Positions 1 through 58,191 of a stretch of DNA of 58,191 nucleotides are shown in pieces (the stretch's first letter is position 1; each line of letters begins with the position of its first letter). A program made the translations under genes and the position numbers. The notes beneath the pieces are model-generated. The model was given only the letters and a program-made list of their open reading frames with translations. It did not search any database and was not told where the DNA came from. Origin of the DNA: Dyella sp. BiH032 (GTDB taxonomy: Bacteria; Pseudomonadota; Gammaproteobacteria; Xanthomonadales; Rhodanobacteraceae); the NCBI RefSeq assembly GCF_031954525.1, contig NZ_CP134869.1:1-58191 (forward strand), written 5' to 3'.

Positions 1-175
1 TCAATGCCGACATGAGCGCAAAAAGTAGCACTAGACCTACCGCGCCACCGGCCAGCATGACCTTGGTCGAATTGAGCTTGCGCGTCTTCGGGCGCACGGT
101 ATTGAGCTCAAACCCCGCCGAAGGCTTTTCTTCGGGGACAAAGCCCGCGTGCTGATTGTCTTGGGTGTCGGCCAT
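1..175 (-). CDS. trbI: TrbI/VirB10 core-channel protein, N-terminal part (continues at 58191)
   Basis: This is the start of the VirB10-like protein of the conjugative type IV secretion channel, which spans from the inner membrane to the outer-membrane pore. The ATG is at 175. A short cytoplasmic segment is followed by one hydrophobic membrane segment (about residues 41-58) and the gene then reaches the window edge. Codon 59 is completed by position 1 plus 58191-58190, and the frame stays open into the 57005-58191 part. This joins two halves of one gene and shows that the molecule is circular. It starts 3 bases after the trbG stop, as in trb operons. Confidence 0.93.
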   Translation of the reverse strand, partial: MADTQDNQHAGFVPEEKPSAGFELNTVRPKTRKLNSTKVMLAGGAVGLVLLFALMSAL

Positions 176-177
176 AG

Positions 178-1392
178 TCACTGATACCAGCGCGGATGAC
201 GGATGATCTTGACGGGCTTGTTGTCGCCCACGCGGAGCTCGGCGCGCTCAAAGAGGCGATCGACTTCGTAGAGTGGTCCGTTCTCCGAATTGCCGGCCTT
301 GACGCGGAAATTCACGTAGATCGGCTGCTTGTTCTCGATGACAAAGAGCGCGGGCGCGTCGCTGCTGCTGACGCTCGCCGGCATGCGGATATACGTGTGC
401 GTACCGTCATCGAACACTTGCAGCGGCGAGAAAGCCTTGCCTGTCGTCCACTTGTACTGAAAGTCCATTTTCTCGGCCGAAACCGGGATTGAGGCCGTGG
501 TTGTCGAAACCTTCTGCTGCTGCTGCGCTTCCATGGCGAGCGCCTTCATCGCTTCCTCGGGATAGCTCCACGAGACGGCCGGCATGTACCAGTCTTCGAC
601 GGAACGCAAGTCGAGGATGTACGTGTGACGATCGGTGGCGATCACCACATTCGTCACCGCGCCGGCATCCTGCGCCTTGATGATGACGTGGATCTGTGGA
701 TTCGCCGGGTCGCCACTCTGAATCGGCGTGACGTCCCAACGCGACGTGTCGCCACCTACGATCGACTTCTCGCCATTCGGAAGCTTTTCGCCAGGTTGCA
801 GCATCACATCGGTCACGCGCTCGAGGCCGCAATAGACGACGTAGATGCCAGTCGGGTTGTATGTGTAAATCGTCGCGCTTCCCTTGCTGCGCGCGCCGGT
901 AGGCTTCTGAATGCTGCTGCCAAGATACTCGGCCACGCGCGCCCGCTGTTCGAGGTCGAAGGTGTCTTGCACCTTCTGCACCTTGGGCGGCGCCTTCTTT
1001 TTCGCACGCGAAAACTGCGCGTCGGTGGCTTGGCTATTCGCTGCTGTGTTCGCTTGAGCCGTTTGGCTCTGAGCTGCTTGCACGGGTGCTTGCTGCACGG
1101 CAGGCGCCTGGGCCTGCTGAGCCAGCGCCTGCGTCAGTGGCGTAGATTGCGCGGGCGCTGCGGGCGCTGCCTGAGCTGCCTGAGCTGCCTGAGCTGCCTG
1201 AGCTGCCTGAGCTGCCTGCGTGGCCGCTGGTTGCGATGGCGGCGCGGTCGTAGGCGCACCAAAGGACGGCGTGAGCACCACGGGCGCCTCGGCGCCTGAC
1301 TGCACAGCGCTTGAGATGCCAGGAACCGTTTGTGCAGCCGCGATCGCCGGCAGGCACAAGGCGATGGCAAACGAGAGCAAGAGCTTTTTCAT
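178..1392 (-). CDS. trbG: TrbG/VirB9-like channel protein
   Basis: Periplasmic/outer-membrane subunit of the mating channel, partner of TrbI (VirB10). The reading frame stays open further upstream, but the ATG at 1392 begins a clear signal peptide (MKKLLLSFAIALCLPAIAAA), giving 404 residues. After it comes a low-complexity Ala/Gln/Pro region with AAQ triplets, then the family's beta-rich C-terminal domain (from YVVYCGLERVTDV to the YPEEA segment and beyond). It lies between trbF and trbI, the RK2 order. A 16-bp TTTTCGC-AC-GCGAAAA palindrome sits inside the gene at 999-1014. The family call is strong. The repeat-rich linker is longer than I expect and may vary between relatives. Confidence 0.92.
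   Translation of the reverse strand: MKKLLLSFAIALCLPAIAAAQTVPGISSAVQSGAEAPVVLTPSFGAPTTAPPSQPAATQAAQAAQAAQAAQAAQAAPAAPAQSTPLTQALAQQAQAPAVQQAPVQAAQSQTAQANTAANSQATDAQFSRAKKKAPPKVQKVQDTFDLEQRARVAEYLGSSIQKPTGARSKGSATIYTYNPTGIYVVYCGLERVTDVMLQPGEKLPNGEKSIVGGDTSRWDVTPIQSGDPANPQIHVIIKAQDAGAVTNVVIATDRHTYILDLRSVEDWYMPAVSWSYPEEAMKALAMEAQQQQKVSTTTASIPVSAEKMDFQYKWTTGKAFSPLQVFDDGTHTYIRMPASVSSSDAPALFVIENKQPIYVNFRVKAGNSENGPLYEVDRLFERAELRVGDNKPVKIIRHPRWYQ
999..1014. promoter_or_regulatory. 16-bp palindrome TTTTCGC-AC-GCGAAAA
   Basis: Perfect-armed palindrome with a 2-base centre, inside trbG. It has the same arms as the 15-bp KorB-like boxes, but the centre is 2 bases instead of 1. Function unknown. Confidence 0.4.
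1166..1218 (-). repeat. Tandem 9-bp repeat inside trbG
   Basis: Five copies of GCTGCCTGA plus a partial sixth encode repeated Ala-Ala-Gln in the TrbG linker. The unit is in frame, so slippage would change linker length without breaking the gene. Confidence 0.9.
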
Positions 1393-1430
1393 GTGTATAG
1401 GAGTCTTATATTCGTTGGCCGAAAAAAAGA

Positions 1431-2153
1431 TCAGTTCCGGTTCGACAGGTCTTTGTGCCAGGAGAAATCCACAATCGTCAGACCGTTCGGATTGATGAGC
1501 GCCTGGGGATCGTCGCTCTTCATTTCCCGCTGCATGACCGTGAAAGTAGCCGTCCAATCCGAGCGGTCAACAATCGCGCCGTTCTGCATGTTGTAGGTGG
1601 TCTGCACCCAGCGCCCCTCGTAGCTGTCCGGAGAGATGGGAACGACGTTACCTACCTGCACGGCGATCGTGACTTGCCCGATCTTCTTTTGCGGGGAGTC
1701 GTCCGCATTGGCTTCTTGGTTGAGCTTCGCTTGCGCCTGCGGCCCCATGAAGGCATAAGCCTCAGCCCATTTGTCTTTGACCACCACCGGATCGGAGGAC
1801 AGGCTCCGAACGTTCTGAATCCATCGCGACAACGCCGTGCGATAGTCCTGCACGTTCACTTTCGCGTTGGCGGTGCCGGCGTATCCGATCACCTGCGTTA
1901 CACCCGTTGCATCACAACGTTCGGCGATCAGCGGTGGCGGTGAGGGAAGGTGCGCGTAGTGCCAGGATGCACCAGAGCTCAGCACAAGCGCACCACCCAG
2001 CACACCCGCAATCATCCGCCAGTTCTTTTCGCGAACGGCCGCATCACCAAGCACGCTGTTCCAGCTTTTCCGCGCTCGTTTGTGATGGGGCGTTTCCGGT
2101 GCCGATGCGATCTTGCGGCCGATCGCTTGGCCGAGTAATTCCTTAGTGCTCAT
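1431..2153 (-). CDS. trbF: TrbF/VirB8-like assembly protein
   Basis: 240-residue bitopic inner-membrane protein of the VirB8/TrbF family, which nucleates assembly of the mating channel. A cytoplasmic N-terminus of about 45 residues is followed by one membrane segment (WRMIAGVLGGALVLSSG, about 46-62). The periplasmic domain contains the family pattern around YRTALSRWIQNVRSLSSDP and ends with a VDFSWHKDL stretch. Its ATG overlaps the stop of the upstream small gene (ATGA), implying translational coupling. It follows trbL and precedes trbG, as expected. Confidence 0.9.
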   Translation of the reverse strand: MSTKELLGQAIGRKIASAPETPHHKRARKSWNSVLGDAAVREKNWRMIAGVLGGALVLSSGASWHYAHLPSPPPLIAERCDATGVTQVIGYAGTANAKVNVQDYRTALSRWIQNVRSLSSDPVVVKDKWAEAYAFMGPQAQAKLNQEANADDSPQKKIGQVTIAVQVGNVVPISPDSYEGRWVQTTYNMQNGAIVDRSDWTATFTVMQREMKSDDPQALINPNGLTIVDFSWHKDLSNRN

Positions 2154-2350
2154 TCCGTCACGCTCTCAACGGCCGCGGGCTTCGTGATGCTCACGAAAAG
2201 AATCGTCATGGTGAGATACCAAATAAGGGCGAGGATCGGATGCTCGATCATGCCCAGGCCGATCGAGCCCAGGGGGCCAGCGATCAAGATAAAAAACTTC
2301 TTGATGCGGGGAAGCGTGCGAAGGCGCTGCATCAATTCGGTCGGGGTCAT
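2150..2350 (-). CDS. Small membrane protein between trbL and trbF
   Basis: 66 residues with two hydrophobic stretches (about residues 19-35 and 38-56) separated by an IEHP turn, so probably a two-pass inner-membrane protein. It has no lipobox, so it is not a VirB7-type lipoprotein. Its stop overlaps the trbF start (ATGA) and it begins 2 bases after the trbL stop, so it is translated as part of the trb operon. I do not recognise a family. A small accessory subunit of the mating apparatus is an inference from position only. Confidence 0.75.
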   Translation of the reverse strand: MTPTELMQRLRTLPRIKKFFILIAGPLGSIGLGMIEHPILALIWYLTMTILFVSITKPAAVESVTE

Positions 2351-2352
2351 GA

Positions 2353-3951
2353 TTATTCCTCTCCGTGGTGGAGCTGCGGCGACATGGAGCCGCCACCGCC
2401 GCCGTCGCCCTTCATCGACTCAACGGCCTTAGCTGCGTTGCTGGTGATTTTCTTGTCTGCGGTGGCGTTATCGGCGCCGCGCGTTGAATTTGAAGGGACC
2501 GGCGCGGCAGCCGGTGCCGGTGGGCGTGCCGGTGCCGGTGCCGGTGCCGGTGCCGGTGCCGCGGGAGCGGGGGCAGGGGCAGCAGCCGCGGGGGCGGGCG
2601 CTGCGGCCGGTGCTTCGCTCGAGTTCGTTGCAGCTTCCGCTGCGCCAACGCCAGCCGAAGCGCCCTCGCTCGCAGCAGAGGCCGCTGCGGCCTCTGGCGC
2701 TACTGTCTCGGCGGCACCTTCTGTGCCCGCCTGGCTTGCAGCAGCAGCGGCAGATGCACTCGGCAGGGGCTTCATGGGCATGAAGTTACTGGCGTCGTTC
2801 TGGCCCTTGGCGAACGAGTTTTTGAGGCCGCTACCAACTTGGGACGCTCCCGATTTCACAGCATCAGCGGCCTTGCTGATTGCCATGCCAGCCACGTTGC
2901 CCACGGCACCGCCCACGGCCGCGCCTACAGTGCCAACCCGGCCACCGCCAACGCCCTGTGCCATTGCCGCGCCCTGCTTGGCTCCCTCCATGCCGGCTGC
3001 GGATACCGCGCCCGACACTCGCGACGCGCTGTGTGCCGCCGCTGCGCCGCCCTGGGCGGCGGCCTTGCCTGCGATCAAGGCACCGCCACCGGCTGCGGCC
3101 ATACCAGCCATAGCGCCGAGAGTCGTCGTTGCGGCCGAGCCCGCGCTCAAGGAAGGCGAACCGGAGAGAATGCCGCCCGCCAACGCGGGCGCATGGACAG
3201 CGAGAATCGCGATCGCGAGCACCGCGAGCAACGTGAGCCAACACTGAGCAATCGTCGGCTCAGCCGGCAGGTTGATGCTTTGAATGACGGGGGCGGATAC
3301 GGCCACGATGAAGGCCAGCACCATCAGCTTGACGCCCTGTCCGATCACGGCGCCAATCGCCTTTTCACTAAGAAAAGCGGTCGGCTTAAAAACGCCAAAC
3401 GGCACGAAAATCGCCGTCAGTACCGAGACGATGTAGAACTCGAGGTAGGTGATAAAGCAATTGATGGCGATGACAAAGAAGCTCGCCAAAATGCCGATCA
3501 TCGAGCCGCCCAAGAGGATGCCCATGATGAGCGCCTTGGCGGGGTTCCAGGTTTCGTAGCTGTTGAGGAAATCGATGATGGGCTGACAGACGTCCATACC
3601 GATATCAACGATGCGCGAAGGGTCGTTGATGAAGTCGCTCGTTCCGCCGCCCGCGGTTTTGCCAATCCACAGAAAGCCGCCAATCACCATCGTCACAACG
3701 CTTTTCCACGTCGTCACAAGGAGCGTGATGAAACCAATGGGCAAGAGCTTCTTGGCAAGGCCGAGATGCGCATCCTGTCCCTTGGCGGCCCACGCCAGGC
3801 CTGACAGGACGATTTCCATCGTTACCATCGTGGACAAGATCCAACGCGATTCCGGCCCGAGCCGATCAAAGCCGAGCGAGAAAACGGAAACGAACTTGCC
3901 AAGCAGTAGCGTAAGCGTGCCAGTGTCAGGCACGTATGGCTGACCATCCAT
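2353..3951 (-). CDS. trbL: TrbL/VirB6-like polytopic membrane protein
   Basis: 532 residues. The first ~290 residues carry several hydrophobic segments typical of TrbL/VirB6, the polytopic inner-membrane channel component. The last ~240 residues are a low-complexity Ala/Gly/Pro tail ending in GGGGGSMSPQLHHGEE. Such long soluble tails are known in TrbL proteins. It follows trbK and precedes the small membrane protein gene, matching the RK2 J-K-L order. Confidence 0.9.
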   Translation of the reverse strand: MDGQPYVPDTGTLTLLLGKFVSVFSLGFDRLGPESRWILSTMVTMEIVLSGLAWAAKGQDAHLGLAKKLLPIGFITLLVTTWKSVVTMVIGGFLWIGKTAGGGTSDFINDPSRIVDIGMDVCQPIIDFLNSYETWNPAKALIMGILLGGSMIGILASFFVIAINCFITYLEFYIVSVLTAIFVPFGVFKPTAFLSEKAIGAVIGQGVKLMVLAFIVAVSAPVIQSINLPAEPTIAQCWLTLLAVLAIAILAVHAPALAGGILSGSPSLSAGSAATTTLGAMAGMAAAGGGALIAGKAAAQGGAAAAHSASRVSGAVSAAGMEGAKQGAAMAQGVGGGRVGTVGAAVGGAVGNVAGMAISKAADAVKSGASQVGSGLKNSFAKGQNDASNFMPMKPLPSASAAAAASQAGTEGAAETVAPEAAAASAASEGASAGVGAAEAATNSSEAPAAAPAPAAAAPAPAPAAPAPAPAPAPARPPAPAAAPVPSNSTRGADNATADKKITSNAAKAVESMKGDGGGGGSMSPQLHHGEE

Positions 3952-3992
3952 CGAAAACCCCTGTGTTTGACGCGGCTAAGGTTCCGCGGCAG

Positions 3993-4364
3993 TTAGTGCG
4001 ACGTTCCAGCGTTGCTCGGTGCGGTGCTGGACGATGCGGCCTGGTCGAGCGGCTTGCCCAACAGCGGATCGACCACGGGGGCCGGGGCCGGGCGCTTCTT
4101 GCTGCTCTTGGTGCTCAGCGTCATCACGCGATCGAACTGGCAATCGCTACGCGCTTCGGCGGTGAGCTTGGCGTCGCATTCCGCGGCGGTAGGCTTGGCC
4201 GCCTTGTCTTCCGGCGACTTCGGAGCATCGGCGGTACGCTCAGCCGCAACCGCTGCGGCCTTTTCAACCTTTGCCTTGGCGGCGTCGGTGTCCGCCTGGC
4301 TCTGCGAGCCACAAGCAGCCAGGGCGATCGAAAGGGCCACCACCACAAAACGCATCATCTTCAT
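3993..4364 (-). CDS. trbK: TrbK-like lipoprotein (putative entry exclusion)
   Basis: 123 residues beginning with a lipoprotein signal peptide and lipobox (IALAACGSQ, modified Cys at about residue 19). The rest is charged, with two further cysteines (about residues 63 and 74). A short lipoprotein between trbJ and trbL is TrbK in RK2, where it blocks entry of a like plasmid. The name rests mainly on this position, since TrbK sequences diverge fast. It starts 4 bases after the trbJ stop. Confidence 0.75.
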   Translation of the reverse strand: MKMMRFVVVALSIALAACGSQSQADTDAAKAKVEKAAAVAAERTADAPKSPEDKAAKPTAAECDAKLTAEARSDCQFDRVMTLSTKSSKKRPAPAPVVDPLLGKPLDQAASSSTAPSNAGTSH

Positions 4365-4368
4365 CGCA

Positions 4369-5154
4369 TCAGTTCCCGATAGGTTGGTTGAGTAGGGGGT
4401 CCGTTACCGGAGCGTGCTGGCCCTTAGTACCCCAATCACTAAGCGCCTTCCGCTTTTGCTCCGTCGATAGTTGTTCCTGTGCTGCGTCGGCTGCTTGCTT
4501 TTGAAGTACCGCCTGCTGAAACACGGCGTTTTGTGCTTGCATCTGTTGGAGCTGTGAAGCAACTACCGCGTTGATCTGATTGCCTGCCTGTACCGCGTCG
4601 AGCTGCCCTTGAGCGGCCTGGCTGCTGTTCTGGGCGCTCATCAGGTCAGCTTGCGAATCCTTCAAGTTCGCCAACACCTGGGCACCCGAGGTCAGCGCGT
4701 CTTGTACGTTTTGCCTGTTCTGCGCCCCCCACTGGTCCGAATACGTGCGCGCCTGTTGGAACGATGGATTATTTGCCGCGAAATCTGGATAAGCCGTCTG
4801 GAACCGTGATTGCAGATTATCTACCTGACCCGCCAAACCCTGAACGTTCTGCAAGGTTTGCATGAGCCGCCCGAAGCTCATTATATATGATTGGGTTAGA
4901 TTTGTGGGGATGGATTGTAGGTTTCTCACCCCCTGATTAATCTGCGTTATTTGATTATTTATCTGCGACACCTCATTAGATATCTGTGTCGCCTGATTAA
5001 TACTTTGCTGCATGTTTTGCAGCGCAGAAATGGTGTTCTCAATCATGTTGCCCGGATCGGTCACGACCCACTGAGCCGGCGCCGGCTTCGGGTACACCAC
5101 CAGGCCCACCAACACCGTCATCACACAGCCAAGCACCACTGCTTTGATCGACAT
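4369..5154 (-). CDS. trbJ: TrbJ/VirB5-like pilus protein
   Basis: Periplasmic/minor pilus protein of the TrbJ (VirB5) family, about 261 residues. The ATG at 5154 has a strong AGGAGG six bases upstream and begins a signal peptide (MSIKAVVLGCVMTVLVGLVVYP) ending near APAQ. The mature protein is Gln/Asn-rich and largely helical, with heptad-like repeats (QINNQITQINQGVRNLQ), as in TrbJ. It lies between trbE and trbK, as in RK2. An upstream extension of the frame lacks a ribosome site and overlaps trbE, so I reject it. Confidence 0.88.
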   Translation of the reverse strand: MSIKAVVLGCVMTVLVGLVVYPKPAPAQWVVTDPGNMIENTISALQNMQQSINQATQISNEVSQINNQITQINQGVRNLQSIPTNLTQSYIMSFGRLMQTLQNVQGLAGQVDNLQSRFQTAYPDFAANNPSFQQARTYSDQWGAQNRQNVQDALTSGAQVLANLKDSQADLMSAQNSSQAAQGQLDAVQAGNQINAVVASQLQQMQAQNAVFQQAVLQKQAADAAQEQLSTEQKRKALSDWGTKGQHAPVTDPLLNQPIGN

Positions 5155-5167
5155 GTCCCGCCTCCTG

Positions 5168-7825
5168 TTACGCCGCACGCTGTAGGAGGGCGCTACGCAC
5201 GCCATCCACATAGTTGATGCCCCACTGCAAACTCTCCCGCTTCCAATCATGTTCGCGATCGGGCGGAAGATTGTCCCTGCACGTCTGTAGCCAGGCGACG
5301 TTGAGGTCAAGCACGTTGCCCTTGTGCTTCTCGTAGACGGCCTCGTAGCTTGCCTGCGACTTCTCGGACGTCGATGCCACAAGCGCGATCGCTACCGGGC
5401 CAAGGCCGAGCGAGAACAGTCGATTACCTTCGGGCGACGTGAGGTAATACTGTTCCTTCGGTGTAGCTGTCGCGATGATTTGAATCTGCTTCTTGTTGAG
5501 CCCGAACGAACGATAGTTGTCGTAGGTTTCGTCGTTCATGGCGTTGACGTTCGGCAGGTAAATCTTGGTCAAGCACTGCTCTTTGATCGTCGCCATGATT
5601 GGCGACTTGATGACTTCATCGAGCGACTGTGTAGCGAAGACCACGGACACGAGTTTCTTACGCAGCGTCTTCAACCACTCGCGAATTTTCGCGGCGAAAA
5701 TGGGGTGGTCGAGGAAGATCCAAGCCTCATCCAGCACGAGGAACGTCGGCGTCACGCCGTCAAACTGCTGCTCGAGGCGATGGAACAGGTAGGACAGCAC
5801 CGCCATGACCACGCCAGGTGTATTCATCAGCGTATCCATCTCGAAGGCAATCCAGGGGCTTGCCTCAAAGTCATCGTGATCGCTATCCACGATGGCGCCA
5901 AACGGGCCGGAGATGCAGAAGCGGCGCAGCGCATCCTTTACGCGCTGGTCTTGTACCTGTGTGACGAAGCCAGTGATCGTGCGTTGCCGAACGTCGGCGA
6001 AGCCGCCGAGCGTGGTGAGCGCATTCCACACAGCCGTTTTCATGTCGCTGGTGATCTGCTGCGGGTCGCCAATTTCTTCCGCGATGCGGTCGAGAATCCA
6101 ACCCTCAGCCCAGCGTCGTTCCTCAATGTCGTCCACGCGCGCAAGCGGCTGGAATGCCGGCGAGTTCTCCGAGCCAAGATCGTAGAAGGTTCCACCGACG
6201 TTGCCGGTCAGCACACGACTACTGCCGCCCTTGTCGAAGATGTAGACCTGGCTGATAACGCCTTTGGCTAGATCCGAATACCGTTGCCACTGTGATTCAA
6301 GGAAGTTCAGCAGCACCGACTTACCCGCGCCGGTTGGGCCGCCGATGAACATGTGACCCACGTCGCCAATGAAACCCGAGAAACGGAAAGGGATATGCCC
6401 GTTCGTGGCGCCGACGAAATGCGGGGGTGACTTTGGCGCCATGAGCGGATTGGGGCAGTAAGTCGGGCCAGCCCAAACACTCGAAACCGGCATGACGTGG
6501 CCGAGGTTGAGCGTGTTCATCATGGGGCGGCGAATGTTGTTGATGACATTGCCAGGGATGCAACCGAGGAACGCATCGAGGGCATTGCCGTGCAACGTCT
6601 CATTGATCGTGACGAAACCACGCGCCTCAATTTCGTCAGATAGCGCCTGCAAGCGGTTCTTGAGATTTTTGAAATCCGGGTCGAGGACGATGATCGTCTG
6701 AGTCAAATAGCCATAGCTGCAATAGTCGTTTCCGAGCTCTTGCAGCGCCGCATTTGCGTCGGCCGTCTTATCCAGCGCATCGGGATTCTCGAGCGTGTTG
6801 CCCGCCGACTCCGGGCTCATGGACTGGCGGAACATGGCTTTCAAACCAAGTCGCGAGCTGAACCACTCTTTGCGCACTTTCGTAATTTCGGCCTGGGCAT
6901 CCTTCTTGTCGAGCGCCACCCAGCGCACGACATAGCGGAACGGGAAATTCTGTTGATTCAGCACGTCCAGATAGCCTGGCGTCATCCCGCCCGGATAGCC
7001 CTTGACCGTGATCGCACCAATATAGCTCTCACCCAGCTTCGGATGACGGCCGCCCGTGAGCGGAACGTCCGTCAGCAGGCAGTCGAGCTCGGTCGGAATT
7101 TCGGGGAGCGCGACCGTGTGTTTCTTTGTGCTGCACGTCGAATGCAGGTAGGTGAGGGTGTCGTCATCGCGGATAAAGCGCACGGACGGAAGAACGCGCG
7201 TCAGACCGCCTGCTATGCGATCGGCTTCGTTGCAAAACTTGTCGAGCCATTCATTCGCGATGGCGAGCTCCTGCGCTTCACCCTTGGCGGTGATTTCTTC
7301 ATCCTCGAAAAAGAAATCGCGCGCTTTCGACTCGATGGCCTTCGGGGGGAGCCAACCCACAGTGAAAAAGTAGTGGCTCTCGAAAAACCTACCGTCCTCA
7401 AACTGAGCCGCGCGCTCCATCTCGATCAACTGCGAGGCTGGATTGGGAAACGCGCTCTGCGTGAAGCTGGGCGATCCCTGGTGGTGCATGTCGGCGTAGA
7501 AGTACCAGCCGGAACCGTTGCGCTTAACGCTGTTGTTGAGCTGCGCGACGGTGATAATCAGTTCTTCTTTCGTGGCCGAATCGAGGTCAGGGCCGCGATA
7601 CTCAAAGCAGGCCTGGAACGCGCCGTTCTTGTTCAGCACCACACCCGGCCGAACCATGACGCCCCACGGCAACACCACGCTCAAATCGGGCGGTTCGCTG
7701 GCGTACTGCGCGAACGTGACGTGTCCACGACGCAGCAACGCCAGGAGCAACATCACAGCCAGGCCGGCAACAATGATGAATGTGGCGAAATCCGTGCCGT
7801 GACGGATAAAGGTATCGAGGTTCAT
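5168..7825 (-). CDS. trbE: TrbE/VirB4 ATPase
   Basis: 885-residue ATPase that powers pilus assembly and substrate transfer at the inner membrane. A short N-terminal hydrophobic segment (about 16-32) precedes the VirB4 N-terminal domain. Walker A GGPTGAGKS lies near residue 493 and Walker B FLVLDEAW near 690. The late motif around IIATATPKEQYYLTSPEG is also typical. Length matches the family. It is spaced 3 bases from trbD upstream and 13 bases from trbJ downstream. Confidence 0.96.
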   Translation of the reverse strand: MNLDTFIRHGTDFATFIIVAGLAVMLLLALLRRGHVTFAQYASEPPDLSVVLPWGVMVRPGVVLNKNGAFQACFEYRGPDLDSATKEELIITVAQLNNSVKRNGSGWYFYADMHHQGSPSFTQSAFPNPASQLIEMERAAQFEDGRFFESHYFFTVGWLPPKAIESKARDFFFEDEEITAKGEAQELAIANEWLDKFCNEADRIAGGLTRVLPSVRFIRDDDTLTYLHSTCSTKKHTVALPEIPTELDCLLTDVPLTGGRHPKLGESYIGAITVKGYPGGMTPGYLDVLNQQNFPFRYVVRWVALDKKDAQAEITKVRKEWFSSRLGLKAMFRQSMSPESAGNTLENPDALDKTADANAALQELGNDYCSYGYLTQTIIVLDPDFKNLKNRLQALSDEIEARGFVTINETLHGNALDAFLGCIPGNVINNIRRPMMNTLNLGHVMPVSSVWAGPTYCPNPLMAPKSPPHFVGATNGHIPFRFSGFIGDVGHMFIGGPTGAGKSVLLNFLESQWQRYSDLAKGVISQVYIFDKGGSSRVLTGNVGGTFYDLGSENSPAFQPLARVDDIEERRWAEGWILDRIAEEIGDPQQITSDMKTAVWNALTTLGGFADVRQRTITGFVTQVQDQRVKDALRRFCISGPFGAIVDSDHDDFEASPWIAFEMDTLMNTPGVVMAVLSYLFHRLEQQFDGVTPTFLVLDEAWIFLDHPIFAAKIREWLKTLRKKLVSVVFATQSLDEVIKSPIMATIKEQCLTKIYLPNVNAMNDETYDNYRSFGLNKKQIQIIATATPKEQYYLTSPEGNRLFSLGLGPVAIALVASTSEKSQASYEAVYEKHKGNVLDLNVAWLQTCRDNLPPDREHDWKRESLQWGINYVDGVRSALLQRAA

Positions 7826-7828
7826 GGG

Positions 7829-8098
7829 TTATGGCCGGTAGTAGGTTTCGAGCTTCATCTGACGCATCAGCGCGTCGTACCACTGCGGGTCATACTTGGT
7901 GAGGATCGCCATGCCGATGTGGAGAAATATCCCGATCGGCAAGTACCAAATGACTTGAAGGCCAAGGCAGATAGCCGCCATCACGATTCCGTTGTAGAAC
8001 GCCGGAGTCCGCGGCACGCCCGCCGTAAGGCGGGGCTCGATGAGGCTTCGGTGCACCGGAACTTCGTAGCCTTCCGGGCTTCCTTCGATATCTGCCAT
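7829..8098 (-). CDS. trbD: TrbD/VirB3-like membrane protein
   Basis: 89 residues with a proline-rich start (HRSLIEPRLTAGVPR) followed by two close membrane segments (about 34-65), the classic VirB3/TrbD layout. It lies between trbC and trbE, as in RK2. VirB3 proteins act with the VirB4 ATPase in pilus biogenesis. Confidence 0.92.
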   Translation of the reverse strand: MADIEGSPEGYEVPVHRSLIEPRLTAGVPRTPAFYNGIVMAAICLGLQVIWYLPIGIFLHIGMAILTKYDPQWYDALMRQMKLETYYRP

Positions 8099-8110
8099 AG
8101 CCGGGTTCCC

Positions 8111-8482
8111 TTAGATGCCGAACACGGCGCCGCCGCTGAACCCGAGGAAGTTCAGGAAGAAGCTCGACGCGGTAAAGGCGACACTCAAGCCGGTACCGAC
8201 CTGAAACGCCTTCTTGGTGTTGCCCTCGCCATTCGCGATACCGATGCCGCAACCCATAATCAGGAGCGCACCGATCACCTTGGCGTAGGGGCCGGCCATC
8301 GAGTTGAGGATCTGAGCCATCCAGCCCTCCCACGGCATGCCGGCGCCCGATGCGCTGGCCGCCAGGGGCAGGGCCAGGATCAGCACGCAAAGCGCGAGCT
8401 GGGCGGCCTGCCGGGAGATAATGGGGCTCTGCGCCTTCACGGCGGCGCCTTCCGTACTGCGGATTTTCTTTTGCTTGTCCAT
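8111..8482 (-). CDS. trbC: TrbC/VirB2-like conjugative pilin
   Basis: Major pilin precursor. The ATG at 8482 has GAGG six bases upstream. A GTG at 8494 would add four residues and is less likely. A basic N-terminus and a signal-like hydrophobic stretch end near ALPLAASASGAGMPWEG. Two membrane segments follow (around YAKVIGALLIMGCGIGIAN and VAFTASSFFLNFLGF). In RK2 the pilin is cyclised by TraF, and a TraF peptidase is present here at 16934-17470. It is the first gene after the trbB stop and an inverted-repeat operator. Confidence 0.9.
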   Translation of the reverse strand: MDKQKKIRSTEGAAVKAQSPIISRQAAQLALCVLILALPLAASASGAGMPWEGWMAQILNSMAGPYAKVIGALLIMGCGIGIANGEGNTKKAFQVGTGLSVAFTASSFFLNFLGFSGGAVFGI

Positions 8483-8518
8483 TCCTGGCCTCACGTGTTG
8501 TCGGGGATCGACGGTTAT

Positions 8519-8543
8519 AAGTGTATCAGAGATTTATACACGC
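8519..8543. promoter_or_regulatory. Putative operator of the trb operon, GTGTAT...TATACACGC
   Basis: Inverted repeat with 6 of 9 arm bases pairing around a 7-base centre. The TATACACGC half is identical to the perfect repeat in front of topB (56192-56216). The position just upstream of trbC suggests a common repressor of the two transfer operons. Which protein binds is unknown. Confidence 0.6.
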
Positions 8544-8558
8544 TAGGTAAAACCTAGC
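8542..8558 (-). terminator. Small hairpin between trbB and trbC
   Basis: Perfect 7-bp arms GCTAGGT/ACCTAGC around a 3-base loop, 6 bases after the trbB stop. There is no T-tract beyond it, so it may be a weak terminator, a processing stem or part of the trbC control region. Confidence 0.4.
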
Positions 8559-8564
8559 ACCCTT

Positions 8565-9572
8565 TCACGCCGCTTTGGCGGCACATGCTTCTGCAAAGAT
8601 ATATTCGTGGCCGAGCTCCGTTGGCTTAACTCCCTTGACGCGAGACATACCCAGCACACGGCGGCGGCGGCGATTAACACCTGCCCCGTCCGTGTATGTT
8701 TCAAAGCCTAGAAAGATAATCAAGTTAATGGTGCGCGCGATCTGACGGGGGACGGGCTCGTACCGCCCCTGGCGCATAAGATCCTCGATGCGCTCCAAGG
8801 CTTCGCGATCGCTGTTCGCGTGGACGGTAGCCACGCCGCCAGGATGGCCCGTACCCCAAGCGTCCAGCATTGCCACCACCTCGGCGCCGCGGACCTCGCC
8901 GACGATGATTCGATCAGGGGTCAGGCGCAGGGAGTCGCGCAAAAGCGAGGCCATGTCACGCACGATTTCACGGCCCTTGCGGACGGTGCGCAGCGGAATC
9001 CACTCGTCGCACATGACGATAAGCTCGCGCGTGTCCTCGATCGTCAGGATGCGGCCCGTAATGCGACCGATCCGGCGCAGTAGGGCATTGGTGAATGTTG
9101 TTTTGCCCGAGGCGGTGCCGCCCACAACGAGGATATTCTCGTGTGCGTCGATGGCCTGGGCGATTACCTCGAGCTGTTCGGCGCTCAACTCGCCGCGCTC
9201 AACGTACTGCTCAAGCTCAAAGACCTTCGTGGGCTTGCGGCGCACAACAAACGTCGGGTGCGGAACCTGGGGCGGAATCACGGCATGAAAGCGGTAGCCG
9301 CTTTCAGGTAGCTCGGCCGGGAAACTCGGGTTCGTGTCGCGAGCTTCCTCGCCGGCAATGTCGGCGACGGAATTGATGACCATCATGCGTTGCGCGTCGG
9401 ACAGGATGACACCCGTGTTGACGCGCGCACCGCTCTGCACGGCCCATAGTTGGCCGTCCGTATTCACGCGCACTTCCTCCACGGTGTCGTCTTTCAACAG
9501 GGCCGAGATTTCCGGTCCAAAACTGCTATCGAGCATCGCAATTTTGCGAGCTCGCTCAATCTCTACGCTCAC
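8565..9572 (-). CDS. trbB: TrbB/VirB11 secretion ATPase
   Basis: 335-residue hexameric ATPase of the VirB11 family, acting at the cytoplasmic face of the mating channel. Walker A GGTASGKTT lies near residue 149. The Asp box (ILTIEDTREL), Walker B region (IIVGEVRGAEV) and His box (GGVATVHANS) all follow in order. Its ATG overlaps the stop of the upstream gene (4 bases). It is separated from trbC by a hairpin and operator, so it probably belongs to the relaxase/coupling-protein transcript as well as feeding the trb genes. Confidence 0.95.
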   Translation of the reverse strand: MSVEIERARKIAMLDSSFGPEISALLKDDTVEEVRVNTDGQLWAVQSGARVNTGVILSDAQRMMVINSVADIAGEEARDTNPSFPAELPESGYRFHAVIPPQVPHPTFVVRRKPTKVFELEQYVERGELSAEQLEVIAQAIDAHENILVVGGTASGKTTFTNALLRRIGRITGRILTIEDTRELIVMCDEWIPLRTVRKGREIVRDMASLLRDSLRLTPDRIIVGEVRGAEVVAMLDAWGTGHPGGVATVHANSDREALERIEDLMRQGRYEPVPRQIARTINLIIFLGFETYTDGAGVNRRRRRVLGMSRVKGVKPTELGHEYIFAEACAAKAA

Positions 9573-10078
9573 TGGGCGCCTCCTTTGGTTGGTTCGTCGT
9601 CAAATTCTTCAAAGGCCTCAGCGTCGTAACGCGCCAGGTGTTCGGGCAATCGGTCCATGACGCCGCGATCACCTGCGAGAGCCTTCTCGACGGTCGAGAG
9701 CAAGTGGTTGTAAAACGCTTCGCCACGCTTCTGACCATCGGCGTTGATCGGTGGGAGCGCCGCAACCATGTTCTTGGTAGCTGTCACGAGTAGTTCCACC
9801 ATCACGCGCTGCGCAAATTCGACGCGGCGCACTTCGCGCCGCAACGTCCGAACCTCTCGGAGTATCAAGTTCTGCTCCTGCTTGGAGCGGTCGGGGCTGT
9901 AGCGCTCCCGCATTTGGTCGCGGTAGATCGCGATCGCGGGGATGCCGCGGTTTGCGGCCTCCATGTCTACAGCCTTCTTGATAGTTGTCGGCAGGGATAT
10001 CGAGAACTTGACGTCCTTGTCGCCCTTCGCCTTGCGCTTGGCCGTGCCTTTTGCCGGGGTTTTCTTGGCAGTCGCCAT
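9569..10078 (-). CDS. Small basic protein with a ribbon-helix-helix-like region
   Basis: 169 residues. A Lys-rich N-terminus (about 1-22) precedes a segment reading VKFSISLPTTIKKAVDMEA, which looks like a ribbon-helix-helix DNA-binding core. A predicted coiled coil follows (EQNLILREVRTLRREVRRVEF). It overlaps trbB by 4 bases and lies 11 bases after the coupling-protein gene. A relaxosome accessory protein is a reasonable guess from context. I do not recognise a named family. Confidence 0.7.
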   Translation of the reverse strand: MATAKKTPAKGTAKRKAKGDKDVKFSISLPTTIKKAVDMEAANRGIPAIAIYRDQMRERYSPDRSKQEQNLILREVRTLRREVRRVEFAQRVMVELLVTATKNMVAALPPINADGQKRGEAFYNHLLSTVEKALAGDRGVMDRLPEHLARYDAEAFEEFDDEPTKGGAQ

Positions 10079-10089
10079 CGAGTTTTGTC

Positions 10090-12447
10090 CTAGACAAACG
10101 TGTACGTAGGTTCATCGTCCGCGGGCGGCTCATCATTGCCGCTGCTGGGAGCCTCCAAGAGCTCGCCGTCGTCCTCGTCGGGTTCCGGCGCGGCCTCCTG
10201 GCCCACATGATGACCTACCCCGTCTGTGACCTGGCTGGGTGCTTCCGCGCTCGGCGCCGCGTCCACCACGGGGCTCTCTCTGGGCGTCGTAGGAACGCCG
10301 TGTAGTAGCTCGGTGGCCGCGACGGCGGGAACCGCCGCCGCGCCCCATGCGGCCAGGCTTGCCGCTGCGGAAACCTCAGTTTTCGCGTGCGAAATCGGTT
10401 CCTCTAGTTCGCCGTCTTCGGTGACGGCGGGAACCGCGCCGAGGCCACCAGCCGGGATCGCTCCGGCGCCGTAGCCCGCGGTGGCCGGCACCACCGCCAC
10501 CGTGGGCGCCGCCTGGGCTCCTGTGGGCTGTGGAGTGCCCTGGGTGGCCTGCATGGCGGCCAACGCCGCTGCGGCGGCCGGGGGCGGGGTCTTTGCCTGC
10601 GCCACGAACATGCCCGCCCAATCGGTCGGCCGCTCGGGCGGGGCGAACGGGTAGGGCCGAGCCTCGAGCTCAGCGGCGCTGGGCGGATTGAGAGGATGGT
10701 TCGGCACGGAGGGCATACCTTTGCGGGGATCGCCATCCGGCACGTCCTGGTGGGTCGGGGGCACCATGTCCTTGAAAGGCACGTCGAGGTAGTAGTGCCC
10801 CTTCTTGGCCTTCACAGGCGGCACGCCTGCCACCACGATCAGCTCTTGATCCTTCGGCATCTCGCGCACTTCGCCAGGGGTCATCAGCTCGCGCTTGATT
10901 TCGTTGGACGAAACCATGACGTGCCCGAAAAACATGCTGAGTCGATTGCCGCCGTAGTTCTTCTGCTGAACAATTTCGGTCATCTCGCCCAGCGAGTCCG
11001 AAATCTTCTTGGCCGTCTCCGCGGTATTGGGCGCGTAGTACACGGAAATATGCGCACCATCGGAGAGCGTGTTGTTCTGACCGTAAACCTCGATCTTTTG
11101 GTTCTCGCTCTGCGAAATCATCAGAACCTTGATGCCATAGCCGGCCAGGAAGCCAAGGCCTTCCTGCAACTGCGCGAGCTTGCCCATTGCGGGCAATTCG
11201 TCCAGAGCGAACAAGACGCGATGTTTCACGTCCGGGTCGCCCATCTTTTCGGTTAGGCGCAACTGGATCTGCGTTTGCACCAGTCGGAACACCGGCCGAA
11301 TACGGGCCTTGTCGCTCGGCGGGGAGACCATGTAGAGCGACAGCGGATAGGCCGCCTTACGTAGATCGTCAATGCGAAAGTCACTTTCACTGGTGGCCGC
11401 GGCCACGATCGGATCGAGGTACAGGCTAAAGAACGATCGTGCTGTGGAGTAAACGCCCGATCGCTCGTTCTCGCTCTTGTTCATCATGGCGCGAGCGCCC
11501 ATCGCGACGACGGGATGCGGCCGATCGCCAAGATGCCGTGTCGTGAGCATGATGTTTAGCGTGTCATCAAGCGTGCGCTCGGGGTGATTGAGGAAGTACG
11601 CGACGCCGGCAAGCGTCTTGTCACGTTCGGCGTAGAGCACGTGCAGGACGATCGCAACAAGGTAGGCATCACCCTCCTTGCTCCAATGGTCGGGCTTACC
11701 CTTGCCGTCCGGGTCTACGATCATGTCCGTGATGTTCTGCACGTCCTTCACTTCATAGTCGCCCTTGCGAACCTCCATGAGTGGGTTGAACCGGCAGGTA
11801 TCCCGCTCAGACGGCGAAAAGCGCATCACGTAGGAGAATTTCTTGCGCCAGGCGGACGTGAGAATCCACAGTTCGCCCTTGATGTCGTTGATGAGCGCGC
11901 TCCACCGCCAATTGAGCAAGGTTGGGACCACAATGCCGGTACCTTTACCCGATCGGCTGGGCGCAACCACCTCCACATGCTCGGGGCCGTCGTGGGTGAT
12001 CCACCGTGCTTTTTTCCCCTCGTCGGTGCGCCCAAGCACCACGCCCTTGCCAGTTAGCAAGGCCGCTTTCTCCAAGTCCTTGACGTCACCCCATCGGGCG
12101 CTGCCGTGTGAGCTCGCTTCCTCACTGCGGCGGGCACGCCAAACCGCGACAGCGAACGCGGCGGCCACACCAACAATCACCGATCCGATGATGATCGCCC
12201 AGCCAATATTGAAGACCGTCACGGCAGCGTTGTAGTAGTGGATATTCCACGCCCAAAACGCGAACGGTTGGTAGAGCCGAAATTGGCCGAAAGTCAGCAA
12301 GCCATCGCCGAACTCCATCGGATAGGACGTGGCGGCGGCCGTGTACTGCGTGGCGCCGACGTTGCCCAAGAAGATCGCCACGAGGCAACCGACCATGTGC
12401 AGGAAGCGCAAGCCGCCTGCGAACGTTGTAGTTTCGCGCTTAGCCAT
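10090..12447 (-). CDS. traG: TraG/VirD4 coupling protein
   Basis: 785-residue hexameric DNA-pump ATPase linking the relaxosome to the mating channel. Two N-terminal membrane segments (about 13-33 and 70-105) precede Walker A (APSRSGKGTGIVVP, near residue 162) and Walker B (FALDELPAMGK, near 410). The last ~200 residues form an Ala/Pro/acidic tail, longer than in RK2 TraG, perhaps for partner binding. It starts 9 bases after the relaxase stop. A 16-bp TTTTCGC-GT-GCGAAAT element lies in the tail region at 10380. Confidence 0.95.
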   Translation of the reverse strand: MAKRETTTFAGGLRFLHMVGCLVAIFLGNVGATQYTAAATSYPMEFGDGLLTFGQFRLYQPFAFWAWNIHYYNAAVTVFNIGWAIIIGSVIVGVAAAFAVAVWRARRSEEASSHGSARWGDVKDLEKAALLTGKGVVLGRTDEGKKARWITHDGPEHVEVVAPSRSGKGTGIVVPTLLNWRWSALINDIKGELWILTSAWRKKFSYVMRFSPSERDTCRFNPLMEVRKGDYEVKDVQNITDMIVDPDGKGKPDHWSKEGDAYLVAIVLHVLYAERDKTLAGVAYFLNHPERTLDDTLNIMLTTRHLGDRPHPVVAMGARAMMNKSENERSGVYSTARSFFSLYLDPIVAAATSESDFRIDDLRKAAYPLSLYMVSPPSDKARIRPVFRLVQTQIQLRLTEKMGDPDVKHRVLFALDELPAMGKLAQLQEGLGFLAGYGIKVLMISQSENQKIEVYGQNNTLSDGAHISVYYAPNTAETAKKISDSLGEMTEIVQQKNYGGNRLSMFFGHVMVSSNEIKRELMTPGEVREMPKDQELIVVAGVPPVKAKKGHYYLDVPFKDMVPPTHQDVPDGDPRKGMPSVPNHPLNPPSAAELEARPYPFAPPERPTDWAGMFVAQAKTPPPAAAAALAAMQATQGTPQPTGAQAAPTVAVVPATAGYGAGAIPAGGLGAVPAVTEDGELEEPISHAKTEVSAAASLAAWGAAAVPAVAATELLHGVPTTPRESPVVDAAPSAEAPSQVTDGVGHHVGQEAAPEPDEDDGELLEAPSSGNDEPPADDEPTYTFV
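10380..10395. promoter_or_regulatory. 16-bp near-palindrome TTTTCGC-GT-GCGAAAT
   Basis: Same arms as the KorB-like boxes, with a 2-base centre and one terminal mismatch, inside the coupling-protein gene. Function unknown. Confidence 0.3.
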
Positions 12448-12456
12448 GCGCCATCC

Positions 12457-14619
12457 TCACTTTGAAAAGCCCAAGTCCTTGCCCTTGTCCAGCCGGTCCA
12501 TTTCGACCATCGCAATGCGCTGCCGTTGCCGTTCTGGCGTCCAGTCGGTGACCGATTTGCCCCGCATGAGCGAAACCTCGACGTGCTTGCCCTGGGCGGC
12601 GAGCATTCGAGAATCCGCGGGGACCAACGTAAAAGTGTCGGCCGATTTGATGAGCGCTTGAGGACCGCTGGGTAGATTGACGTAACCGGAAATCTCACCC
12701 TTGAACTTGCGGACTTCATCCAACGGCACGTAACGGCCGTGGCTGAGCGCCAGGTTGTCGGCGGCGCCCTTGAGCTCGAGCTCGCTGAGCTTCTTGGGAA
12801 GATCCCCGGCGACGGCCACGCTGCCGTCGTTCTTCCGTTCGGCCAGGCCGAGGGTAATCAGGCGATCAGTGCGGGCCTCGAGCGCTTCCAAATACGCGGC
12901 TTGGGTGCGTGACGGAGCGGTCTGAGCCCGGAACTCGGCGAGCTTGCCATCCTGCAAATCGCGATCGAGGTGGGTGTAACCCACGCTCTGCGCGACCACC
13001 TTCGGGTCGCCTCGCATGACCACTCCGATACGGGCCGGCAAGTCTTGGTCGCGACCCCTGGCGGCCTCCAGCTTGGCGGTGTGCTCCGTGACCTTCTTTT
13101 CAAAATCAGCCGGGATTGAATACGCGCCCGCCTGTTCCGCAACAAGTTTGTGACTGGCATGCCTGGTAGCGCGGTTTACGTGCGCCTCAACGTAGCTCTC
13201 AAGGGTCACGTCATCACCGATCCGCGCGAACTTCTCGGCGAGCTTTTGGTCGGTGTTCGTTGCCTTGAGATAGGCCACGTGGTTCTCACGCGAATACGTG
13301 CCGCCGTGGGCCTGTGCCACCGCCTGAATATTCTTGTCAGCCGTGCCGAACCTTGACGTTTCCCGCTTCGCGATCTGCACGGTGTCACCCACAACCGCCT
13401 CTTGCCCGGTGCGCTCAGCATTGAACGGCAGATTGACGTAGTGAACGGCGCCATCGTGACCGGCCAGCACCAAGTATTCGCGGCCTGAAAATTCGTCGGA
13501 GTAGCCTCGGTCAAGTACGCGGCCGGTGATCGGCTTCTCGAGCTGGTCTTTGCTCACGACGTTCGAGCGTTCGGTGTGTTCTTCCTGCAAGTGCGGTCCC
13601 AGCACCATCCCCATTTCTCGGCTTCGATTCATTAGGCGCAACCTTTCCTCTGTCTCTGGCGAAAGCTTCCAGCGGCCCGGGCCGACCTCAGTCGCAAGGC
13701 CAAGCTCCTTGAGCCGCTGGACGCGGGCAATCTCGAGTGTTTGACGCTTCACGCCGAACTCGCCACGGGCGCGGCGTAGGTCGAGCTCGCCGGCAGGATT
13801 CCGCCCCTGTCGTTGGAGCATCGCCCGGTCGAGGGACGTGAATTTCTCTTGACCAATCTCGCGCGCTTGGCTGCGGATCAAGTCGTGTGACGTGCGGTAG
13901 CCGAGCTCGTTCGTCGCCAGGTCGGATGCTCGCGATCGAATGCCCTGCTTGATGTAATCACGCGACAGCACAAGGTCCGCATCGGCATCGTCCTTTCCGC
14001 GGATGACGACGTGGGCGTGAGGGTTGTCGGTGTTGTAGTGACAGACGGCCACCCAATCCAACGGCGTACCTAGATCCTTCTCCATCTGTCCCATCAAGTC
14101 GGACACATGCCGCTCTAGATCCATCTCCCCGCCGAACTCGGGCGAGACCTGCATGCGGAACTGGTGTCGATCATCGAGACACCGCTCGCCGAACTCCGAA
14201 ACCTGCTCGCGGGACATGTGACCGTTGGGGCCGAATGCCTGAGCCTGGTCAGTCTCTTTGCCTACACCGTCGCGCTGAATGTAGTCGAGGTGTTTCGCCA
14301 TCTTCCGCTTAGCGGTGTTGCCGCTGAGCTGGGCTGGCTTTACGCGCACAAAGACGCGCTGCCCGAACTTTCCCGCGGCGGACTGCACGCCTGCGGCACG
14401 GCCGGCGACAGCCCGACCGGCGCGAACTCCACCGCTGCGGAGACCGTTCTGTTTGAGCGTGTTCATCACCCGGCGCAATAGCTGCTTGCCAGCCGTAAGC
14501 CGCTGCACGGCCCGCCCCCGCGCAAGCCGGATATTGAGCATTTCCTCGGCGCCACCCTCACCACCAGCGGCACCGCCGCTCTGGAAAGCCCCTGGACCGC
14601 CCTTCTTTGTTGGTTTCAT
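12457..14619 (-). CDS. traI: MOBP-type relaxase (VirD2/TraI-like, DUF3363 type)
   Basis: 720-residue relaxase that nicks oriT and leads the transferred strand into the recipient. The metal-binding motif NPHAHVVIRG places H201 and H203. The likely catalytic Tyr is Y113 in MAKHLDYIQRDG. About 90 basic residues precede the relaxase domain, more than in VirD2. The central and C-terminal parts match DUF3363-type relaxases and include beta-rich segments (GREYLVLAGHDGAVHYVNLP). The tail ends DRLDKGKDLGFSK, similar to the end of the Fic protein at 27196, and may be a translocation signal. It is the first gene beside the candidate oriT. Confidence 0.93.
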   Translation of the reverse strand: MKPTKKGGPGAFQSGGAAGGEGGAEEMLNIRLARGRAVQRLTAGKQLLRRVMNTLKQNGLRSGGVRAGRAVAGRAAGVQSAAGKFGQRVFVRVKPAQLSGNTAKRKMAKHLDYIQRDGVGKETDQAQAFGPNGHMSREQVSEFGERCLDDRHQFRMQVSPEFGGEMDLERHVSDLMGQMEKDLGTPLDWVAVCHYNTDNPHAHVVIRGKDDADADLVLSRDYIKQGIRSRASDLATNELGYRTSHDLIRSQAREIGQEKFTSLDRAMLQRQGRNPAGELDLRRARGEFGVKRQTLEIARVQRLKELGLATEVGPGRWKLSPETEERLRLMNRSREMGMVLGPHLQEEHTERSNVVSKDQLEKPITGRVLDRGYSDEFSGREYLVLAGHDGAVHYVNLPFNAERTGQEAVVGDTVQIAKRETSRFGTADKNIQAVAQAHGGTYSRENHVAYLKATNTDQKLAEKFARIGDDVTLESYVEAHVNRATRHASHKLVAEQAGAYSIPADFEKKVTEHTAKLEAARGRDQDLPARIGVVMRGDPKVVAQSVGYTHLDRDLQDGKLAEFRAQTAPSRTQAAYLEALEARTDRLITLGLAERKNDGSVAVAGDLPKKLSELELKGAADNLALSHGRYVPLDEVRKFKGEISGYVNLPSGPQALIKSADTFTLVPADSRMLAAQGKHVEVSLMRGKSVTDWTPERQRQRIAMVEMDRLDKGKDLGFSK

Positions 14620-14639
14620 GCGGTTTACGCTTTGTGGGT

Positions 14640-14770
14640 TCTGACTGTTCGTAGAAAGATTATGAACTTACCACCCCGTAGGTGGTGTTAGTGTACCATA
14701 GGAACCTTAAAAAAGCGCGCTGCGCTAGGCACTTGCACCACCTTACCACCTACCCTTTTATCTTGCCCTT
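14640..14770 (+). other. Candidate oriT with nic-like TATCTTGC
   Basis: Gene-free stretch directly upstream of the relaxase. It has an inverted repeat ACCACC-CCGTA-GGTGGT (14670-14686) and direct repeats CTTACCACC at 14667 and 14739. TATCTTGCCC at 14759-14768 resembles the MOBP nic consensus YATCCTGY, with one difference in the core. Relaxase-proximal position, repeats and nic-like hexamer agree. A nick here on the plus strand would lead transfer rightward, making 15-42 kb the leading region. The exact nick site is unproven. Confidence 0.55.
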
Positions 14771-14885
14771 AGCTTTTCGGGCCTCAGTCGCTCGGGGCTT
14801 CCCCCTCCCTCCTGATCCCTCAAGCCCCCGAAGTGCGGTCCTCGTCCAAGCAAAGCGAGGACGGGATTGGTTCGGCGAAGCCGCG

Positions 14886-14901
14886 TTTTCGCACGCGAAA
14901 G
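14886..14901. promoter_or_regulatory. 16-bp near-palindrome TTTTCGC-AC-GCGAAAG
   Basis: Member of the 2-base-centre class, here in non-coding DNA near oriT, with one terminal mismatch. It could bind a regulator that couples partition or transcription control to transfer. Confidence 0.4.
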
Positions 14902-14967
14902 CGCGCCCTCGCGGGGCGAAACCAAGCCACCTCTTTCGTCCTTTGCAGGCGCGATCGAAAGGACTAA

Positions 14968-15014
14968 GCAGGGGCATCCTTTGGAACCAAGGGGGTTCCA
15001 AAGGATGCCCCTGC
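14968..15014. repeat. Perfect 21-bp inverted repeat with 5-base loop
   Basis: Arms 14968-14988 and 14994-15014 are exact complements around AAGGG. No T-tract follows on either strand, so it is unlikely to be an ordinary terminator. It would form a very stable hairpin in single-stranded DNA or RNA. A shorter GTCCTTT...AAAGGAC pair lies just to its left (14937-14964). Confidence 0.9.
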
Positions 15015-15045
15015 CCCACTATGCGTTTGTTTTCATCACTGGCAC

Positions 15046-15520
15046 GACGGGCCATCCCAGCGGGTGGCCGCCTTTGACCTACCTGAGCTCGATTGAGCAA
15101 CCCGCAGGGTTGTGAGAGCGAGGTCAGTGCTGTCAGCTTGCCGAGTCGCGGTGTCGCGACTGCCTGTGATCTACCTGGGCTTGACCGGGCAACCCGCCAG
15201 GGTTGTTCGGGTGAGACCAGTGCCGTTGGCCGCTACGCACGACGGGTCATCCCAGCGGGTGGCCGCCTTTGACCTACCTGAGCTCGATCGAGCAGCCCGT
15301 AGGGCTGTGAGAGCGAGGTCAGTGCTGTCAGCTTGCCGAGTCGCGGTGTCGCGACTGCCTGTGATCTACCTGGGCTTGACCGGGCAACCCGCCAGGGTTG
15401 TTCGGGCGAGACCAGTGCCGTTGGCCGCTACGCACGACGGGCCATCCCAGCGGGTGGCCGCCTGTGACCTACCTGAGCTCGATTGAGCAACCCGCAGGGT
15501 TGTGAGAGCGAGGTCAGTGC
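15046..15520. repeat. 195-bp tandem repeat A, two copies plus a partial third
   Basis: Units begin at 15046, 15241 and 15436, exactly 195 bp apart, and are nearly identical. Each unit holds two related half-units, both starting GAYCTACCTG and centred on a CAACCC...GGGTTG hairpin, plus an AGTCGCG-GTGT-CGCGACT hairpin between them. In copy 2 the first hairpin reads CAGCCC-GTA-GGGCTG instead of CAACCC-GCA-GGGTTG, so both sides of one pair changed together. No convincing gene lies in it. Confidence 0.9.
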
Positions 15521-15558
15521 CCTTGTCGGTAGTAGAGCCCGATGGCGACCCTATAGAC

Positions 15559-16343
15559 GGTCGTCCACAAATGCACAGGGAGACTGCCGGACCCCGCAAG
15601 AGGGTCCGGTGGCCGCCCTGTGTAGTTGTGGGCGAGCCCCACATCGGAGCCCCGGACGGGTGACAGGCCAGCGCGCCGCGATGGCCTGGCGCACGGCCGC
15701 CCGAAGCCATCATGCCTACCCAACCGGGACGGTCGTCCACAAATGCACAGGGAGACTGCTGGACCCCGTAAGAGGGTCCAGTGGCCGCCCTGTGTAGTTG
15801 TGGGCGAGCCCACATCGGAGCCCCGGACGGGTGACAGGCCAGCGCGCCGCGATGGCCTGGCGCACGGCCGCCCGAAGCCGTCATGCCTACCCAGCCGGGA
15901 TGGTCGTCCACAAATGCACAGGGAGACTGCCGGACCCCGCAAGAGGGTCCGGTGGCCGCCCTGTGTAGTTGTGGGCGAGCCCACATCGGAGCCCCGGACG
16001 GGTGACAGGCCAGCGCGCCGCGATGGCCTGGCGCACGGCCGCCCGAAGCCGTCATGCCTACCCAGCCGGGATGGTCGTCCACAAATGCACAGGGAGACTG
16101 CCGGACCCCGCAAGAGGGTCCGGTGGCCGCCCTGTGTAGTTGTGGGCGAGCCCACATCGGAGCCCCGGACGGGTGACAGGCCAGCGCGCCGCGATGGCCT
16201 GGCGCACGGCCGCCCGAAGCCGTCATGCCTACCCAGCCGGGATGGTCGTCCACAAATGCACAGGGAGACTGCTGGACCCCGTAAGAGGGTCCAGTGGCCG
16301 CCCTGTGTAGTTGTGGGCGAGCCCCACATCGGAGCCCACACGA
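15559..16343. repeat. 171-bp tandem repeat B, five copies of a structured unit
   Basis: Units start at 15559, 15731, 15902, 16073 and 16244. The fifth is partial and the unit is 171-172 bp. Each begins with a long hairpin: an outer 16-base stem (CCACAAATGCACAGGG against CCCTGTGTAGTTGTGG, one mismatch and one wobble) and an inner 8-bp stem with a 7-base loop. In copies 1, 3 and 4 the inner stem is CCGGACCC/GGGTCCGG. In copies 2 and 5 it is CTGGACCC/GGGTCCAG, a compensatory change. The four complete units then carry a CAGGCCA...TGGCCTG hairpin. Long open frames on both strands are a by-product of the unit being a multiple of three. Confidence 0.92.
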
Positions 16344-16358
16344 CAACAATGGGACGCG

Positions 16359-16931
16359 CTAGGAACTCTTGAAAAAGATGCTGCCTCGACCTGGCCGGGA
16401 GGTTGGATAAAACACGGTTCCGGCTTGCTGTTGCGGCTGCTTTGGCGTTGGCGACGGCGCCGGCAGATGCACCTTGAAAACTGCCTTGGTCGTGCCGTCC
16501 AGTGGTCTTGAGATGACGCTGTAGGCGTAACCTAGTGCGGCCGTTTGTGATCCGCTGTTATAGGCCGAAAGAGCTCGAATTAGCGCCTCGAGGGGCGTTT
16601 TCGAGTTCGGCACTGCGCTCTCAAAATTGGCGGCCAGGATGGACGTGCCAATCTTGATGTTCGTGCATGGGTCGAACAGTTCCACGGGCTGAATGGGCAA
16701 CTTAGCAAGCCATCGGGAATTGATCTGCATGATGCCGATATCGACGCTCTTGTAGCGACGCATGGCATTAAAAAGGAGCGCCTGAGCTTCTTCCACAGAG
16801 TTCGCATAGATTGGTCCGCCTGGTGTACCAATCGCGAACGGATTGCCTCCGCTCTCCTGGGCGATCACTGCCGCCGTGGTTTCCGCGTGTACCCACGGGC
16901 CGCATGCCGTTAGAAAGGCCGGATCGAGCAT
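16359..16931 (-). CDS. VirB1/TrbN-like lytic transglycosylase
   Basis: 190 residues of the soluble lytic transglycosylase (SLT) fold, which opens the cell wall for the mating channel. The catalytic Glu lies in AVIAQESGGNPFAIG (about residue 26). Further SLT motifs are VDIGIMQINSRW (about 63-74) and ALSAYNSGSQ. No obvious signal peptide is seen at this start. It follows traF by 2 bases and ends just before repeat array B. Confidence 0.9.
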   Translation of the reverse strand: MLDPAFLTACGPWVHAETTAAVIAQESGGNPFAIGTPGGPIYANSVEEAQALLFNAMRRYKSVDIGIMQINSRWLAKLPIQPVELFDPCTNIKIGTSILAANFESAVPNSKTPLEALIRALSAYNSGSQTAALGYAYSVISRPLDGTTKAVFKVHLPAPSPTPKQPQQQAGTVFYPTSRPGRGSIFFKSS

Positions 16932-16933
16932 GG

Positions 16934-17470
16934 TTAGCCACGCGGCAGGGTCAGGATGAGTCGTGCCTTGCCGACTACAAGGCGATCACTCACGGCGCCG
17001 AAATAGCGCCCGTCAAAGCTATTCGGGGCGCTCAGGCCGAGCGGCAGAATATGTGCAATGGGTACCGCGGTGCAGCCATCGAGGCGAGGCAGTGCAACGC
17101 CGTTGCGGTCATGAGAATAGACGGGACCAAGCCTTTCGCCGCGGACGGTAATGCCATCAGCATTGACGCAATAGATATCGCCTGGAAGGCCGGCGACCTG
17201 CTTGGTAAGGGGGGCGCCAGGGGCGAGCCATCCGCGCCCGTACAAGAGGCGCGCAGCGTCCTCCGGGGGGTAGAACGTCACGTATCCGCCGCGCTCTGTC
17301 GGCATCTCGCCGACATGCACCATATAGACGCCGCTTGGCACGGACGTCGTTGTATTGAGATAAAGGCGGTATCCCGCCAGGGTCATTCCGAAGGGAATCG
17401 CCCACGCCACCGCGATAGCTGCTGCGGCAATGGAAAACGTCTTGGCGAGGCTGGCGAGTTTGGCCTTCAT
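16934..17470 (-). CDS. traF: TraF-like signal peptidase (S26) for pilin maturation
   Basis: 178 residues of the S26 peptidase family. An N-terminal membrane segment (about 8-33) is followed by the Ser motif TTSVPSGVY and the Lys motif PLTKQVAGLPGDIYC, then late motifs including NSFDGRYFGAV. RK2 TraF cyclises the TrbC pilin, and the trbC gene is present here. The start overlaps the upstream gene by 4 bases. Confidence 0.93.
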   Translation of the reverse strand: MKAKLASLAKTFSIAAAAIAVAWAIPFGMTLAGYRLYLNTTTSVPSGVYMVHVGEMPTERGGYVTFYPPEDAARLLYGRGWLAPGAPLTKQVAGLPGDIYCVNADGITVRGERLGPVYSHDRNGVALPRLDGCTAVPIAHILPLGLSAPNSFDGRYFGAVSDRLVVGKARLILTLPRG

Positions 17471-17919
17471 GCGCCCCCCTGGGCGGTTATGTACGTGCGG
17501 ATGCGCTTCATTGGCGCGTTGTTGAAAAACATATCGGCAGAAACCAGCTCAGCCTCAGTCAGTTCATCTATCTCGTCCGATTTGTCGCGAAGCCATCGCA
17601 AGGCGGCGCGCGCCCTGGTGGCTCCTGATACGTCCATAAGGGGAACCGCGGCGGGATGCACGCCGGGGAGCTTCTGACCGTATTCACCCGGCGCGATCGT
17701 GCGGCCAACAATGACGCGCCAGGCTGTTGTGCCGAACTCGTTCCGCCTCCACAGGTCGAGCGCAAAGCGCTGGTGAGGGGCGAAATGAGCGAGCTCGATG
17801 GTGTGCCCCGCCGTTGAGGCCAGCACTTCCTTTCGGAGAGGGTTGCCGGCGATGAGGCGATTATTGAGCACCCCCTCCTTGTACTCGGTGCGAATCCGAG
17901 TCGCGGGGATCTTCGCCAC
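17467..17919 (-). CDS. Conserved-looking plasmid protein between korA and traF
   Basis: 150 residues without signal peptide or membrane segment. Notable stretches are HFAPHQRFALDLWRRNEFGTT and PGEYGQKLPGVHPAAVPLMD, followed by a charged helical part (ARAALRWLRDKSDEIDELTE). The gene overlaps traF by 4 bases and begins 3 bases after korA, so it is in the incC-korB-korA transcript. I do not recognise the family. A soluble transfer-accessory role is inference from position. Confidence 0.75.
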   Translation of the reverse strand: MAKIPATRIRTEYKEGVLNNRLIAGNPLRKEVLASTAGHTIELAHFAPHQRFALDLWRRNEFGTTAWRVIVGRTIAPGEYGQKLPGVHPAAVPLMDVSGATRARAALRWLRDKSDEIDELTEAELVSADMFFNNAPMKRIRTYITAQGGA

Positions 17920-17922
17920 TGG

Positions 17923-18261
17923 TTAGCGCCCCTGGCCGTGCGGATCTGCCGAACCCTTTGCGCGCTGCTCGATGCCTTTGACCTCCGGCACGAGCTCGCT
18001 CGGGACGCTCACCGTCACCGAAACCCAGCCCTCCGGCGCTTCCGCCTGGTTCTTGGCGTGGGCCGCCCGAATACGCTTGATTGCCCCGTAGATAACCTGT
18101 GGTTTTACTTGCGTTTCACGTGAAACCGCATACGCGGATCTGCCTGTTACAAGCACTTGGCGGGCAAGTTCGACATTCGCGGCGGAAAGCCGCGTGCGAT
18201 CGACGGCGCGCTGAAATACGTCGTTGGTCAGTCGTTCAAAGCGGGTTTCGCTGGTAGTCAT
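17923..18261 (-). CDS. korA: KorA/TrfB-family transcriptional repressor
   Basis: 112 residues resembling KorA of IncP plasmids. The TrfB-type helix-turn-helix spans about 31-66 (ELARQVLVTGRSAYAVSRET ... VIYGAIKRIRAAH), followed by the typical EGWVSVTVSVPSELVPEV strand and a helical end. RK2 KorA represses rep, control and transfer operons. In RK2 korA and korB overlap, whereas here korB lies upstream with a 75-base gap. Its own operator here is unknown. The GTGTATA repeats before trbC and topB are candidates. The coding sequence contains a perfect chromosomal-type parS core. Confidence 0.88.
   Translation of the reverse strand: MTTSETRFERLTNDVFQRAVDRTRLSAANVELARQVLVTGRSAYAVSRETQVKPQVIYGAIKRIRAAHAKNQAEAPEGWVSVTVSVPSELVPEVKGIEQRAKGSADPHGQGR
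18113..18126. other. Chromosomal-type parS core GTTTCACGTGAAAC inside korA
   Basis: A perfect 14-bp palindrome equal to the central 14 bases of the bacterial chromosomal parS consensus TGTTTCACGTGAAACA. The two outer bases differ (C and C). It falls in the helix-turn-helix coding part of korA. The plasmid's own KorB seems to have a different box, so a host ParB could be the reader. Confidence 0.6.
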
Positions 18262-18336
18262 GCCGTTTCGCCTCGCGATCCATCTGGCCGCGGCGGACGC
18301 CCCGTAAGGGGACGTCTACCGCCCTTGGCCGGCGCA

Positions 18337-19431
18337 TCAAGCCGGGTACTCAACCGATGCGATCCGAAGCGCCTCACGGGGGAACGCCTCGGTATTGTCG
18401 GTGTCGCCGAACTGCACCAAGAGGCAACCCTCAGCGTCGCTGCCGGCGATCATGCAAAGCGCGGCCTTGCCGTGCTTGAGCATGACGTCCCACAGTGCGC
18501 GGTGATCGGCGTCATCACCGATGAACTCGAGGTAGATGACCGGCATGGGCTTGGGAGCCTTGGCCGGGCGGGACGACGGACCGTCGTTCTCCATTCGGAC
18601 TGAGCCGTATTCCTTGCCGTCGTTGACCGGCCTAGGAGCCTCCCAGCCAGCGCCGCCGAAGCTTTGGTTAGGCGGTGCCATACCGCCGCCCTTGCTGCTG
18701 TCCTTGCCCTTGCCCTTGGTTTCGCCCTTGCCGCCCTTGGCGGCGTTCTTGGCGCCCTTGGCTTCCTTGGTCTTCTCACGGACGTTCTTGCGCGTGAGTG
18801 GCGCCTCACCGGCCTTAGCGGACTCAACCAACGCCGTTGCGTCAGCGGGGCTCACCTTCTCGAGCGTAGCGAGCTGGGCCAGCACCTCGGGATCTTTCGC
18901 CAAGCCTTGCTCGGATGCTTCCTTAGCCACGCCGGACAGGTTCAGCACGCTCAGCAACTTCGATACCTGGCTGATAGACACGCCGGTAACTTCGGCCACC
19001 TTCTCGATGGTCTTCTCGTCCTCGAGCACGTCTTGCAAATACAGCGCCGTATCTCGGGCCGTCATATCAGAGCGGTGGTAATTGCTCGCAAACTGGCGTT
19101 TGCGGCGAGCCTTCGGGTCATCGTCGTGGCGACGCTCGAGAGCGCGAAGCTGCGTGAAGCCAGCCAGCGGCGCTGCCCACCAACGGTTTTCACCGTTCAC
19201 CAAGATCCACGGCTTACCGGACGGATCAGGATTCATGCGAACTTCAATCGGATCAAGCTGGCCCTCGAGCTTAAAGCTACGGGCCAAGCCTTCGATCTTC
19301 TCTTGGTCGAGCTCCTTTCGCGGCTGATTCGGGTCACGCTCAATGTCCGTGACGTCGATCATCAGAATGATTTCCGGCTCGTCAGCCGAGCCCAGCGCAT
19401 CGAGGGCGCTCATACGGAGATTGGCGTTCAT
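18337..19431 (-). CDS. korB: KorB/ParB-family centromere-binding repressor
   Basis: 364 residues. The ParB N-terminal domain shows DPNQPRKELD (33-42) and the box-II-like GENRWW motif (80-85), part of the CTP-binding pocket in this family. The helix-turn-helix lies near 141-164 (TIEKVAEVTGVSISQVSKLL). A Lys/Gly-rich linker follows, then a KorB-type C-terminal dimer domain (VIYLEFIGDDADHRALW ... EYPA). RK2 KorB both partitions the plasmid with IncC and represses operons at TTTAGCSGCTAAA. The nine TTTTCGCSGCGAAAA sites here are the likely counterparts. It lies 2 bases after incC. Confidence 0.94.
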   Translation of the reverse strand: MNANLRMSALDALGSADEPEIILMIDVTDIERDPNQPRKELDQEKIEGLARSFKLEGQLDPIEVRMNPDPSGKPWILVNGENRWWAAPLAGFTQLRALERRHDDDPKARRKRQFASNYHRSDMTARDTALYLQDVLEDEKTIEKVAEVTGVSISQVSKLLSVLNLSGVAKEASEQGLAKDPEVLAQLATLEKVSPADATALVESAKAGEAPLTRKNVREKTKEAKGAKNAAKGGKGETKGKGKDSSKGGGMAPPNQSFGGAGWEAPRPVNDGKEYGSVRMENDGPSSRPAKAPKPMPVIYLEFIGDDADHRALWDVMLKHGKAALCMIAGSDAEGCLLVQFGDTDNTEAFPREALRIASVEYPA

Positions 19432-19433
19432 GG

Positions 19434-20372
19434 TTACTTCGCTCCTTCAGCCGCCAGGACACCGGCTGCGGTCAACACTTCCTGGCACATCGCCTTGAAC
19501 TCCTGCGAGGCCGTGCGATTGACGGTCCCACGGGGGCCACGCCACACCGGCATCGCACGCGCAAGCGCGTCCTGCACCGCTACACGCTCTTTCAGGACGG
19601 TTTGCAAAATGGGGAGCTGCTTCTCGCGAGCATTGGCGAGCGTTTCACCGTGCGACTTGGCGCGGGTGTTGAAGCGGTTGACCACGAAACCAAGCAGGCG
19701 ATGCCGCGGGTTGTAGGTGGAACGCACGCGCTGCAACTGCTGCTGGAAGCGCGTCGCACCGGTAAGGCCGTAGGTGTCCATCTGGACCGGGCTGACGCTG
19801 CCATCGGCGGCGGCCAGGCCAGCCAGGTAGCACAGCGGCGCATTGGTCGGCGTGTCGATGAGGACGATATCGAAGTTCTTGGCCATCGCGCGAAGGTGCG
19901 AGCTCGCACGCTTCACAAACACCTTGCGATCGCCGTCGAGCTCTGCCAGGAGGTCGAGGCGGTGATCGGACGGCAGAAGGAAAATATTGCCGTTACTGCC
20001 CGGCACTTCCACGGGCTTTACCTGGGCCGGGTCAAATTCCTCGCCGAACAGCTCGGCCGTCGTTGTGAAGCCGGCCGGACGCTGGAAGCCAATCAGTGAA
20101 TCGGAAAGGTTTCCCTGCGGGTCAAGATCCACAGCCAGGACACGGAAGCCGAGCACTTCGGCTGCAAAATGGATCAAATGGCGAATCACGGTGGTCTTGC
20201 CTTCACCGCCCTTGAGATTTGAGCACGCAATGACGACGTGCCGGGCCAAGACGTTCAGGTTGAGCTTGAGCATGTGGTTTTGTCTCCCCTCGGGATTTGG
20301 TTTAGCGATCGCCTGGCGTTCGCTTCGGTTTGGTCCGCCTGCAATCCCGACACCGGGTTGCGGGCAATTCAT
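19434..20372 (-). CDS. incC: IncC/ParA partition ATPase, two possible starts
   Basis: ParA-family ATPase that moves plasmid copies with KorB. The deviant Walker A motif is SNLKGGEGKTT, and LAVDLDPQGN and IVLIDTPTNAP follow. Two starts are plausible. ATG 20372 (312 residues) is preceded by GAGAG and the same leader seen before 23960. ATG 20273 (279 residues) has GAGGGGAG upstream. RK2 also makes long and short IncC forms from one gene, and the long-form extension modulates partition there. Further upstream frame extension lies beyond the promoter and is rejected. Confidence 0.93.
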   Translation of the reverse strand: MNCPQPGVGIAGGPNRSERQAIAKPNPEGRQNHMLKLNLNVLARHVVIACSNLKGGEGKTTVIRHLIHFAAEVLGFRVLAVDLDPQGNLSDSLIGFQRPAGFTTTAELFGEEFDPAQVKPVEVPGSNGNIFLLPSDHRLDLLAELDGDRKVFVKRASSHLRAMAKNFDIVLIDTPTNAPLCYLAGLAAADGSVSPVQMDTYGLTGATRFQQQLQRVRSTYNPRHRLLGFVVNRFNTRAKSHGETLANAREKQLPILQTVLKERVAVQDALARAMPVWRGPRGTVNRTASQEFKAMCQEVLTAAGVLAAEGAK

Positions 20373-20408
20373 CGCTCTCTCGAAATGCCGCATTCCCGCG
20401 GCAAGTGA

Positions 20409-20437
20409 AGTATCACACAGACAGGATATGTAGTCAA
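20409..20437 (-). promoter_or_regulatory. incC promoter with shared operator in the spacer
   Basis: -35 TTGACT (20432-20437), 17-base spacer, -10 GATACT (20409-20414). The spacer carries ACATATCCTGTC, the accessory-region operator in reverse orientation. The leader that follows contains GCCGC...GCGGC and TCGAGAGAG, shared with the promoter at 24002. Confidence 0.75.
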
Positions 20438-20460
20438 CACTTTCAGCAATACTTTTACAC

Positions 20461-20486
20461 AAAAAAGGGCCGCCTGGGCGACCCTT
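20461..20486 (-). terminator. Rho-independent terminator after 20521-20733
   Basis: GC-rich 8-bp stem (one wobble) followed by a run of six T on the minus strand. It ends the small-gene operon 20521-21210 before the incC promoter. Confidence 0.75.
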
Positions 20487-20496
20487 CGTCATTCGG

Positions 20497-20511
20497 TTTT
20501 CGCGGCGAAAA
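20497..20511. promoter_or_regulatory. KorB-like box TTTTCGCGGCGAAAA
   Basis: Perfect 15-bp palindrome, one-base centre, about 60 bp upstream of the incC -35. It resembles the RK2 KorB operator in layout (TTTNGCSGCNAAA). Confidence 0.75.
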
Positions 20512-20520
20512 GCGGTGCCG

Positions 20521-20733
20521 TCACAGCCGCTCGATATGCTCGAGCCGCCAACTCGCAAGGCTCGGGCGATCGGGGAAGCTCGTGCGTGCAAGCTCGCGCA
20601 CAGCCCTCGGGAAAACCTCAGCCTCCGTAGGTGCGTGCACGTCTACATAGCCGTCATAGGCAGCCCACATGCCAGGCGCACTGCGAAGATGGCACCGAAA
20701 GCGCGCAAACACCGGCTCAGCTTGGTCACACAT
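20521..20733 (-). CDS. Small hypothetical protein, paralogue of 21303-21566
   Basis: 70 residues ending SLASWRLEHIERL. The second half (YVDVHAPTEAEVF ... AVRELA) matches the pattern of the 87-residue protein at 21303 (VDVQVP ... AMRELH ... LWRLEDYV), so the two are duplicates. It overlaps the upstream gene by 8 bases and ends before a terminator. Function unknown. Confidence 0.65.
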   Translation of the reverse strand: MCDQAEPVFARFRCHLRSAPGMWAAYDGYVDVHAPTEAEVFPRAVRELARTSFPDRPSLASWRLEHIERL

Positions 20734-20956
20734 GTTGCAGCCCTCCTACGTTGGTTGCCGCTTCTTCGTTGCGGCGCTCTTGATAGCCATCCATCCAATC
20801 TTGCGCGAGCTCGATCGCCCCCTCGCCCGGCGCAAACCCGTCGATCAACATGCGAAATGTGGCGCAGTCCGTCGCCACCCAGCTCTCCTGGCGCAAGGCG
20901 GCACGATACCCCGCTCGCCTGGCCTGCTGCTTCTTTTCCGGAGTCACTTTGCTCAT
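20726..20956 (-). CDS. Small hypothetical protein
   Basis: 76 residues, charged and probably helical, with MSKVTPEKKQQARRAGYRAA at the start and a WMDGYQERRNEE segment near the end. Its ATG overlaps the stop of the upstream gene (TAATG), a sign of coupled translation. It is the middle gene of a three-gene operon under the promoter at 21241-21269. No family recognised. Confidence 0.65.
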   Translation of the reverse strand: MSKVTPEKKQQARRAGYRAALRQESWVATDCATFRMLIDGFAPGEGAIELAQDWMDGYQERRNEEAATNVGGLQHV

Positions 20957-21210
20957 TAGTGGGCCACCGGCTGCGCTTGAATTAGCACGTCCAAACCAGC
21001 CAGCGCTTTCACATTGGTAGATACGTCGGCCAGGGTGTCGAAATGCTTGACTCCCCCGGTGTTCAGACGACCAAGAGCGAGGCGATTGGTGTAAACCTGC
21101 CACCGCCCTGTCACCGGACACTGACGCGCCATGTATTCCACGCCTCGACTTACGGCCGTGTAATACGTGTGTCCTTCGACAACCGAGCAAGTAATCATGT
21201 TCTTCGTCAT
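20956..21210 (-). CDS. Small hypothetical protein, first gene of its operon
   Basis: 84 residues from MTKNMITCSVVEGHTYYTAV (an ATG at 21222 would add four). It reads as a compact beta-rich domain with QCPVTGRWQVYTNRL and ends in a helical HFDTLADVSTNVKALAGLDV. The general pattern (value comparison strands, then a VKHFDTL helix) recalls the N-terminal half of the antitoxin at 21921. It lies about 30 bases after the promoter 21241-21269. Function unknown. Confidence 0.65.
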   Translation of the reverse strand: MTKNMITCSVVEGHTYYTAVSRGVEYMARQCPVTGRWQVYTNRLALGRLNTGGVKHFDTLADVSTNVKALAGLDVLIQAQPVAH

Positions 21211-21240
21211 TGCATGACCCATCCGCCGTCTGATGGGAGT

Positions 21241-21269
21241 ATTATACTAATGACAGGATATGTAATCAA
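21241..21269 (-). promoter_or_regulatory. Promoter with shared operator, small-gene operon
   Basis: -35 TTGATT (21264-21269), 17-base spacer, consensus -10 TATAAT (21241-21246). The spacer holds ACATATCCTGTCAT, as in the incC and 24002 promoters. Confidence 0.8.
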
Positions 21270-21302
21270 TACCCGCGCAGGAAATTCGCAACTTTCCGCG
21301 GA

Positions 21303-21566
21303 TCACGATTGCCGCACGTAGTCCTCGAGGCGCCACAGGTTGGCATCCAAGCTGCCGCGCACCCCCTGCCGATGCAGCTCGCGCATCGCCAAACAGAAAA
21401 CCTCATCCTTGACGTTATCGATGTGATCCGGCACTTGAACATCCACCCACACGTCTACGAGAGGCGTGATCCCCTTAGTGCCAACAATCCCGTTGACGCT
21501 AACAATCCGGGCGCGGTACGCGCTACGCGGGGCCGATGCAAAGTCAACAAAGCCAGTGTTGTCCAT
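21303..21566 (-). CDS. Small hypothetical protein, paralogue of 20521-20733
   Basis: 87 residues with GAGGA six bases before the ATG. It appears to be one small domain of beta strands (RARIVSVNGIVGTKGITPLVDVWVDVQVP) and a C-terminal helix (LWRLEDYVRQS). It shares the VDV...MRELH...WRLE pattern with 20521-20733. It lies just upstream of the previous operon's promoter and downstream of the parE-type toxin gene. Function unknown. Confidence 0.65.
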   Translation of the reverse strand: MDNTGFVDFASAPRSAYRARIVSVNGIVGTKGITPLVDVWVDVQVPDHIDNVKDEVFCLAMRELHRQGVRGSLDANLWRLEDYVRQS

Positions 21567-21601
21567 AGATCCTCAATGTAAGGGCGGGCCACACGCCCCG
21601 C

Positions 21602-21883
21602 TTAAACAGGGGGCCACAATTGTTTCGTGTGCATGATACGCATAACGTCTATGTCATTATCTTTCGTTACCTCATAGATAATGATGTAGTTTGATGTAAC
21701 GGGTATCTCGCGTGTCCCCGAAACCTTCCCTACGCGGTACATCAAAGGATTACGTTCCGCCTGAATCAATTTCGCCGAAAACTTTTCGTCAAGCGCATCT
21801 GCCGCCAAAGGGTTATCCGCTTCGATGCGATCGAAAATGAGTTTTCTGTCTTCCCGTGCCTTGCTGCTCCAAATAATCGCCAT
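21602..21883 (-). CDS. parE: ParE/RelE-family toxin
   Basis: 93 residues (ATG 21883; a TTG at 21898 is an alternative). It has the ParE fold signature: AREDRKLIFDRIEADNPLAAD, then NPLMYRVGKVSGTREIPVTS, and YIIIYEV ending in MRIMHTKQLWP. ParE toxins of this type block gyrase and RelE toxins cleave mRNA on the ribosome, and this one reads closer to ParE. It follows the antitoxin gene by 37 bases, an antitoxin-first order typical of such addiction modules. Confidence 0.88.
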   Translation of the reverse strand: MAIIWSSKAREDRKLIFDRIEADNPLAADALDEKFSAKLIQAERNPLMYRVGKVSGTREIPVTSNYIIIYEVTKDNDIDVMRIMHTKQLWPPV

Positions 21884-21920
21884 TAGGTGTTGCTCCAAAA
21901 CTGAGGCCTTTTAGGCCGCC

Positions 21921-22412
21921 TCACGCCTTACTGCCATCCCGGCCTTTTTTCCTGGCTGCCGCTCGCCGTTCTGCAAACTCTGCCTCTACCAATTCGTTCG
22001 GCATCCTGGGCGTCGTCTCGTCGCGAGCCGCCTGGACGGCTTCTTGAAGGTGGCGAACATACGCCGCCGCCTCATGCGTCGCCCGCATTGCCTCCGATCG
22101 ATCGGCCCGCGTCCTCGTCCTTATGGTGGCGTCTGCAAAGCGCGTCGCGTCCACCTGAAAATGCGAAATGCCGATACCCGCCAGGTACGAAATCAAGGTG
22201 TCGATCTTGGTAAACAGGCGCAGATGGCCGCTGCGACTTGCTGCCAATGCGCGCACCTGGCCGCCTGCCTTTACGACGACGTGCCACCCACCACGCGCAC
22301 CGTAAACCTGCGCATCTTCGACGGCGCCCGCTTTGATGACCTCGGCGAGCCTGCCGTGGTCAATCGCAGGCAAAGCCCCGATATCGAATTGGTGAAGCGT
22401 ATTAACTGCCAT
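21921..22412 (-). CDS. Putative antitoxin of the ParE-type module
   Basis: 163 residues, unusually long for an antitoxin. The N-terminal ~85 residues look like a compact sensor or DNA-binding domain (GARGGWHVVVKAGGQVRALAA ... FTKIDTLISYLAGIGISHF). The C-terminal part is helical and charged and ends EAEFAERRAAARKKGRDG, the sort of tail that wraps a ParE toxin. AGGAGG lies nine bases before the ATG at 22412. Direct repeats in the promoter suggest autoregulation. The role rests on position and the C-terminal pattern. Confidence 0.75.
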   Translation of the reverse strand: MAVNTLHQFDIGALPAIDHGRLAEVIKAGAVEDAQVYGARGGWHVVVKAGGQVRALAASRSGHLRLFTKIDTLISYLAGIGISHFQVDATRFADATIRTRTRADRSEAMRATHEAAAYVRHLQEAVQAARDETTPRMPNELVEAEFAERRAAARKKGRDGSKA

Positions 22413-22425
22413 CACGGCACCTCCT

Positions 22426-22456
22426 GCAATTTACAATTAATCGTACCGCAATTTAC
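22426..22456 (-). promoter_or_regulatory. Direct repeats GCAATTTAC, putative autoregulatory site
   Basis: Two copies (22426 and 22448), 22 bp apart or two helical turns, just upstream of the antitoxin gene. This is AT-rich compared with its surroundings and consistent with autorepression of the module. Confidence 0.55.
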
Positions 22457-22643
22457 TATTATTTGCAAGCCAGGTGGCCCGCTCATCGACCGACAAGGTG
22501 CCAGCGAACGGCGTGCGCGCCAGGTATTCCTGCTTCGCCTGATCCGCTTCCACCCACCTCCCACCTTGCCCTACCTCCACTGCCTGGCCGCCTTGCGCCG
22601 GCCAAGCCAGCACCACCCAAATCATCTGCCGCATATAAGTCAC
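22437..22643 (-). CDS. Doubtful small open frame upstream of the antitoxin
   Basis: 68 codons from a GTG. The C-terminal half (DQAKQEYLARTPFAGTLSV) looks protein-like, but the frame ends inside the GCAATTTAC repeats that probably control the antitoxin, and no ribosome site is clear. Otherwise the 22413-22725 gap holds two KorB-like boxes. Confidence 0.25.
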   Translation of the reverse strand: MTYMRQMIWVVLAWPAQGGQAVEVGQGGRWVEADQAKQEYLARTPFAGTLSVDERATWLANNSKLRYD

Positions 22644-22648
22644 CTAAG

Positions 22649-22663
22649 TTTTCGCCGCGAAAA
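22649..22663. promoter_or_regulatory. KorB-like box TTTTCGCCGCGAAAA
   Basis: Perfect 15-bp palindrome in the gap between the methyltransferase and the antitoxin gene. Paired with a second box 46 bp away. Confidence 0.75.
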
Positions 22664-22694
22664 ATGGTCGCGGCGCACTCGTTCCGATTCCGGG

Positions 22695-22709
22695 TTTTCG
22701 CCGCGAAAA
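22695..22709. promoter_or_regulatory. KorB-like box TTTTCGCCGCGAAAA
   Basis: Second of two identical boxes 46 bp apart. This is the only pair on the plasmid, so it is a good candidate for a main partition or silencing site. Confidence 0.75.
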
Positions 22710-22725
22710 CTGCGGCGAGCGCCAG

Positions 22726-23700
22726 TTAGATCCTGGCCGCTACCGCGGCAATGAAGTCCTGAGCCATCAGCGGCGGAACCGCATTGCCTAGCATGTGAAC
22801 GGCCAGCTTGTGTTGCGCCGGCAAGCGGTAGTCGGTCGGGAAACTCATGGCGGCCCGGTTCTCGTCTTTCGACAGCATGCGCATGCGCCCACCATCAACG
22901 ACGGCCCAGCGATCCCGCGTCGTAATGGTGCCGATCGGTCGAGCCAGAGACCGGCCCGTCTTGCCGGAGCCACTGCCGTAGTACGGCATGAGGAACCGTT
23001 CACCGTAGCTCTTGCGACCATTGAGGACGCGCTCAAGCGTAGACGGCGCGCGGCCAGGTCGATCGACCGGAGTCCAGTCGCCCTGGTCGAAGCGAATGAA
23101 GCTCGAAGCCGGCACGTGGGGCTTAGGGTCAAAGTGCAGTTGCAGCGGATGCTTGCTGCGGGTTGCCACGATCATCAGCCGTTCGCGATGCTGGGGAACG
23201 CCGTGGTCCGCCGCGTCCACGACATGCGGAGCCACCGCGTAGCCAAGGTCATTGAGGGCGCCGCACCAAGCGTTGAACAGCCGCCAATTCATCATGGCAG
23301 GCACGTTTTCGATCAATGCCGCCTTGGGCATGTGGCAGTCGAGCGCATCAATGATGGCAAAGGCCGTGGCGCGCGTAGCATCGTGATGCGGCCGCTCTTT
23401 TCCTCGCGCCGGGGAGTGCCCCTGGCAGGCAGGGGATGCAAGCAGCAAGTCATGCGCCGGCACCGCGGTCCAGTCTGCCTGGCGCAAGTCCTGGCAGACG
23501 TGCTGGGTTTCGGGATGGTTGGCCTCGTGGGTACGCACCGCCTCGGGCCAGTGATTAGCGGCCCATACCACCTGGGCGCCCGCCAGTTCAGCCGCGACCG
23601 TGAAGCCACCAGCCCCGGCGAACAGATCGACCGCACGAATGCCGGCAAGCGCGTTAGCGCCTGCCCGGTTCCCGCTTGCCAAGAACATGCCCCCGATCAT
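22726..23700 (-). CDS. Orphan C5-cytosine DNA methyltransferase
   Basis: 324 residues. Motifs occur in order: I (DLFAGAGGFT, 25-34), IV with catalytic Cys in SPACQGHS (C92, usual PPCQ altered to SPACQ), VI ENVPAM (131), VIII QHRERLMIVATR (170-181), and IX/X near LGNAVPPLMA at the end. No restriction enzyme gene is next to it, so it is probably a protective methyltransferase that masks host restriction sites. It overlaps the upstream small gene by 4 bases. Target sequence cannot be told from the sequence. Confidence 0.92.
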   Translation of the reverse strand: MIGGMFLASGNRAGANALAGIRAVDLFAGAGGFTVAAELAGAQVVWAANHWPEAVRTHEANHPETQHVCQDLRQADWTAVPAHDLLLASPACQGHSPARGKERPHHDATRATAFAIIDALDCHMPKAALIENVPAMMNWRLFNAWCGALNDLGYAVAPHVVDAADHGVPQHRERLMIVATRSKHPLQLHFDPKPHVPASSFIRFDQGDWTPVDRPGRAPSTLERVLNGRKSYGERFLMPYYGSGSGKTGRSLARPIGTITTRDRWAVVDGGRMRMLSKDENRAAMSFPTDYRLPAQHKLAVHMLGNAVPPLMAQDFIAAVAARI

Positions 23701-23960
23701 GCCGCCACCTCGGCCGCCGCGGCGCGCACATGGGCCAGCACCTCGGCTTCGGTAAGCGTGATGCAGCCGAGGAATGTCCAGTAGGCCTGACCGATGGCGA
23801 CGTGCCAGTGATACAGGGAGCCGCTAACCGCCTCGCCCATCGCGAATACGGCGTAACCGTCCTTGCCGGCAACAACATTGAACCGCGCGGGCGGCACCAC
23901 GCCAAGCGCGAAGTCAAAGTCTTGTTCGGTGGACTGCTTGACCGGTTGAATCTGTTTCAT
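23697..23960 (-). CDS. Small hypothetical protein cotranscribed with the methyltransferase
   Basis: 87 residues reading as one small alpha/beta domain (FALGVVPPARFNVVAGKDGY, then YHWHVAIGQAYWTFLG). The ATG at 23960 follows TCGAGAGAGTGAG, the same leader as incC. Its stop overlaps the methyltransferase start. No family recognised. The operon suggests an antirestriction helper, by inference. Confidence 0.7.
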   Translation of the reverse strand: MKQIQPVKQSTEQDFDFALGVVPPARFNVVAGKDGYAVFAMGEAVSGSLYHWHVAIGQAYWTFLGCITLTEAEVLAHVRAAAAEVAA

Positions 23961-24001
23961 TGCTCACTCTCTCGATAGCGCCGCACTCCCGCGACCTGAG
24001 A

Positions 24002-24030
24002 ATTATCGCAATGACAGGATATGTAGTCAA
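24002..24030 (-). promoter_or_regulatory. Promoter with shared operator, methyltransferase operon
   Basis: -35 TTGACT (24025-24030), 17-base spacer with ACATATCCTGTCAT, -10 GATAAT (24002-24007). A leader like that of incC follows, with a small hairpin GTCGC...GCGGC before TCGAGAGAG. A KorB-like box lies 26 bp upstream. Confidence 0.8.
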
Positions 24031-24055
24031 CACTTTTAGCAAGACTTTCTGCTTG

Positions 24056-24070
24056 TTTTCGCCGCGAAAA
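24056..24070. promoter_or_regulatory. KorB-like box TTTTCGCCGCGAAAA
   Basis: Perfect box between the stop of the kfrA-like gene and the methyltransferase-operon promoter. Confidence 0.75.
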
Positions 24071-24079
24071 CTCGACCCC

Positions 24080-24757
24080 TCATCCCTTCTTGTTCGGCGT
24101 CAGCTTCGCCAGAAGATCCGCGTTTGTCGCCTTGGCGGCGCCGAGCTGCCCCGACACCTCTGCGAGCTCAAGCCTTACCGACATTGCCTCCTCACGAGCC
24201 CTTGCCGCATCGCTACGCGCCTGGTCAAGCTGCACCCGAAGATCCGCGATCCACGCCTCAGCCTCGGTTTTTGCCGCGGCCTGAGCGGCGCCGAATTGCT
24301 TCGCCTCGGCCAACTCTTGGGCGAGGGCGCCCATGTCGATTCGCACCTGACTCAAGGTCTTCTCAGCCTGGTCAGTCCGCTCATTTGCCCGGTCAAGTTC
24401 TTCCGCGCATTGTGCAAGCGCCTCATCCACTTCGTCCGCCCGTTGGCTCGCCTTATCGGCTGCACCCTGTAGTGCGCGACGCTCGCCGTCAAAGCGTGCC
24501 GCCGCATCGTCCGTGGCCTGCTGCCAGATAACAGAAACCAGTGCGTTCACGCGATCGACAACTCCGGCCGGCGCCTTGTCGGTCGGTAACGCAACCTTCT
24601 CCGAACGCTCCTGGCGCCACGCGATAAAGGCGGGATGGATGGTGGAGTAAGAACCTCCGCCGAGCGCAGAACGGACAAGGGCCAGGGTAGGGCGCTTCCC
24701 TTCGGAAACAAGTCGATCCGCTACCGCCCAAACGTCCTCACGACTTACGCCAGCCAT
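24080..24757 (-). CDS. kfrA: KfrA-family DNA-binding coiled-coil protein
   Basis: 225 residues from the ATG at 24757, which has GGAGGG five bases upstream. The KfrA N-terminal DNA-binding domain (VSREDVWAVADRLVSEGKRP ... GGGSYSTIHPAFIAW) covers about the first 50 residues. The rest is a long Ala/Glu-rich coiled coil. KfrA proteins are autoregulated and help plasmid stability. A perfect 9-bp inverted repeat in the promoter is the probable operator. A second KfrA-like gene lies at 30922. Confidence 0.88.
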   Translation of the reverse strand: MAGVSREDVWAVADRLVSEGKRPTLALVRSALGGGSYSTIHPAFIAWRQERSEKVALPTDKAPAGVVDRVNALVSVIWQQATDDAAARFDGERRALQGAADKASQRADEVDEALAQCAEELDRANERTDQAEKTLSQVRIDMGALAQELAEAKQFGAAQAAAKTEAEAWIADLRVQLDQARSDAARAREEAMSVRLELAEVSGQLGAAKATNADLLAKLTPNKKG

Positions 24758-24773
24758 GCGACCCTCCGAGTAT

Positions 24774-24803
24774 GTATGTAGTGAGATGTATAATACTACA
24801 TAC
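24774..24803. promoter_or_regulatory. Putative KfrA operator, 9-bp inverted repeat
   Basis: GTATGTAGT (24774-24782) and ACTACATAC (24795-24803) around a 12-base AT-rich centre containing TATAAT. It sits between the divergent kfrA and 24860 genes and could control both. On the minus strand TTGCGT-18-TATTAT may be the kfrA promoter. Confidence 0.65.
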
Positions 24804-24859
24804 AACATACTACACGCAATGGCGCAACTCGTGAGACGGCGGGGGCGTAGGCTCCACGC

Positions 24860-25204
24860 ATGGGGCGCAAAGTCGATTTGATGCTGTTGGGGCCGGGCGG
24901 GATCTGCGACGTCTGCGGTCATCCGGCCTACGATCTGCATCGAGCTGGATCGGATTGCATTCGATGCCGCGAGGGCATCTACATGCACCGTCGCTTTTGG
25001 CACGTGCGCGAATGTCCCGCGTGCCTGCGTGTCAGCAATATGCAATGCGCAGTGTGCGACGGAAACGGCGTGATTTCCGTGCCCCGGGAGGATCTGAATC
25101 TCGAGGATCTACGCCAGGAATGGCGATCGCTTGTGGACCGGCCAGGCGAAAAAGCGTCGGCCGCAGCCAAACTGCGTGCCTGGTGGGCTGACCAGGGCGC
25201 TTGA
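24860..25204 (+). CDS. Cysteine-rich putative zinc protein, divergent from kfrA
   Basis: 114 residues with four CxxC pairs (CDVC, CIRC, CPAC, CAVC), a layout suggesting two zinc sites. The C-terminal 40 residues are charged and helical. It is one of only two plus-strand genes and shares the kfrA intergenic operator. Function unknown. The regular cysteine spacing argues that it is real, although the ribosome site is weak. Confidence 0.6.
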   Translation: MGRKVDLMLLGPGGICDVCGHPAYDLHRAGSDCIRCREGIYMHRRFWHVRECPACLRVSNMQCAVCDGNGVISVPREDLNLEDLRQEWRSLVDRPGEKASAAAKLRAWWADQGA

Positions 25205-25969
25205 ATTATTGAACGATTCCAGCTGCTCAGAGTTTAGTAATTCTCGGAAGCCTTGGCGCACAAGGGCTGCGAAGCCCCGCCGATCGCGATCGGGCATGCT
25301 GGCAGTTTCGTCCCAACCGCCTGTGACGCCCCACAGCGAGCCCCTATGTCTCGGAAGGGTAAGGCCAGGCTTTAGGGCTGAACGCCGTCGTTAGGCCTCG
25401 AGGCGGCCTCAAGGACTCGATTTCTCGAGGGTCCGGCCCCTTTCCCCGCTAAACCTTCGTGGAGATGCGGTGTACCTCCGTCCAGTTCCAGCGGATTGCA
25501 CGCAACCGGCAAGCCTGGCCCAAGCCCGTAGGGCGCCGGGCCAGGCGTCACCCGGCCCTTAGCGGGTGGGCGGCCCGTAGGGTCGTCCAGCCGCTTAGGG
25601 TCCGCTAGGCCGAAACGCTACGGTGTGCGTAGGGACATAGAAAACTTGCCGGCATGGATGCCGGCGCATTTTCAAAGCCAGCGGCGTAGCCGTTGGCTGC
25701 TTTTGATGTGTAGAGAGGTTTTGGAATAGGAGGACACTTAGCCGGGGTGGGGGCGACACTTAAGGTCGTGCCTCGCCGCGCTCGAGGGCGTGGTGGCCAC
25801 CGCGGCGCTGGCCAGGCGCAGCGATCGCCGGCAATTTCGCGCGGTTGCCGTCGCGTGTGGGCAGTTTTAGCGTGCGAAAAGAGGTGGATTTGGCCTGTTT
25901 TTAGGCCTTCGGGCACGCCTGTATCGAGCCAGGAGCTCTGCGGCCGTCAAACTGAGGGGTTGGGGCGCC
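25205..25969. other. Gene-free region downstream of rep, candidate oriV
   Basis: 765 bases with no convincing gene. It holds direct repeats GACACTTA (25733 and 25755, 22 bp apart), hairpins GCCGGCAT/ATGCCGGC (near 25650) and AGCCA-G-CGGC/GCCG-T-TGGCT (near 25680), a GGCCT...AGGCC stem near 25894, and several inverted repeats near 25400-25600. Its position beside rep and its repeats make it a candidate replication origin, but I see no clear DnaA box or long iteron array. Confidence 0.4.
25865..25880. promoter_or_regulatory. 16-bp near-palindrome TTTTAGC-GT-GCGAAAA
   Basis: Member of the 2-base-centre class with one arm mismatch, close to the rep stop. Its TTTTAGC half resembles the RK2 KorB half-site. 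Confidence 0.3.
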
Positions 25970-26755
25970 TTAGCCTCGCCAGCGGCTCATATAGGCCGCC
26001 ACGGAGCGCTCTAGCGCAGCGCCCGTGAGGCCCATGCGCTCAGCCTTGGCGCGATATTCAGCGGCAGCGGCACGCGATGCCGGCGTGCCATTGACGGCGC
26101 CGCGCGTTTGGTGCGTCAGAGCGCGCTCAGCACGCTTGCGGCCCTGTCGCCTGGCGACGGCCGCTAGGATGGTCTGCAAGCGCTGCACAGAGCGTTCGGC
26201 GGCCTTTGAGCCGCGGACTTTGACCAGCTTGTCCCACAGCCGCGCAACCTCCCAAAAATGGGTTGTAACGGCTTTGACGCTGGGCATGTTCAGAATGTCG
26301 CCATTCGACAGGCGCTCGAACTGCGGCGTCAGGTCAATTAATCCCAGCTCCCGCAAATCACGTAATCCACGGATCACGCGCGCAATCGAAATTTCGTCGG
26401 CTATGAGCTCGCCATAGGCCTTTTTTGCCAGGGTCGCGACGCTCATAGGAACTAAATACCGCGTGCCGTCAGGAAGCGGGGTAGGGGACTCGGAAACTAC
26501 TACGCCGGTCGAAACATCGGCGTGCGACAGGATCGCGCTCAGAAGCGCACAACGGTTCGTCCTGGCGTCCTTACGGAGCGCCCTTTGGCGACTCTTTCCA
26601 CGCACGCCAATACGCCCGAGAAGCGCCCCAAGGGCGCCCCGGCCGCGTTCCGCCCGGTCGATCACGTGGAGCGCGTCAATAATGACGTGCGGACGCTTTT
26701 CGCCCGTGGGGAGGTAATACGCGATGGCGTGATGGGGGGAGCCTAGTGCCGGCAA
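25970..26755 (-). CDS. repA: Putative replication initiator protein
   Basis: About 261 residues if translation starts at the TTG at 26755, six bases after AAGGGG. The frame stays open to a TTG at 26845 (291 residues) and no ATG occurs before residue ~100 of this product. A winged-helix region is visible (PMSVATLAKKAYGELIADE ... VIRGLRDLRELGLIDL), with a basic C-terminus (ARRQGRKRAERALTHQTRG). Position beside a repeat-rich gap and an antisense RNA gene supports an initiator. I do not recognise the exact Rep family. It is the only candidate initiator on the plasmid. Confidence 0.7.
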   Translation of the reverse strand: MPALGSPHHAIAYYLPTGEKRPHVIIDALHVIDRAERGRGALGALLGRIGVRGKSRQRALRKDARTNRCALLSAILSHADVSTGVVVSESPTPLPDGTRYLVPMSVATLAKKAYGELIADEISIARVIRGLRDLRELGLIDLTPQFERLSNGDILNMPSVKAVTTHFWEVARLWDKLVKVRGSKAAERSVQRLQTILAAVARRQGRKRAERALTHQTRGAVNGTPASRAAAAEYRAKAERMGLTGAALERSVAAYMSRWRG

Positions 26756-26862
26756 TGCCAACCCCTTTCGGGGGGCATGGCACCTGACCAAAGGTAATCC
26801 ATGAGTTCCCTCGTACCCGTTTTGCGGTTGCAAACCTCCGGGCAAGGGGCTACCATGATCGC

Positions 26863-26949
26863 AAATCTCACTGAGCGATCTGAGAGTTTGCCCCTCTCCG
26901 GTCCTGTTCCAAAAACCCTCGACGCGCCAACGTCGGGGGTTTTGTTTTT
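26863..26949 (+). ncRNA. Putative countertranscript RNA controlling rep
   Basis: Plus-strand promoter TTGCAA (26828-26833), 17-base spacer, TACCAT (26851-26856). The short RNA that would follow has one stem-loop (GCAAATCTC against GAGAGTTTGC, starting 26861) and ends in a rho-independent terminator (arms 26912-26924 and 26931-26943, then TTTTGTTTTT). It lies opposite the untranslated leader of rep, the usual arrangement for antisense copy-number control. Confidence 0.65.
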
Positions 26950-27111
26950 GGGTTGTCGGCTACTTCGTCAGTTGCCGTCTCTCCCCTACATATTGTGTCG
27001 TGGCTAGTCTAGCGGCCTAAACCCTTGTGCAGCAAGGGGTTCGACAGCACTCCTAAAAACTTGAGGGGTCGCATGCTAAAATTCTTGCGCGGGTGAAAAC
27101 TCGCTCTCTCG
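26950..27111. other. rep leader and promoter region
   Basis: Gene-free stretch expected to carry the rep promoter and leader on the minus strand. A CCCTTG-TGCAG-CAAGGG hairpin lies near 27015-27035. I cannot fix the promoter by eye. Confidence 0.35.
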
Positions 27112-27150
27112 GGTGCCGGCGATCGCCAAGGAAGGTGATCGACCGGCACC
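27112..27150 (-). terminator. Strong hairpin after the fic gene
   Basis: GGTGCCGG (27112-27119) pairs with CCGGCACC (27143-27150), extended by GATC/GATC inside. It lies between the fic stop and rep, so it is probably a terminator or barrier, although no clean T-tract follows. Confidence 0.5.
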
Positions 27151-27155
27151 AATCA

Positions 27156-27171
27156 TTTTCGCCCGCGAAAA
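27156..27171. promoter_or_regulatory. 16-bp element TTTTCGC-CC-GCGAAAA
   Basis: Perfect arms of the KorB-like box with a 2-base centre, between fic and rep. A site here could place rep under the partition/repressor network. Confidence 0.5.
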
Positions 27172-27195
27172 TTTCTGTTCAGGTTCGGCGGTCGC

Positions 27196-28446
27196 TCAGC
27201 GGACGAAATCGAGCCCTTGCCCCTTGTCCACTTTCTTCACGTTCAGCATTCGGTCAGATTGCTGAGCGCGCTCGAGCTGCCTCGGGAGGGCGGCTTGCAC
27301 GTGGGGCAAAATCTCTCGCGCCTGGTGCCGGCGTAGGCCGGCATCCTCTGCCGCTCGCATGAGGGCAGGTTGGGCGGCGGCATGGTCATTCCCCCACGGG
27401 TTCCCCGGCTGGTCTTTGGCCCGCTGCCAGGTTTCCTCGGCCCATTGTTTGCGAGCCTGGGCCGTGGACAACGACGGCGAGGCCGCATCACGGCTGAGAT
27501 TGTGAAACTCAGCCTCGAGCGAGGACGCCAGGCGGCCTCGCGGTGCCTCGAGTGCCACGCGGTCTAGCCAGCGCTGCGCGGCCTGCTCGGGCGTCAAGGT
27601 TGCCGTGAACTGCACGGTTTGGCCGAATTTGAGCCCTTCGCCGTTGCCCGGAAGATCCTGGGCATTGGCAACGACGAAACGATCCGGGCGGCGCTGAAGC
27701 ATGATGAAGTGCTTGCGCTCGCCGTCCATTACGAGAAAGTCTCCGCGGTAGTCTTGGCCCGGCGTGGTTGTGCTGAGGTAATGCTCGCGCCAGTCGGCGC
27801 CAAGGGCCGCGCGATTCTGCTCGAGGAAATCGGCTGCGATGCCCAACGGGCGCGCCCTGGTCGGGTCGCTGAGCTCATCGAACATGCGTTGCATGGGCTC
27901 GAGATTGCCGCGGGTGGCGGCGATCGATGCGGACACCATGCGCTCCCGCGAAACCCCCGTGAAGTCGAGGGAATGGCCGGCTTCTTGGGCCAGGCGGCCG
28001 ATATAGGCCACCTGTGCGCGGCCGTTGCCTTCCCGAAAGGGGTGTAGCTCGTTGATTTCGGCAAAATGCTGGGCGGCCTTGTGCGCGAACGTCACGCGAT
28101 CGAGGCCTCGAAAGTTGTTCTCTGCGGCCACGCCACCAAAGATCCGCCCGGCTTCCTGCTCGATGCGCTGGGGCGACGTAAAACGGGTGACGTCCTCCCC
28201 GTCATCGAACGCGGCTTTGCCGAGCTCGGTCGTGCGCGCCTGGCCCGCCCATTCATAGACGTCTTGAAAGACGTGACCGTGAATGGCCTTAAGGCGGTCG
28301 AAGCCTTCGTGCTGGAAGGCGCCGGAGTCCTCGAGCGTGGCGGTGCGCAGGGCGGTAACGCGCGCCTCTTTGAGCTTGAGTGTCGCCTCATCGGTGATGC
28401 CAAGCTTGTTCTTGAGGACGCCGTTGGGCTGCTGGTAGCTGTCCAC
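27196..28446 (-). CDS. fic: Fic-domain toxin with OB-like and helical C-terminal domains
   Basis: 416 residues. The Fic active site HPFREGNGR lies at 135-143, complete for AMP transfer to target proteins. A beta-rich OB-like stretch follows (about 225-275, GQDYRGDFLVMDGERKHFIM), then a helical C-terminal region of ~130 residues ending VKKVDKGQGLDFVR. Layout and partner recall VbhT/Bep proteins of Bartonella (FIC-OB-BID), which pass through type IV secretion channels. The tail resembles the relaxase end (DRLDKGKDLGFSK). A cognate antitoxin gene lies 2 bases upstream. Transfer into recipients is inference. Confidence 0.92.
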   Translation of the reverse strand: MDSYQQPNGVLKNKLGITDEATLKLKEARVTALRTATLEDSGAFQHEGFDRLKAIHGHVFQDVYEWAGQARTTELGKAAFDDGEDVTRFTSPQRIEQEAGRIFGGVAAENNFRGLDRVTFAHKAAQHFAEINELHPFREGNGRAQVAYIGRLAQEAGHSLDFTGVSRERMVSASIAATRGNLEPMQRMFDELSDPTRARPLGIAADFLEQNRAALGADWREHYLSTTTPGQDYRGDFLVMDGERKHFIMLQRRPDRFVVANAQDLPGNGEGLKFGQTVQFTATLTPEQAAQRWLDRVALEAPRGRLASSLEAEFHNLSRDAASPSLSTAQARKQWAEETWQRAKDQPGNPWGNDHAAAQPALMRAAEDAGLRRHQAREILPHVQAALPRQLERAQQSDRMLNVKKVDKGQGLDFVR

Positions 28447-28448
28447 GG

Positions 28449-28829
28449 TTAGTCAGCCAAGAGCTGCGCGATCGCCTCTTGTTCGGATACCTGCCCCTGC
28501 ACCCAAGCCTCAAAGACCGCCTCGCTTGCCTGGTCGCGCTCGAGGTCTTCGATGCGAAGGCTCACATCAGCCTGTCGCAACGCTTCACGCCGGCCCTCGA
28601 CGGTTTTCAGATTCGGCATTTCCGTGTCCCCCGTGTTCTTCTTCGCCTGTTTGGCGATCGCCGCACGTGCGCGGGGATCGTCCTGGGCGAGCGGTTCCCA
28701 ACCCAAGTGACCGTGCTTATCGCGAACTGCGATATCCGCCAGGAAGGTTGAACGACGCAGCGGGTTGCGGAAGACGGCAACTTCACCCGCGTAGGTAGGT
28801 TTGCGCGGGCAGGTAGTCGAAACGCTCAT
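28449..28829 (-). CDS. VbhA-like antitoxin of the Fic module, with N-terminal extension
   Basis: 126 residues. The last ~56 residues match the VbhA antitoxin pattern: a helix with S90-L-R-I-E94-D95 (family motif S/T-xxx-E-G/N, here ending in D), then SEAVFEAWVQGQVSEQEAI. The Glu normally blocks the Fic ATP site. The first 70 residues (LADIAVRDKHGHLGWEPLAQ) are extra. An internal ATG at 28619 with GGGGGA upstream could give a bare 56-residue antitoxin. The gene is under the shared operator/leader and lies directly before fic. Confidence 0.8.
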   Translation of the reverse strand: MSVSTTCPRKPTYAGEVAVFRNPLRRSTFLADIAVRDKHGHLGWEPLAQDDPRARAAIAKQAKKNTGDTEMPNLKTVEGRREALRQADVSLRIEDLERDQASEAVFEAWVQGQVSEQEAIAQLLAD

Positions 28830-28923
28830 GCTCTTTCTCTAGCCCCTGACAATCCTCGAGGCGCAGGCCGGTTGACGGCTCAACCGATGAGCAAATTATA
28901 CATATCCTGTCATAGTTCCGCAA
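28830..28923 (-). promoter_or_regulatory. Shared-operator promoter and conserved leader, antitoxin-fic operon
   Basis: -35 TTGCGG (28918-28923), 17-base spacer with ATGACAGGATATG, -10 TATAAT (28895-28900). The leader hairpin reads GGTTGA/TCAACC (28870-28885), followed by the conserved block GCGCCTCGAGGATTGTCAGG. This copy differs most in its stem from the others, yet pairing is kept. Confidence 0.8.
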
Positions 28924-28936
28924 GCGATCAGGTTCG

Positions 28937-28951
28937 TTTTCGCGGCGAAAA
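28937..28951. promoter_or_regulatory. KorB-like box TTTTCGCGGCGAAAA
   Basis: Perfect box 13 bp upstream of the antitoxin-fic promoter -35. Confidence 0.75.
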
Positions 28952-28958
28952 CTGCCCC

Positions 28959-29270
28959 TTAACTCCGTCGCTCAACCCGAGCCAGCGCCAAAGCATCGCT
29001 CAGGTCAATCACATTCCATTCGTACTGCATGCCCGACTGCTCCGGCCAAGTTTCGGCTCCTGCGGCGCCCAACAAGATAAACATGCTGGGAGGTCCGTAG
29101 AGACGGCCGCGCAACTTTGGCGACGGGTCATCACGAAATGGCCCTGAATGACATTCGATATCGCTCAACTCGGCAGGCTCACCCGCCTCCGTGATACATA
29201 CGGGCGTCGTAGGTGCAACGCCTTGTTTTAGCAGCGCACCGAGAACGTCATGCAAACCCTGCAAGGTCAT
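28959..29270 (-). CDS. Hypothetical protein
   Basis: 103 residues from the ATG at 29270 (an upstream frame extension overlaps the next gene and is rejected). It reads as a small soluble domain: a helix LQGLHDVLGALLKQGVAPTT, strands around VCITEAGEPAELSDIECHSG, and a C-terminal VIDLSDALALARVE. It lies after the membrane-protein gene at 29285. Function unknown. Confidence 0.6.
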   Translation of the reverse strand: MTLQGLHDVLGALLKQGVAPTTPVCITEAGEPAELSDIECHSGPFRDDPSPKLRGRLYGPPSMFILLGAAGAETWPEQSGMQYEWNVIDLSDALALARVERRS

Positions 29271-29284
29271 GGCGTCGATTCTCC

Positions 29285-29647
29285 CTAGACCTTGGCAGGC
29301 CGGCCGCTCATGGGGCGAGACGCGCGTCTGCGGGTCAGGAGCTCCGCGGCGGTAGAAGCCCCGGCCAGCGCCACCACAAAACCACCTAGCCACACCAAAC
29401 CGCAAAGGACGAACACGGTGATCCAATGGAGGTCTGAGCCATGCTCTGGAATCCAACGGTTGAGGGCGTCCCATAGCGGCGAAATGGTGAAAGACCAGCC
29501 GGGCACGAAAGACAGCATGCCGGCGGCGATGCCAATCACCATCGGCTTATATCCTTCCTCGCCCCTGGCCTCACGGACACCGCTGATTGCGCACAGCGCA
29601 AGACCGGCAACGGCAAGCACAACAAACCAAGCTGTTTCCAACACCAT
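29285..29647 (-). CDS. Small polytopic membrane protein
   Basis: 120 residues with AAGGAG seven bases before the ATG. Three hydrophobic stretches (about 5-22, 35-52, 75-100) are visible, followed by a basic tail (LLTRRRASRPMSGRPAKV). It sits in an operon with the tandem-HTH protein. No family recognised. Confidence 0.7.
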   Translation of the reverse strand: MVLETAWFVVLAVAGLALCAISGVREARGEEGYKPMVIGIAAGMLSFVPGWSFTISPLWDALNRWIPEHGSDLHWITVFVLCGLVWLGGFVVALAGASTAAELLTRRRASRPMSGRPAKV

Positions 29648-29658
29648 TACATCGCTCC

Positions 29659-30105
29659 TTATGTCTTGTCCCTGGTGAGGACGTGCAAGAGTTCCCAAAA
29701 GGCTAGGTGCATCGGGCGCCCGCCCGTTCCCTCGGTTTCCCAGCGCTGCCAGCCGCTTTCCGTGACCATCAGGAGGGCCGCCGCCTCTTTGCGGGTGAGC
29801 CCCAAACTCTCGCGTTTGGCGAGGATGGTCGCGGGTGCCGGCTTGGGAAGATCCACGGGCGCCACGTAGTCGGGGCGCACCTTGAGTTTGAACAGCTTGA
29901 AAAAAGCCGGGTGCATGCGATTGCCGCCGTTCGCCTGGCCTTGCTCCCACTTCTGCCAGGTGATGAGGGGCGAGTACACCAACGCCGCGGCGGCGGTTTG
30001 CGATAGATCCGCGTCGATGCGGGCCGCCTTAATGGCAGCAGGATCGGGCGTCGCAGCGTCGTCATCCGCCTTCTTCTTCCTCGAGCGGTTCGGGTGGTTG
30101 ACCAT
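29659..30105 (-). CDS. Tandem helix-turn-helix regulator
   Basis: 148 residues. Two copies of the same domain lie in tandem: LSQTAAAALVYSPLITWQKW followed by GQANGGNRMHPAFFKLFKL, and LTRKEAAALLMVTESGWQRW followed by GTGGRPMHLAFWELLHVL. Each is an XRE-like helix-turn-helix with a conserved W-x-x-W/E pattern. Two fused binding domains would suit a pseudo-symmetrical operator such as ACA-N5-TGT in the shared promoters, but that link is only a hypothesis. It lies after the LPD29-like gene. Confidence 0.75.
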   Translation of the reverse strand: MVNHPNRSRKKKADDDAATPDPAAIKAARIDADLSQTAAAALVYSPLITWQKWEQGQANGGNRMHPAFFKLFKLKVRPDYVAPVDLPKPAPATILAKRESLGLTRKEAAALLMVTESGWQRWETEGTGGRPMHLAFWELLHVLTRDKT

Positions 30106-30173
30106 TACTCTTGTTCCATAGGAGGACACGGCGGGTGTGCCGCGCCTCCATTGTATGTTGCTCCTGGGCTGCA

Positions 30174-30809
30174 TTAGCTCTCCCGCTTCGCGTGGACATG
30201 GACGTAATGCGTGGACCCAAAGCAGTACAGCCAGGGGGTTTCACGGTAAGTCTTGCAGTCGGTCATTCCGTCGAAATCAGTGCCGATGTACTTGTTCGCG
30301 ATCGCCTCAGCCGCGGCCAGGTCGCCCCCCTTGTCCACCTCCACCGTGATTGAGTTGCCCATCGAAAAGCGGCTCATACGCACAGATGCCTTGATCTTCG
30401 CGAGCTTGAGCTCGGTGCGAAGGTTCTTCGCCGCCGTGCGGACGCAATACTTATCCGGCGCCGCTTCAAGGTGCTTGTTAGCCGCCAAGAGATCCGCGCA
30501 TGCCTGCTGGAAAGCGGCCTTGCGTGCATCCTCCGCCGAGTGCTTATCGGCGAGCACGCGCTCAGCCTTAGCAATGAGACCGGCAATGAGCTCCGGCTCC
30601 ACAACGATCGGGAGAATGGTCATCGGGCGCAGGCCCGTGAAGCTGCCGGGGTTCACGTAGGACCGCGAGCCGTCTTCCCACACTACGGTATGCGCCGTGT
30701 GGGCAACTTCGACCACCGTGCCCAACTTGCTTGCCATCTGTGCATGGCCCGGATGCTTCACGCGGCGGCCAACGACAAGCTGAGAGACCGGAAGGGACGA
30801 AATGGTCAT
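30174..30809 (-). CDS. LPD29-like protein
   Basis: 211 residues. The C-terminal half (IKASVRMSRFSMGNSITVEV ... IGTDFDGMTDCKTYRE) resembles LPD29, a domain common in large polyvalent proteins and antirestriction genes of mobile elements. The N-terminal ~60 residues look like a small beta barrel (VGRRVKHPGHAQMASKLGTV). It is the first gene after a shared-operator promoter and conserved leader. Function unknown. An antidefence role is suggested by context. Confidence 0.7.
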   Translation of the reverse strand: MTISSLPVSQLVVGRRVKHPGHAQMASKLGTVVEVAHTAHTVVWEDGSRSYVNPGSFTGLRPMTILPIVVEPELIAGLIAKAERVLADKHSAEDARKAAFQQACADLLAANKHLEAAPDKYCVRTAAKNLRTELKLAKIKASVRMSRFSMGNSITVEVDKGGDLAAAEAIANKYIGTDFDGMTDCKTYRETPWLYCFGSTHYVHVHAKRES

Positions 30810-30902
30810 TGTGTTTCCTGGCCCCTGACAATCCCCGAGGCGCGGGCGTGGCTGAGTGCTCAGCCGATGGGACTATTATACATATCCTGTCATGCCTGGC
30901 AA
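30810..30902 (-). promoter_or_regulatory. Shared-operator promoter and conserved leader, LPD29 operon
   Basis: -35 TTGCCA (30897-30902), 16-base spacer with ATGACAGGATATG, -10 TATAAT (30875-30880). Leader hairpin GGCTGA/TCAGCC (30850-30865), then GCGCCTCGGGGATTGTCAGG ending about 12 bases before the ATG. Confidence 0.82.
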
Positions 30903-30905
30903 CAC

Positions 30906-30920
30906 TTTTCGCCGCGAAAA
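30906..30920. promoter_or_regulatory. KorB-like box TTTTCGCCGCGAAAA
   Basis: Perfect box only 3 bases from the -35 of the LPD29 promoter, close enough for direct repression. Confidence 0.78.
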
Positions 30921-30921
30921 C

Positions 30922-31773
30922 TCACTTGCGCTTGGGTGTCGCCTTTCGCTTGCTCGAGCTCTTGCTCGTGGGCGAAGCCCGCCGAACACGGTTCTGCCTC
31001 TCAAGCTCCTTCACCCGGCCAACCAGCTCTGAGCGCCTTTCCTCTGCGGTCTGCAATCGGTCCCGCACTCGCGCCAATTCGCCGGCATGCTTTTCAGCCG
31101 CCCTTGCTGCGGCATCCTCGAGTCGCTTGACGCTGCGAGCACTGTCCTTGGCCGACTGACGCTGTGCGTCCACCTCGCGCAATAAGCGCTGCTGCTCTGC
31201 ATCGAACCACTGCCGATCCCCCTCACGCTCCGCGCGTGTCCGCGAGAGCTCGGCCTCGAGGGCTTTGCGATGCGCAGCGATCGTGCCGGCCTCCATCAAC
31301 GCAGCATCGCGCTCGCCCGTCACCTGCTGTAGCCGTTGCTCGGCATCGATCCTGGCGCGATCGGTGAGCTCTAAGCGTCCCCGGAGCTCAGCCACTTCGA
31401 GCGCGCGTGCTTGGCTGGTCTTCTCGAGCTCCTGGCGATCAGCCTCGAGAAGCAGCCGGGCACCCTCGATCGAGGACCGTTCGGCGGCCAGCTCGTCCAC
31501 CACCCCGGCCCGCGCATGCGTGAGCGCCACGGTCCACAGGTCTTTCACCATTTCACCCAGCGGTGCTGGCAGGGGAGGGCGTTGCTCGAGCGCGAGGAAA
31601 CGCTCGCCCAGCGCCTCACGCCAGGCGTTGAGCTCCCGAACGATCGTGTTCGGACTTCCGCCGCCTAGTCGCGCCCGCACCGCCTCGACGGTCGGATTCT
31701 TGCCCGCGGCCAAGATGGCATCGGCCGCCTCTCGCACTGCTGAGGGATTCGCGATCACGTTCAACTGCCGCAT
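30922..31773 (-). CDS. Second KfrA-family protein
   Basis: 283 residues. The N-terminal ~50 residues form the KfrA DNA-binding domain (AVREAADAILAAGKNPTVEA ... GGGSPNTIVRELNAW). A very long coiled coil rich in Arg/Glu/Leu follows, then a Lys/Arg/Ser tail (TSKSSSKRKATPKRK). It is divergent from the recombinase gene and shares with it an intergenic region holding a perfect inverted repeat. The stop abuts a KorB-like box. KfrA proteins act in plasmid stability. Confidence 0.88.
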   Translation of the reverse strand: MRQLNVIANPSAVREAADAILAAGKNPTVEAVRARLGGGSPNTIVRELNAWREALGERFLALEQRPPLPAPLGEMVKDLWTVALTHARAGVVDELAAERSSIEGARLLLEADRQELEKTSQARALEVAELRGRLELTDRARIDAEQRLQQVTGERDAALMEAGTIAAHRKALEAELSRTRAEREGDRQWFDAEQQRLLREVDAQRQSAKDSARSVKRLEDAAARAAEKHAGELARVRDRLQTAEERRSELVGRVKELERQNRVRRASPTSKSSSKRKATPKRK

Positions 31774-31814
31774 AAAGGCGCCTCGATTTCGGTAGGCCGT
31801 TTGAGCGCTTCAAG

Positions 31815-31839
31815 CTACGATAACCGGGGATTATCGTAG
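31815..31839. promoter_or_regulatory. Inverted repeat CTACGATAA...TTATCGTAG
   Basis: Perfect 9-bp arms around a 7-base centre, between the divergent kfrA-like and recombinase genes. A second pair ATAGTA/TACTAT lies at 31856-31876. One could be the regulator's operator and the other a recombination site. Confidence 0.6.
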
Positions 31840-31888
31840 GCTGCTGCCGCGATCAATAGTATTTGATAGCTACTATGGCATAACCACT

Positions 31889-32962
31889 ATGAGTACGTTG
31901 GCACCGATTAGATTGCCCGCGAGCGTGGATGCGGATACGGCCGCCTGGCTGGGAGAGCTCGCGCGGCAGGGAATGCCGGCGAACACGCTCACGGCGACCC
32001 ACGCCGCCGCGCGCTATTGGCGCGCGTGGCATGCCGCGCGCTTTGGTTCACCATTGGATCTAACGGCAGGGATCGCGGTAGACGTGGCTTTGACCTTCGT
32101 GGCCGATCACGGCGCCGTAGAAACGCCCACAGGCGCGGCTAGCGCCCTTCCGCCCTCAGTGGATGCTCTTTTGGTCGCGCAGGGCGCCAAGCGCCGGCCA
32201 GGGCCGCCCGCGTACCGCACGTGGCATCAGCGACTATCGCTTGTGTCTTCTGCGCTCGCAGCCCTGGGGTTGCCGAACGGCTGCGCCGCGCCCTCGGTGC
32301 TCGAGCTCGTAAGCAGGGCGAAACGGCCTGCCGCGACTCTTGGCCTCCTAGGACGGCGGCGCCCGGTGATCTTGCGCGACGCCCTGACGGCCATGCTCGC
32401 AACGTGCGACGACGGGTTAGCCGGCGTGCGCGATCGCGCCCTACTGCTGTTTGCCTTCGCATCGGGTGGCCGGCGTCGATCGGAAATTGCGGCGGCCAGG
32501 CTCGAGGATCTTCGCCAGCTCGAGCATGAGGGCGAGGTGGTCTACCTGTTCGGCATGGCGGGCGCCAAACGCCAGGAGCCCGGCCAAGTTCGCCACAAAC
32601 CGCTCCGAGGATCTGCCGCAGCGGCGCTGCGCGCCTGGTTGCGTGTGCTCGAGGCGCGAGGCCTTGCTCGAGGGCCGCTATTTCGCGCCGTAAAGGGTGC
32701 GACGTGGATAGGGCAGGGGCGCCTATCAGGCCATGCCGTCAACGCGATCGTGAAGCGGCGCGCGGAACTCGCAGGGTTGCCGGGGAACCTAACTGCCCAT
32801 GGCCTGCGGGGTGGCTTTCTCACTCAGGCCTATAGAGATGGCGTGGATCTGTTCGACGCGATGGCCCTTTCGGATCATCGCGACGTCAAAACAGTTCGTG
32901 AGCACTACCTTGAGGATTTCGAGGCGCTACGCAACCCTGCTGGATTGCTTCTCGATCGTTAG
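31889..32962 (+). CDS. Tyrosine recombinase
   Basis: 357 residues. The catalytic residues are recognisable: Arg I in ASGGRRRSEI (about 195), Lys in the FGMAGAKRQEPG strand region, HGLR in box II (about 304), the second His in SDHRDV, and Tyr in VREHYLED (about 338). It could resolve plasmid multimers or act as an integrase. There is no associated cargo border or attachment repeat that I can identify, so multimer resolution is the simpler reading. It is one of two plus-strand genes. Confidence 0.88.
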   Translation: MSTLAPIRLPASVDADTAAWLGELARQGMPANTLTATHAAARYWRAWHAARFGSPLDLTAGIAVDVALTFVADHGAVETPTGAASALPPSVDALLVAQGAKRRPGPPAYRTWHQRLSLVSSALAALGLPNGCAAPSVLELVSRAKRPAATLGLLGRRRPVILRDALTAMLATCDDGLAGVRDRALLLFAFASGGRRRSEIAAARLEDLRQLEHEGEVVYLFGMAGAKRQEPGQVRHKPLRGSAAAALRAWLRVLEARGLARGPLFRAVKGATWIGQGRLSGHAVNAIVKRRAELAGLPGNLTAHGLRGGFLTQAYRDGVDLFDAMALSDHRDVKTVREHYLEDFEALRNPAGLLLDR

Positions 32963-32966
32963 GTCA

Positions 32967-33329
32967 TCACGCATGGCTGTGCTCACGCTTTTTGCGGTTT
33001 AGCTCTGCGAGCTCGGCATCAAGTTCGGCAATTCGCGCATCAATCTCCTCGATCCTGGCTCTGTTAATTTCGCCGAGGAAGCAACCGCCAAGGCCAATCA
33101 AGAACCACGCCAGAAGAAACGGGAAGAGGATGACGAAAGAGCCTTTCCATCCTGCTGGCACGCTATGCGTGACGCCCAGCACGACGAACGGCAATGCCAG
33201 GGAGCCCAGCCCAGCGAATAGGCACGCGATGGCAAGCGCGCGCCCTTGGCGCGAAGACACGCGGACCTGAACGCGCTTCCAAAAGCTCAGTTTGTCGGAC
33301 AGGGAACGCAGGCGCGCGACAGCTTTCAT
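32967..33329 (-). CDS. Membrane protein with C-terminal coiled coil
   Basis: 120 residues: a basic amphipathic start, two membrane segments (about 31-52 and 63-85), then a charged coiled coil (IEEIDARIAELDAELAELNR). Its ATG overlaps the stop of the upstream gene (ATGA). It ends 4 bases from the convergent recombinase stop. Function unknown. Confidence 0.7.
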   Translation of the reverse strand: MKAVARLRSLSDKLSFWKRVQVRVSSRQGRALAIACLFAGLGSLALPFVVLGVTHSVPAGWKGSFVILFPFLLAWFLIGLGGCFLGEINRARIEEIDARIAELDAELAELNRKKREHSHA

Positions 33330-33544
33330 TCTGCGTATGCCTCCACGTCGAGGCCGAGCTCGGCCTCGGTGAGAAGTCCGTCGATCTGCTCGCTTCCGAA
33401 GCGCTCGAGTGCTTCGGCCGGAATGCCAATAGCCTCGGCGACGTCTGCGCAAGCGTCCTCGTTCTGTGTCGCTTCGTGGGCCACCTTAACCAGCATGCAG
33501 AGGTGGGAGTCGGGCAGGGTATTCAACATGTCACGGATCGACAC
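33326..33544 (-). CDS. Small acidic protein
   Basis: 72 residues, strongly acidic and helical (AHEATQNEDACADVAEAIGI), ending TEAELGLDVEAYAE. Coupled to the next gene by a 4-base overlap. No family recognised. Confidence 0.6.
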   Translation of the reverse strand: MSIRDMLNTLPDSHLCMLVKVAHEATQNEDACADVAEAIGIPAEALERFGSEQIDGLLTEAELGLDVEAYAE

Positions 33545-33595
33545 TGGAAATCTCCGAATGGTTGTTGGCTTGTGATGAATTGTCGGCGATCAAGC

Positions 33596-34195
33596 TCAGG
33601 CCTTGAGCGGCGGGTGCGCCTGGCCGCGCTCACGGTTGAACGCGCGCATGTCGTCCCACAGGGACGCTAGGACGCGAGCCGCATGCGTCCACGGCGCCGC
33701 CCGGCCGTTGCAGGACGAAACGCCATTGGGGCCGATGACGCCGGCAGTGTCCTCGAGGGCGAATGGGCCGAAAGTGTGCTCGTGCATCACGCCGGCGTCG
33801 GTGTGATTCTCTTTAAGGAGCCAGGTCGTCGGGGCGTCGGTGGTGTCAGCCGTGAGCTGGCACGTCACGTAACGATCAGGACCAAGATCCGTGTTGCTGA
33901 GCAAGTAGTCCACCACGTCATCAAAAACCGCATCCATGAGCGCGGCAAAGAAAACGTAATAGCGCGAGCTGCATGCGGGGCAGCGTCCGACCATGAGCGT
34001 AGGGAACCAAGCGGTCGGCGTCTTCTGTTCTTCGGTAAGGTGCTCGAACAGCGCGCCTACGCTGTCTCCGTCATCGAGCCAGTAACGGCGGCCAGGCACC
34101 TCAGCGCCGTCAGACTTGGCGATGAATACAACCTCTTTGCAGGCCGGGCATTGAAGCTGTACCGGCGTGGTGATGCTCTGCGTTGCGAATTGCAT
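33596..34195 (-). CDS. Hypothetical protein with two CPAC zinc-ribbon halves
   Basis: 199 residues. QCPACKEVVFIA near the N-terminus (about 15-26) and RCPACSSRYYVFF (about 71-83) probably form one zinc ribbon. The rest is a mixed alpha/beta domain. It lies in the accessory operon between small membrane proteins. Function unknown. Confidence 0.65.
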   Translation of the reverse strand: MQFATQSITTPVQLQCPACKEVVFIAKSDGAEVPGRRYWLDDGDSVGALFEHLTEEQKTPTAWFPTLMVGRCPACSSRYYVFFAALMDAVFDDVVDYLLSNTDLGPDRYVTCQLTADTTDAPTTWLLKENHTDAGVMHEHTFGPFALEDTAGVIGPNGVSSCNGRAAPWTHAARVLASLWDDMRAFNRERGQAHPPLKA

Positions 34196-34207
34196 TTGCT
34201 TCTCCGA

Positions 34208-34582
34208 TCAAGCCGTGAGATTGGTCGGCACCGGCCGCCCGTAGTCATCGAGCTCGGTGTACCTGGCGCCATAGGCGTGGGCGATCCGCTTGGCCGCGTC
34301 CTTCGGGACGTGGACGGCGATCGTTGCTGGCCCGAGGCGGCGCCGACTCACCACGAAATGCCCGCCCATCGGGTTCATGTGCAAGCGCATGCGATGGCGC
34401 GGAATGTTGTGAGCCGCGAAAATCACTGCGCCGCTGTAGAGCCTGCCCTTGAAGCACAGGAGGGACGTGTTGCCGTTGATCGTCTTGAGGACGTAGTGGT
34501 TCGAGCCGTCATGCCATGGGATTTCAGGGGCTTCGCGCAGCGCGACTGCGCGAAGCAAAGAGCGAAAGGGCGCCAGGATCAT
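34208..34582 (-). CDS. Hypothetical protein
   Basis: 124 residues from the ATG at 34582, which overlaps the upstream stop (ATGA). The beta-rich middle part (NHYVLKTINGNTSLLCFKGR ... GHFVVSRRRLGPATIAVHVP) and a late helix (KDAAKRIAHAYGARYTEL) suggest a single small domain. No family recognised. Confidence 0.62.
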   Translation of the reverse strand: MILAPFRSLLRAVALREAPEIPWHDGSNHYVLKTINGNTSLLCFKGRLYSGAVIFAAHNIPRHRMRLHMNPMGGHFVVSRRRLGPATIAVHVPKDAAKRIAHAYGARYTELDDYGRPVPTNLTA

Positions 34583-35055
34583 TCGGCCAGCGCCTCGAGG
34601 CGGGCCAGCGCGTCGGCGCGCGCTTTCCGCGGCCCTTCCTTGTGCATGTAGACGCGGCACGCGCACAGGTCACGCTCACGAATGACGTCGCCGGCATCGA
34701 GCCATTCCTTGACACGGGCGCCGATCGCCGGGAACTCCTGAGCCAGTTCAGCGAGCTCTTTGAGGCTGCGATTGTTTAACGGGTCGAAATCATCGGTTTC
34801 GCGCATGGGTTCCCATGCGTGCATCTTGGCGCCGGTCCAGCAAGCCAGGCCGAAGACTGCGGACGCAGCGGCGACCACGCCACCGAAGAAAATCCAGCCC
34901 GCGACTGCCGCGGCGGCACAAATTACGGCGCAGACCTTGAGCGCCGCCACTTGGGCCGCGTTGTTCGGCGGCGCCAGGTTGAATTGACGAAAGCGGGCGC
35001 GTGCTTCTTCGACTTCGGCCGGCGACATGGGTCGGTGATCGAACGGGATAGGCAT
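34579..35055 (-). CDS. Two-pass membrane protein, paralogue of 35088-35576
   Basis: 158 residues. Two membrane segments (about 36-75) are followed by a cytoplasmic domain with DPLNNRSLKELAELAQEFP, IRERDLCACRVYMHKEG and a C-terminal DALARLEALAE. The same order and motif (LxxRDLxAC) recur in the next gene upstream, so the pair arose by duplication. Function unknown. Confidence 0.72.
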   Translation of the reverse strand: MPIPFDHRPMSPAEVEEARARFRQFNLAPPNNAAQVAALKVCAVICAAAAVAGWIFFGGVVAAASAVFGLACWTGAKMHAWEPMRETDDFDPLNNRSLKELAELAQEFPAIGARVKEWLDAGDVIRERDLCACRVYMHKEGPRKARADALARLEALAE

Positions 35056-35087
35056 GGGGATAGCTCCGTGGTTTAGGGTTGGGGCCG

Positions 35088-35576
35088 TTAGGCCTGAATG
35101 TTGCGCAAGCGCTCCACCGCATCAGTGCGCTCTTTCAGTTCGTCCAAGTTCGCGGCGAAGGCCGCGCACGCCCAAAGGTCGCGCTTGCGGAGCGTCTTTC
35201 GCTCTTTCACCCAAGCCGTGATGTGCGAATGCAGCTCGGGATAGGTTTCCGCCATGTCCGCCATCCGGTTGAGCTCACGCGCATCTAGCGGTTCAATCTC
35301 ATCAAGCACGCCGGGCCGGCGATGCCGGCTTTCCCATGCTTCGACTCGTGACCACATGAAGCAAAGAAAACCGATCAGGCACGCAGCGATGGCGACCCAC
35401 GGCGCTCCGAAAATGCCACCCACGGCAAAGCCGGCAAAAATGAGCACGATGCCAAGAGCGACGAACTTGGTTTCTGCGGTAGGGCGGCCAGGCGCGATCG
35501 GCGGCGGGGTGTGCTTCTTCTTGAGCGTCGCGGCCGTCGCGTCGTCATAGCATTCGTGCGTGAACTTGGGTGCCAT
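35088..35576 (-). CDS. Two-pass membrane protein, paralogue of 34579-35055
   Basis: 162 residues from the ATG at 35576. Two membrane segments (about 38-75), then EPLDARELNRMADMAETYPE, LRKRDLWACAAFAANLDELK and DAVERLRNIQA. It is colinear with the 34579 protein. It follows the ardB-like gene. Function unknown, but duplication and a conserved RDLxAC motif suggest a maintained role. Confidence 0.72.
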   Translation of the reverse strand: MAPKFTHECYDDATAATLKKKHTPPPIAPGRPTAETKFVALGIVLIFAGFAVGGIFGAPWVAIAACLIGFLCFMWSRVEAWESRHRRPGVLDEIEPLDARELNRMADMAETYPELHSHITAWVKERKTLRKRDLWACAAFAANLDELKERTDAVERLRNIQA

Positions 35577-35632
35577 GTGGTTTCCTGCCTGCTGGGGTGG
35601 GGCGGGGCGGCATTGCTGCCGCCCCTGGGTTG

Positions 35633-36064
35633 TTAGTCGATCGCCGTGCGGATCTGCTTCCATTCCGCATGCTCGCGGGCGTACTCCAAGAGATATCGGT
35701 AGAGCTGGCAAAAACTGTCCTGCCGCGTGGTGTTGGCGAGCTGGTTCAGCATGTAGAGGGTGGCGATGATGCCGGCCGCAGTGCCGCCGACGTGCACGGT
35801 GCATTGCGCGCCCTGGCAAACAAGGTCGTAGGTATCGATGCCGCTGGGCGCCATGAAAAAGCCGCCGTTGCTGAGCTCGAAATAGTTCCAGTAGGCGCCG
35901 CGGTAGTTCGGGCAGAGCTTGCCCATCCAGCCATAAACAAGACCTTCCGCGCGGAGCATGTAACGCATGCCGAAATACTTGGGGAGCATCTCTAGGCGCT
36001 TCTTCTCCCCCTCAACCAGCGTTGCGGTGATCGAGTCGAACTGTGCGGCGGCTTGGTTGTGCAT
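35633..36064 (-). CDS. klcA: ArdB/KlcA-family antirestriction protein
   Basis: 143 residues matching ArdB/KlcA, which relieves type I restriction in cells receiving a plasmid. Diagnostic stretches are LPKYFGMRYMLRAEGLVYGW, YFELSNGGFFMAP and GTAAGIIATLYMLNQLA, ending in the YRYLLEYAREHAEWKQI helix. The gene is directly under the shared-operator promoter and conserved leader, with its ATG at 36064. Confidence 0.93.
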   Translation of the reverse strand: MHNQAAAQFDSITATLVEGEKKRLEMLPKYFGMRYMLRAEGLVYGWMGKLCPNYRGAYWNYFELSNGGFFMAPSGIDTYDLVCQGAQCTVHVGGTAAGIIATLYMLNQLANTTRQDSFCQLYRYLLEYAREHAEWKQIRTAID

Positions 36065-36157
36065 GGTGTTTCCTGGCCCCTGACGATCCCCGAGGCGCGG
36101 GCGTGGCTGCAAACTCAGCCGACATGGCTATTATACATATCCTGTCACGCTTGGCAA
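36065..36157 (-). promoter_or_regulatory. Shared-operator promoter and conserved leader, klcA operon
   Basis: -35 TTGCCA (36152-36157), 16-base spacer with GTGACAGGATATG, -10 TATAAT (36130-36135). Leader hairpin GGCTG/CAGCC (36105-36120, six-base loop), then GCGCCTCGGGGATCGTCAGG before the ATG. Confidence 0.82.
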
Positions 36158-36189
36158 CACTTTGGATTATCTTTTTATAATCAAGCGCG

Positions 36190-36432
36190 CTACAGGTTGA
36201 GGAAGTCCTCGACATAGTAGGCCTGGCTCTGGCCTTCCTCGTCGTAGTACGGACACGGCCGGTAGTACCAAGGCGGCGGCCCGCCCATTTCATGCCGGCA
36301 TGCCTGCTCATCGATGACGTTTTGAAAGTCCGCATAGTGCGACGCGAAGTCACGGAAAGGATCACCAAACGCCTGAATGTGCTGCATGAATTTCTCGAGC
36401 CCGCTGGGCGAAAGTTTCCGCTCAATGGTCAT
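36190..36432 (-). CDS. Small hypothetical protein
   Basis: 80 residues, acidic and Tyr/Pro-rich in the second half (PWYYRPCPYYDEEGQSQAYY), with a helical first half (SGLEKFMQHIQAFGDPFRDF). Its start overlaps the stop of the methyltransferase gene by 1 base. No family recognised. Confidence 0.6.
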   Translation of the reverse strand: MTIERKLSPSGLEKFMQHIQAFGDPFRDFASHYADFQNVIDEQACRHEMGGPPPWYYRPCPYYDEEGQSQAYYVEDFLNL

Positions 36433-38039
36433 CACCTGTTATCTCCGTCTGCTTCGCTCCGTCGAGTCGCGACGTATATAACGACCGCCGCGCCCGTACC
36501 TTGAAACTCCCCCTGATAAACCTGGCTCCATTCGGATGCCCAGCCGGGGAGAAGATCCACGCCGCGCAGTGACGCCGGCACCACCGCACACAACCGCCCG
36601 CCAGGCTTCACCAAGCCCGCCGCGGCCAACACGTGATCCCTTGCCCGCCCTTCGCTAAACGGGGGGTTCATGAGCACACGCGAGAACGTTGGCCCACGCC
36701 CCGCAGACCACGCCAGGAAATCCGCATTCACCACCGCAAAACCCTTGCCTTTGAGCACTGCGCAGTGGAGCCCGGACACCTCAACGCATACGGTGCGGTC
36801 CTTCGGTAGCAGATCCGCGATCCCGCCTTGGCCTGCGCTCGGCTCGAGGCAACTGCACGTGTCATCGAGCTCGGCGCGGCGCACTAGCTCCTTAGCGATC
36901 AACCGCGGTGTCGGGTAGAACTGGTGTGACTGGCGCTCGGGTAGGCACCCGGTCAGGAGCACATGCTTGATAGCCTCGCTTGCGTCATAGTCGAACCTGG
37001 CCGTCCAGTCATTCACGTACACGCCTCCCAACGCTTCCAGCACCTCGCGCAACTGCTGCGCGCTTGCTTTGCTTTCTTTGCACTCGAGGTAGGGCAAGGT
37101 GAGTTCATGGCCGTCGCCTGTTTTGCCCTTGCATCCGTCGAGCAAGCGAAGCACCGCGAACGGGAGTGGGGTTTGTATCAGGTCGTATTTCTTGGATGGC
37201 TTCTTAGGCGCCGTGCGCTGGCCGCGCGGGATCGCCTGGGGGTACAGGTGCGCAAGCACAGCATTGAGGCGCCATGCCATGTCGGGATGCACTTCGATAT
37301 GCGCCGTGCCGACTTTGTAGACGCGGATGCGCAGCGCGCCGCCGTCGATGGGGTGCCACTTCCCCGGCACCTCCTGACACAGCTTTAGAACGCAGTTGGA
37401 TGCGTCGTGGCGCGGCTCATCTCGACCCATGAACTTCGCAATGACTTTGCGAAGATCGTTGATATACCCGGCCTTGGTCGTGTTCAAAAAGCCGTAGTCG
37501 TCAATGACGCCGGCAACGATCATGCGCGTGTTGAAGCCCGAGCGCAGATTGGTGACGTGGGTGCGCGATAGCGTGCGGAAAATGCCGTCTACGCGCTCAG
37601 CGAAGAATTGCGCCCTCGAGGAAAGGAGCGAGGCGATCGTAGGGCGGACAGCATCGAGGTTGTAATCGGGCGTCGTATTCGTGCGAATGGCCTTGTCCCA
37701 TTCATCGCGACGTGACTGCGGCATGCAGTCGTAGACGTCGGTGAGGGCGAGCGTGCGTTGCCAATACTCGCTATTGAGCGCGGCGATCGCCTTTTTCTCA
37801 CTAAAAAGCCTGTCCACGTCGGGACGGCCGTGAGAAAAATCGTAGGCCTTGAGGAAGAACGACACCGCGCCCGATTCACGGTGGATCTCGCGCGCAAGGT
37901 GCTGGATGCGATGGCGAGTGTAGGCGTAGGCCTCAAACAACCCGCCCAAAACGCCGCGGTCGGAAAACAGCCGGTCAGAGGCTTCGTTGTCGAGCAATGC
38001 CGACAAGGGGCCGGCAGGCAGAGAGAGTGCTGTCGTCAT
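36432..38039 (-). CDS. DUF4942-type protein with adenine methyltransferase domain
   Basis: 535 residues. The first ~350 residues are DUF4942-like (helical start, then YGFLNTTKAGYINDLRKVIA and a KYDL...PLP region). The C-terminal part is a class I methyltransferase with the SAM motif LEPSAGQGG (about 396) and catalytic NPPF (about 457), the N6-adenine type. No restriction partner is present. It is probably an orphan antirestriction modifier. It is directly under a shared-operator promoter and leader, with the ATG at 38039. Confidence 0.88.
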   Translation of the reverse strand: MTTALSLPAGPLSALLDNEASDRLFSDRGVLGGLFEAYAYTRHRIQHLAREIHRESGAVSFFLKAYDFSHGRPDVDRLFSEKKAIAALNSEYWQRTLALTDVYDCMPQSRRDEWDKAIRTNTTPDYNLDAVRPTIASLLSSRAQFFAERVDGIFRTLSRTHVTNLRSGFNTRMIVAGVIDDYGFLNTTKAGYINDLRKVIAKFMGRDEPRHDASNCVLKLCQEVPGKWHPIDGGALRIRVYKVGTAHIEVHPDMAWRLNAVLAHLYPQAIPRGQRTAPKKPSKKYDLIQTPLPFAVLRLLDGCKGKTGDGHELTLPYLECKESKASAQQLREVLEALGGVYVNDWTARFDYDASEAIKHVLLTGCLPERQSHQFYPTPRLIAKELVRRAELDDTCSCLEPSAGQGGIADLLPKDRTVCVEVSGLHCAVLKGKGFAVVNADFLAWSAGRGPTFSRVLMNPPFSEGRARDHVLAAAGLVKPGGRLCAVVPASLRGVDLLPGWASEWSQVYQGEFQGTGAAVVIYVATRRSEADGDNR

Positions 38040-38131
38040 GTCTTGGCTTAGCCCCTGATTATCTCCGAGGCGCGAGCGGCCGAGAGGTCGGCCCATTAAC
38101 TAATGGTATACATATCCTGTCATCTTCGCAA
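38040..38131 (-). promoter_or_regulatory. Shared-operator promoter and conserved leader, DUF4942 gene
   Basis: The ATGACAGGATATG element precedes TATACC (38105-38110); a -35 such as TTGCGA lies about 15 bases upstream, so this is the weakest of the set. Leader hairpin GGCCGA/TCGGCC (38078-38093), then GCGCCTCGGAGATAATCAGG. Both stem sides differ from other copies with pairing kept. Confidence 0.75.
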
Positions 38132-38135
38132 GCAA

Positions 38136-38163
38136 TAAAAAACCCCTCGGGGGGAGGGGTTTC
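38136..38163 (-). terminator. Rho-independent terminator after the H-NS-like gene
   Basis: AAACCCCTC/GAGGGGTTT stem followed by T-rich sequence on the minus strand. It separates the H-NS-like operon from the DUF4942 promoter. Confidence 0.8.
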
Positions 38164-38226
38164 CTTTGAGGCTGCGTTGGGGTGATTAACGCGATCACTC
38201 AAAGCTCGCGCGCCAAGCCTGGTTTG

Positions 38227-38622
38227 CTACTGGATCAGCATATCGTCTTCGGTAACGCCGCGATCGAGCGCGTCACGGTACCACGCGGGCTGTTTACCGC
38301 GGCCGGTCCATGTCTCCTTGGGATTGGCCGGATTGCGGTACTTCTGAGCGACCGACGTGCCTTTAGAGGGATGCGACCGACGCCCGGACGAACGCGCGCC
38401 CGCCATTACTTCGTCTAGCGTGAATCCGTGCTTGGCAAGTAGGGCGTTAATTTCTTCGCGCACCGCCGCGCGGGCCTGCTCTCTCAGTTCTTGCGCTCGC
38501 TTCTCGGCATCCCCGATTACATCGAGGACTTCCGTATAGCTCAGCTTCGAGAGGTCAACTTTTCCCATGAAATCACGGCCGGTAAGTGGATTTGCGAACG
38601 CAATATAATCGAAAACTCTCAT
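38227..38622 (-). CDS. H-NS-family nucleoid protein
   Basis: Up to 131 residues (ATG 38622); the ATG at 38568 (113 residues, MGKVDLSKLSYTEVLDVIG) is an equally good start. A coiled-coil dimer region (about 25-60) is followed by the H-NS DNA-binding motif KYRNPANPKETWTGRGKQP and a WYRDAL end. Plasmid H-NS proteins silence AT-rich foreign genes and reduce the cost of the plasmid. It begins 5 bases after the Mrr-like gene. Confidence 0.9.
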   Translation of the reverse strand: MRVFDYIAFANPLTGRDFMGKVDLSKLSYTEVLDVIGDAEKRAQELREQARAAVREEINALLAKHGFTLDEVMAGARSSGRRSHPSKGTSVAQKYRNPANPKETWTGRGKQPAWYRDALDRGVTEDDMLIQ

Positions 38623-38627
38623 GATAA

Positions 38628-39275
38628 CTATTGTGCCCTTCCATGAATGCGGTCGATTAGATGGGATAATCGTTTGCCGTCAATAAGTTCGATTGGTTTG
38701 CCATCGGCAAATGCCCTGGCCTCCCTGGTGAAGCCGCCCGAAGTCACGACGGCGATCGCGTGGGCTTGGTGATGCACCATGAGGCCAAACATTTCCCGCA
38801 CCTGGGGCGCTCCAACACTCTTAGCGCGCCAGTGCTTGCATTGAACGAGGGTGAGCTCCCCACGCTTGCGGAGCCGAAGATCCACGCCGCCATCGGCGCC
38901 GCCGAGGCCGGTTTCTTCAACGCGATAGCCCCACTGCCGGAAAACCTCGCCCACAAGCCGCTCGAAGTCCTCCCAACCGAGACTTTGCACGGTCGCAAGG
39001 CTCGACTGCTTGGCAAGGAGCCGGCGCCGCCGCCGTTCTTGCCAGTAGCTCTGGGCGCCGCGCAGCCAGCAATAGGCGCACGCCAGCGGCCCGGCCAGGC
39101 CCAACGCTGCGGACACCACGGGTGAGCCGTAGGGATTGACGTGGACCGCCCTGGGAAGCGCAACAGCGAGCACGAGGTACAGGGCGGCGCCGATAACAAA
39201 GTACCAGTGCCACTCGAGCGCCTGGCCGCGCGAGGCGCGTTGACGGGTAGGGCGCCTCGGCATGCGTGCCCTCAC
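38628..39275 (-). CDS. Membrane-anchored Mrr-like restriction nuclease
   Basis: 215 residues. Two hydrophobic segments (about 24-42 and 50-70) are followed by a basic stretch (WQERRRRRLLAK) and a PD-(D/E)xK nuclease domain: GWEDFERLVGEVF, GGADGGVDLRLR (Asp 132), VQCKHW (Gln145-Lys147). Mrr-type enzymes cut modified or foreign DNA. It starts at a GTG overlapping the upstream stop (GTGA). On a plasmid it may act against competitors or phage rather than itself. Substrate unknown. Confidence 0.85.
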   Translation of the reverse strand: MRARMPRRPTRQRASRGQALEWHWYFVIGAALYLVLAVALPRAVHVNPYGSPVVSAALGLAGPLACAYCWLRGAQSYWQERRRRRLLAKQSSLATVQSLGWEDFERLVGEVFRQWGYRVEETGLGGADGGVDLRLRKRGELTLVQCKHWRAKSVGAPQVREMFGLMVHHQAHAIAVVTSGGFTREARAFADGKPIELIDGKRLSHLIDRIHGRAQ

Positions 39276-39439
39276 CGGGACGTGCGGCGGTTAGCAAACC
39301 ATGCTGCCGCGACCACCGCGGCGCAGATGGCAAGCGTCGCGAGGACGCTATGGCCTCGAACAAGCGCGCCGATCGCGCGGTATACCGCCGATCGCGCGGC
39401 GGCGTTGATGAGCATGTCTACAAAGGAATGGCCGCGCAT
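39272..39439 (-). CDS. 55-residue single-pass membrane protein
   Basis: A short frame from ATG 39439 to the stop at 39272, starting MRGHSFVDMLINAAARSAVY and holding one membrane segment (about 31-48, LATLAICAAVVAAAWF) before a basic end. Its TGA overlaps the GTG start of the Mrr-like gene, so the two are probably coupled. AAGGA lies 12 bases upstream. Confidence 0.5.
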   Translation of the reverse strand: MRGHSFVDMLINAAARSAVYRAIGALVRGHSVLATLAICAAVVAAAWFANRRTSR

Positions 39440-39454
39440 GCGTGGCTTCGGTCC

Positions 39455-39826
39455 TTACGGGCGTGCAAGGGTCATGGCTGCGTCCTCTCCGATGAGGCGC
39501 GCGTAGCCGGTCGTAGGTGGTTCGCGCACCTCGGGCATCGGCTTGCGAGATTGCCGCAGTGGACGATGGCGAACTCGGTGCCGACCACCCAGCACGACGG
39601 AGTAATGTGCCGTGTTGGTGATCCCGCCGACCGGCCATTGCCAACGGGTCGTGTAGGCACGGCTCGTGTGGAGCATCCGCTCGAGAATATCGACGCGGCT
39701 GCGCGGGAAGGGGAAGCCCATTTCCTCCCAATAGCTCGTGAAGACAGTGCGACCACAGCCGCGGTAGCGCATCGGCTCAGGCTTCGCCTGAACCATCAAA
39801 ATCTCGTCGCGATACAGCATGTGCAT
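39455..39826 (-). CDS. Hypothetical protein
   Basis: 123 residues from ATG 39826 (AAGGA four bases upstream). The first half is protein-like (MRYRGCGRTVFTSYWEEMGF, then VDILERMLHTSRAYTTRWQW). The second half is Arg/Pro-rich (GGRHRVRHRPLRQSRKPMPE). It lies between the 39838 and 39272 genes in one transcript. No family recognised. Confidence 0.55.
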   Translation of the reverse strand: MHMLYRDEILMVQAKPEPMRYRGCGRTVFTSYWEEMGFPFPRSRVDILERMLHTSRAYTTRWQWPVGGITNTAHYSVVLGGRHRVRHRPLRQSRKPMPEVREPPTTGYARLIGEDAAMTLARP

Positions 39827-39837
39827 GCTTCCTTGCG

Positions 39838-40242
39838 TTACCTGGCGGACCAATCGGGAATAGCGGAGATGAGTTTGGTGTCCTGCACCCAGCCCAATGC
39901 AGCGCCACACTTGAGCTGCGCATCTACGATCAGGTCGTGGATCATGCGCATCTGTATGGGCTTGTTCTCGTACCAACCAAGCAGCTTATGCAGCTCGTGA
40001 ATCGTGTACGAAATGAAAAGCGCGGCATTCACCGCACCCACAAACCCCTGGGCGGGATCGGTGGGGTTCCAGCCCGATAGGTCGCGAAGCCTGCTGATGC
40101 ACTGACCGGCTTGGATCAGTTTGTCCTCAAGTGCATTCAGCTCAGCACGGAGCTGATCCCAATCGCCAGCGCCGTTGCCGTTAAGCGCGCGAATGGTTTC
40201 GATGCTGCCAAAAGCTTTCGGTGTAGTGGTGGCGTTGCTCAT
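39838..40242 (-). CDS. Hypothetical helical protein
   Basis: 134 residues from ATG 40242. It appears all-helical (DWDQLRAELNALEDKLIQAG, then FVGAVNAALFISYTIHELHK). It lies between the outer-membrane protein gene and 39455. No family recognised. Confidence 0.6.
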   Translation of the reverse strand: MSNATTTPKAFGSIETIRALNGNGAGDWDQLRAELNALEDKLIQAGQCISRLRDLSGWNPTDPAQGFVGAVNAALFISYTIHELHKLLGWYENKPIQMRMIHDLIVDAQLKCGAALGWVQDTKLISAIPDWSAR

Positions 40243-40314
40243 GCTTCGTAGATCCTTCTTGCAAGTGCGAGGCAAACTGAAAGGGCGCGAAGCAAATGCC
40301 TCGCGCCCGTGGTG

Positions 40315-40971
40315 TTAGAAACGGTAGCTGACGCCAAACGCCAGAACGGGATAACCGCCGAGCACCTTGACGTCGTGATTGATCGAGTCCTCCTGCGCCT
40401 TCACGTCGCCGGGCGGCACCTGGGCGGCCAGGCCCGACGAAAGCGTGATGCGCGTGGTCGGGTTGCCAAACTGCAAGCCGATATCGCCGTACACACCCCA
40501 GCCCGCATGCGACGGCGCGTGGCCCCAACCGATGCCGAGATAGGGCACGTTCTTCGGGAACTTGATATTGACCTTGGCCGACTCGCCGGCAAGCGGATAC
40601 TTGACGTGGTTGATCGTGACGGTGCCGGTACCGCCATCGGCTTCGCCGTCGAAATGGTTGTTCGTGTTCACGTAGCCGGCGGTGACGCGAAAAGTGCCGG
40701 CAAACGGGAACCAATCGCCGTAGACACCGACGTTCTGCAAGTGCAGTCGGCCCTTGTACTGCGAGCCGCTGTTGTCGTAGGTGCCGCTGTAGCCGAGGCC
40801 GGCGTATTCGCCGCGCACGGCGAAACGATCATTGATCCCGTAGCTGTAGCCGCCGCCGACGCCAGTCGTGCCCACGCCGAGATAGACCTCATTGCTCGCG
40901 GCCGTGGCAGCGGAAGCAGCGGTGAGTGCAACGATCGAGGCCAGGGCGAGGGTGAGCTTGTTGTTCTTCAT
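40315..40971 (-). CDS. Small outer-membrane beta-barrel protein
   Basis: 218 residues from ATG 40971. A signal peptide (KLTLALASIVALTAASAATA) precedes a chain of short amphipathic strands (VYLGVGTTGVGGGYSYGIN ... FGVSYRF) ending in Phe, the outer-membrane barrel signature. Among other options, a surface exclusion or phage-receptor-masking role is possible. I do not recognise a specific family. It is preceded by ssb. Confidence 0.8.
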   Translation of the reverse strand: MKNNKLTLALASIVALTAASAATAASNEVYLGVGTTGVGGGYSYGINDRFAVRGEYAGLGYSGTYDNSGSQYKGRLHLQNVGVYGDWFPFAGTFRVTAGYVNTNNHFDGEADGGTGTVTINHVKYPLAGESAKVNIKFPKNVPYLGIGWGHAPSHAGWGVYGDIGLQFGNPTTRITLSSGLAAQVPPGDVKAQEDSINHDVKVLGGYPVLAFGVSYRF

Positions 40972-41044
40972 GAGTGCTGATGTGTCCTTGGGATTTTGAA
41001 GTCGGACATGTCTCAATGTCTGTTCGCAATGCGACATGCCCCAT

Positions 41045-41059
41045 TTTTCGCCGCGAAAA
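41045..41059. promoter_or_regulatory. KorB-like box TTTTCGCCGCGAAAA
   Basis: Perfect box between ssb and the outer-membrane protein gene. Confidence 0.75.
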
Positions 41060-41079
41060 CTGCGGCCCTTCCGCTGCGC

Positions 41080-41505
41080 TTACAGCGGCAAATCGTCGTC
41101 GTCGTCCTCGAAGCCGCTGGGCGGCGGCACGTCGTCGTCATAGCGACCATGCGGCGCAGACGCGGCCTGACTGCCGGTGCCGATGAGCTGGAACTCGTGC
41201 GCAATGACTTCGGTCACGTAGCGCTCAACGCCATTCTTGTCGGTGTACTTGCGCGTGCGGTTCTTGCCGGTGATGAGGATTTCGCGCCCGGTCTTCACGA
41301 ACTCGACGGCCACCTCAGCGTGGCGTCCGTAGAGTTGAACGCGGTGCCATTCGGCATGGCTCTTGAGCTCGCCGGTTTGTCGATCCTTCCAACGCTCATT
41401 GGTCGCAAGGTCGAGCTGGCAGGCGGCCTTACCGCTATTCGTGTGACGCAACTTCGGCGCCTGACCGGCGTTGCCGATCAGCGTGACTCGATTGAGGGAT
41501 GCCAT
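41080..41505 (-). CDS. ssb: Single-stranded DNA-binding protein
   Basis: 141 residues. The OB fold begins MASLNRVTLIGNAGQAPKLR and includes WHRVQLYGRHAEVAVEFV and a KYTDKNGVERYVTEV strand. The acidic tip ends DDDDDLPL instead of the chromosomal DDIPF, so partner contacts may differ. Plasmid SSBs coat incoming single strands in the recipient and are typical leading-region genes. Confidence 0.95.
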   Translation of the reverse strand: MASLNRVTLIGNAGQAPKLRHTNSGKAACQLDLATNERWKDRQTGELKSHAEWHRVQLYGRHAEVAVEFVKTGREILITGKNRTRKYTDKNGVERYVTEVIAHEFQLIGTGSQAASAPHGRYDDDVPPPSGFEDDDDDLPL

Positions 41506-41618
41506 TCGGTACTCCTGGGGGATGCTGCTTTGTGAGAGGTGAGGACACTCGCCACATGTCCGTAATGTCGGCCGGGTACGGGAAAACCTGAGCCCGGCCA
41601 GGCGATAAGCGATTCGGC

Positions 41619-41957
41619 TTAGGCGCGCAGCACGGTCAGATGACCGAGCAATTCGACACGCTGCGCAGCGAGCTTTTCGACGGCTTCGCCAAGAACCGTG
41701 AAGCGGACGCCGGCCAGAATCAGGCGTCCCGCGGTGTCCTGGGCCACGTCTTCATCGGGGCATGCGGTGAGCAATTCGGCGGCCTGGGCGACCAGGGCGA
41801 TATCGTCGGCAGTGGTGCGCGGGTAGCTGACAGACAGCGACGCGGGCTCGGGGATGCTTGCAATGCGATCAGCGATTTTCGCGACGGCGGCGGCGAGCTG
41901 CGGCCGGGAGCCAGTCAGCGCGGCAGCGGCGTTGCGGAGAGTATCGACGCAAGACAT
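41619..41957 (-). CDS. Hypothetical protein at the head of the ssb operon
   Basis: 112 residues, Ala-rich and helical (AAALTGSRPQLAAAVAKIAD, LVAQAAELLTACPDEDVAQD), with no membrane segment. The ATG at 41957 follows the shared-operator promoter and conserved leader. It lies 113 bases upstream of ssb, in the same direction. No family recognised. Confidence 0.65.
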   Translation of the reverse strand: MSCVDTLRNAAAALTGSRPQLAAAVAKIADRIASIPEPASLSVSYPRTTADDIALVAQAAELLTACPDEDVAQDTAGRLILAGVRFTVLGEAVEKLAAQRVELLGHLTVLRA

Positions 41958-42050
41958 GGTGATCCTTAGCCCCTGACGATCCCCGAGGCGCGGGCGTGGC
42001 CGAGTGGTCAGCCTGTCATGTCATTATACATATGCTGTCATTATATGCAA
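41958..42050 (-). promoter_or_regulatory. Shared-operator promoter and conserved leader, 41957/ssb operon
   Basis: -35 TTGCAT (42045-42050), 16-base spacer with ATGACAGCATATG (one base differs), -10 TATAAT (42023-42028). Leader hairpin GGCTGA/TCGGCC (41998-42013, one wobble), then GCGCCTCGGGGATCGTCAGG. Confidence 0.82.
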
Positions 42051-42066
42051 CGACTCAAGATTATCT

Positions 42067-42267
42067 CTAGATAACTGCGTCGTCACCGCTGAGCGCGCTC
42101 CACAGACTGCGCGTTACCTCGTCACTGCAAGTGCATGCGTAGGTGGACAGGTACAGCAAGGCGCGATCGGAAATGTCGGCCATCGGCACGCGCAACACGG
42201 CGGCGAAATGGCTACGCGCCCGCTCCGTATCATGCCCGCAAGTTTCGCAGCCAAAATCCTCGCTCAT
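42067..42267 (-). CDS. Small Cys-rich protein after the pilus cluster
   Basis: 66 residues with CETCGHD near the start and a late CTC, perhaps a small metal site. It begins 9 bases after the transglycosylase stop and ends just before the next promoter. Function unknown. Confidence 0.5.
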   Translation of the reverse strand: MSEDFGCETCGHDTERARSHFAAVLRVPMADISDRALLYLSTYACTCSDEVTRSLWSALSGDDAVI

Positions 42268-42276
42268 GGCGACGCC

Positions 42277-42771
42277 TCAGTTGCGGCCCCACGAGTGATT
42301 AAGCCGGTTCCAGACATCCATGTAGTATTTCCGCCCGTTCTCGCGGTCGGTCCATGCGTTGTACTTCCCTATGCCGGTCCAAAGATCGGGAGCGCTGGCG
42401 ATGCCTTCTTGCAAGATCATCGTGCCGACGAAAATGTTCGCGCACTCGTTGTTGAGGATCTGTTCCTCAGTAACGCCACGCTTGCCTAGCTCGTACAGGT
42501 TGCCGCTGTTGATCTGCATCGGACCAATGTCATAGGTCCGAACACCTTTTTTATTCGGTTTGTTGTAGACCTTCTGCCCGATCTTGCCGTGCTCTTTGTC
42601 GAGCACGACATGCACAAGCATCTCGAGCCCATCAACCGACAACACGTCGCTTGGTCGATGGTAGAACTCCGCGGCCATGCGCACGCACTGCCGGCGCTCA
42701 GGCGTAACGTTCCGAGGCGGTGTGAATACAAACCCCGCGGCAAGCGCGACGACGGCTAGGGCGGCCATCAC
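42277..42771 (-). CDS. PilT-like lytic transglycosylase of the type IVb pilus
   Basis: 164 residues. A membrane/signal segment (about 2-18) precedes an SLT-type domain with the catalytic Glu region VVLDKEHGKIGQKVYN, then YDIGPMQINSGNLYELGKRG and GIGKYNAWTD. R64 has a transglycosylase called PilT (not the retraction ATPase) in its pilus cluster. It overlaps the pilM-like gene by 4 bases and ends the pilus operon. Confidence 0.88.
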   Translation of the reverse strand: MMAALAVVALAAGFVFTPPRNVTPERRQCVRMAAEFYHRPSDVLSVDGLEMLVHVVLDKEHGKIGQKVYNKPNKKGVRTYDIGPMQINSGNLYELGKRGVTEEQILNNECANIFVGTMILQEGIASAPDLWTGIGKYNAWTDRENGRKYYMDVWNRLNHSWGRN

Positions 42772-43208
42772 TGCACCACGACGACGCTGTTATTCGGGAT
42801 GCCGCTTGGCAGGCTCGCAACGACGTTTCCCAGCCCGTCCAAGAGGTTTGTGCCGGACGACACGCCGGCAACTAGGCCTTGCTCGCGAACCTTCGCCACG
42901 ATGCCCGCGGGATCGCGGAGATTGGCGGCAGGAGTGTAGGCGTAGGACGTGCCTGCGCGCACGTAAAGGCCCGCACCTGGCCAGGCAACAAACCATGACG
43001 GCGCTCCGGCTGAAGCGAAGCTCACCGCGGACGTCGTGCCGGCGTTAGCCTGGGCGTACTTACTCCCGAACGTACCAATCTGCTCGAGCATGAGCGTGAC
43101 GTTAGTCACTTCCGAATCATGCAAGGTTTGGCGGGCGCGTGCGATATCCACCGATGAGATGAATATCGACGCGATCAGGAGCATGCAGGTCAGCATGACG
43201 GTGTACAT
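42768..43208 (-). CDS. pilM: PilM-like type IVb pilus protein
   Basis: 146 residues with an N-terminal membrane segment (about 3-20) and a periplasmic part with SFASAGAPSWFVAWPGAGLY. Size and layout match R64 PilM (also about 145 residues). In R64 pilM follows pilL, but here it has moved after pilV, starting 1 base after the pilV stop. Confidence 0.75.
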   Translation of the reverse strand: MYTVMLTCMLLIASIFISSVDIARARQTLHDSEVTNVTLMLEQIGTFGSKYAQANAGTTSAVSFASAGAPSWFVAWPGAGLYVRAGTSYAYTPAANLRDPAGIVAKVREQGLVAGVSSGTNLLDGLGNVVASLPSGIPNNSVVVVQ

Positions 43209-43209
43209 A

Positions 43210-44946
43210 TCAGCGGTACTCGTAGACGGCTGTCTGTGTGTTGCAGAGGTAGCGGGTCCAGAGGATCTGGTAGTCCTGGCCTGGGGGTACCATGAAGCCT
43301 ATCGACTTCTGGTGGTAATAATTGACGTTGTTTTCGATGTTCGAGGCGACTTGGATGCCCTGCACAACCGCGACCGCGTAGTAGTCGTTGTTCTGCGTTC
43401 CGCAGCTCGTACCGTTACTTGTCGCCGATACGAACATGTCGTCATTTGTATAGTTGTGGCCGGTGAAATTGCCGTTGACGTAATTGGCAACTACATACCA
43501 CTGGTGGTTGCCGCCGATCTTGACCTTGACCCACGCGTGGTTCTGGCAGTTCATCAGCGCACCGGAGCCGTCGCTCCGCTGCGCAAGCAGGCCATTGGTG
43601 TCGCACCAGTTGCCGTCCCACGCGACACCACTTGGCAAAATGAACTCGCCAGAAGTGACGCGCCCAGCCGAGACGATCGTGCTGTTTGACTGCAAACTGC
43701 CGAATTGGCCTTGACCACCTGTGTAAAAATTCTTGTCGTTGAGGATGCGGACATAGCTCGAGTCTTGCATGTAGAGACATGCACCGTAGTTCTGCCAGCA
43801 GATGCCGCCGCTCCCATTCACTCGGTAAGAGCCGCCATTGGTGTAGAAGTCACCGCCGTAGGTGGTGCCTTGCACACTGAGATTTCCGGTGCCGCCGCCG
43901 TTGGCCGTGCCCTGGATGTAGACCGTGCCGCCGTTTGCCACTGTGCGTAGCGCCATGTTCGCGCCATCGCCGTAGAGGTAGTTGCCAGCGATGCCAAGCA
44001 TGTTGCCGGCCTGGTTGAAATTAAGCGCTCCCGTGGTGTCCATATACGCGCGCAGCGCGCCGGCATTGTTGTCGTAAAAAAGGAGTGAGCCAGGCGCACC
44101 CCACGAACTGCCAGCGACCGCGAAAGACCACGTGCGATTCGCGGACGTGTTAGCAATGGCGATGCCGGCGGAGTTGGTGCTCGAGCTCGTGATGTTGAGG
44201 CCGTTCGTGCCGGTGCTGTTGATATTCACGGCGACAGCGTTGTTGACGGCGTTGCCGTTCATGTCGATGTTTTGATTCATCTGGCCGTGAGCGGCAACGC
44301 CGTCGTTGTGACGGTGCAGAAAATCATCGCTCGAAGTTTGCGTGCCCTTGAACATAGCAATCGCATAATGGCCGCCCATCGAGCCATAGCCGTAGGTTGA
44401 AAGCGCGATCGGGTTGCAGGAGCCCTGCGCGCAGACAAGCTGCGTCGGCGAATAACTCGGAATGTAGGCGCCTTCGCCGCCCTGAGCCGATATCGCGTTG
44501 GCAATGTCGGCCAAGTCGCCATCATTGATGACGGCGCCGCCCGTGGCGATTACCACGGGCTGCAAGACGCCGGCTGTCGGTTGATTCCAAACGGCGATAA
44601 GCGTGCCGCCGTAAGGCGTGGTGCCGCTAAAGCTCGCCGGCAAAGCATTGGCCGCCTGCAACTGCGCCACCGTGCGCGTGTAAGGCGTGCTCGGTCCAGT
44701 GGCGGCGATAATCGCCGCCTGGTTGGATTGCTGGAAGCTCAACGCGGCTTCGCGAAACGCGACCGCTTGCGAAGCGGCAATGTTGACGCGCGTAGTCGTG
44801 TTCTTCTCGAGCAACCACGGCACGATGCCCTTGAGCACGATGGCCGCGATCAAGAGGCCTAACAGAACGTCAAGCACGCCCACGCCCCGCTGTTTTCGCG
44901 GCGAAAAGCGCATGCCTCTCAGGTTCACAGGACGTTGCTTGACCAT
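43210..44946 (-). CDS. pilV: PilV-like minor pilin/adhesin
   Basis: 578 residues. The prepilin leader KQRG-VGVLDVLLGLLIAAIVL is cut after Gly. A pilin-like domain follows, then a long region of short Gly/Asn-rich repeats resembling phage tail-fibre stems, and a C-terminal receptor-type domain with paired cysteines. R64 PilV tips choose the recipient, and its ends are switched by a shufflon. No inverted-repeat segments or Rci recombinase are present here, so the tip appears fixed. It overlaps the ATPase gene by 22 bases. Confidence 0.88.
   Translation of the reverse strand: MVKQRPVNLRGMRFSPRKQRGVGVLDVLLGLLIAAIVLKGIVPWLLEKNTTTRVNIAASQAVAFREAALSFQQSNQAAIIAATGPSTPYTRTVAQLQAANALPASFSGTTPYGGTLIAVWNQPTAGVLQPVVIATGGAVINDGDLADIANAISAQGGEGAYIPSYSPTQLVCAQGSCNPIALSTYGYGSMGGHYAIAMFKGTQTSSDDFLHRHNDGVAAHGQMNQNIDMNGNAVNNAVAVNINSTGTNGLNITSSSTNSAGIAIANTSANRTWSFAVAGSSWGAPGSLLFYDNNAGALRAYMDTTGALNFNQAGNMLGIAGNYLYGDGANMALRTVANGGTVYIQGTANGGGTGNLSVQGTTYGGDFYTNGGSYRVNGSGGICWQNYGACLYMQDSSYVRILNDKNFYTGGQGQFGSLQSNSTIVSAGRVTSGEFILPSGVAWDGNWCDTNGLLAQRSDGSGALMNCQNHAWVKVKIGGNHQWYVVANYVNGNFTGHNYTNDDMFVSATSNGTSCGTQNNDYYAVAVVQGIQVASNIENNVNYYHQKSIGFMVPPGQDYQILWTRYLCNTQTAVYEYR
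44893..44907. promoter_or_regulatory. KorB-like box TTTTCGCGGCGAAAA inside pilV
   Basis: Perfect 15-bp palindrome in the pilV prepilin-leader codons (RFSPRKQ). It is intragenic, so it may serve clamp loading or silencing rather than direct promoter blocking. Confidence 0.65.
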
Positions 44947-45911
44947 AGTTTTCGATTGGCCTGGCTCTGGATCAGTGTCGGGAGCTGGGAGAAATTCCCG
45001 CTCTTGATGGTGGCGCGGATCGCGTCCGCATCTTGTGGATCGGTCACGTCGAGCACTTGCGTATGAACGCGGATGCCCTGACTTCCATCCGGCCTGCTGA
45101 ACCGCTCGAGCTCTTGCCACACCACTGCCGCGAGCGCTTTTGAGAGTGCCGCACGCGCGGCATTGGCGTCCGTCATGGATTCGCTTGTCATCTCGACAAG
45201 GCGAGTCAGCGTATCAACGATCGTGCTGCCATGCGTGGTTGCGAGAATGAAGCACCCAGCCTCGGCCAAGTCGAGCGCGGGAGCCGCATTCGATCGGCCG
45301 CCGTGATCGCCACGCCGAATTTCACCGTAGAGAATGGTGGTCATGCCAAAGCGCATCGCTCGTTGCGATGCCTTGGCGTAGCCAGTGACGCCATCGACCG
45401 GCTGCAAATAGAGCCGGTAGTTGCCGTGCATGCCTCCGATGTTGCACTCGATCGGATCTTGTAGCGCGAGGGCATCCGTTCCGACCTCCACCATGCGGTA
45501 GACCAGCGACACCGTTGCGCTTGTGGTTTTGCCTTGGCGTTGGTCGCCGGCAAAGACCACCAGCCCGCGGGCGCTCGGGTCGGCGAGTAGCCTCTCGATG
45601 TACTGCGGCAATCCAAGCGCGTCGAAAGGAGGAAGTTCGTCCGGCGTGCGGTTGAGCACAAAGATGGGCTCAAACGTCACATCGTCCATTACGCCAACGC
45701 GATAGAGCACCCCGTCGTAGGGGAGGGCAAACTCGTAGCGCCGATGGTCTCGAAAGAGCTCGTTGCACTTCGCCCGCACCGCTTCGATATCGGCCCGGTA
45801 TTCCTCGGGAACGACAAGCCGGGGTGCATGCGCCCCCGGCTTGTCGCGGTACTCGATGTGGTCGCTTCCGATATACAAATCGGTGAGCGGAAGATCGCGA
45901 AGCTTCGCCAT
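44925..45911 (-). CDS. PilT-family ATPase, second pilus motor
   Basis: 328 residues of the secretion/pilus ATPase family. The Walker A is GDQRQGKTT (about residue 118), followed by an Asp box (LALQDPIECN), a Walker B-like TTILYGEIRRGDHG and a His-box region ATTHGSTIVDTLTRL. It has no long N-terminal domain, unlike PilQ, so it resembles retraction ATPases. R64 has no such gene at this place, where it carries the pilT transglycosylase and the pilU peptidase. Confidence 0.82.
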   Translation of the reverse strand: MAKLRDLPLTDLYIGSDHIEYRDKPGAHAPRLVVPEEYRADIEAVRAKCNELFRDHRRYEFALPYDGVLYRVGVMDDVTFEPIFVLNRTPDELPPFDALGLPQYIERLLADPSARGLVVFAGDQRQGKTTSATVSLVYRMVEVGTDALALQDPIECNIGGMHGNYRLYLQPVDGVTGYAKASQRAMRFGMTTILYGEIRRGDHGGRSNAAPALDLAEAGCFILATTHGSTIVDTLTRLVEMTSESMTDANAARAALSKALAAVVWQELERFSRPDGSQGIRVHTQVLDVTDPQDADAIRATIKSGNFSQLPTLIQSQANRKLWSSNVL

Positions 45912-45913
45912 TG

Positions 45914-46486
45914 TTAGTACGCGAACGTGTAGAGCAGCGTGTTGGTGTTGCCGCTCGTGCAGCTCGAGGTATTGGAATCGGACACCGTGCCGGAAATGGC
46001 CGCACCGCCGTTGATGCCAAGGGTCGTGCCACTCGAGTTGAACAGGTTGCCGATCGCGACGTCATGGCAAGCGTCCTGGGGCAACCCCGGATCGGACACC
46101 GTGAAGCCCGTGCCGGTGCTCAGCATGTTCACCGGCTGACCGTAGCTGTTGTTAATCACCGTCGCACTGACGGCCGTCCAGCCTGCGGGCACCTTCTGCG
46201 CGCGGTACAAGCACTGCGCCAGGTTGTAGCCGTTGGTCCCGTAGGAGCCGGCCGACTGGCACTTGGCCTGGATCGCGCTCACCGCCTGCACCAGTGCATC
46301 CGATTCCGCATTGCCCTTGGCGGTGCCGGTGGTGGTCTTGTAGATCGCATAGCCCGCCGCGCTGAGCACGATGGCGATCAGCAAGCCGAGCAAAAGATCC
46401 ATCACGCCCCAGCCACCCTGGGCGCGGCGAGCGATGGGACCACGGCGGCGAAAACGCTTGTGAGTCATGAGATTACCTTTGGTCAT
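45914..46486 (-). CDS. pilS: PilS-like major prepilin of the type IVb pilus
   Basis: 190 residues. A basic leader ends ARRAQGG, then WGVMDLLLGLLIAIVLSAAG forms the pilin's hydrophobic stalk, with Trp as first mature residue (type IVb pilins often start with a large hydrophobic residue). A conserved Cys pair is present (about 128 and 177). AGGGG precedes the ATG at 46486. A second ATG (46468) is possible. It lies between pilR and the ATPase gene. Confidence 0.9.
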   Translation of the reverse strand: MTKGNLMTHKRFRRRGPIARRAQGGWGVMDLLLGLLIAIVLSAAGYAIYKTTTGTAKGNAESDALVQAVSAIQAKCQSAGSYGTNGYNLAQCLYRAQKVPAGWTAVSATVINNSYGQPVNMLSTGTGFTVSDPGLPQDACHDVAIGNLFNSSGTTLGINGGAAISGTVSDSNTSSCTSGNTNTLLYTFAY

Positions 46487-46500
46487 TATGTTTCCCCTAG

Positions 46501-47643
46501 TTACGAACGCAGTGCGGCCTTGAGTGAATTACCGACTTCCGTCGAGCCAAGACCCATCAGGATTGACGCGAAGACGATTACGATGAGGGCGAGGGTGCGG
46601 AGCACGTTTGCAGCCGCCTCAAGCTGCCTCACGTTGAGCTCAAGCCACCGCTTTGTGTACTTTTCGAGCTGGTACTCAAAGCCGACTTGATCCGAGATAA
46701 GCATTAGTGACCCAACCGTCTTGCGGTCGGGGAAGTTCATCTCCGTATTATAAAGTGCGAGGCCGAGTTTATCACCCGTCCGCACACGATCAACAGTAGC
46801 CTCCATTATGTTTGCCAAATACTTCGCCGAGCCTTCGCCGATAATGACTAGGGCTCGCTCGACGCTGATACCGCTAGGCAACATGGTCGCCATCGCGACC
46901 ATGAAGGTAATACCCTGATTAAGCCGGTAGATATTGAAGACGGGGAGGCGATCAAGGGTCGCGCGTGAGCTTCCGATTTGGTTCGGAAGCGCCCAGCGGA
47001 AGTAGACGAAGCCGGCCAGGATGAGGCCGATGCTGAGGGCCGTGTTGTTCTGCACGAACAGACCGACGGCGATCATGCGCTTGGTGTTACCCAGCCACTT
47101 TTCGTAGGGCAGCATGTCAAGCAACTGCGGCACGACGAAATAGCCAATCACCATGAACGAGAGATAGGACACCAGCCAAAGGACAGCGGGGTACATAAGA
47201 ATCTTGCGTAGGCGCCGGCTGAGCTCGCGCTGCTCCGTGAGCGCCCAAACCATGCGCGGAAACACCTCCTTGAGCTCGCCGGCTTCTTCGGCCGCTTGCA
47301 AGAGAATCACCTCCTGCGTGCTGACCCAGCGACTCAATGCGTCCGACAACGACTCACCGTCCTTGACGAACGTGCGGGCGGTGTCGCAAACAATCGCCAG
47401 CGGTTCCGTAGGCTTCGTGCCTTCCTGGCTGTGGATCTCATAGAGCTTGTCCAGCGCGTCAATCAGCGTGACGCCGTTGCTGAGCAAGAGCGCCAGGTCG
47501 TCGTAGAGCTGGATGCGCGTGTCCACGCCGAACTGCAAGCGAATGATGCGGTCTTGCAGCCAGGCCATTGCCGGGTTCTGCGAGTCAACGGCCGTGTTGG
47601 CGCGGAAGTCCTCCGCCCAAGCTTTGATGCCTTCAAACGCCAT
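46501..47643 (-). CDS. pilR: PilR-like inner-membrane platform protein
   Basis: 380 residues of the GspF/PilC fold, with two repeated domains (YDDLALLLSNGVTLIDALDK and NQGITFMVAMATMLPSGISV) and three or so membrane segments (about 155-185, 200-222, 355-375). It anchors the pilus motor. It overlaps the pilQ end by 11 bases. An upstream frame extension runs inside pilQ and is rejected. Confidence 0.92.
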   Translation of the reverse strand: MAFEGIKAWAEDFRANTAVDSQNPAMAWLQDRIIRLQFGVDTRIQLYDDLALLLSNGVTLIDALDKLYEIHSQEGTKPTEPLAIVCDTARTFVKDGESLSDALSRWVSTQEVILLQAAEEAGELKEVFPRMVWALTEQRELSRRLRKILMYPAVLWLVSYLSFMVIGYFVVPQLLDMLPYEKWLGNTKRMIAVGLFVQNNTALSIGLILAGFVYFRWALPNQIGSSRATLDRLPVFNIYRLNQGITFMVAMATMLPSGISVERALVIIGEGSAKYLANIMEATVDRVRTGDKLGLALYNTEMNFPDRKTVGSLMLISDQVGFEYQLEKYTKRWLELNVRQLEAAANVLRTLALIVIVFASILMGLGSTEVGNSLKAALRS

Positions 47644-49249
47644 GGTTGGTTTCCACCGCAAAGCCGAATTCGGGACCAATGCCGAGCGTGGTCCGGTCGT
47701 GGTCGAGGGGATCAACGTCCACCTCGGCGTGCCGTGGATCGACAAGCCCAGCATTGATGAGCTCGCGGGTGTGCATCATCTTCGTGCGCCCGCCCATGTG
47801 CTCGATCCAGTAGAGCCGCGCGCCAGTCGCGCCGCCGTCACGGTAGGCCTTCATGTAGCCAACATTGGTATCCACGAGCTCGCATACCGGGCGGCGGCCA
47901 GCGCTGCCGGACCCAGCGCAGTTTTCACAGCCAAGGCCGACCATTGCCTTGTCGCCATCCACCCACTCGAGCACACGCGCAAGGTCTTCGCGGTCCTTAA
48001 AGAGCCCGTGGTGATCGCGGAGTGGTGCAGCGCAGTCAGGGCAAATCGTGCGAACAAGATCCTGATTCATCAGGCCGATGACCACGGCCGGATCAAGCAA
48101 GAGCATCGGGTGCACGCCGAACTCATGCTCGAAGCGCGAGAGAATCGCATCGGCGCTCTGTGTGTGCGTCGTGGAGAGCGCGAAATGGCCGGTATTGGAC
48201 ACGTCAACAACGAACTTCGCCGAGTCTTCGTCGCGCGCTTCGCCGGGATAGATACCACGGGGGGCCTGGCGCATGAGTGCGCGCTTAGAGCGCTTCCACG
48301 CGGGGCCAATGTCTTCATCGTCTTGATGGTCTACGGGCAATGGCCCTTGGAAGATGGACGCTGAGTGGAGCTCGAGCTCCACTGGGTTTTCGACCGTGAA
48401 CCAATCTTGCCGGTACTCGAAGTGTTCGGCCTTCGCTTCCATGAACATCTTGGCCCACGTGGTTTTACCGCTGCCGGTGGGGCCGGACACGATCACACCA
48501 CCGCGGCGCCGCCGAACCCAACTCTTGAAAATCCTCTTGTGGGCATCGGTGTAAGGGGCATCCCACAAGTTCATGTCGTTGACGCCGCCCATGGCAAATA
48601 GGCGGACAGTGATGCACAGCGTCTTGTGCTTGAGCGGGAAAGTGGAGATACGGGCGCTGGTCAGTCCGGCTTTCTCGGCGAACTCTCGACGGAGGTTTGC
48701 GTCCTGATAGATCGCGCGATTGAGCTGAATGCCAGCGTCATCGGTCATCGAGTTATAGAGCGAGTTTTGCAGCGCCTCGCCTTGCTCTTTGGTGATGGCC
48801 GGATTCGAGAAGCTTTCACCGCGAATGACATAGCGAACGTAGGCGCGATCTGGCGTGGTAATGAAGCGCGCTTCACTCGCACCGCGGCGGCGACCCTCGC
48901 GCAGATAGCTCAAAACCTCCTGTTGACGCTTGACGTCATCCTGCTTCTTGTCATCACCCGCCGAGCCGGCGCCGCGGTACACGTCGGCGATTTCCGCCGC
49001 ATGTGTGATGCGCACGGTGTACTCGAGCCCTTCGGCCGGCGCCGCGCACTCGACAAGGTGCTCGTAACTCATCACGTGGCCTTCGCCACGGCGCTCCGAG
49101 GAAATGAGCAATTCACCGCGCTTGCGCGTTATGTCGGCCACAAGCACGACGTCAGCGCGTGCATTGCCGTCAGAAAGATAGAAAACGCTCTGCCGATGAT
49201 TCGACAGAACTTCGGTGAACAGGTCCGGCATCTCGCCTTTGGTGCCCAT
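47633..49249 (-). CDS. pilQ: PilQ-like pilus assembly ATPase
   Basis: 538 residues of the GspE/PulE family. Walker A GPTGSGKTT (about 251), an Asp box, Walker B-like GEARDEDSAKFV and His-box ALSTTHTQSADAIL are in order. A zinc module follows (CPDC ... CENC), as in PulE-type assembly motors. It is the extension ATPase of the type IVb pilus and lies between pilP and pilR, the R64 order. Confidence 0.94.
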   Translation of the reverse strand: MGTKGEMPDLFTEVLSNHRQSVFYLSDGNARADVVLVADITRKRGELLISSERRGEGHVMSYEHLVECAAPAEGLEYTVRITHAAEIADVYRGAGSAGDDKKQDDVKRQQEVLSYLREGRRRGASEARFITTPDRAYVRYVIRGESFSNPAITKEQGEALQNSLYNSMTDDAGIQLNRAIYQDANLRREFAEKAGLTSARISTFPLKHKTLCITVRLFAMGGVNDMNLWDAPYTDAHKRIFKSWVRRRRGGVIVSGPTGSGKTTWAKMFMEAKAEHFEYRQDWFTVENPVELELHSASIFQGPLPVDHQDDEDIGPAWKRSKRALMRQAPRGIYPGEARDEDSAKFVVDVSNTGHFALSTTHTQSADAILSRFEHEFGVHPMLLLDPAVVIGLMNQDLVRTICPDCAAPLRDHHGLFKDREDLARVLEWVDGDKAMVGLGCENCAGSGSAGRRPVCELVDTNVGYMKAYRDGGATGARLYWIEHMGGRTKMMHTRELINAGLVDPRHAEVDVDPLDHDRTTLGIGPEFGFAVETNHGV

Positions 49250-49267
49250 GGTCCGCCTCCGAATGGC

Positions 49268-49936
49268 TTAGTTCGAGCCGCCCGCGGACGCGGGAGCGTT
49301 TGCGGAACCGGGCGGGTTAGGCAGCGTGACGGGCACGCCACCGGGCGGGAATCCGCCCATGCCGTAGCTCTGCGTCGCCTGTTGCTGCTGTGCGCGTGTA
49401 TTCATCGGCGCATTGCCCGAGCTCAGGTGATAGACCTTGCCGTTCTTTGATACGGCAACGTCATTGAGGCTGACGCTCACGACGGTATAGCCGCCCGGCA
49501 GTTGTTCGCCTTTCCCCCGCGTAGCAGTGTTTCCGCCCGGAAGCATGAACACAGCGCGGTTGCCCGATGCTCCACCAAAGACGTCCGTGAACGTGGGGAG
49601 CTCGTTCGAGGAATCCGCCGCGGCGTTTGAGCTCGATGCCTGGCTCGGGCTGTTGGGGTCGTACTTCGCAGCTTCTTCCTTGGCCTTGCCTTCGGCGGCC
49701 TTTGCCTTGTAGACCATCTCGCTCGACTGAATAGCGTCGAGGTCGCCGAGAATCGCGACCCGCCCAGCCGCTGAGCTGTCTGCCGGCGCTTCTTGCTGCG
49801 CGTAAGCACTCGTGCTCGTGAGGGTGAACGCCAGTGCGATCGCGTTCACGGATAGGCAAAAGGTAGGGACCGCAAGAGCTCGCCAGAAGATGGCGCGCAG
49901 ACCGTGCGCAGCGGAACCGATCAGGTTATTTGACAT
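49268..49936 (-). CDS. pilP: PilP-like pilus biogenesis protein
   Basis: 222 residues. A signal peptide ends near SAYAQQ (about residue 46), a helix follows, then a small beta domain (VFGGASGNRAVFMLPGGNTA ... GGYTVVSVSLNDVAVSKNGK). R64 PilP has this size and position. It overlaps pilO by 11 bases. Confidence 0.88.
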   Translation of the reverse strand: MSNNLIGSAAHGLRAIFWRALAVPTFCLSVNAIALAFTLTSTSAYAQQEAPADSSAAGRVAILGDLDAIQSSEMVYKAKAAEGKAKEEAAKYDPNSPSQASSSNAAADSSNELPTFTDVFGGASGNRAVFMLPGGNTATRGKGEQLPGGYTVVSVSLNDVAVSKNGKVYHLSSGNAPMNTRAQQQQATQSYGMGGFPPGGVPVTLPNPPGSANAPASAGGSN

Positions 49937-51311
49937 AAAAAGCTCCGGTGTACGTCCAAGTGATGTGCGCCTTTTCGTCTAGCGCCGCCTCGATGGCGGT
50001 GAGACGTGTCGTCGCCAGGGGTACGCTTTCGATGGAAAGCTTGTGGCGATCGCCGGTGGCGACCGTGAAGGTGTAGCCGCTCCATTCCTGACGCGGCGGG
50101 TTGGGGTCGTCGGGCTGCGGCTTGAAGGGCGGCATAGGCGCTGGCTCGACGCTCAAGCCGCGCTGCTGCATGTAGGAGACGATCGTGGACATGCCGTCTT
50201 CCAACGACGGCGCCGCGTCGTCGTCCGAGCCATCGACCTTGAAGGCGAGGCCGATAGCCGCCGTGTTGAATGCCTTGTCCTGGGCCTCTGCCTTCGCGTG
50301 GAAAGTGCGGAGCGCCCACGCTTGGAAGTCAACGAAGGTTGAGATAGAGCCGGTGGGCCTGGAATAGCTGAAACGAATGTGGCCCACGCCAGGCGTGCTC
50401 GCGTCCGTGTTGCAGCCTACGCCCGTCAGCTTCCAGCCGGCGCCCGAGATAGGCGTGGAGAGCATGCCTGGCATGCAGGCCTTGGCGAGTGCGGCAGGGG
50501 AAAGCTGGCCCGTCCACGCATGCGGAACAACGTTGTTCTTTTCAAACTCTGCCCGCTCTTTGGCGCGCTTACTCTCATCTAGCAACCATTGCGCATGTGC
50601 AATGTCGTCCTTCTTCTTCTGCTGGATGGCCTGATACTTCGACCAGCCAAACCTACCGCCGCCGAGGATGACGACGACGGCCAGGCCAATCACGGTCCAG
50701 CGCTTAATCTCGTCTTTGTTGAAGTCGAAGCGGCTGAGCGACTTGAGCTGATACTCCTTTTTCAGCGCCTTCGGAGTGAGGACCGCTGTTACGTCGAGTT
50801 CTTCGGATGCAACGCCGAACTCAGCCGGTGCAATGATTCGACGCCACCGCTTGTCCGTGCCGGCGATCTTCTGCTCGGTCGCACGGAAATGCTTTGTGAA
50901 CTGGTCACGCGACAGCACGCGATCGGAGCCAGGAACGATGATGCCGCCCAGCACGCCGACGATGCCGTACTGGTCTTCGCCGAGCTTGAAGCCAGCGAGG
51001 CAGTCATCGCCTAGCGTTCCGGCGATCGCCGCCGCCCACGAATAGGTGCCCTTGAACGCGCCGTTGCGCTTGGGGGCAAAACCGGCCTGGATCTGCCGGG
51101 AATTGCCCGCGCCCTTGCGGAAGGCAACGACGTCCATGCCGAGTTTGTGCCCGTTTGCCTGGGCCTCTTGCACGTAGCTCTGCGGCTTGGTCAGGACATG
51201 CCAGTAGAGGCCGGAAACAAACTGCTTGCCGTTGATCTGAACGACGACGATCGGCAGCGAGTCGGCAAGCTTCGGCCCGGTGTCTACGACACGCGATTTC
51301 CGTGCAGTCAT
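49926..51311 (-). CDS. pilO: PilO2-family pilus biogenesis protein
   Basis: 461 residues from the ATG at 51311 (a TTG at 51320 is possible). The N-terminal cytoplasmic domain of about 220 residues precedes one membrane segment (WTVIGLAVVVILGGGRFGW), then a coiled coil and a periplasmic domain. This is the PilO2 layout of R64-type pili, an inner-membrane part of the assembly complex. It starts 5 bases after the pilN stop. Confidence 0.9.
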   Translation of the reverse strand: MTARKSRVVDTGPKLADSLPIVVVQINGKQFVSGLYWHVLTKPQSYVQEAQANGHKLGMDVVAFRKGAGNSRQIQAGFAPKRNGAFKGTYSWAAAIAGTLGDDCLAGFKLGEDQYGIVGVLGGIIVPGSDRVLSRDQFTKHFRATEQKIAGTDKRWRRIIAPAEFGVASEELDVTAVLTPKALKKEYQLKSLSRFDFNKDEIKRWTVIGLAVVVILGGGRFGWSKYQAIQQKKKDDIAHAQWLLDESKRAKERAEFEKNNVVPHAWTGQLSPAALAKACMPGMLSTPISGAGWKLTGVGCNTDASTPGVGHIRFSYSRPTGSISTFVDFQAWALRTFHAKAEAQDKAFNTAAIGLAFKVDGSDDDAAPSLEDGMSTIVSYMQQRGLSVEPAPMPPFKPQPDDPNPPRQEWSGYTFTVATGDRHKLSIESVPLATTRLTAIEAALDEKAHITWTYTGAFYVK

Positions 51312-51316
51312 GGCGC

Positions 51317-53026
51317 TCAATCCAGAATGCGCGGCGTGGCGAGGACAATGATGGTCTGACGCTTGTTGCTCGTGTTGACACCACCGGACGCGATGCCGGT
51401 CTGCGTGTTCAACGAAAGGCCGTCAGCCTGGAAACCCGTCATAACGACGGTGGCGCCGGTTTGGACATTGACTTGCTGGTTGATCCCGCTGCCCTCGGTA
51501 TCGGCCGACTGCGTAAAGAACTGCGTGCCCGCCTGACCATAGGACTTGATTTGGTCGAGCAAACTCAGGTTCTGCGAGAACGAAAGGAGGACGCTCTTGC
51601 CGTCGTCGGAGATATTGGGAAGCAGGGTCATGAAAAAGCCGGTGCCCACGCTAGCCGTCTGCGGGCCGGACACCGCGCTCGCGTTGGTGACGGTCAGGGT
51701 CGGCGTGCTCTGCACATAGCCCGTGTTCTTGAAGACCTGCACGGGAATCGGCTGCAAGTTCGTTCCGGTGAGCTTGGCGGTGTAGACCGTGGACACCTTG
51801 CCGTGCTCGTTGAGCGCATTGATGATCGCCTGGGAATTTGCCCACTGCCCGGCGCCTGACGGGATCGTTGCCGTCAGCAAACCGGAGTTCTGATTGGGCT
51901 GGTAGGCGCCCGCAAGCACCGCGCCGAACTTGTTCGCCGCGCTCTTAAACGCTGCATCGAGATTGGCGCCAATGTCCATGCCCGACGTATCCGTGTAGAG
52001 CAAGATACGAATATCGACGGCCGTCTGCCGCGACATGGTTTTGTTCGCAAATCCCATGTGCGTTGCAACGCGCGCCAGAACGTCGGGCGTATCAACAACC
52101 GTGACGGACGACGTAGACGGCGAGATGATGGCGCACTTCGGATGCGAGCACATGAGGTTCAATGTGCGATCCAAGTCGCTCATGACGTCGTTGGAAATCT
52201 TGACGGTGGTAGACGTTGAAGTCGTGCCGGTACCGCCTGCGCCGTTCTGGCCGCCACCGCCACCACCGCCACCGCCACCCGTGGACGTGCTTCCCTGATT
52301 TCCCATCGTGGCTTGCGATCCCGCCTCGATATTGTTGGTCAGAGCATTGATCGTCGGTAGCGCCTTAATCGGGAAGGTGCGCGTGTCGTAGTAGTAGACG
52401 GTGATGAGCTGCTTCGACGGGTCAAAGCGGTAGCTCAAAGAGACCTGGCCGAGCGCGGCATCTAGCAGGTTATGCAACTCGCCGTTGTCGAACTGCAACG
52501 AAATGCGATTGGAGCGGGTGCCACCGCCGCCGTACTGCGACGCTCCCGAATACGAGTTGTTCGCGCCGTTAAGCGGCGGCGGGGTGAATCCGGCCGGCAA
52601 AAGACTGGCGTTAGGCGCTGCCTGCTGCCCGCCGTTGGTGTTGCCCATCATGTCGAGTGTGCCGTTCAACGCGGCCTGCGCGTCGGACGTAATGCGAACG
52701 CCGAGGCCACAGACCGACGTGATGCGTTGCGCCAGGCGATCCAGTGTCGCCGGCTCATTGGTACCAAACGTGATCTTGCAGCGGAGAGCCGGATCAATCG
52801 CCGCCTCACGCACTTCGGCGGTCGGATCTACCCAAAACCGACCATGCACCACCTCGACGCTCGAGCGCGGCGCCGCCTTGGGTTGGTTCAGTAGGGCGGT
52901 GGCTTCGTTGTCCACCGATTGAATGCCCTTATGCGTGTCGTGCAATTCCTGCAAGCCGCACGCGGAGAGGCTGAACGCGATCGCGCTGGCAAGGACGGTG
53001 CGGGCGTAGAGCTTGAAGGTGGTCAT
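51317..53026 (-). CDS. pilN: PilN-like secretin lipoprotein
   Basis: 569 residues. The lipobox FSLSACGLQ (Cys ~23) anchors it in the outer membrane. N-domains are followed by a Gly-rich linker (nine or more Gly near 270), and the secretin core begins around VDIRILLYTDTSGMD. The typical end is GFFMTLLPNISDDGKSVLLS, VVMTGFQADG and IIVLATPRILD. R64 PilN is the pore of the thin pilus. It overlaps pilL by 4 bases. Confidence 0.94.
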   Translation of the reverse strand: MTTFKLYARTVLASAIAFSLSACGLQELHDTHKGIQSVDNEATALLNQPKAAPRSSVEVVHGRFWVDPTAEVREAAIDPALRCKITFGTNEPATLDRLAQRITSVCGLGVRITSDAQAALNGTLDMMGNTNGGQQAAPNASLLPAGFTPPPLNGANNSYSGASQYGGGGTRSNRISLQFDNGELHNLLDAALGQVSLSYRFDPSKQLITVYYYDTRTFPIKALPTINALTNNIEAGSQATMGNQGSTSTGGGGGGGGGGQNGAGGTGTTSTSTTVKISNDVMSDLDRTLNLMCSHPKCAIISPSTSSVTVVDTPDVLARVATHMGFANKTMSRQTAVDIRILLYTDTSGMDIGANLDAAFKSAANKFGAVLAGAYQPNQNSGLLTATIPSGAGQWANSQAIINALNEHGKVSTVYTAKLTGTNLQPIPVQVFKNTGYVQSTPTLTVTNASAVSGPQTASVGTGFFMTLLPNISDDGKSVLLSFSQNLSLLDQIKSYGQAGTQFFTQSADTEGSGINQQVNVQTGATVVMTGFQADGLSLNTQTGIASGGVNTSNKRQTIIVLATPRILD

Positions 53027-53979
53027 TGCTTGGCCTTGGCGTTGGTTACAACGATCAGCTTTTGTTCGGGGATGATCTGCACGTCCATCGGGGTGTCGGC
53101 GTCTTGGTCGATGTACGCCTGAAAGAGCGCCTTTGCCGCGTCCTCGAGCTTTCCGGGGACGGGAAGCTCTGACGGGATGCGGTAATCGACCTTGGCGCCG
53201 CTCGCGTTCTTGAGCGTCCACACCGGCTCTTGCCAGCCGGCCTTCTTCGACCACTCGGCAATCGTGTCGCCGAGCCAGGCGTTTCGATGAGCAACCCACA
53301 CCGGGGGCGGCGCAGGCGGTGGTGGTGCAACGGGCTTGAGTTCTGCCATCGCTGGCTTAGGCGTCAAGCTCGCGCTTGCCGGCGTAACCGCGTTCGTCAT
53401 CGGATCGACGGTGAAGGCCGTGCGCGAAGTTTTCGCCGCGAAATCAGCGCCCGGCTTGATGGGCTGTGCCGGCGGCGCCGACTTGGCGGCCGCCGTGGTT
53501 GACGCGACCAAGCTCGCCGGCATTTCGCCGGGCTGGAAGTGCGGCAGCGGCGGTGGCGTCAGGGACGGTGCGGGCTGGCTGCGCGTGACCACTTTGCCGA
53601 GAGGGTTCACGAAAACAACGGCGTTCGTCCCGAACTGCACGCCGTCGAGAGTGAGCGTTGCATCGGCGGCGCCGTTTCCGACCATCAACGCCCGATATCC
53701 GCCGTTGCCGATGACTGTGACCCCGTTTCCCTCGATCGTGATCGAGCTTGTGACGGTGGGCAGGTTTTCAAAGAGATGGATCTCTTGGCCGACGATCGGT
53801 CGAATAACGATCGTGCCGCCGCCGTTGGTGTTCGCCTGGTCGATCGCGTCACGCAGCGAGCCGTTGCCGGCGTCTGCCGCATTGGTGACGCTGTAGGTGG
53901 CGGCCTGCGCGGCGGCGCCGATCGCGAGCGTGAACAGAGCAAGCAGGCTGACGATTAGCCGGCGATGCGTGTAAGGCAT
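53023..53979 (-). CDS. pilL: PilL-like protein with a CSLREA-like N-terminal domain
   Basis: 318 residues from ATG 53979, five bases after GGGG. A signal peptide (RLIVSLLALFTLAIGAAAQA) is followed by a segment resembling CSLREA repeats (TYSVTNAADAGNGSLRDAID, then SSITIEGNGVTVIGNGG), found in adhesin and parallel-helix proteins. A Pro-rich linker follows. The C-terminal TcpQ/PilL domain (AWLGDTIAEWSKKAGWQEPV ... IIPEQKLIVVTNA) is the part shared with R64 PilL. There is no lipobox, unlike R64 PilL. Confidence 0.82.
   Translation of the reverse strand: MPYTHRRLIVSLLALFTLAIGAAAQAATYSVTNAADAGNGSLRDAIDQANTNGGGTIVIRPIVGQEIHLFENLPTVTSSITIEGNGVTVIGNGGYRALMVGNGAADATLTLDGVQFGTNAVVFVNPLGKVVTRSQPAPSLTPPPLPHFQPGEMPASLVASTTAAAKSAPPAQPIKPGADFAAKTSRTAFTVDPMTNAVTPASASLTPKPAMAELKPVAPPPPAPPPVWVAHRNAWLGDTIAEWSKKAGWQEPVWTLKNASGAKVDYRIPSELPVPGKLEDAAKALFQAYIDQDADTPMDVQIIPEQKLIVVTNAKAKQ
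53430..53444. promoter_or_regulatory. KorB-like box with one mismatch, inside pilL
   Basis: TTTTCGCCGCGAAAT, 14 of 15 bases, in the pilL linker codons. Possibly functional, possibly chance. Confidence 0.4.
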
Positions 53980-54005
53980 GTGGGTTCCCCGGTGGTGCAT
54001 CACGG

Positions 54006-56153
54006 TTAGGACTTCTTCTTGCGTTTGGTGGTCTTGCGTGGCGGCAATGCTGCTTTGTGCGCTTCGATGAACTCGGCGCAGGCCTTGCGCTCCTGGCGCG
54101 CCTGCTCTGGCACGACGACGCCGGCCGCGGCGGCGATCTTCTCGGCGAACTCGATGGCCTTGGTGGACGGCGGTAGCTTGTCCAGCACGGGTGCGTAGGT
54201 GTCGATGAAAGCTTTGGCCGCAGCGAAACTGCGGCGCGCTTCGACAGGTGCGCCGACCGCGAGCTCTCGCTCGAGCTTTTCGATGTACTCGATCTGATTC
54301 GCGGTCGGTGCGCGATTGGCGACCGCGTGCGACACGCGAGGACGTAGGCCGTTCACGAGGCGCGTGACCACTGCTGCCACTTCGTTGACGAACTGGTCGG
54401 GGTTCATGGCACCCGGCGCCTGTGCACGCATTTCGGAGAGCCTGAGCTCCCACAAAGCAGTGAGCGAAGGGTCGGAAAGGCTCGGATCTGCTTCGTTGAT
54501 GATGTGTTGCTGGCCCATCACCGTGCTTTGAATGAATTTGCCCTTCTTCTCGAGATATCCATCCGCGATCAGAGCTGTAACGATCGTTGATCGCGTCGCA
54601 TCGGTGCCGATGCCGCTGGTTTCTTTGAGAATCGCGCGCACGGCGGGATCGCTGACGTACTTCGCGACGTTCGCCATGTCCACGACAAGATCACCCTGCG
54701 TATAACGCTTGGGCGCCTTGGTCTTCTTCGGCAGCAACGAGACTTCGCCCGTCGTCGCTTGGGCGCCGTTCTTGAGCGGGGGCAGGGCGCTTGCTTCCTC
54801 CTGCTCGTCCTCGTCGGGATCTTCGCCGTTGTAGACCGCACGCCAGCCCTTGTCCGTGGGCATCTTGCCGACGACACCGAAGGGCACGCCGGCAGCGTTG
54901 AAGGACACGGCGGTTTCGTTGTAGCGGTAATCCGGCAGAAGGCCGGCCAGGTAGCTTTGTGCGATGACGACATAGAGCGTGCGCTCGTCGTCGCTGAGCT
55001 GCGCCGGGTCCGGTGCGACGCCTTCGGGGTTCGGCACGATCGCGTGATGTTCCTCGCCCTCGAGCTTCTTCGTGTTGTAGATCGAGTCACGGACTTCATG
55101 GCCCTGCACGATGAGCTTGCTCACGTGCGGCGCAAGCGGGCCGATAGTCGCGAGGGTGCGCAGTACGGTCGGGATGCTCGGCGCCTGTTCGTTCGGAATG
55201 TAGGCGCCTGCGGTGCGCGGGTATGTGGTGAGCTCGGCGTTGTAGAGGCTCTGCGCCACATCGAGCGTGTGATCGACGTCCCAGCCGAACTTGCTGCTCA
55301 TGTGCTTTTGCAGCTTGGACAGATTGAACAGGCCTGGCGGGGATTGGCGCTTTTCCTTGGCTTCGACGCCGATCGCGCCCTGTGCGCCGCGGACGCGCTG
55401 CACCAATGCTTCTGCCTGGGCGCGATCGAAGATGCGTTGCTCGGGCGCGTGATACAGCTTCACTACCTGGCCGCCGCTCTGCACCTCGAGCTCAAGCTCG
55501 TAATAGGTTTGTGCAACGAACCCGGCGATTTGGGCGTCACGACGCACCACAAGCCCCAAGGTGGGGGTTTTGACGCGGCCGACGTGGCGTACAGCTTTCT
55601 CGCCACCCGCACGGGCAAGCAACGTGTAAGCGCGCGACAGCGACTTGCCGTGCACATAGTCGCCACGGCCACGTGCAAGTGCGGAGTGATAGAGACCGAT
55701 GGTTTCGCTGCCATCGCGCAACTGAGCGACGGCCTTGCGGATGCTCACCGGGTCGAGTGCGTTCACCCATAGACGCTTGATCGGCCCGCGGTACTTGAAG
55801 TGCTCGAGCAATTCGCGGGCGATGGCTTCACCCTCGGCGCCGGGGTCGGTGGCGATCACGACCTCCGTCGCCTTTTTGATGGCGTCTCCGATGGTCGAAA
55901 GTAATGCCTTCTTGTAATCCTCGGCAGGGCCGGTCTTACGCCAGCGCTCGGGGATGATGGGAAGGCTTTCCATCGTCCACTTTTCCCAAGCGGGATTAAG
56001 CTGCGCGGGTTCGGGGTCGCCGAGCAAATGGCCCTGCGCGTGAACCACGAGGCCATCGGCGGTATTAAAACAATGGCGCCCCTTCTCGGCATTGCCGAGC
56101 AAGGGAGCCAGGCGCTCCGCTTGATCCTTCTTTTCGCAAATCCAAACGCGCAT
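54006..56153 (-). CDS. topB: DNA topoisomerase III (TraE/TopB)
   Basis: 715 residues of type IA topoisomerase. TOPRIM acidic residues lie in MRVWICEKKDQAERLAPLLG and VVIATDPGAEGEAIARELLE. The active-site Tyr is in the AELTTYPRTAGAYIP segment. ETSGIGTDATRSTIVTALI is another family motif. It lacks the long zinc-ribbon C-terminus and ends in a basic tail. Plasmid TopB proteins help resolve replication and transfer intermediates. It leads the pilus operon behind a perfect inverted-repeat operator. Confidence 0.95.
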   Translation of the reverse strand: MRVWICEKKDQAERLAPLLGNAEKGRHCFNTADGLVVHAQGHLLGDPEPAQLNPAWEKWTMESLPIIPERWRKTGPAEDYKKALLSTIGDAIKKATEVVIATDPGAEGEAIARELLEHFKYRGPIKRLWVNALDPVSIRKAVAQLRDGSETIGLYHSALARGRGDYVHGKSLSRAYTLLARAGGEKAVRHVGRVKTPTLGLVVRRDAQIAGFVAQTYYELELEVQSGGQVVKLYHAPEQRIFDRAQAEALVQRVRGAQGAIGVEAKEKRQSPPGLFNLSKLQKHMSSKFGWDVDHTLDVAQSLYNAELTTYPRTAGAYIPNEQAPSIPTVLRTLATIGPLAPHVSKLIVQGHEVRDSIYNTKKLEGEEHHAIVPNPEGVAPDPAQLSDDERTLYVVIAQSYLAGLLPDYRYNETAVSFNAAGVPFGVVGKMPTDKGWRAVYNGEDPDEDEQEEASALPPLKNGAQATTGEVSLLPKKTKAPKRYTQGDLVVDMANVAKYVSDPAVRAILKETSGIGTDATRSTIVTALIADGYLEKKGKFIQSTVMGQQHIINEADPSLSDPSLTALWELRLSEMRAQAPGAMNPDQFVNEVAAVVTRLVNGLRPRVSHAVANRAPTANQIEYIEKLERELAVGAPVEARRSFAAAKAFIDTYAPVLDKLPPSTKAIEFAEKIAAAAGVVVPEQARQERKACAEFIEAHKAALPPRKTTKRKKKS

Positions 56154-56191
56154 GCCATCTCACCTAATCACTGCGGGGGGATTATATCTCA

Positions 56192-56216
56192 GCGTGTATA
56201 ATTATCCTATACACGC
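56192..56216. promoter_or_regulatory. Perfect operator GCGTGTATA...TATACACGC before topB
   Basis: 9-bp arms around a 7-base centre, 39 bases upstream of the topB ATG. A GATATAAT-like -10 lies between it and the gene, so a bound repressor would cover the promoter. The TATACACGC half also occurs upstream of trbC (8535-8543). Confidence 0.7.
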
Positions 56217-56306
56217 AAGATAAATAATCTCCAAAATTATTCCCCCTCCCGCCTTTCCGCTCGGGTGCAGCCGGGAGGACCAGGCCGCACCGTCAACGCG
56301 CTGCAA

Positions 56307-56612
56307 TTAACCGTTATCGGCCGTTGCGGGGGTTTCCTTACTAGCTGGCGCCGCGGGCTTCTTGGCCGGCTTCTGCTTCGCCTCGGCGGCCTTGGCCCGC
56401 TCGAATGCCACGAACGCACGGTTGCGATCCAAGGTGTCCAACACCAGACCGATCACGGCGTTTTCAAACTCGGGTTTTGCGCCCGCCGTTTCCTGGGCAT
56501 AGAACTCGCAAAACGTCTCGATTCGGGCCGCGTCGGGAAGATCAAAGGCGAGCTTTTTCGTGACCTTCTCGGTCGGTACCGGGATTCGGGGCAGGGCAGT
56601 AGAACGTGGCAT
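56307..56612 (-). CDS. DUF2274-like small protein
   Basis: 101 residues from ATG 56612. The pattern VTKKLAFDLPDAARIETFCE and FENAVIGLVLDTLDRNRAFV matches DUF2274 proteins, which usually follow trbI in P-type transfer operons. The Lys/Ala/Pro tail is low-complexity. Function unknown. It ends the trb operon about 90 bases before the topB operator. Confidence 0.72.
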   Translation of the reverse strand: MPRSTALPRIPVPTEKVTKKLAFDLPDAARIETFCEFYAQETAGAKPEFENAVIGLVLDTLDRNRAFVAFERAKAAEAKQKPAKKPAAPASKETPATADNG

Positions 56613-56625
56613 GTTGCGTCTTCTC

Positions 56626-57015
56626 CTAATCAAGCGCCGCGACAAGGGCGCTGTGTGCTATGACCGCGACAGCGGTGTGACTTTTGGTGGCGAGCTCGAG
56701 CGCTTTCTCGTGGACTCGACCGGAAACCCAGAACCGCAGGATTACCTTGTCTTTCCCGAGATAACTCGGGGCCAGCGGGCCAGGCTTCATCAGAAACCGG
56801 GCCACCAAGTCCTCAAGAAACGCCCGCTTGCTTTGGTCGAAAGGCTTTGCCGTTGTGATCTTTTCCTCGAGCTGGGGGGATATCTGCGTCACGATCAAAA
56901 CCATCCCGAGCTTGGTGTACCTGTTGCCTGCCACGGCATCTTTCTCCCCAAATGAATCATCGGAAGTGTAGATGCTCGTGGGTAATTGGCGGTGGAGCTC
57001 ATCGTTATCCGCCAT
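56626..57015 (-). CDS. Small protein after trbI, DUF2274-related at the C-terminus
   Basis: 129 residues. The C-terminal half (VILRFWVSGRVHEKALELAT ... AVIAHSALVAAL) resembles the DUF2274 pattern of the next gene, suggesting duplication. The N-terminal half is unfamiliar (ITTAKPFDQSKRAFLEDLVA). It overlaps the trbI stop by 11 bases and precedes 56307-56612 by 13 bases. Confidence 0.68.
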   Translation of the reverse strand: MADNDELHRQLPTSIYTSDDSFGEKDAVAGNRYTKLGMVLIVTQISPQLEEKITTAKPFDQSKRAFLEDLVARFLMKPGPLAPSYLGKDKVILRFWVSGRVHEKALELATKSHTAVAVIAHSALVAALD

Positions 57016-58191
57016 ACGGGGGTAGCTGTATGTCCTTGGAAATGAGAATTCCGACCCGTTGCCCTGGTCGGACGATCAGGGTCGGCTGGATATCAAGGGC
57101 ACGTTGTACGAACTTCTGCCCGGCCTGGTTGATCGCCTGGCCGGCGCCCTGGGCAGCGAGCGTCCCGTAGCTCGGATTCACCGCGCTCGACGTGCTGCCC
57201 TGTGATGTAACGGCGGCAGTGCTCAGGACTGAACTAAAAAGGACGCCCGCCAGGAGCTTTCCATAGTGGTTGTCCACCTTGTCGCTGACGCCGGCATAGC
57301 CACTCATGTCCACGCCCGGCATTCCCTCGAGCATCACGCTCGAGCCGTTGGGGAAAACGATGCGGCTCCACACCAGCAAAACTCGCTCCTGACCGAAGGT
57401 CACACGGCTGTCGTACTGGCCGATGAGGCGAGTGCCCTGGGGGATCAGAATGTCGGTACCGCTTGGCGTGTCGTAGACGTTCTGGCTCACCTGCGCAGTG
57501 AGCATGCCCGGAAGATCCGAGTTGACGCCCGTGAGAAACAGCGCCGGAATCATCGTGCCCGCCTGGATTATGTCGTGCGTCCTCGGAACGATCAGGGCGT
57601 GTTGGTTATAAGGATTATCTTCCTTCGAGTTGCCGCCGCTGGCGAAAGCGGCCTTGTCGTCCTGGCGGTTTGCGTCGTCGCGTGCCGCCTTGTTATCGGG
57701 CATACCGCCCACACTCGGGATCTGCCCCGTCACCTGGGGGATCTGAGGCATTTGCATCGGCTGCATCATTCCGGCCGGGCTACTGCTTGCACCGCCGCCG
57801 CCCTTGCCAAACGTCACGCCCGACGTTTGCGCGGCGTCAGCGCGCTTTAGCGCCTCGCCACGGATGCGCGCGAGCTCAGTGTCGAGCGCCGAATTGCCGC
57901 CGTTCGCCTGGCCGCGGTAAGGCTCCACGGTGGGGATCTGTTGCGTGACGCCGCGACTGCCATTCAATAGGCTGACCTGGCCGGGGGCCGGACTGCCGGG
58001 CATGTTGGCCTGTTGCTGAGCTCTTGCCGCCGCCCGTGCGCGCTGTTCTTCGGCGTCGCGCTGTTCGGCGATGGCCGCACCGTAGTCTTTCGGGAGCGCA
58101 TTGATCGCTCCCGCCGTTACAGCGTTTGGCGATGTGGCCGTTTCCTGCTGCTTCTTGTCGTCCTTCGCCGCGTCGTTTGTCTGTGGCGGCT
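57005..58191 (-). CDS. trbI: TrbI/VirB10 core-channel protein, main part (start lies at 175)
   Basis: C-terminal 395 codons of a 453-residue protein that begins at 175 and crosses the window edge. After a Gln/Ala-rich linker (EQRDAEEQRARAAARAQQQA) comes the VirB10 beta-barrel domain: TDILIPQGTRLIGQYDSRVT, VLLVWSRIVFPNGSSVMLEG and DNHYGKLLAGVLFSSVLSTA, the last probably the outer-membrane antenna. The stop is at 57005. Confidence 0.95.
   Translation of the reverse strand, partial: PPQTNDAAKDDKKQQETATSPNAVTAGAINALPKDYGAAIAEQRDAEEQRARAAARAQQQANMPGSPAPGQVSLLNGSRGVTQQIPTVEPYRGQANGGNSALDTELARIRGEALKRADAAQTSGVTFGKGGGGASSSPAGMMQPMQMPQIPQVTGQIPSVGGMPDNKAARDDANRQDDKAAFASGGNSKEDNPYNQHALIVPRTHDIIQAGTMIPALFLTGVNSDLPGMLTAQVSQNVYDTPSGTDILIPQGTRLIGQYDSRVTFGQERVLLVWSRIVFPNGSSVMLEGMPGVDMSGYAGVSDKVDNHYGKLLAGVLFSSVLSTAAVTSQGSTSSAVNPSYGTLAAQGAGQAINQAGQKFVQRALDIQPTLIVRPGQRVGILISKDIQLPPYGG

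Follow-up and report, generated by a model that had tools for sequence, protein, structure and literature searches.

A small mRNA leader with a probable pseudoknot precedes unrelated genes of a Dyella plasmid and of uncultured phages

Five operons of a conjugative plasmid begin with the same short leader, and the question is what this leader is and what it might do for genes as different as those for an antitoxin, an antirestriction protein, and a DNA methyltransferase. The DNA is from Dyella sp. BiH032 (assembly GCF_031954525.1, contig NZ_CP134869.1, positions 1-58,191), and I will refer to this whole stretch of 58,191 nt as the window. An earlier note had described five leaders with a short hairpin and a shared block. 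The block, GCGCCTCGGGGATNGTCAGG, is indeed found in five copies at no more than three mismatches, all on the minus strand (28845, 30824, 36079, 38054, and 41972), a number reached in none of 100 shuffles (mean 0.01), and the stems at 28870, 30850, 36105, 38078, and 41998 have the sequences claimed for them. The block had been placed 10-20 bases before the start codon; its GGGGC ends 11-12 nt 5' of it.

From 5' to 3', the leader consists of a hairpin that is often present near the 5' end (S0), a stem-loop (S1), a spacer, and GGGGC, after which come the Shine-Dalgarno sequence and the start codon. S1, a covarying stem of 2-6 bp, lies a few nt 3' of S0 and closes a near-invariant 8-nt loop, GCGCCUCG; S2 is the pairing that GCCUC of the loop can form with the downstream GGGGC. 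Together, S1 and S2 would probably make an H-type pseudoknot whose 3' end is about 12 nt from the start codon. Each leader in the window has one core (a single strong model match), and the five copies (c1 to c5), with the genes 3' of them, are as follows.

28842..28867, minus strand: c1 core (S1 CCT/AGG, loop GCGCCTCG, S2 GCCTC/GGGGC), model score 47.7 bits
28870..28885, minus strand: c1 S0 hairpin, GGTTGA/TCAACC
28449..28829, minus strand: gene 3' of c1, VbhA-type antitoxin, followed by a Fic/DOC gene (27196-28446)
30821..30846, minus strand: c2 core (S1 CCC/GGG), 44.4 bits
30850..30865, minus strand: c2 S0 hairpin, GGCTGA/TCAGCC
30174..30809, minus strand: gene 3' of c2, 211 aa, LPD29 domain (27.2 bits, cut-off 27)
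29659..30105, minus strand: second gene of the c2 operon, 148-aa HTH protein with N-terminus MVNHPNRSRKKK
36076..36101, minus strand: c3 core (S1 CCC/GGG), 41.0 bits
36105..36120, minus strand: c3 S0 hairpin, GGCTG/CAGCC
35633..36064, minus strand: gene 3' of c3, antirestriction protein (PF03230)
38051..38076, minus strand: c4 core (S1 CTC/GAG), 39.1 bits
38078..38093, minus strand: c4 S0 hairpin, GGCCGA/TCGGCC
36432..38039, minus strand: gene 3' of c4, DUF4942 / phage-type DNA methyltransferase, 535 aa
41969..41994, minus strand: c5 core (S1 CCC/GGG), 40.6 bits
41998..42013, minus strand: c5 S0 hairpin, GGCTGA/TCGGCC, with one G-U pair
41619..41957, minus strand: gene 3' of c5, 112 aa, of no family; an SSB gene (41080-41505) is next in the c5 operon

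Within the window, the two sides of the S0 hairpin change together, as had been claimed: 29 of 30 cells pair, and both sides change in two of the six pairs, with one G-U besides. S1 has only 3 bp there, with changes on both sides at two of them, and S2 (GCCTC/GGGGC) is invariant. These leaders fold with unremarkable energies (z -1.20 to +0.95). The earlier note had proposed that the leader has a selected structure, which could time the translation of antirestriction and toxin genes, and had suggested a search for further covarying homologues. A selected RNA structure is supported, and the genes behind it include those for an antirestriction protein and an antitoxin. Many further homologues were found, and they covary strongly.

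One set was collected by protein alone: 80 phage loci of the DUF6948 protein, 53 of which have the leader (48 distinct). The pairing sum of S1 in this set is 208, against 64.8±10.6 for shuffled arms, and none of 2000 shuffles reaches it. Cells changed on both sides number 68 in an alignment of 53 sequences (A3; 19.9±3.3 in shuffles, no more than 18 after sliding) and 85 in one of 71 sequences (A5; 24.4±4.0 and 20). A second collection holds 97 distinct viral leaders, 80 of the GC class (25 HPNR and 55 GC_other) and 17 of the A-U class. The two innermost S1 positions are each paired in 96 of the 97, and the sum is 300 (124.9±9.9 shuffled, 0/2000). S1 shrinks to 2 bp in 22 of the 55 GC_other, 8 of the 17 A-U, and 2 of the 25 HPNR leaders.

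The cells of S2 are paired in 100% of cases in A3 and 98.0% in A5, where the seven unpaired cells belong partly to misaligned rows; G-C gives way to A-U in two rows. In viral scans, the combination of GCGCC and GGGGC was leader-like in 80 of 85 matches, that of GCACC and GGGGT (A-U) in 22 of 23, and that of GCACC and GGGGC (an A-C mismatch) in one of eight. As judged from these alignments and scans, the knot helix S2 carries a compensatory change, a loop A opposite U. One genome locus (L288) has GGGAC where the others have GGGGC. S1 and S2 are thus the two helices, each backed by covariation, by which an H-type pseudoknot is recognized. Comparison establishes S1, S2, and, in part of the copies, S0, as well as the position 5' of start codons and the use with many unrelated genes; that S1 and S2 form simultaneously I infer. 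The nested fold of the leader favours S2 without S1, and the two could therefore be alternatives rather than parts of one knot.

S0 is less constant. Among 22 copies listed by hand, 20 have an S0 stem of 4 bp or more (mean score 6.95, against 2.42±0.61 base-shuffled), and so do 32 of the 55 GC_other leaders (8.1 shuffled, at most 16). In the A-U class the count, 6 of 17, equals the shuffle maximum of 6 (mean 1.9), in the HPNR copies it is below that of the shuffles (2 of 25 against 4.0), and the DUF6948 copies score about the same as the other set's shuffled sequence (mean 2.52 against 2.42). The stem-loop with GGGGC is the conserved core and S0 the variable outer part. The earlier note, which took the hairpin for the structure, was right that it covaries but missed the main part, the second covarying stem S1 and the probable pseudoknot. 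The distance from GGGGC to the start codon is 6-18 nt in all 71 leaders and 12 nt in 33 of them.

Rfam (4227 models) gave no match in the whole window at the gathering score, three chance-level matches, none of them STAXI, with the c2 leader taken to E 10, and three and two sub-threshold matches, none on the leader, at four phage and six genome loci, respectively. STAXI itself (RF01728) was found neither in the window at the gathering score nor in 10 genomes; 14 control genomes likewise had none. No description of the pseudoknot leader turned up among the listed results of a literature search that covered few subscription papers. The earlier note did not know the leader from described plasmids, and no known family was found for it here.

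The T4/RB69 gene 32 translational operator is a pseudoknot. The conserved bases of preQ1-type riboswitches presumably differ from those of the leader, whose downstream genes, unlike theirs, are mutually unrelated and indicate no metabolite pathway. The likeness to preQ1 class I and other H-type riboswitches is that of a short H-type pseudoknot affecting access to the Shine-Dalgarno sequence (PMC11625349, in part). The gene 32 operator, according to an excerpt of PMC535899, is likewise a phage mRNA structure in the translation initiation region that exerts translational control, but of one gene, autogenously and read by SSB, whereas the leader precedes many unrelated genes. STAXI, in the excerpted account of PMC2864571, is also a pseudoknot motif, of RNA or DNA, and is found close to genes for SSB, antirestriction proteins, and integrases; it has two or usually three tandem pseudoknots, often with UUCG loops, in Enterobacteriales. 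The leader of Dyella and phages, in contrast, is single, tied to the Shine-Dalgarno sequence and start codon, and has its own loop.

The element lies 5' of genes in uncultured phages, and 12 loci were accepted in other genomes and one on the host chromosome, matches of the model searches being judged by eye for leader layout. The search of the class (369 genomes, E<=1e-3) matched 32 genomes, the source genome included, and led to acceptance of one copy (G338) besides those of the source genome, five on the plasmid and one on the chromosome. A match in G259 was rejected since it sits within a reading frame, and none of the other weak matches was accepted; those with a locus were inspected by eye, and three had no locus. 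Within the family (233 genomes), three genomes matched, two besides the source, both without leader layout. The search of the phylum (398 genomes, E<=1e-4) matched 21, and nine loci in eight genomes besides the source were accepted (L261-L265, L269, L277, L278, and L281; the frame after the leader at L269 has only 26 aa). A further round of model searches, through the families of G731 (18 genomes), G679 (8), and G713 (199), the class of G713 (385), and the order of G338 (36), added L286 and L288 only; L287 and L289-L293 lack the leader layout and were rejected. Two leader copies in G731 adjoin a CI-like repressor. An exact 19-base pattern had 29 matches in genome contigs, none with leader layout by eye, and a 22-base pattern matched three of 99 relatives, the source included (the others L009 and L010).

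Among plasmids, megablast of 15 kb of this one against PLSDB found no close relatives, sensitive blastn with the c2 leader found a single match of 27 nt (E 0.4), and the plasmid closest by ParA lacks both the operator and the leader. No relative of the DUF6948 protein or of the c5 protein was found in plasmids, and none of the DUF6948 protein or of the L261 gene in cultured phages, where sensitive blastn with the DUF6948 gene and leader gave just nine short matches (E ~1-4). For the HTH protein of L277, relatives were found in 85 plasmids and one phage, and those in plasmids, among the matches listed, align outside the HPNR part.

The promoters of the five leaders have a motif in common, which is present in eight copies and not five: five in the promoters of c1-c5 and three in further operons that have no such leader. 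These, and a possible reader, are as follows.

28897..28912, minus strand: operator-like motif TGACAGGATATGTATA, c1 promoter
30877..30892, minus strand: operator-like motif, c2 promoter (sigma-70-like TTGCCA-16-TATAAT, 11/12)
36132..36147, minus strand: operator-like motif, c3 promoter (TTGCCA-16-TATAAT)
38107..38122, minus strand: operator-like motif, c4 promoter
42025..42040, minus strand: operator-like motif TGACAGCATATGTATA, c5
20419..20434, plus strand: operator-like motif, inverted, promoter spacer of the parA-korB-korA operon, no such leader
21251..21266, plus strand: operator-like motif, inverted, promoter of ORF 20956-21210 (minus), no such leader
24012..24027, plus strand: operator-like motif, inverted, promoter of ORF 23697-23960 (minus), after which a C5 DNA methylase gene comes next, no such leader
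17923..18261, minus strand: KorA/TrfB-type repressor gene (PF16509, 8.9e-14)

The KorA-like protein is a candidate reader of the motif and would probably act as a transcriptional repressor; its gene is on the same plasmid, and the kor operon is among the eight promoters with the motif. A relative in Xanthomonas theicola (KorA 39% over 80 aa) has no operator site at <3 mismatches. The operator ATATCCTGTCA resembles T-DNA border and MOBP nick sites, and a function of that type was rejected because the motif occupies promoter spacers in both orientations. The RP4 operator presumably has a different sequence. The RP4 (IncP-1) KorA/KorB regulon, as excerpted from PMC7314908, is similar in its incC-korB-korA, klcA-type antirestriction, ssb, and kfrA-type genes, and its expression is transient in new transconjugants, where klcA, korA/incC/korB, kle, and ssb transcripts surge; that excerpt mentions no pseudoknot leader.

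What the leader does may be approached from its company. The same element precedes many unrelated phage genes and so has the look of an RNA control element, hitherto undescribed, that is common to mobile DNA. The leaders are probably, though by no means surely, short mRNA elements that act in cis and are used by mobile elements to control translation initiation of early (establishment) genes, a reading in which the structure rests on comparison and the regulation on inference. The leader copies beside a CI-like repressor in G731 and the surge of RP4 transcripts in new transconjugants agree with it. On the plasmid, transcription would start in a cell that lacks the repressor recognizing TGACAGGATATGTA, probably the KorA-like protein, as it would when the plasmid has only just arrived. 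The mRNA would fold at once into S0 and the pseudoknot, and the folded knot should compete with the 30S subunit, because GGGGC falls within the expected footprint of the initiating subunit. Translation would then be gated by the stability of the knot or by a putative binder of the conserved loop and S2, which may be a protein or an RNA, as the earlier note had suggested.

It is conceivable, if on the unlikely side, that the leader is instead a constitutive armour or enhancer of the mRNA, its 5' hairpin and pseudoknot slowing decay or aiding ribosome loading with neither switch nor ligand. The 94 proteins downstream of leaders form 78 clusters (blastp), and use before so many fits a general element of expression or stability as well as it fits a gate; S0 near the predicted 5' end of promoter-proximal copies and the SD-like 4-mer in 66 of 71 leaders speak for armour too. 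Against it, there are phage copies without S0, and the near-invariance of the loop and S2 sequence exceeds the needs of stability and suggests specific recognition.

M-x-NHPNR is a frequent N-terminus of the proteins behind the leader. In the DUF6948 set, leader and HPNR-like start occur together at 52 loci and are both missing at 26, with leader only and HPNR only at one locus each. Since the HPNR codons show synonymous variation, conservation seems to act on the peptide itself. An HPNR-like start comes next after 25 of the 80 distinct GC-class phage leaders. A strict one occurs in three of 11 genome stretches (10-20 kb around leaders; L298, L302, and L304), the other eight being without it, with near variants in L300 and L303. 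In the window, a strict HPNR N-terminus was found just once, on the HTH protein 29659-30105 of the c2 operon. A literature search covering few subscription papers found NHPNR in unrelated contexts only, and DUF6948 not at all.

The N-terminal M-x-NHPNR-x-K might recognize the leader, its carriers controlling their own leader or the whole set; on the plasmid, the HTH protein would serve all five. The co-occurrence, the conserved peptide, the phage leaders followed by such starts, and the place of the window's strict HPNR protein in the c2 operon favour such an RNA-peptide pair. It is nonetheless quite improbable: no such start follows 55 of the 80 GC-class or any of the 17 A-U-class distinct leaders, strict starts are few in the genome stretches, and modular exchange of gene starts could also give the linkage. 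A wider picture, which I regard as doubtful, is that a single pseudoknot leader with a common reader labels the early genes of phages and plasmids across Pseudomonadota, and that many phages add an M-x-NHPNR tag recognizing the leader, tag and leader forming an exchangeable autoregulatory cassette on unrelated genes.

The leader's 5' position on transcripts of repressor-controlled elements and its two-part structure recall putRNAs, which are about 70 nt long with two stem-loops after early promoters (PMC9378689, in part), and it could likewise modify RNA polymerase and antiterminate early operons, as in phage HK022. This is very unlikely: the distance to the start codon is short and narrow, viral contigs carry several leaders, each 5' of its own small gene, and the descriptions of putRNAs in the excerpt of PMC9378689 have no such loop or pseudoknot. 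Frpo/ssi elements, as excerpted from PMC11541004, are also shared elements 5' of leading-region anti-defence genes, but they are folded DNA promoters, whereas the structure of the leader lies downstream of an ordinary promoter. A single-stranded-DNA promoter of that type, which the earlier note had entertained, has the leading-region-type genes in its favour (antirestriction, SSB, methyltransferase, antitoxin) and is scarcely credible, as the conserved element does not include the promoter hexamers, the plus strand around the promoter has no common Frpo-like fold across the five copies (fold z-scores -1.00, -2.55, -0.73, -0.26, and +1.03, only the second low), and the phage copies stand shortly 5' of start codons. 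The leader resembles the type I-E CRISPR repeat, and a decoy RNA of that kind is disfavoured because the loop is fixed while the stem varies.

The leader is a compact RNA without a matched Rfam family that marks phage and plasmid genes, and it can be used now to find early and accessory genes in viral metagenomes, anti-defence candidates among them. It is unusual for an RNA leader to be tied so closely to an N-terminal peptide encoded by the same gene, and the link can be tested directly. If the leader is a switch, it would add a layer of translational control to the genes that decide the establishment of incoming DNA.

The host genome consists of three contigs, of which the window is C3 (1-58191). 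The window looks like a conjugative plasmid because of its gene set, which includes trb genes, an IncP-type traG, a relaxase similar to RlxS yet under the cut-off of the RlxS model, genes for KorA, KorB and ParA, two of KfrA type, and genes for SSB, an antirestriction protein, a VbhA-Fic pair and a DUF4942 methyltransferase. The earlier note's proposal that five operons share a leader is borne out: the conserved block occurs five times in the window, always on the minus strand and beyond chance, and the five 5' leaders (c1 to c5) can be aligned from promoter to start codon. They are the only strong matches in the window to R1, the leader covariance model (39.1-47.7 bits, the next best being 10.6 bits), scores that cover the model's own building sequences, since R1 was built partly from c1-c5. 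The covarying hairpin of the same note, here called S0, also stands in these five copies, with 29 of 30 cells paired and both sides changed in two of six pairs. Genes for an H-NS-like protein (38227-38568, minus strand) and an Mrr-type endonuclease (38628-39260, minus strand) lie upstream of the c4 operon.

S0 lies directly 5' of a core made up of a short stem (S1), the near-invariant loop that it closes, and GGGGC. The loop's GCCUC can pair with this GGGGC, a conserved run that immediately precedes the Shine-Dalgarno sequence, which would give a second helix, S2. In one alignment (A3), S2 is paired in all cells and its changes are one-sided only; at two cellular loci, GCACCTCG occurs with GGGGT, an exchange of G-C to A-U. 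The virus collection was scanned for combinations of loop and 3' base, a match being called leader-like when a start codon lay at most 18 nt past the Shine-Dalgarno match and its open frame either reached 50 aa or continued beyond the contig end. Of 23 matches with loop A and 3' U, 22 were leader-like; the mismatched A with C gave 8, of which one was leader-like (L334, whose downstream protein is similar to DUF6948 proteins); and G with C gave at least 120 stretches, of which the 80 loci covered had at least 85 matches, at least 80 of them leader-like. When S1 of at least 3 bp was required (frame at least 40 aa), the leader-like counts were 10 (A/U), 1 (A/C) and at least 56 (G/C). These compensatory scans lend strong support to S2 as a real helix.

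Scanning contigs of uncultured viruses with a pattern gave 42 stretches, 17 of which were judged to be 5' leaders like the plasmid's (block, Shine-Dalgarno, start codon). Ten DUF6948 proteins found behind such leaders were aligned (A2), and viral loci were fetched by this protein alone, avoiding the bias of the pattern; 53 (48 distinct) of the best 80 of 284 carry the leader. The arms of S1 flank the fixed loop GCGCCTCG, one upstream and one directly after, and vary strongly among phages, yet are complementary inside each leader (AATTG/CAATT, TTTGT/GCAAA, GTCG/CGAC, TGGT/ACCA). The S1 pairing sum over the DUF6948 loci with a leader is 208, as compared to 64.8±10.6 when shuffled (0 of 2000 shuffles as high), and changes on both sides number 68 in the 53 sequences of alignment A3, as compared to 19.9±3.3 after shuffling and no more than 18 with partners slid. 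The window arms (CCT/AGG, CCC/GGG, CTC/GAG) are consistent with the phage stem. S1 and S2 may form together, as a true knot, or may be alternatives, and either may hold, since nested folding of the leader chooses S2 and omits S1. The folding energies of the window leaders are nothing unusual.

Outside the DUF6948 set, S0 forms a stem of 4 bp or more in 20 of 22 hand-listed copies, with a mean score of 6.95 (base-shuffled sequence, 2.42±0.61); DUF6948 copies score 2.52, and 23 of 48 have such a stem. I also considered a second collection, the viral leaders from the loop/3'-base scans. There S0 is enriched in the GC_other class (32/55 vs 8.1 shuffled, shuffle maximum 16), is not enriched in leaders of proteins with the HPNR start described below (2/25 vs 4.0), and in the A-U class (6/17 vs 1.9) reaches only the shuffle maximum of 6. 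S0 may be tied to copies having their own promoter. L252, an accepted copy from the same class as the host, has the plasmid's layout of promoter, hairpin (GCTCTG/CAGAGC), core and ATG, and its site is a probable prophage, judging from neighbouring frames.

The virus collection was scanned by exact pattern or by protein, and cellular genomes by sample. Among 369 genomes of the class, 233 of the family and 398 of the phylum, matches to R1 were rare and scattered. One genome (G731) has two neighbouring accepted copies (L262, L281) adjoining a CI-like repressor, and the host chromosome has a copy (L251) ahead of a very short acidic open frame, with no match at E<=1e-4 in five same-genus genomes:

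C1:2047940-2047984, minus strand: chromosomal leader copy of the host (G000)

Each of 29 virus records searched whole, picked because it contained a match, has at least one, and some contigs carry two or three copies (L361, L391, L394, L405). The second collection has 97 distinct leader-like copies; 94 of them are followed by a protein of at least 30 aa, and these 94 proteins form 78 blastp clusters. In alignment A5, GGGGC and the start codon are 6-18 nt apart in all 71 sequences, with a spacing of 12 nt in 33.

Some downstream proteins begin with the peptide M-x-NHPNR (HPNR). Among the 80 DUF6948 loci (best 80 of 284), 52 combine the leader with an HPNR-like N-terminus and 26 lack both, while one has only the leader and one only HPNR. 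Across 50 exact HPNR starts, each of the four codons shows synonymous variation (Arg: CGC 16, CGA 12, CGT 9, CGG 7, AGA 4, AGG 2), and HPNR therefore seems to be conserved as peptide, not as RNA. It also begins non-DUF6948 proteins behind the leader (L019, L020, L026, L286) and follows 25 of the 80 distinct GC-class leaders among the matches listed, and none of 17 distinct A-U-class leaders. Of 11 stretches of genome surrounding leaders, 3 contain a strict HPNR start; comparison loci totalling 253 kb gave two strict matches, identical in sequence in two records. The frames behind two phage leaders (L025, L032) are very short, 12 and 16 aa, and begin with M-x-NHPNR, the former running to the contig end and the latter closing inside the contig. 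The window has a single strict HPNR protein, whose N-terminus, MVNHPNRSRKKK, is otherwise seen with phage leaders:

29659-30105, minus strand: HTH protein of the c2 operon, without its own leader; a word-limited protein search gave one further homologue (E<=1e-3)

An operator-like motif, TGACAGGATATGTA, is present in eight window promoters, its 13-base form GACAGGATATGTA being exact in seven and mismatched in one. At c1-c5 it is co-directional with the gene and overlaps the spacer and -10. The c2 and c3 promoters score 11/12 for sigma-70, in a scan with little excess overall (4 vs 3.0 in shuffles). The other three promoters (parA-korB-korA; ORF 20956-21210; ORF 23697-23960, with a DNA methylase behind it) carry the motif in the opposite orientation within the spacer, and the model found no leader after any of them, which argues that operator and leader are separable layers. 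The way IncP plasmids organise their operons suggests that the KorA-like protein would read the motif. A different leader, with a hairpin of form GCCGC/GCGGC and then GAGAGAG ahead of the start codon, is common to the kor operon (20330-20460) and the 23697-23960/methylase operon (23930-24050). The window also holds ten copies of a palindrome, nine in the longer form TTTTCGCSGCGAAAA, which are perhaps operators or partition sites for a KorB/ParB protein:

5687, 20498, 22650, 22696, 24057, 28938, 30907, 41046, 44894, 53431: TTTCGC[GC]GCGAAA

Hairpin-rich tandem arrays adjoin the relaxase gene (15042-16450), an 89-nt unit three times at 195-nt spacing and then a 97-nt unit five times at 171-172-nt spacing; they have no Rfam match at gathering score and are possibly a noncoding RNA or an oriT-side array.

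Rfam gave no matching family in the window at gathering score, for the c2 leader up to E 10, or on the leaders of four phage and six genome loci. Nearest by theme is STAXI, described as pseudoknots repeated in tandem close to SSB and antirestriction genes of Enterobacteriales (PMC2864571), but its build, as described there, differs from the leader's, and a genome-wide search, run without a positive control, obtained no STAXI match. H-type riboswitches (PMC11625349), the T4/RB69 gene 32 operator (PMC535899) and putRNA (PMC9378689) are, as those sources describe them, analogues in form, likened by description and not by relatedness.

The narrow position before the start, the near-invariant loop with S2, and the sense-strand placement favour an RNA that acts on the initiation of translation. 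The leader may instead be a stabiliser or enhancer. The knot and the ribosome would be expected to compete, because GGGGC, ending about 12 nt ahead of the start codon, would fall inside the footprint of the initiating 30S subunit, roughly -20 to +15. On RP4, the counterpart genes klcA, incC-korA-korB, kle and ssb surge in expression in new transconjugants, which the authors of that account ascribe to derepression (PMC7314908). In the present plasmid the operator would set the timing of transcription, and the leader would be an added translational gate on top of operator control.
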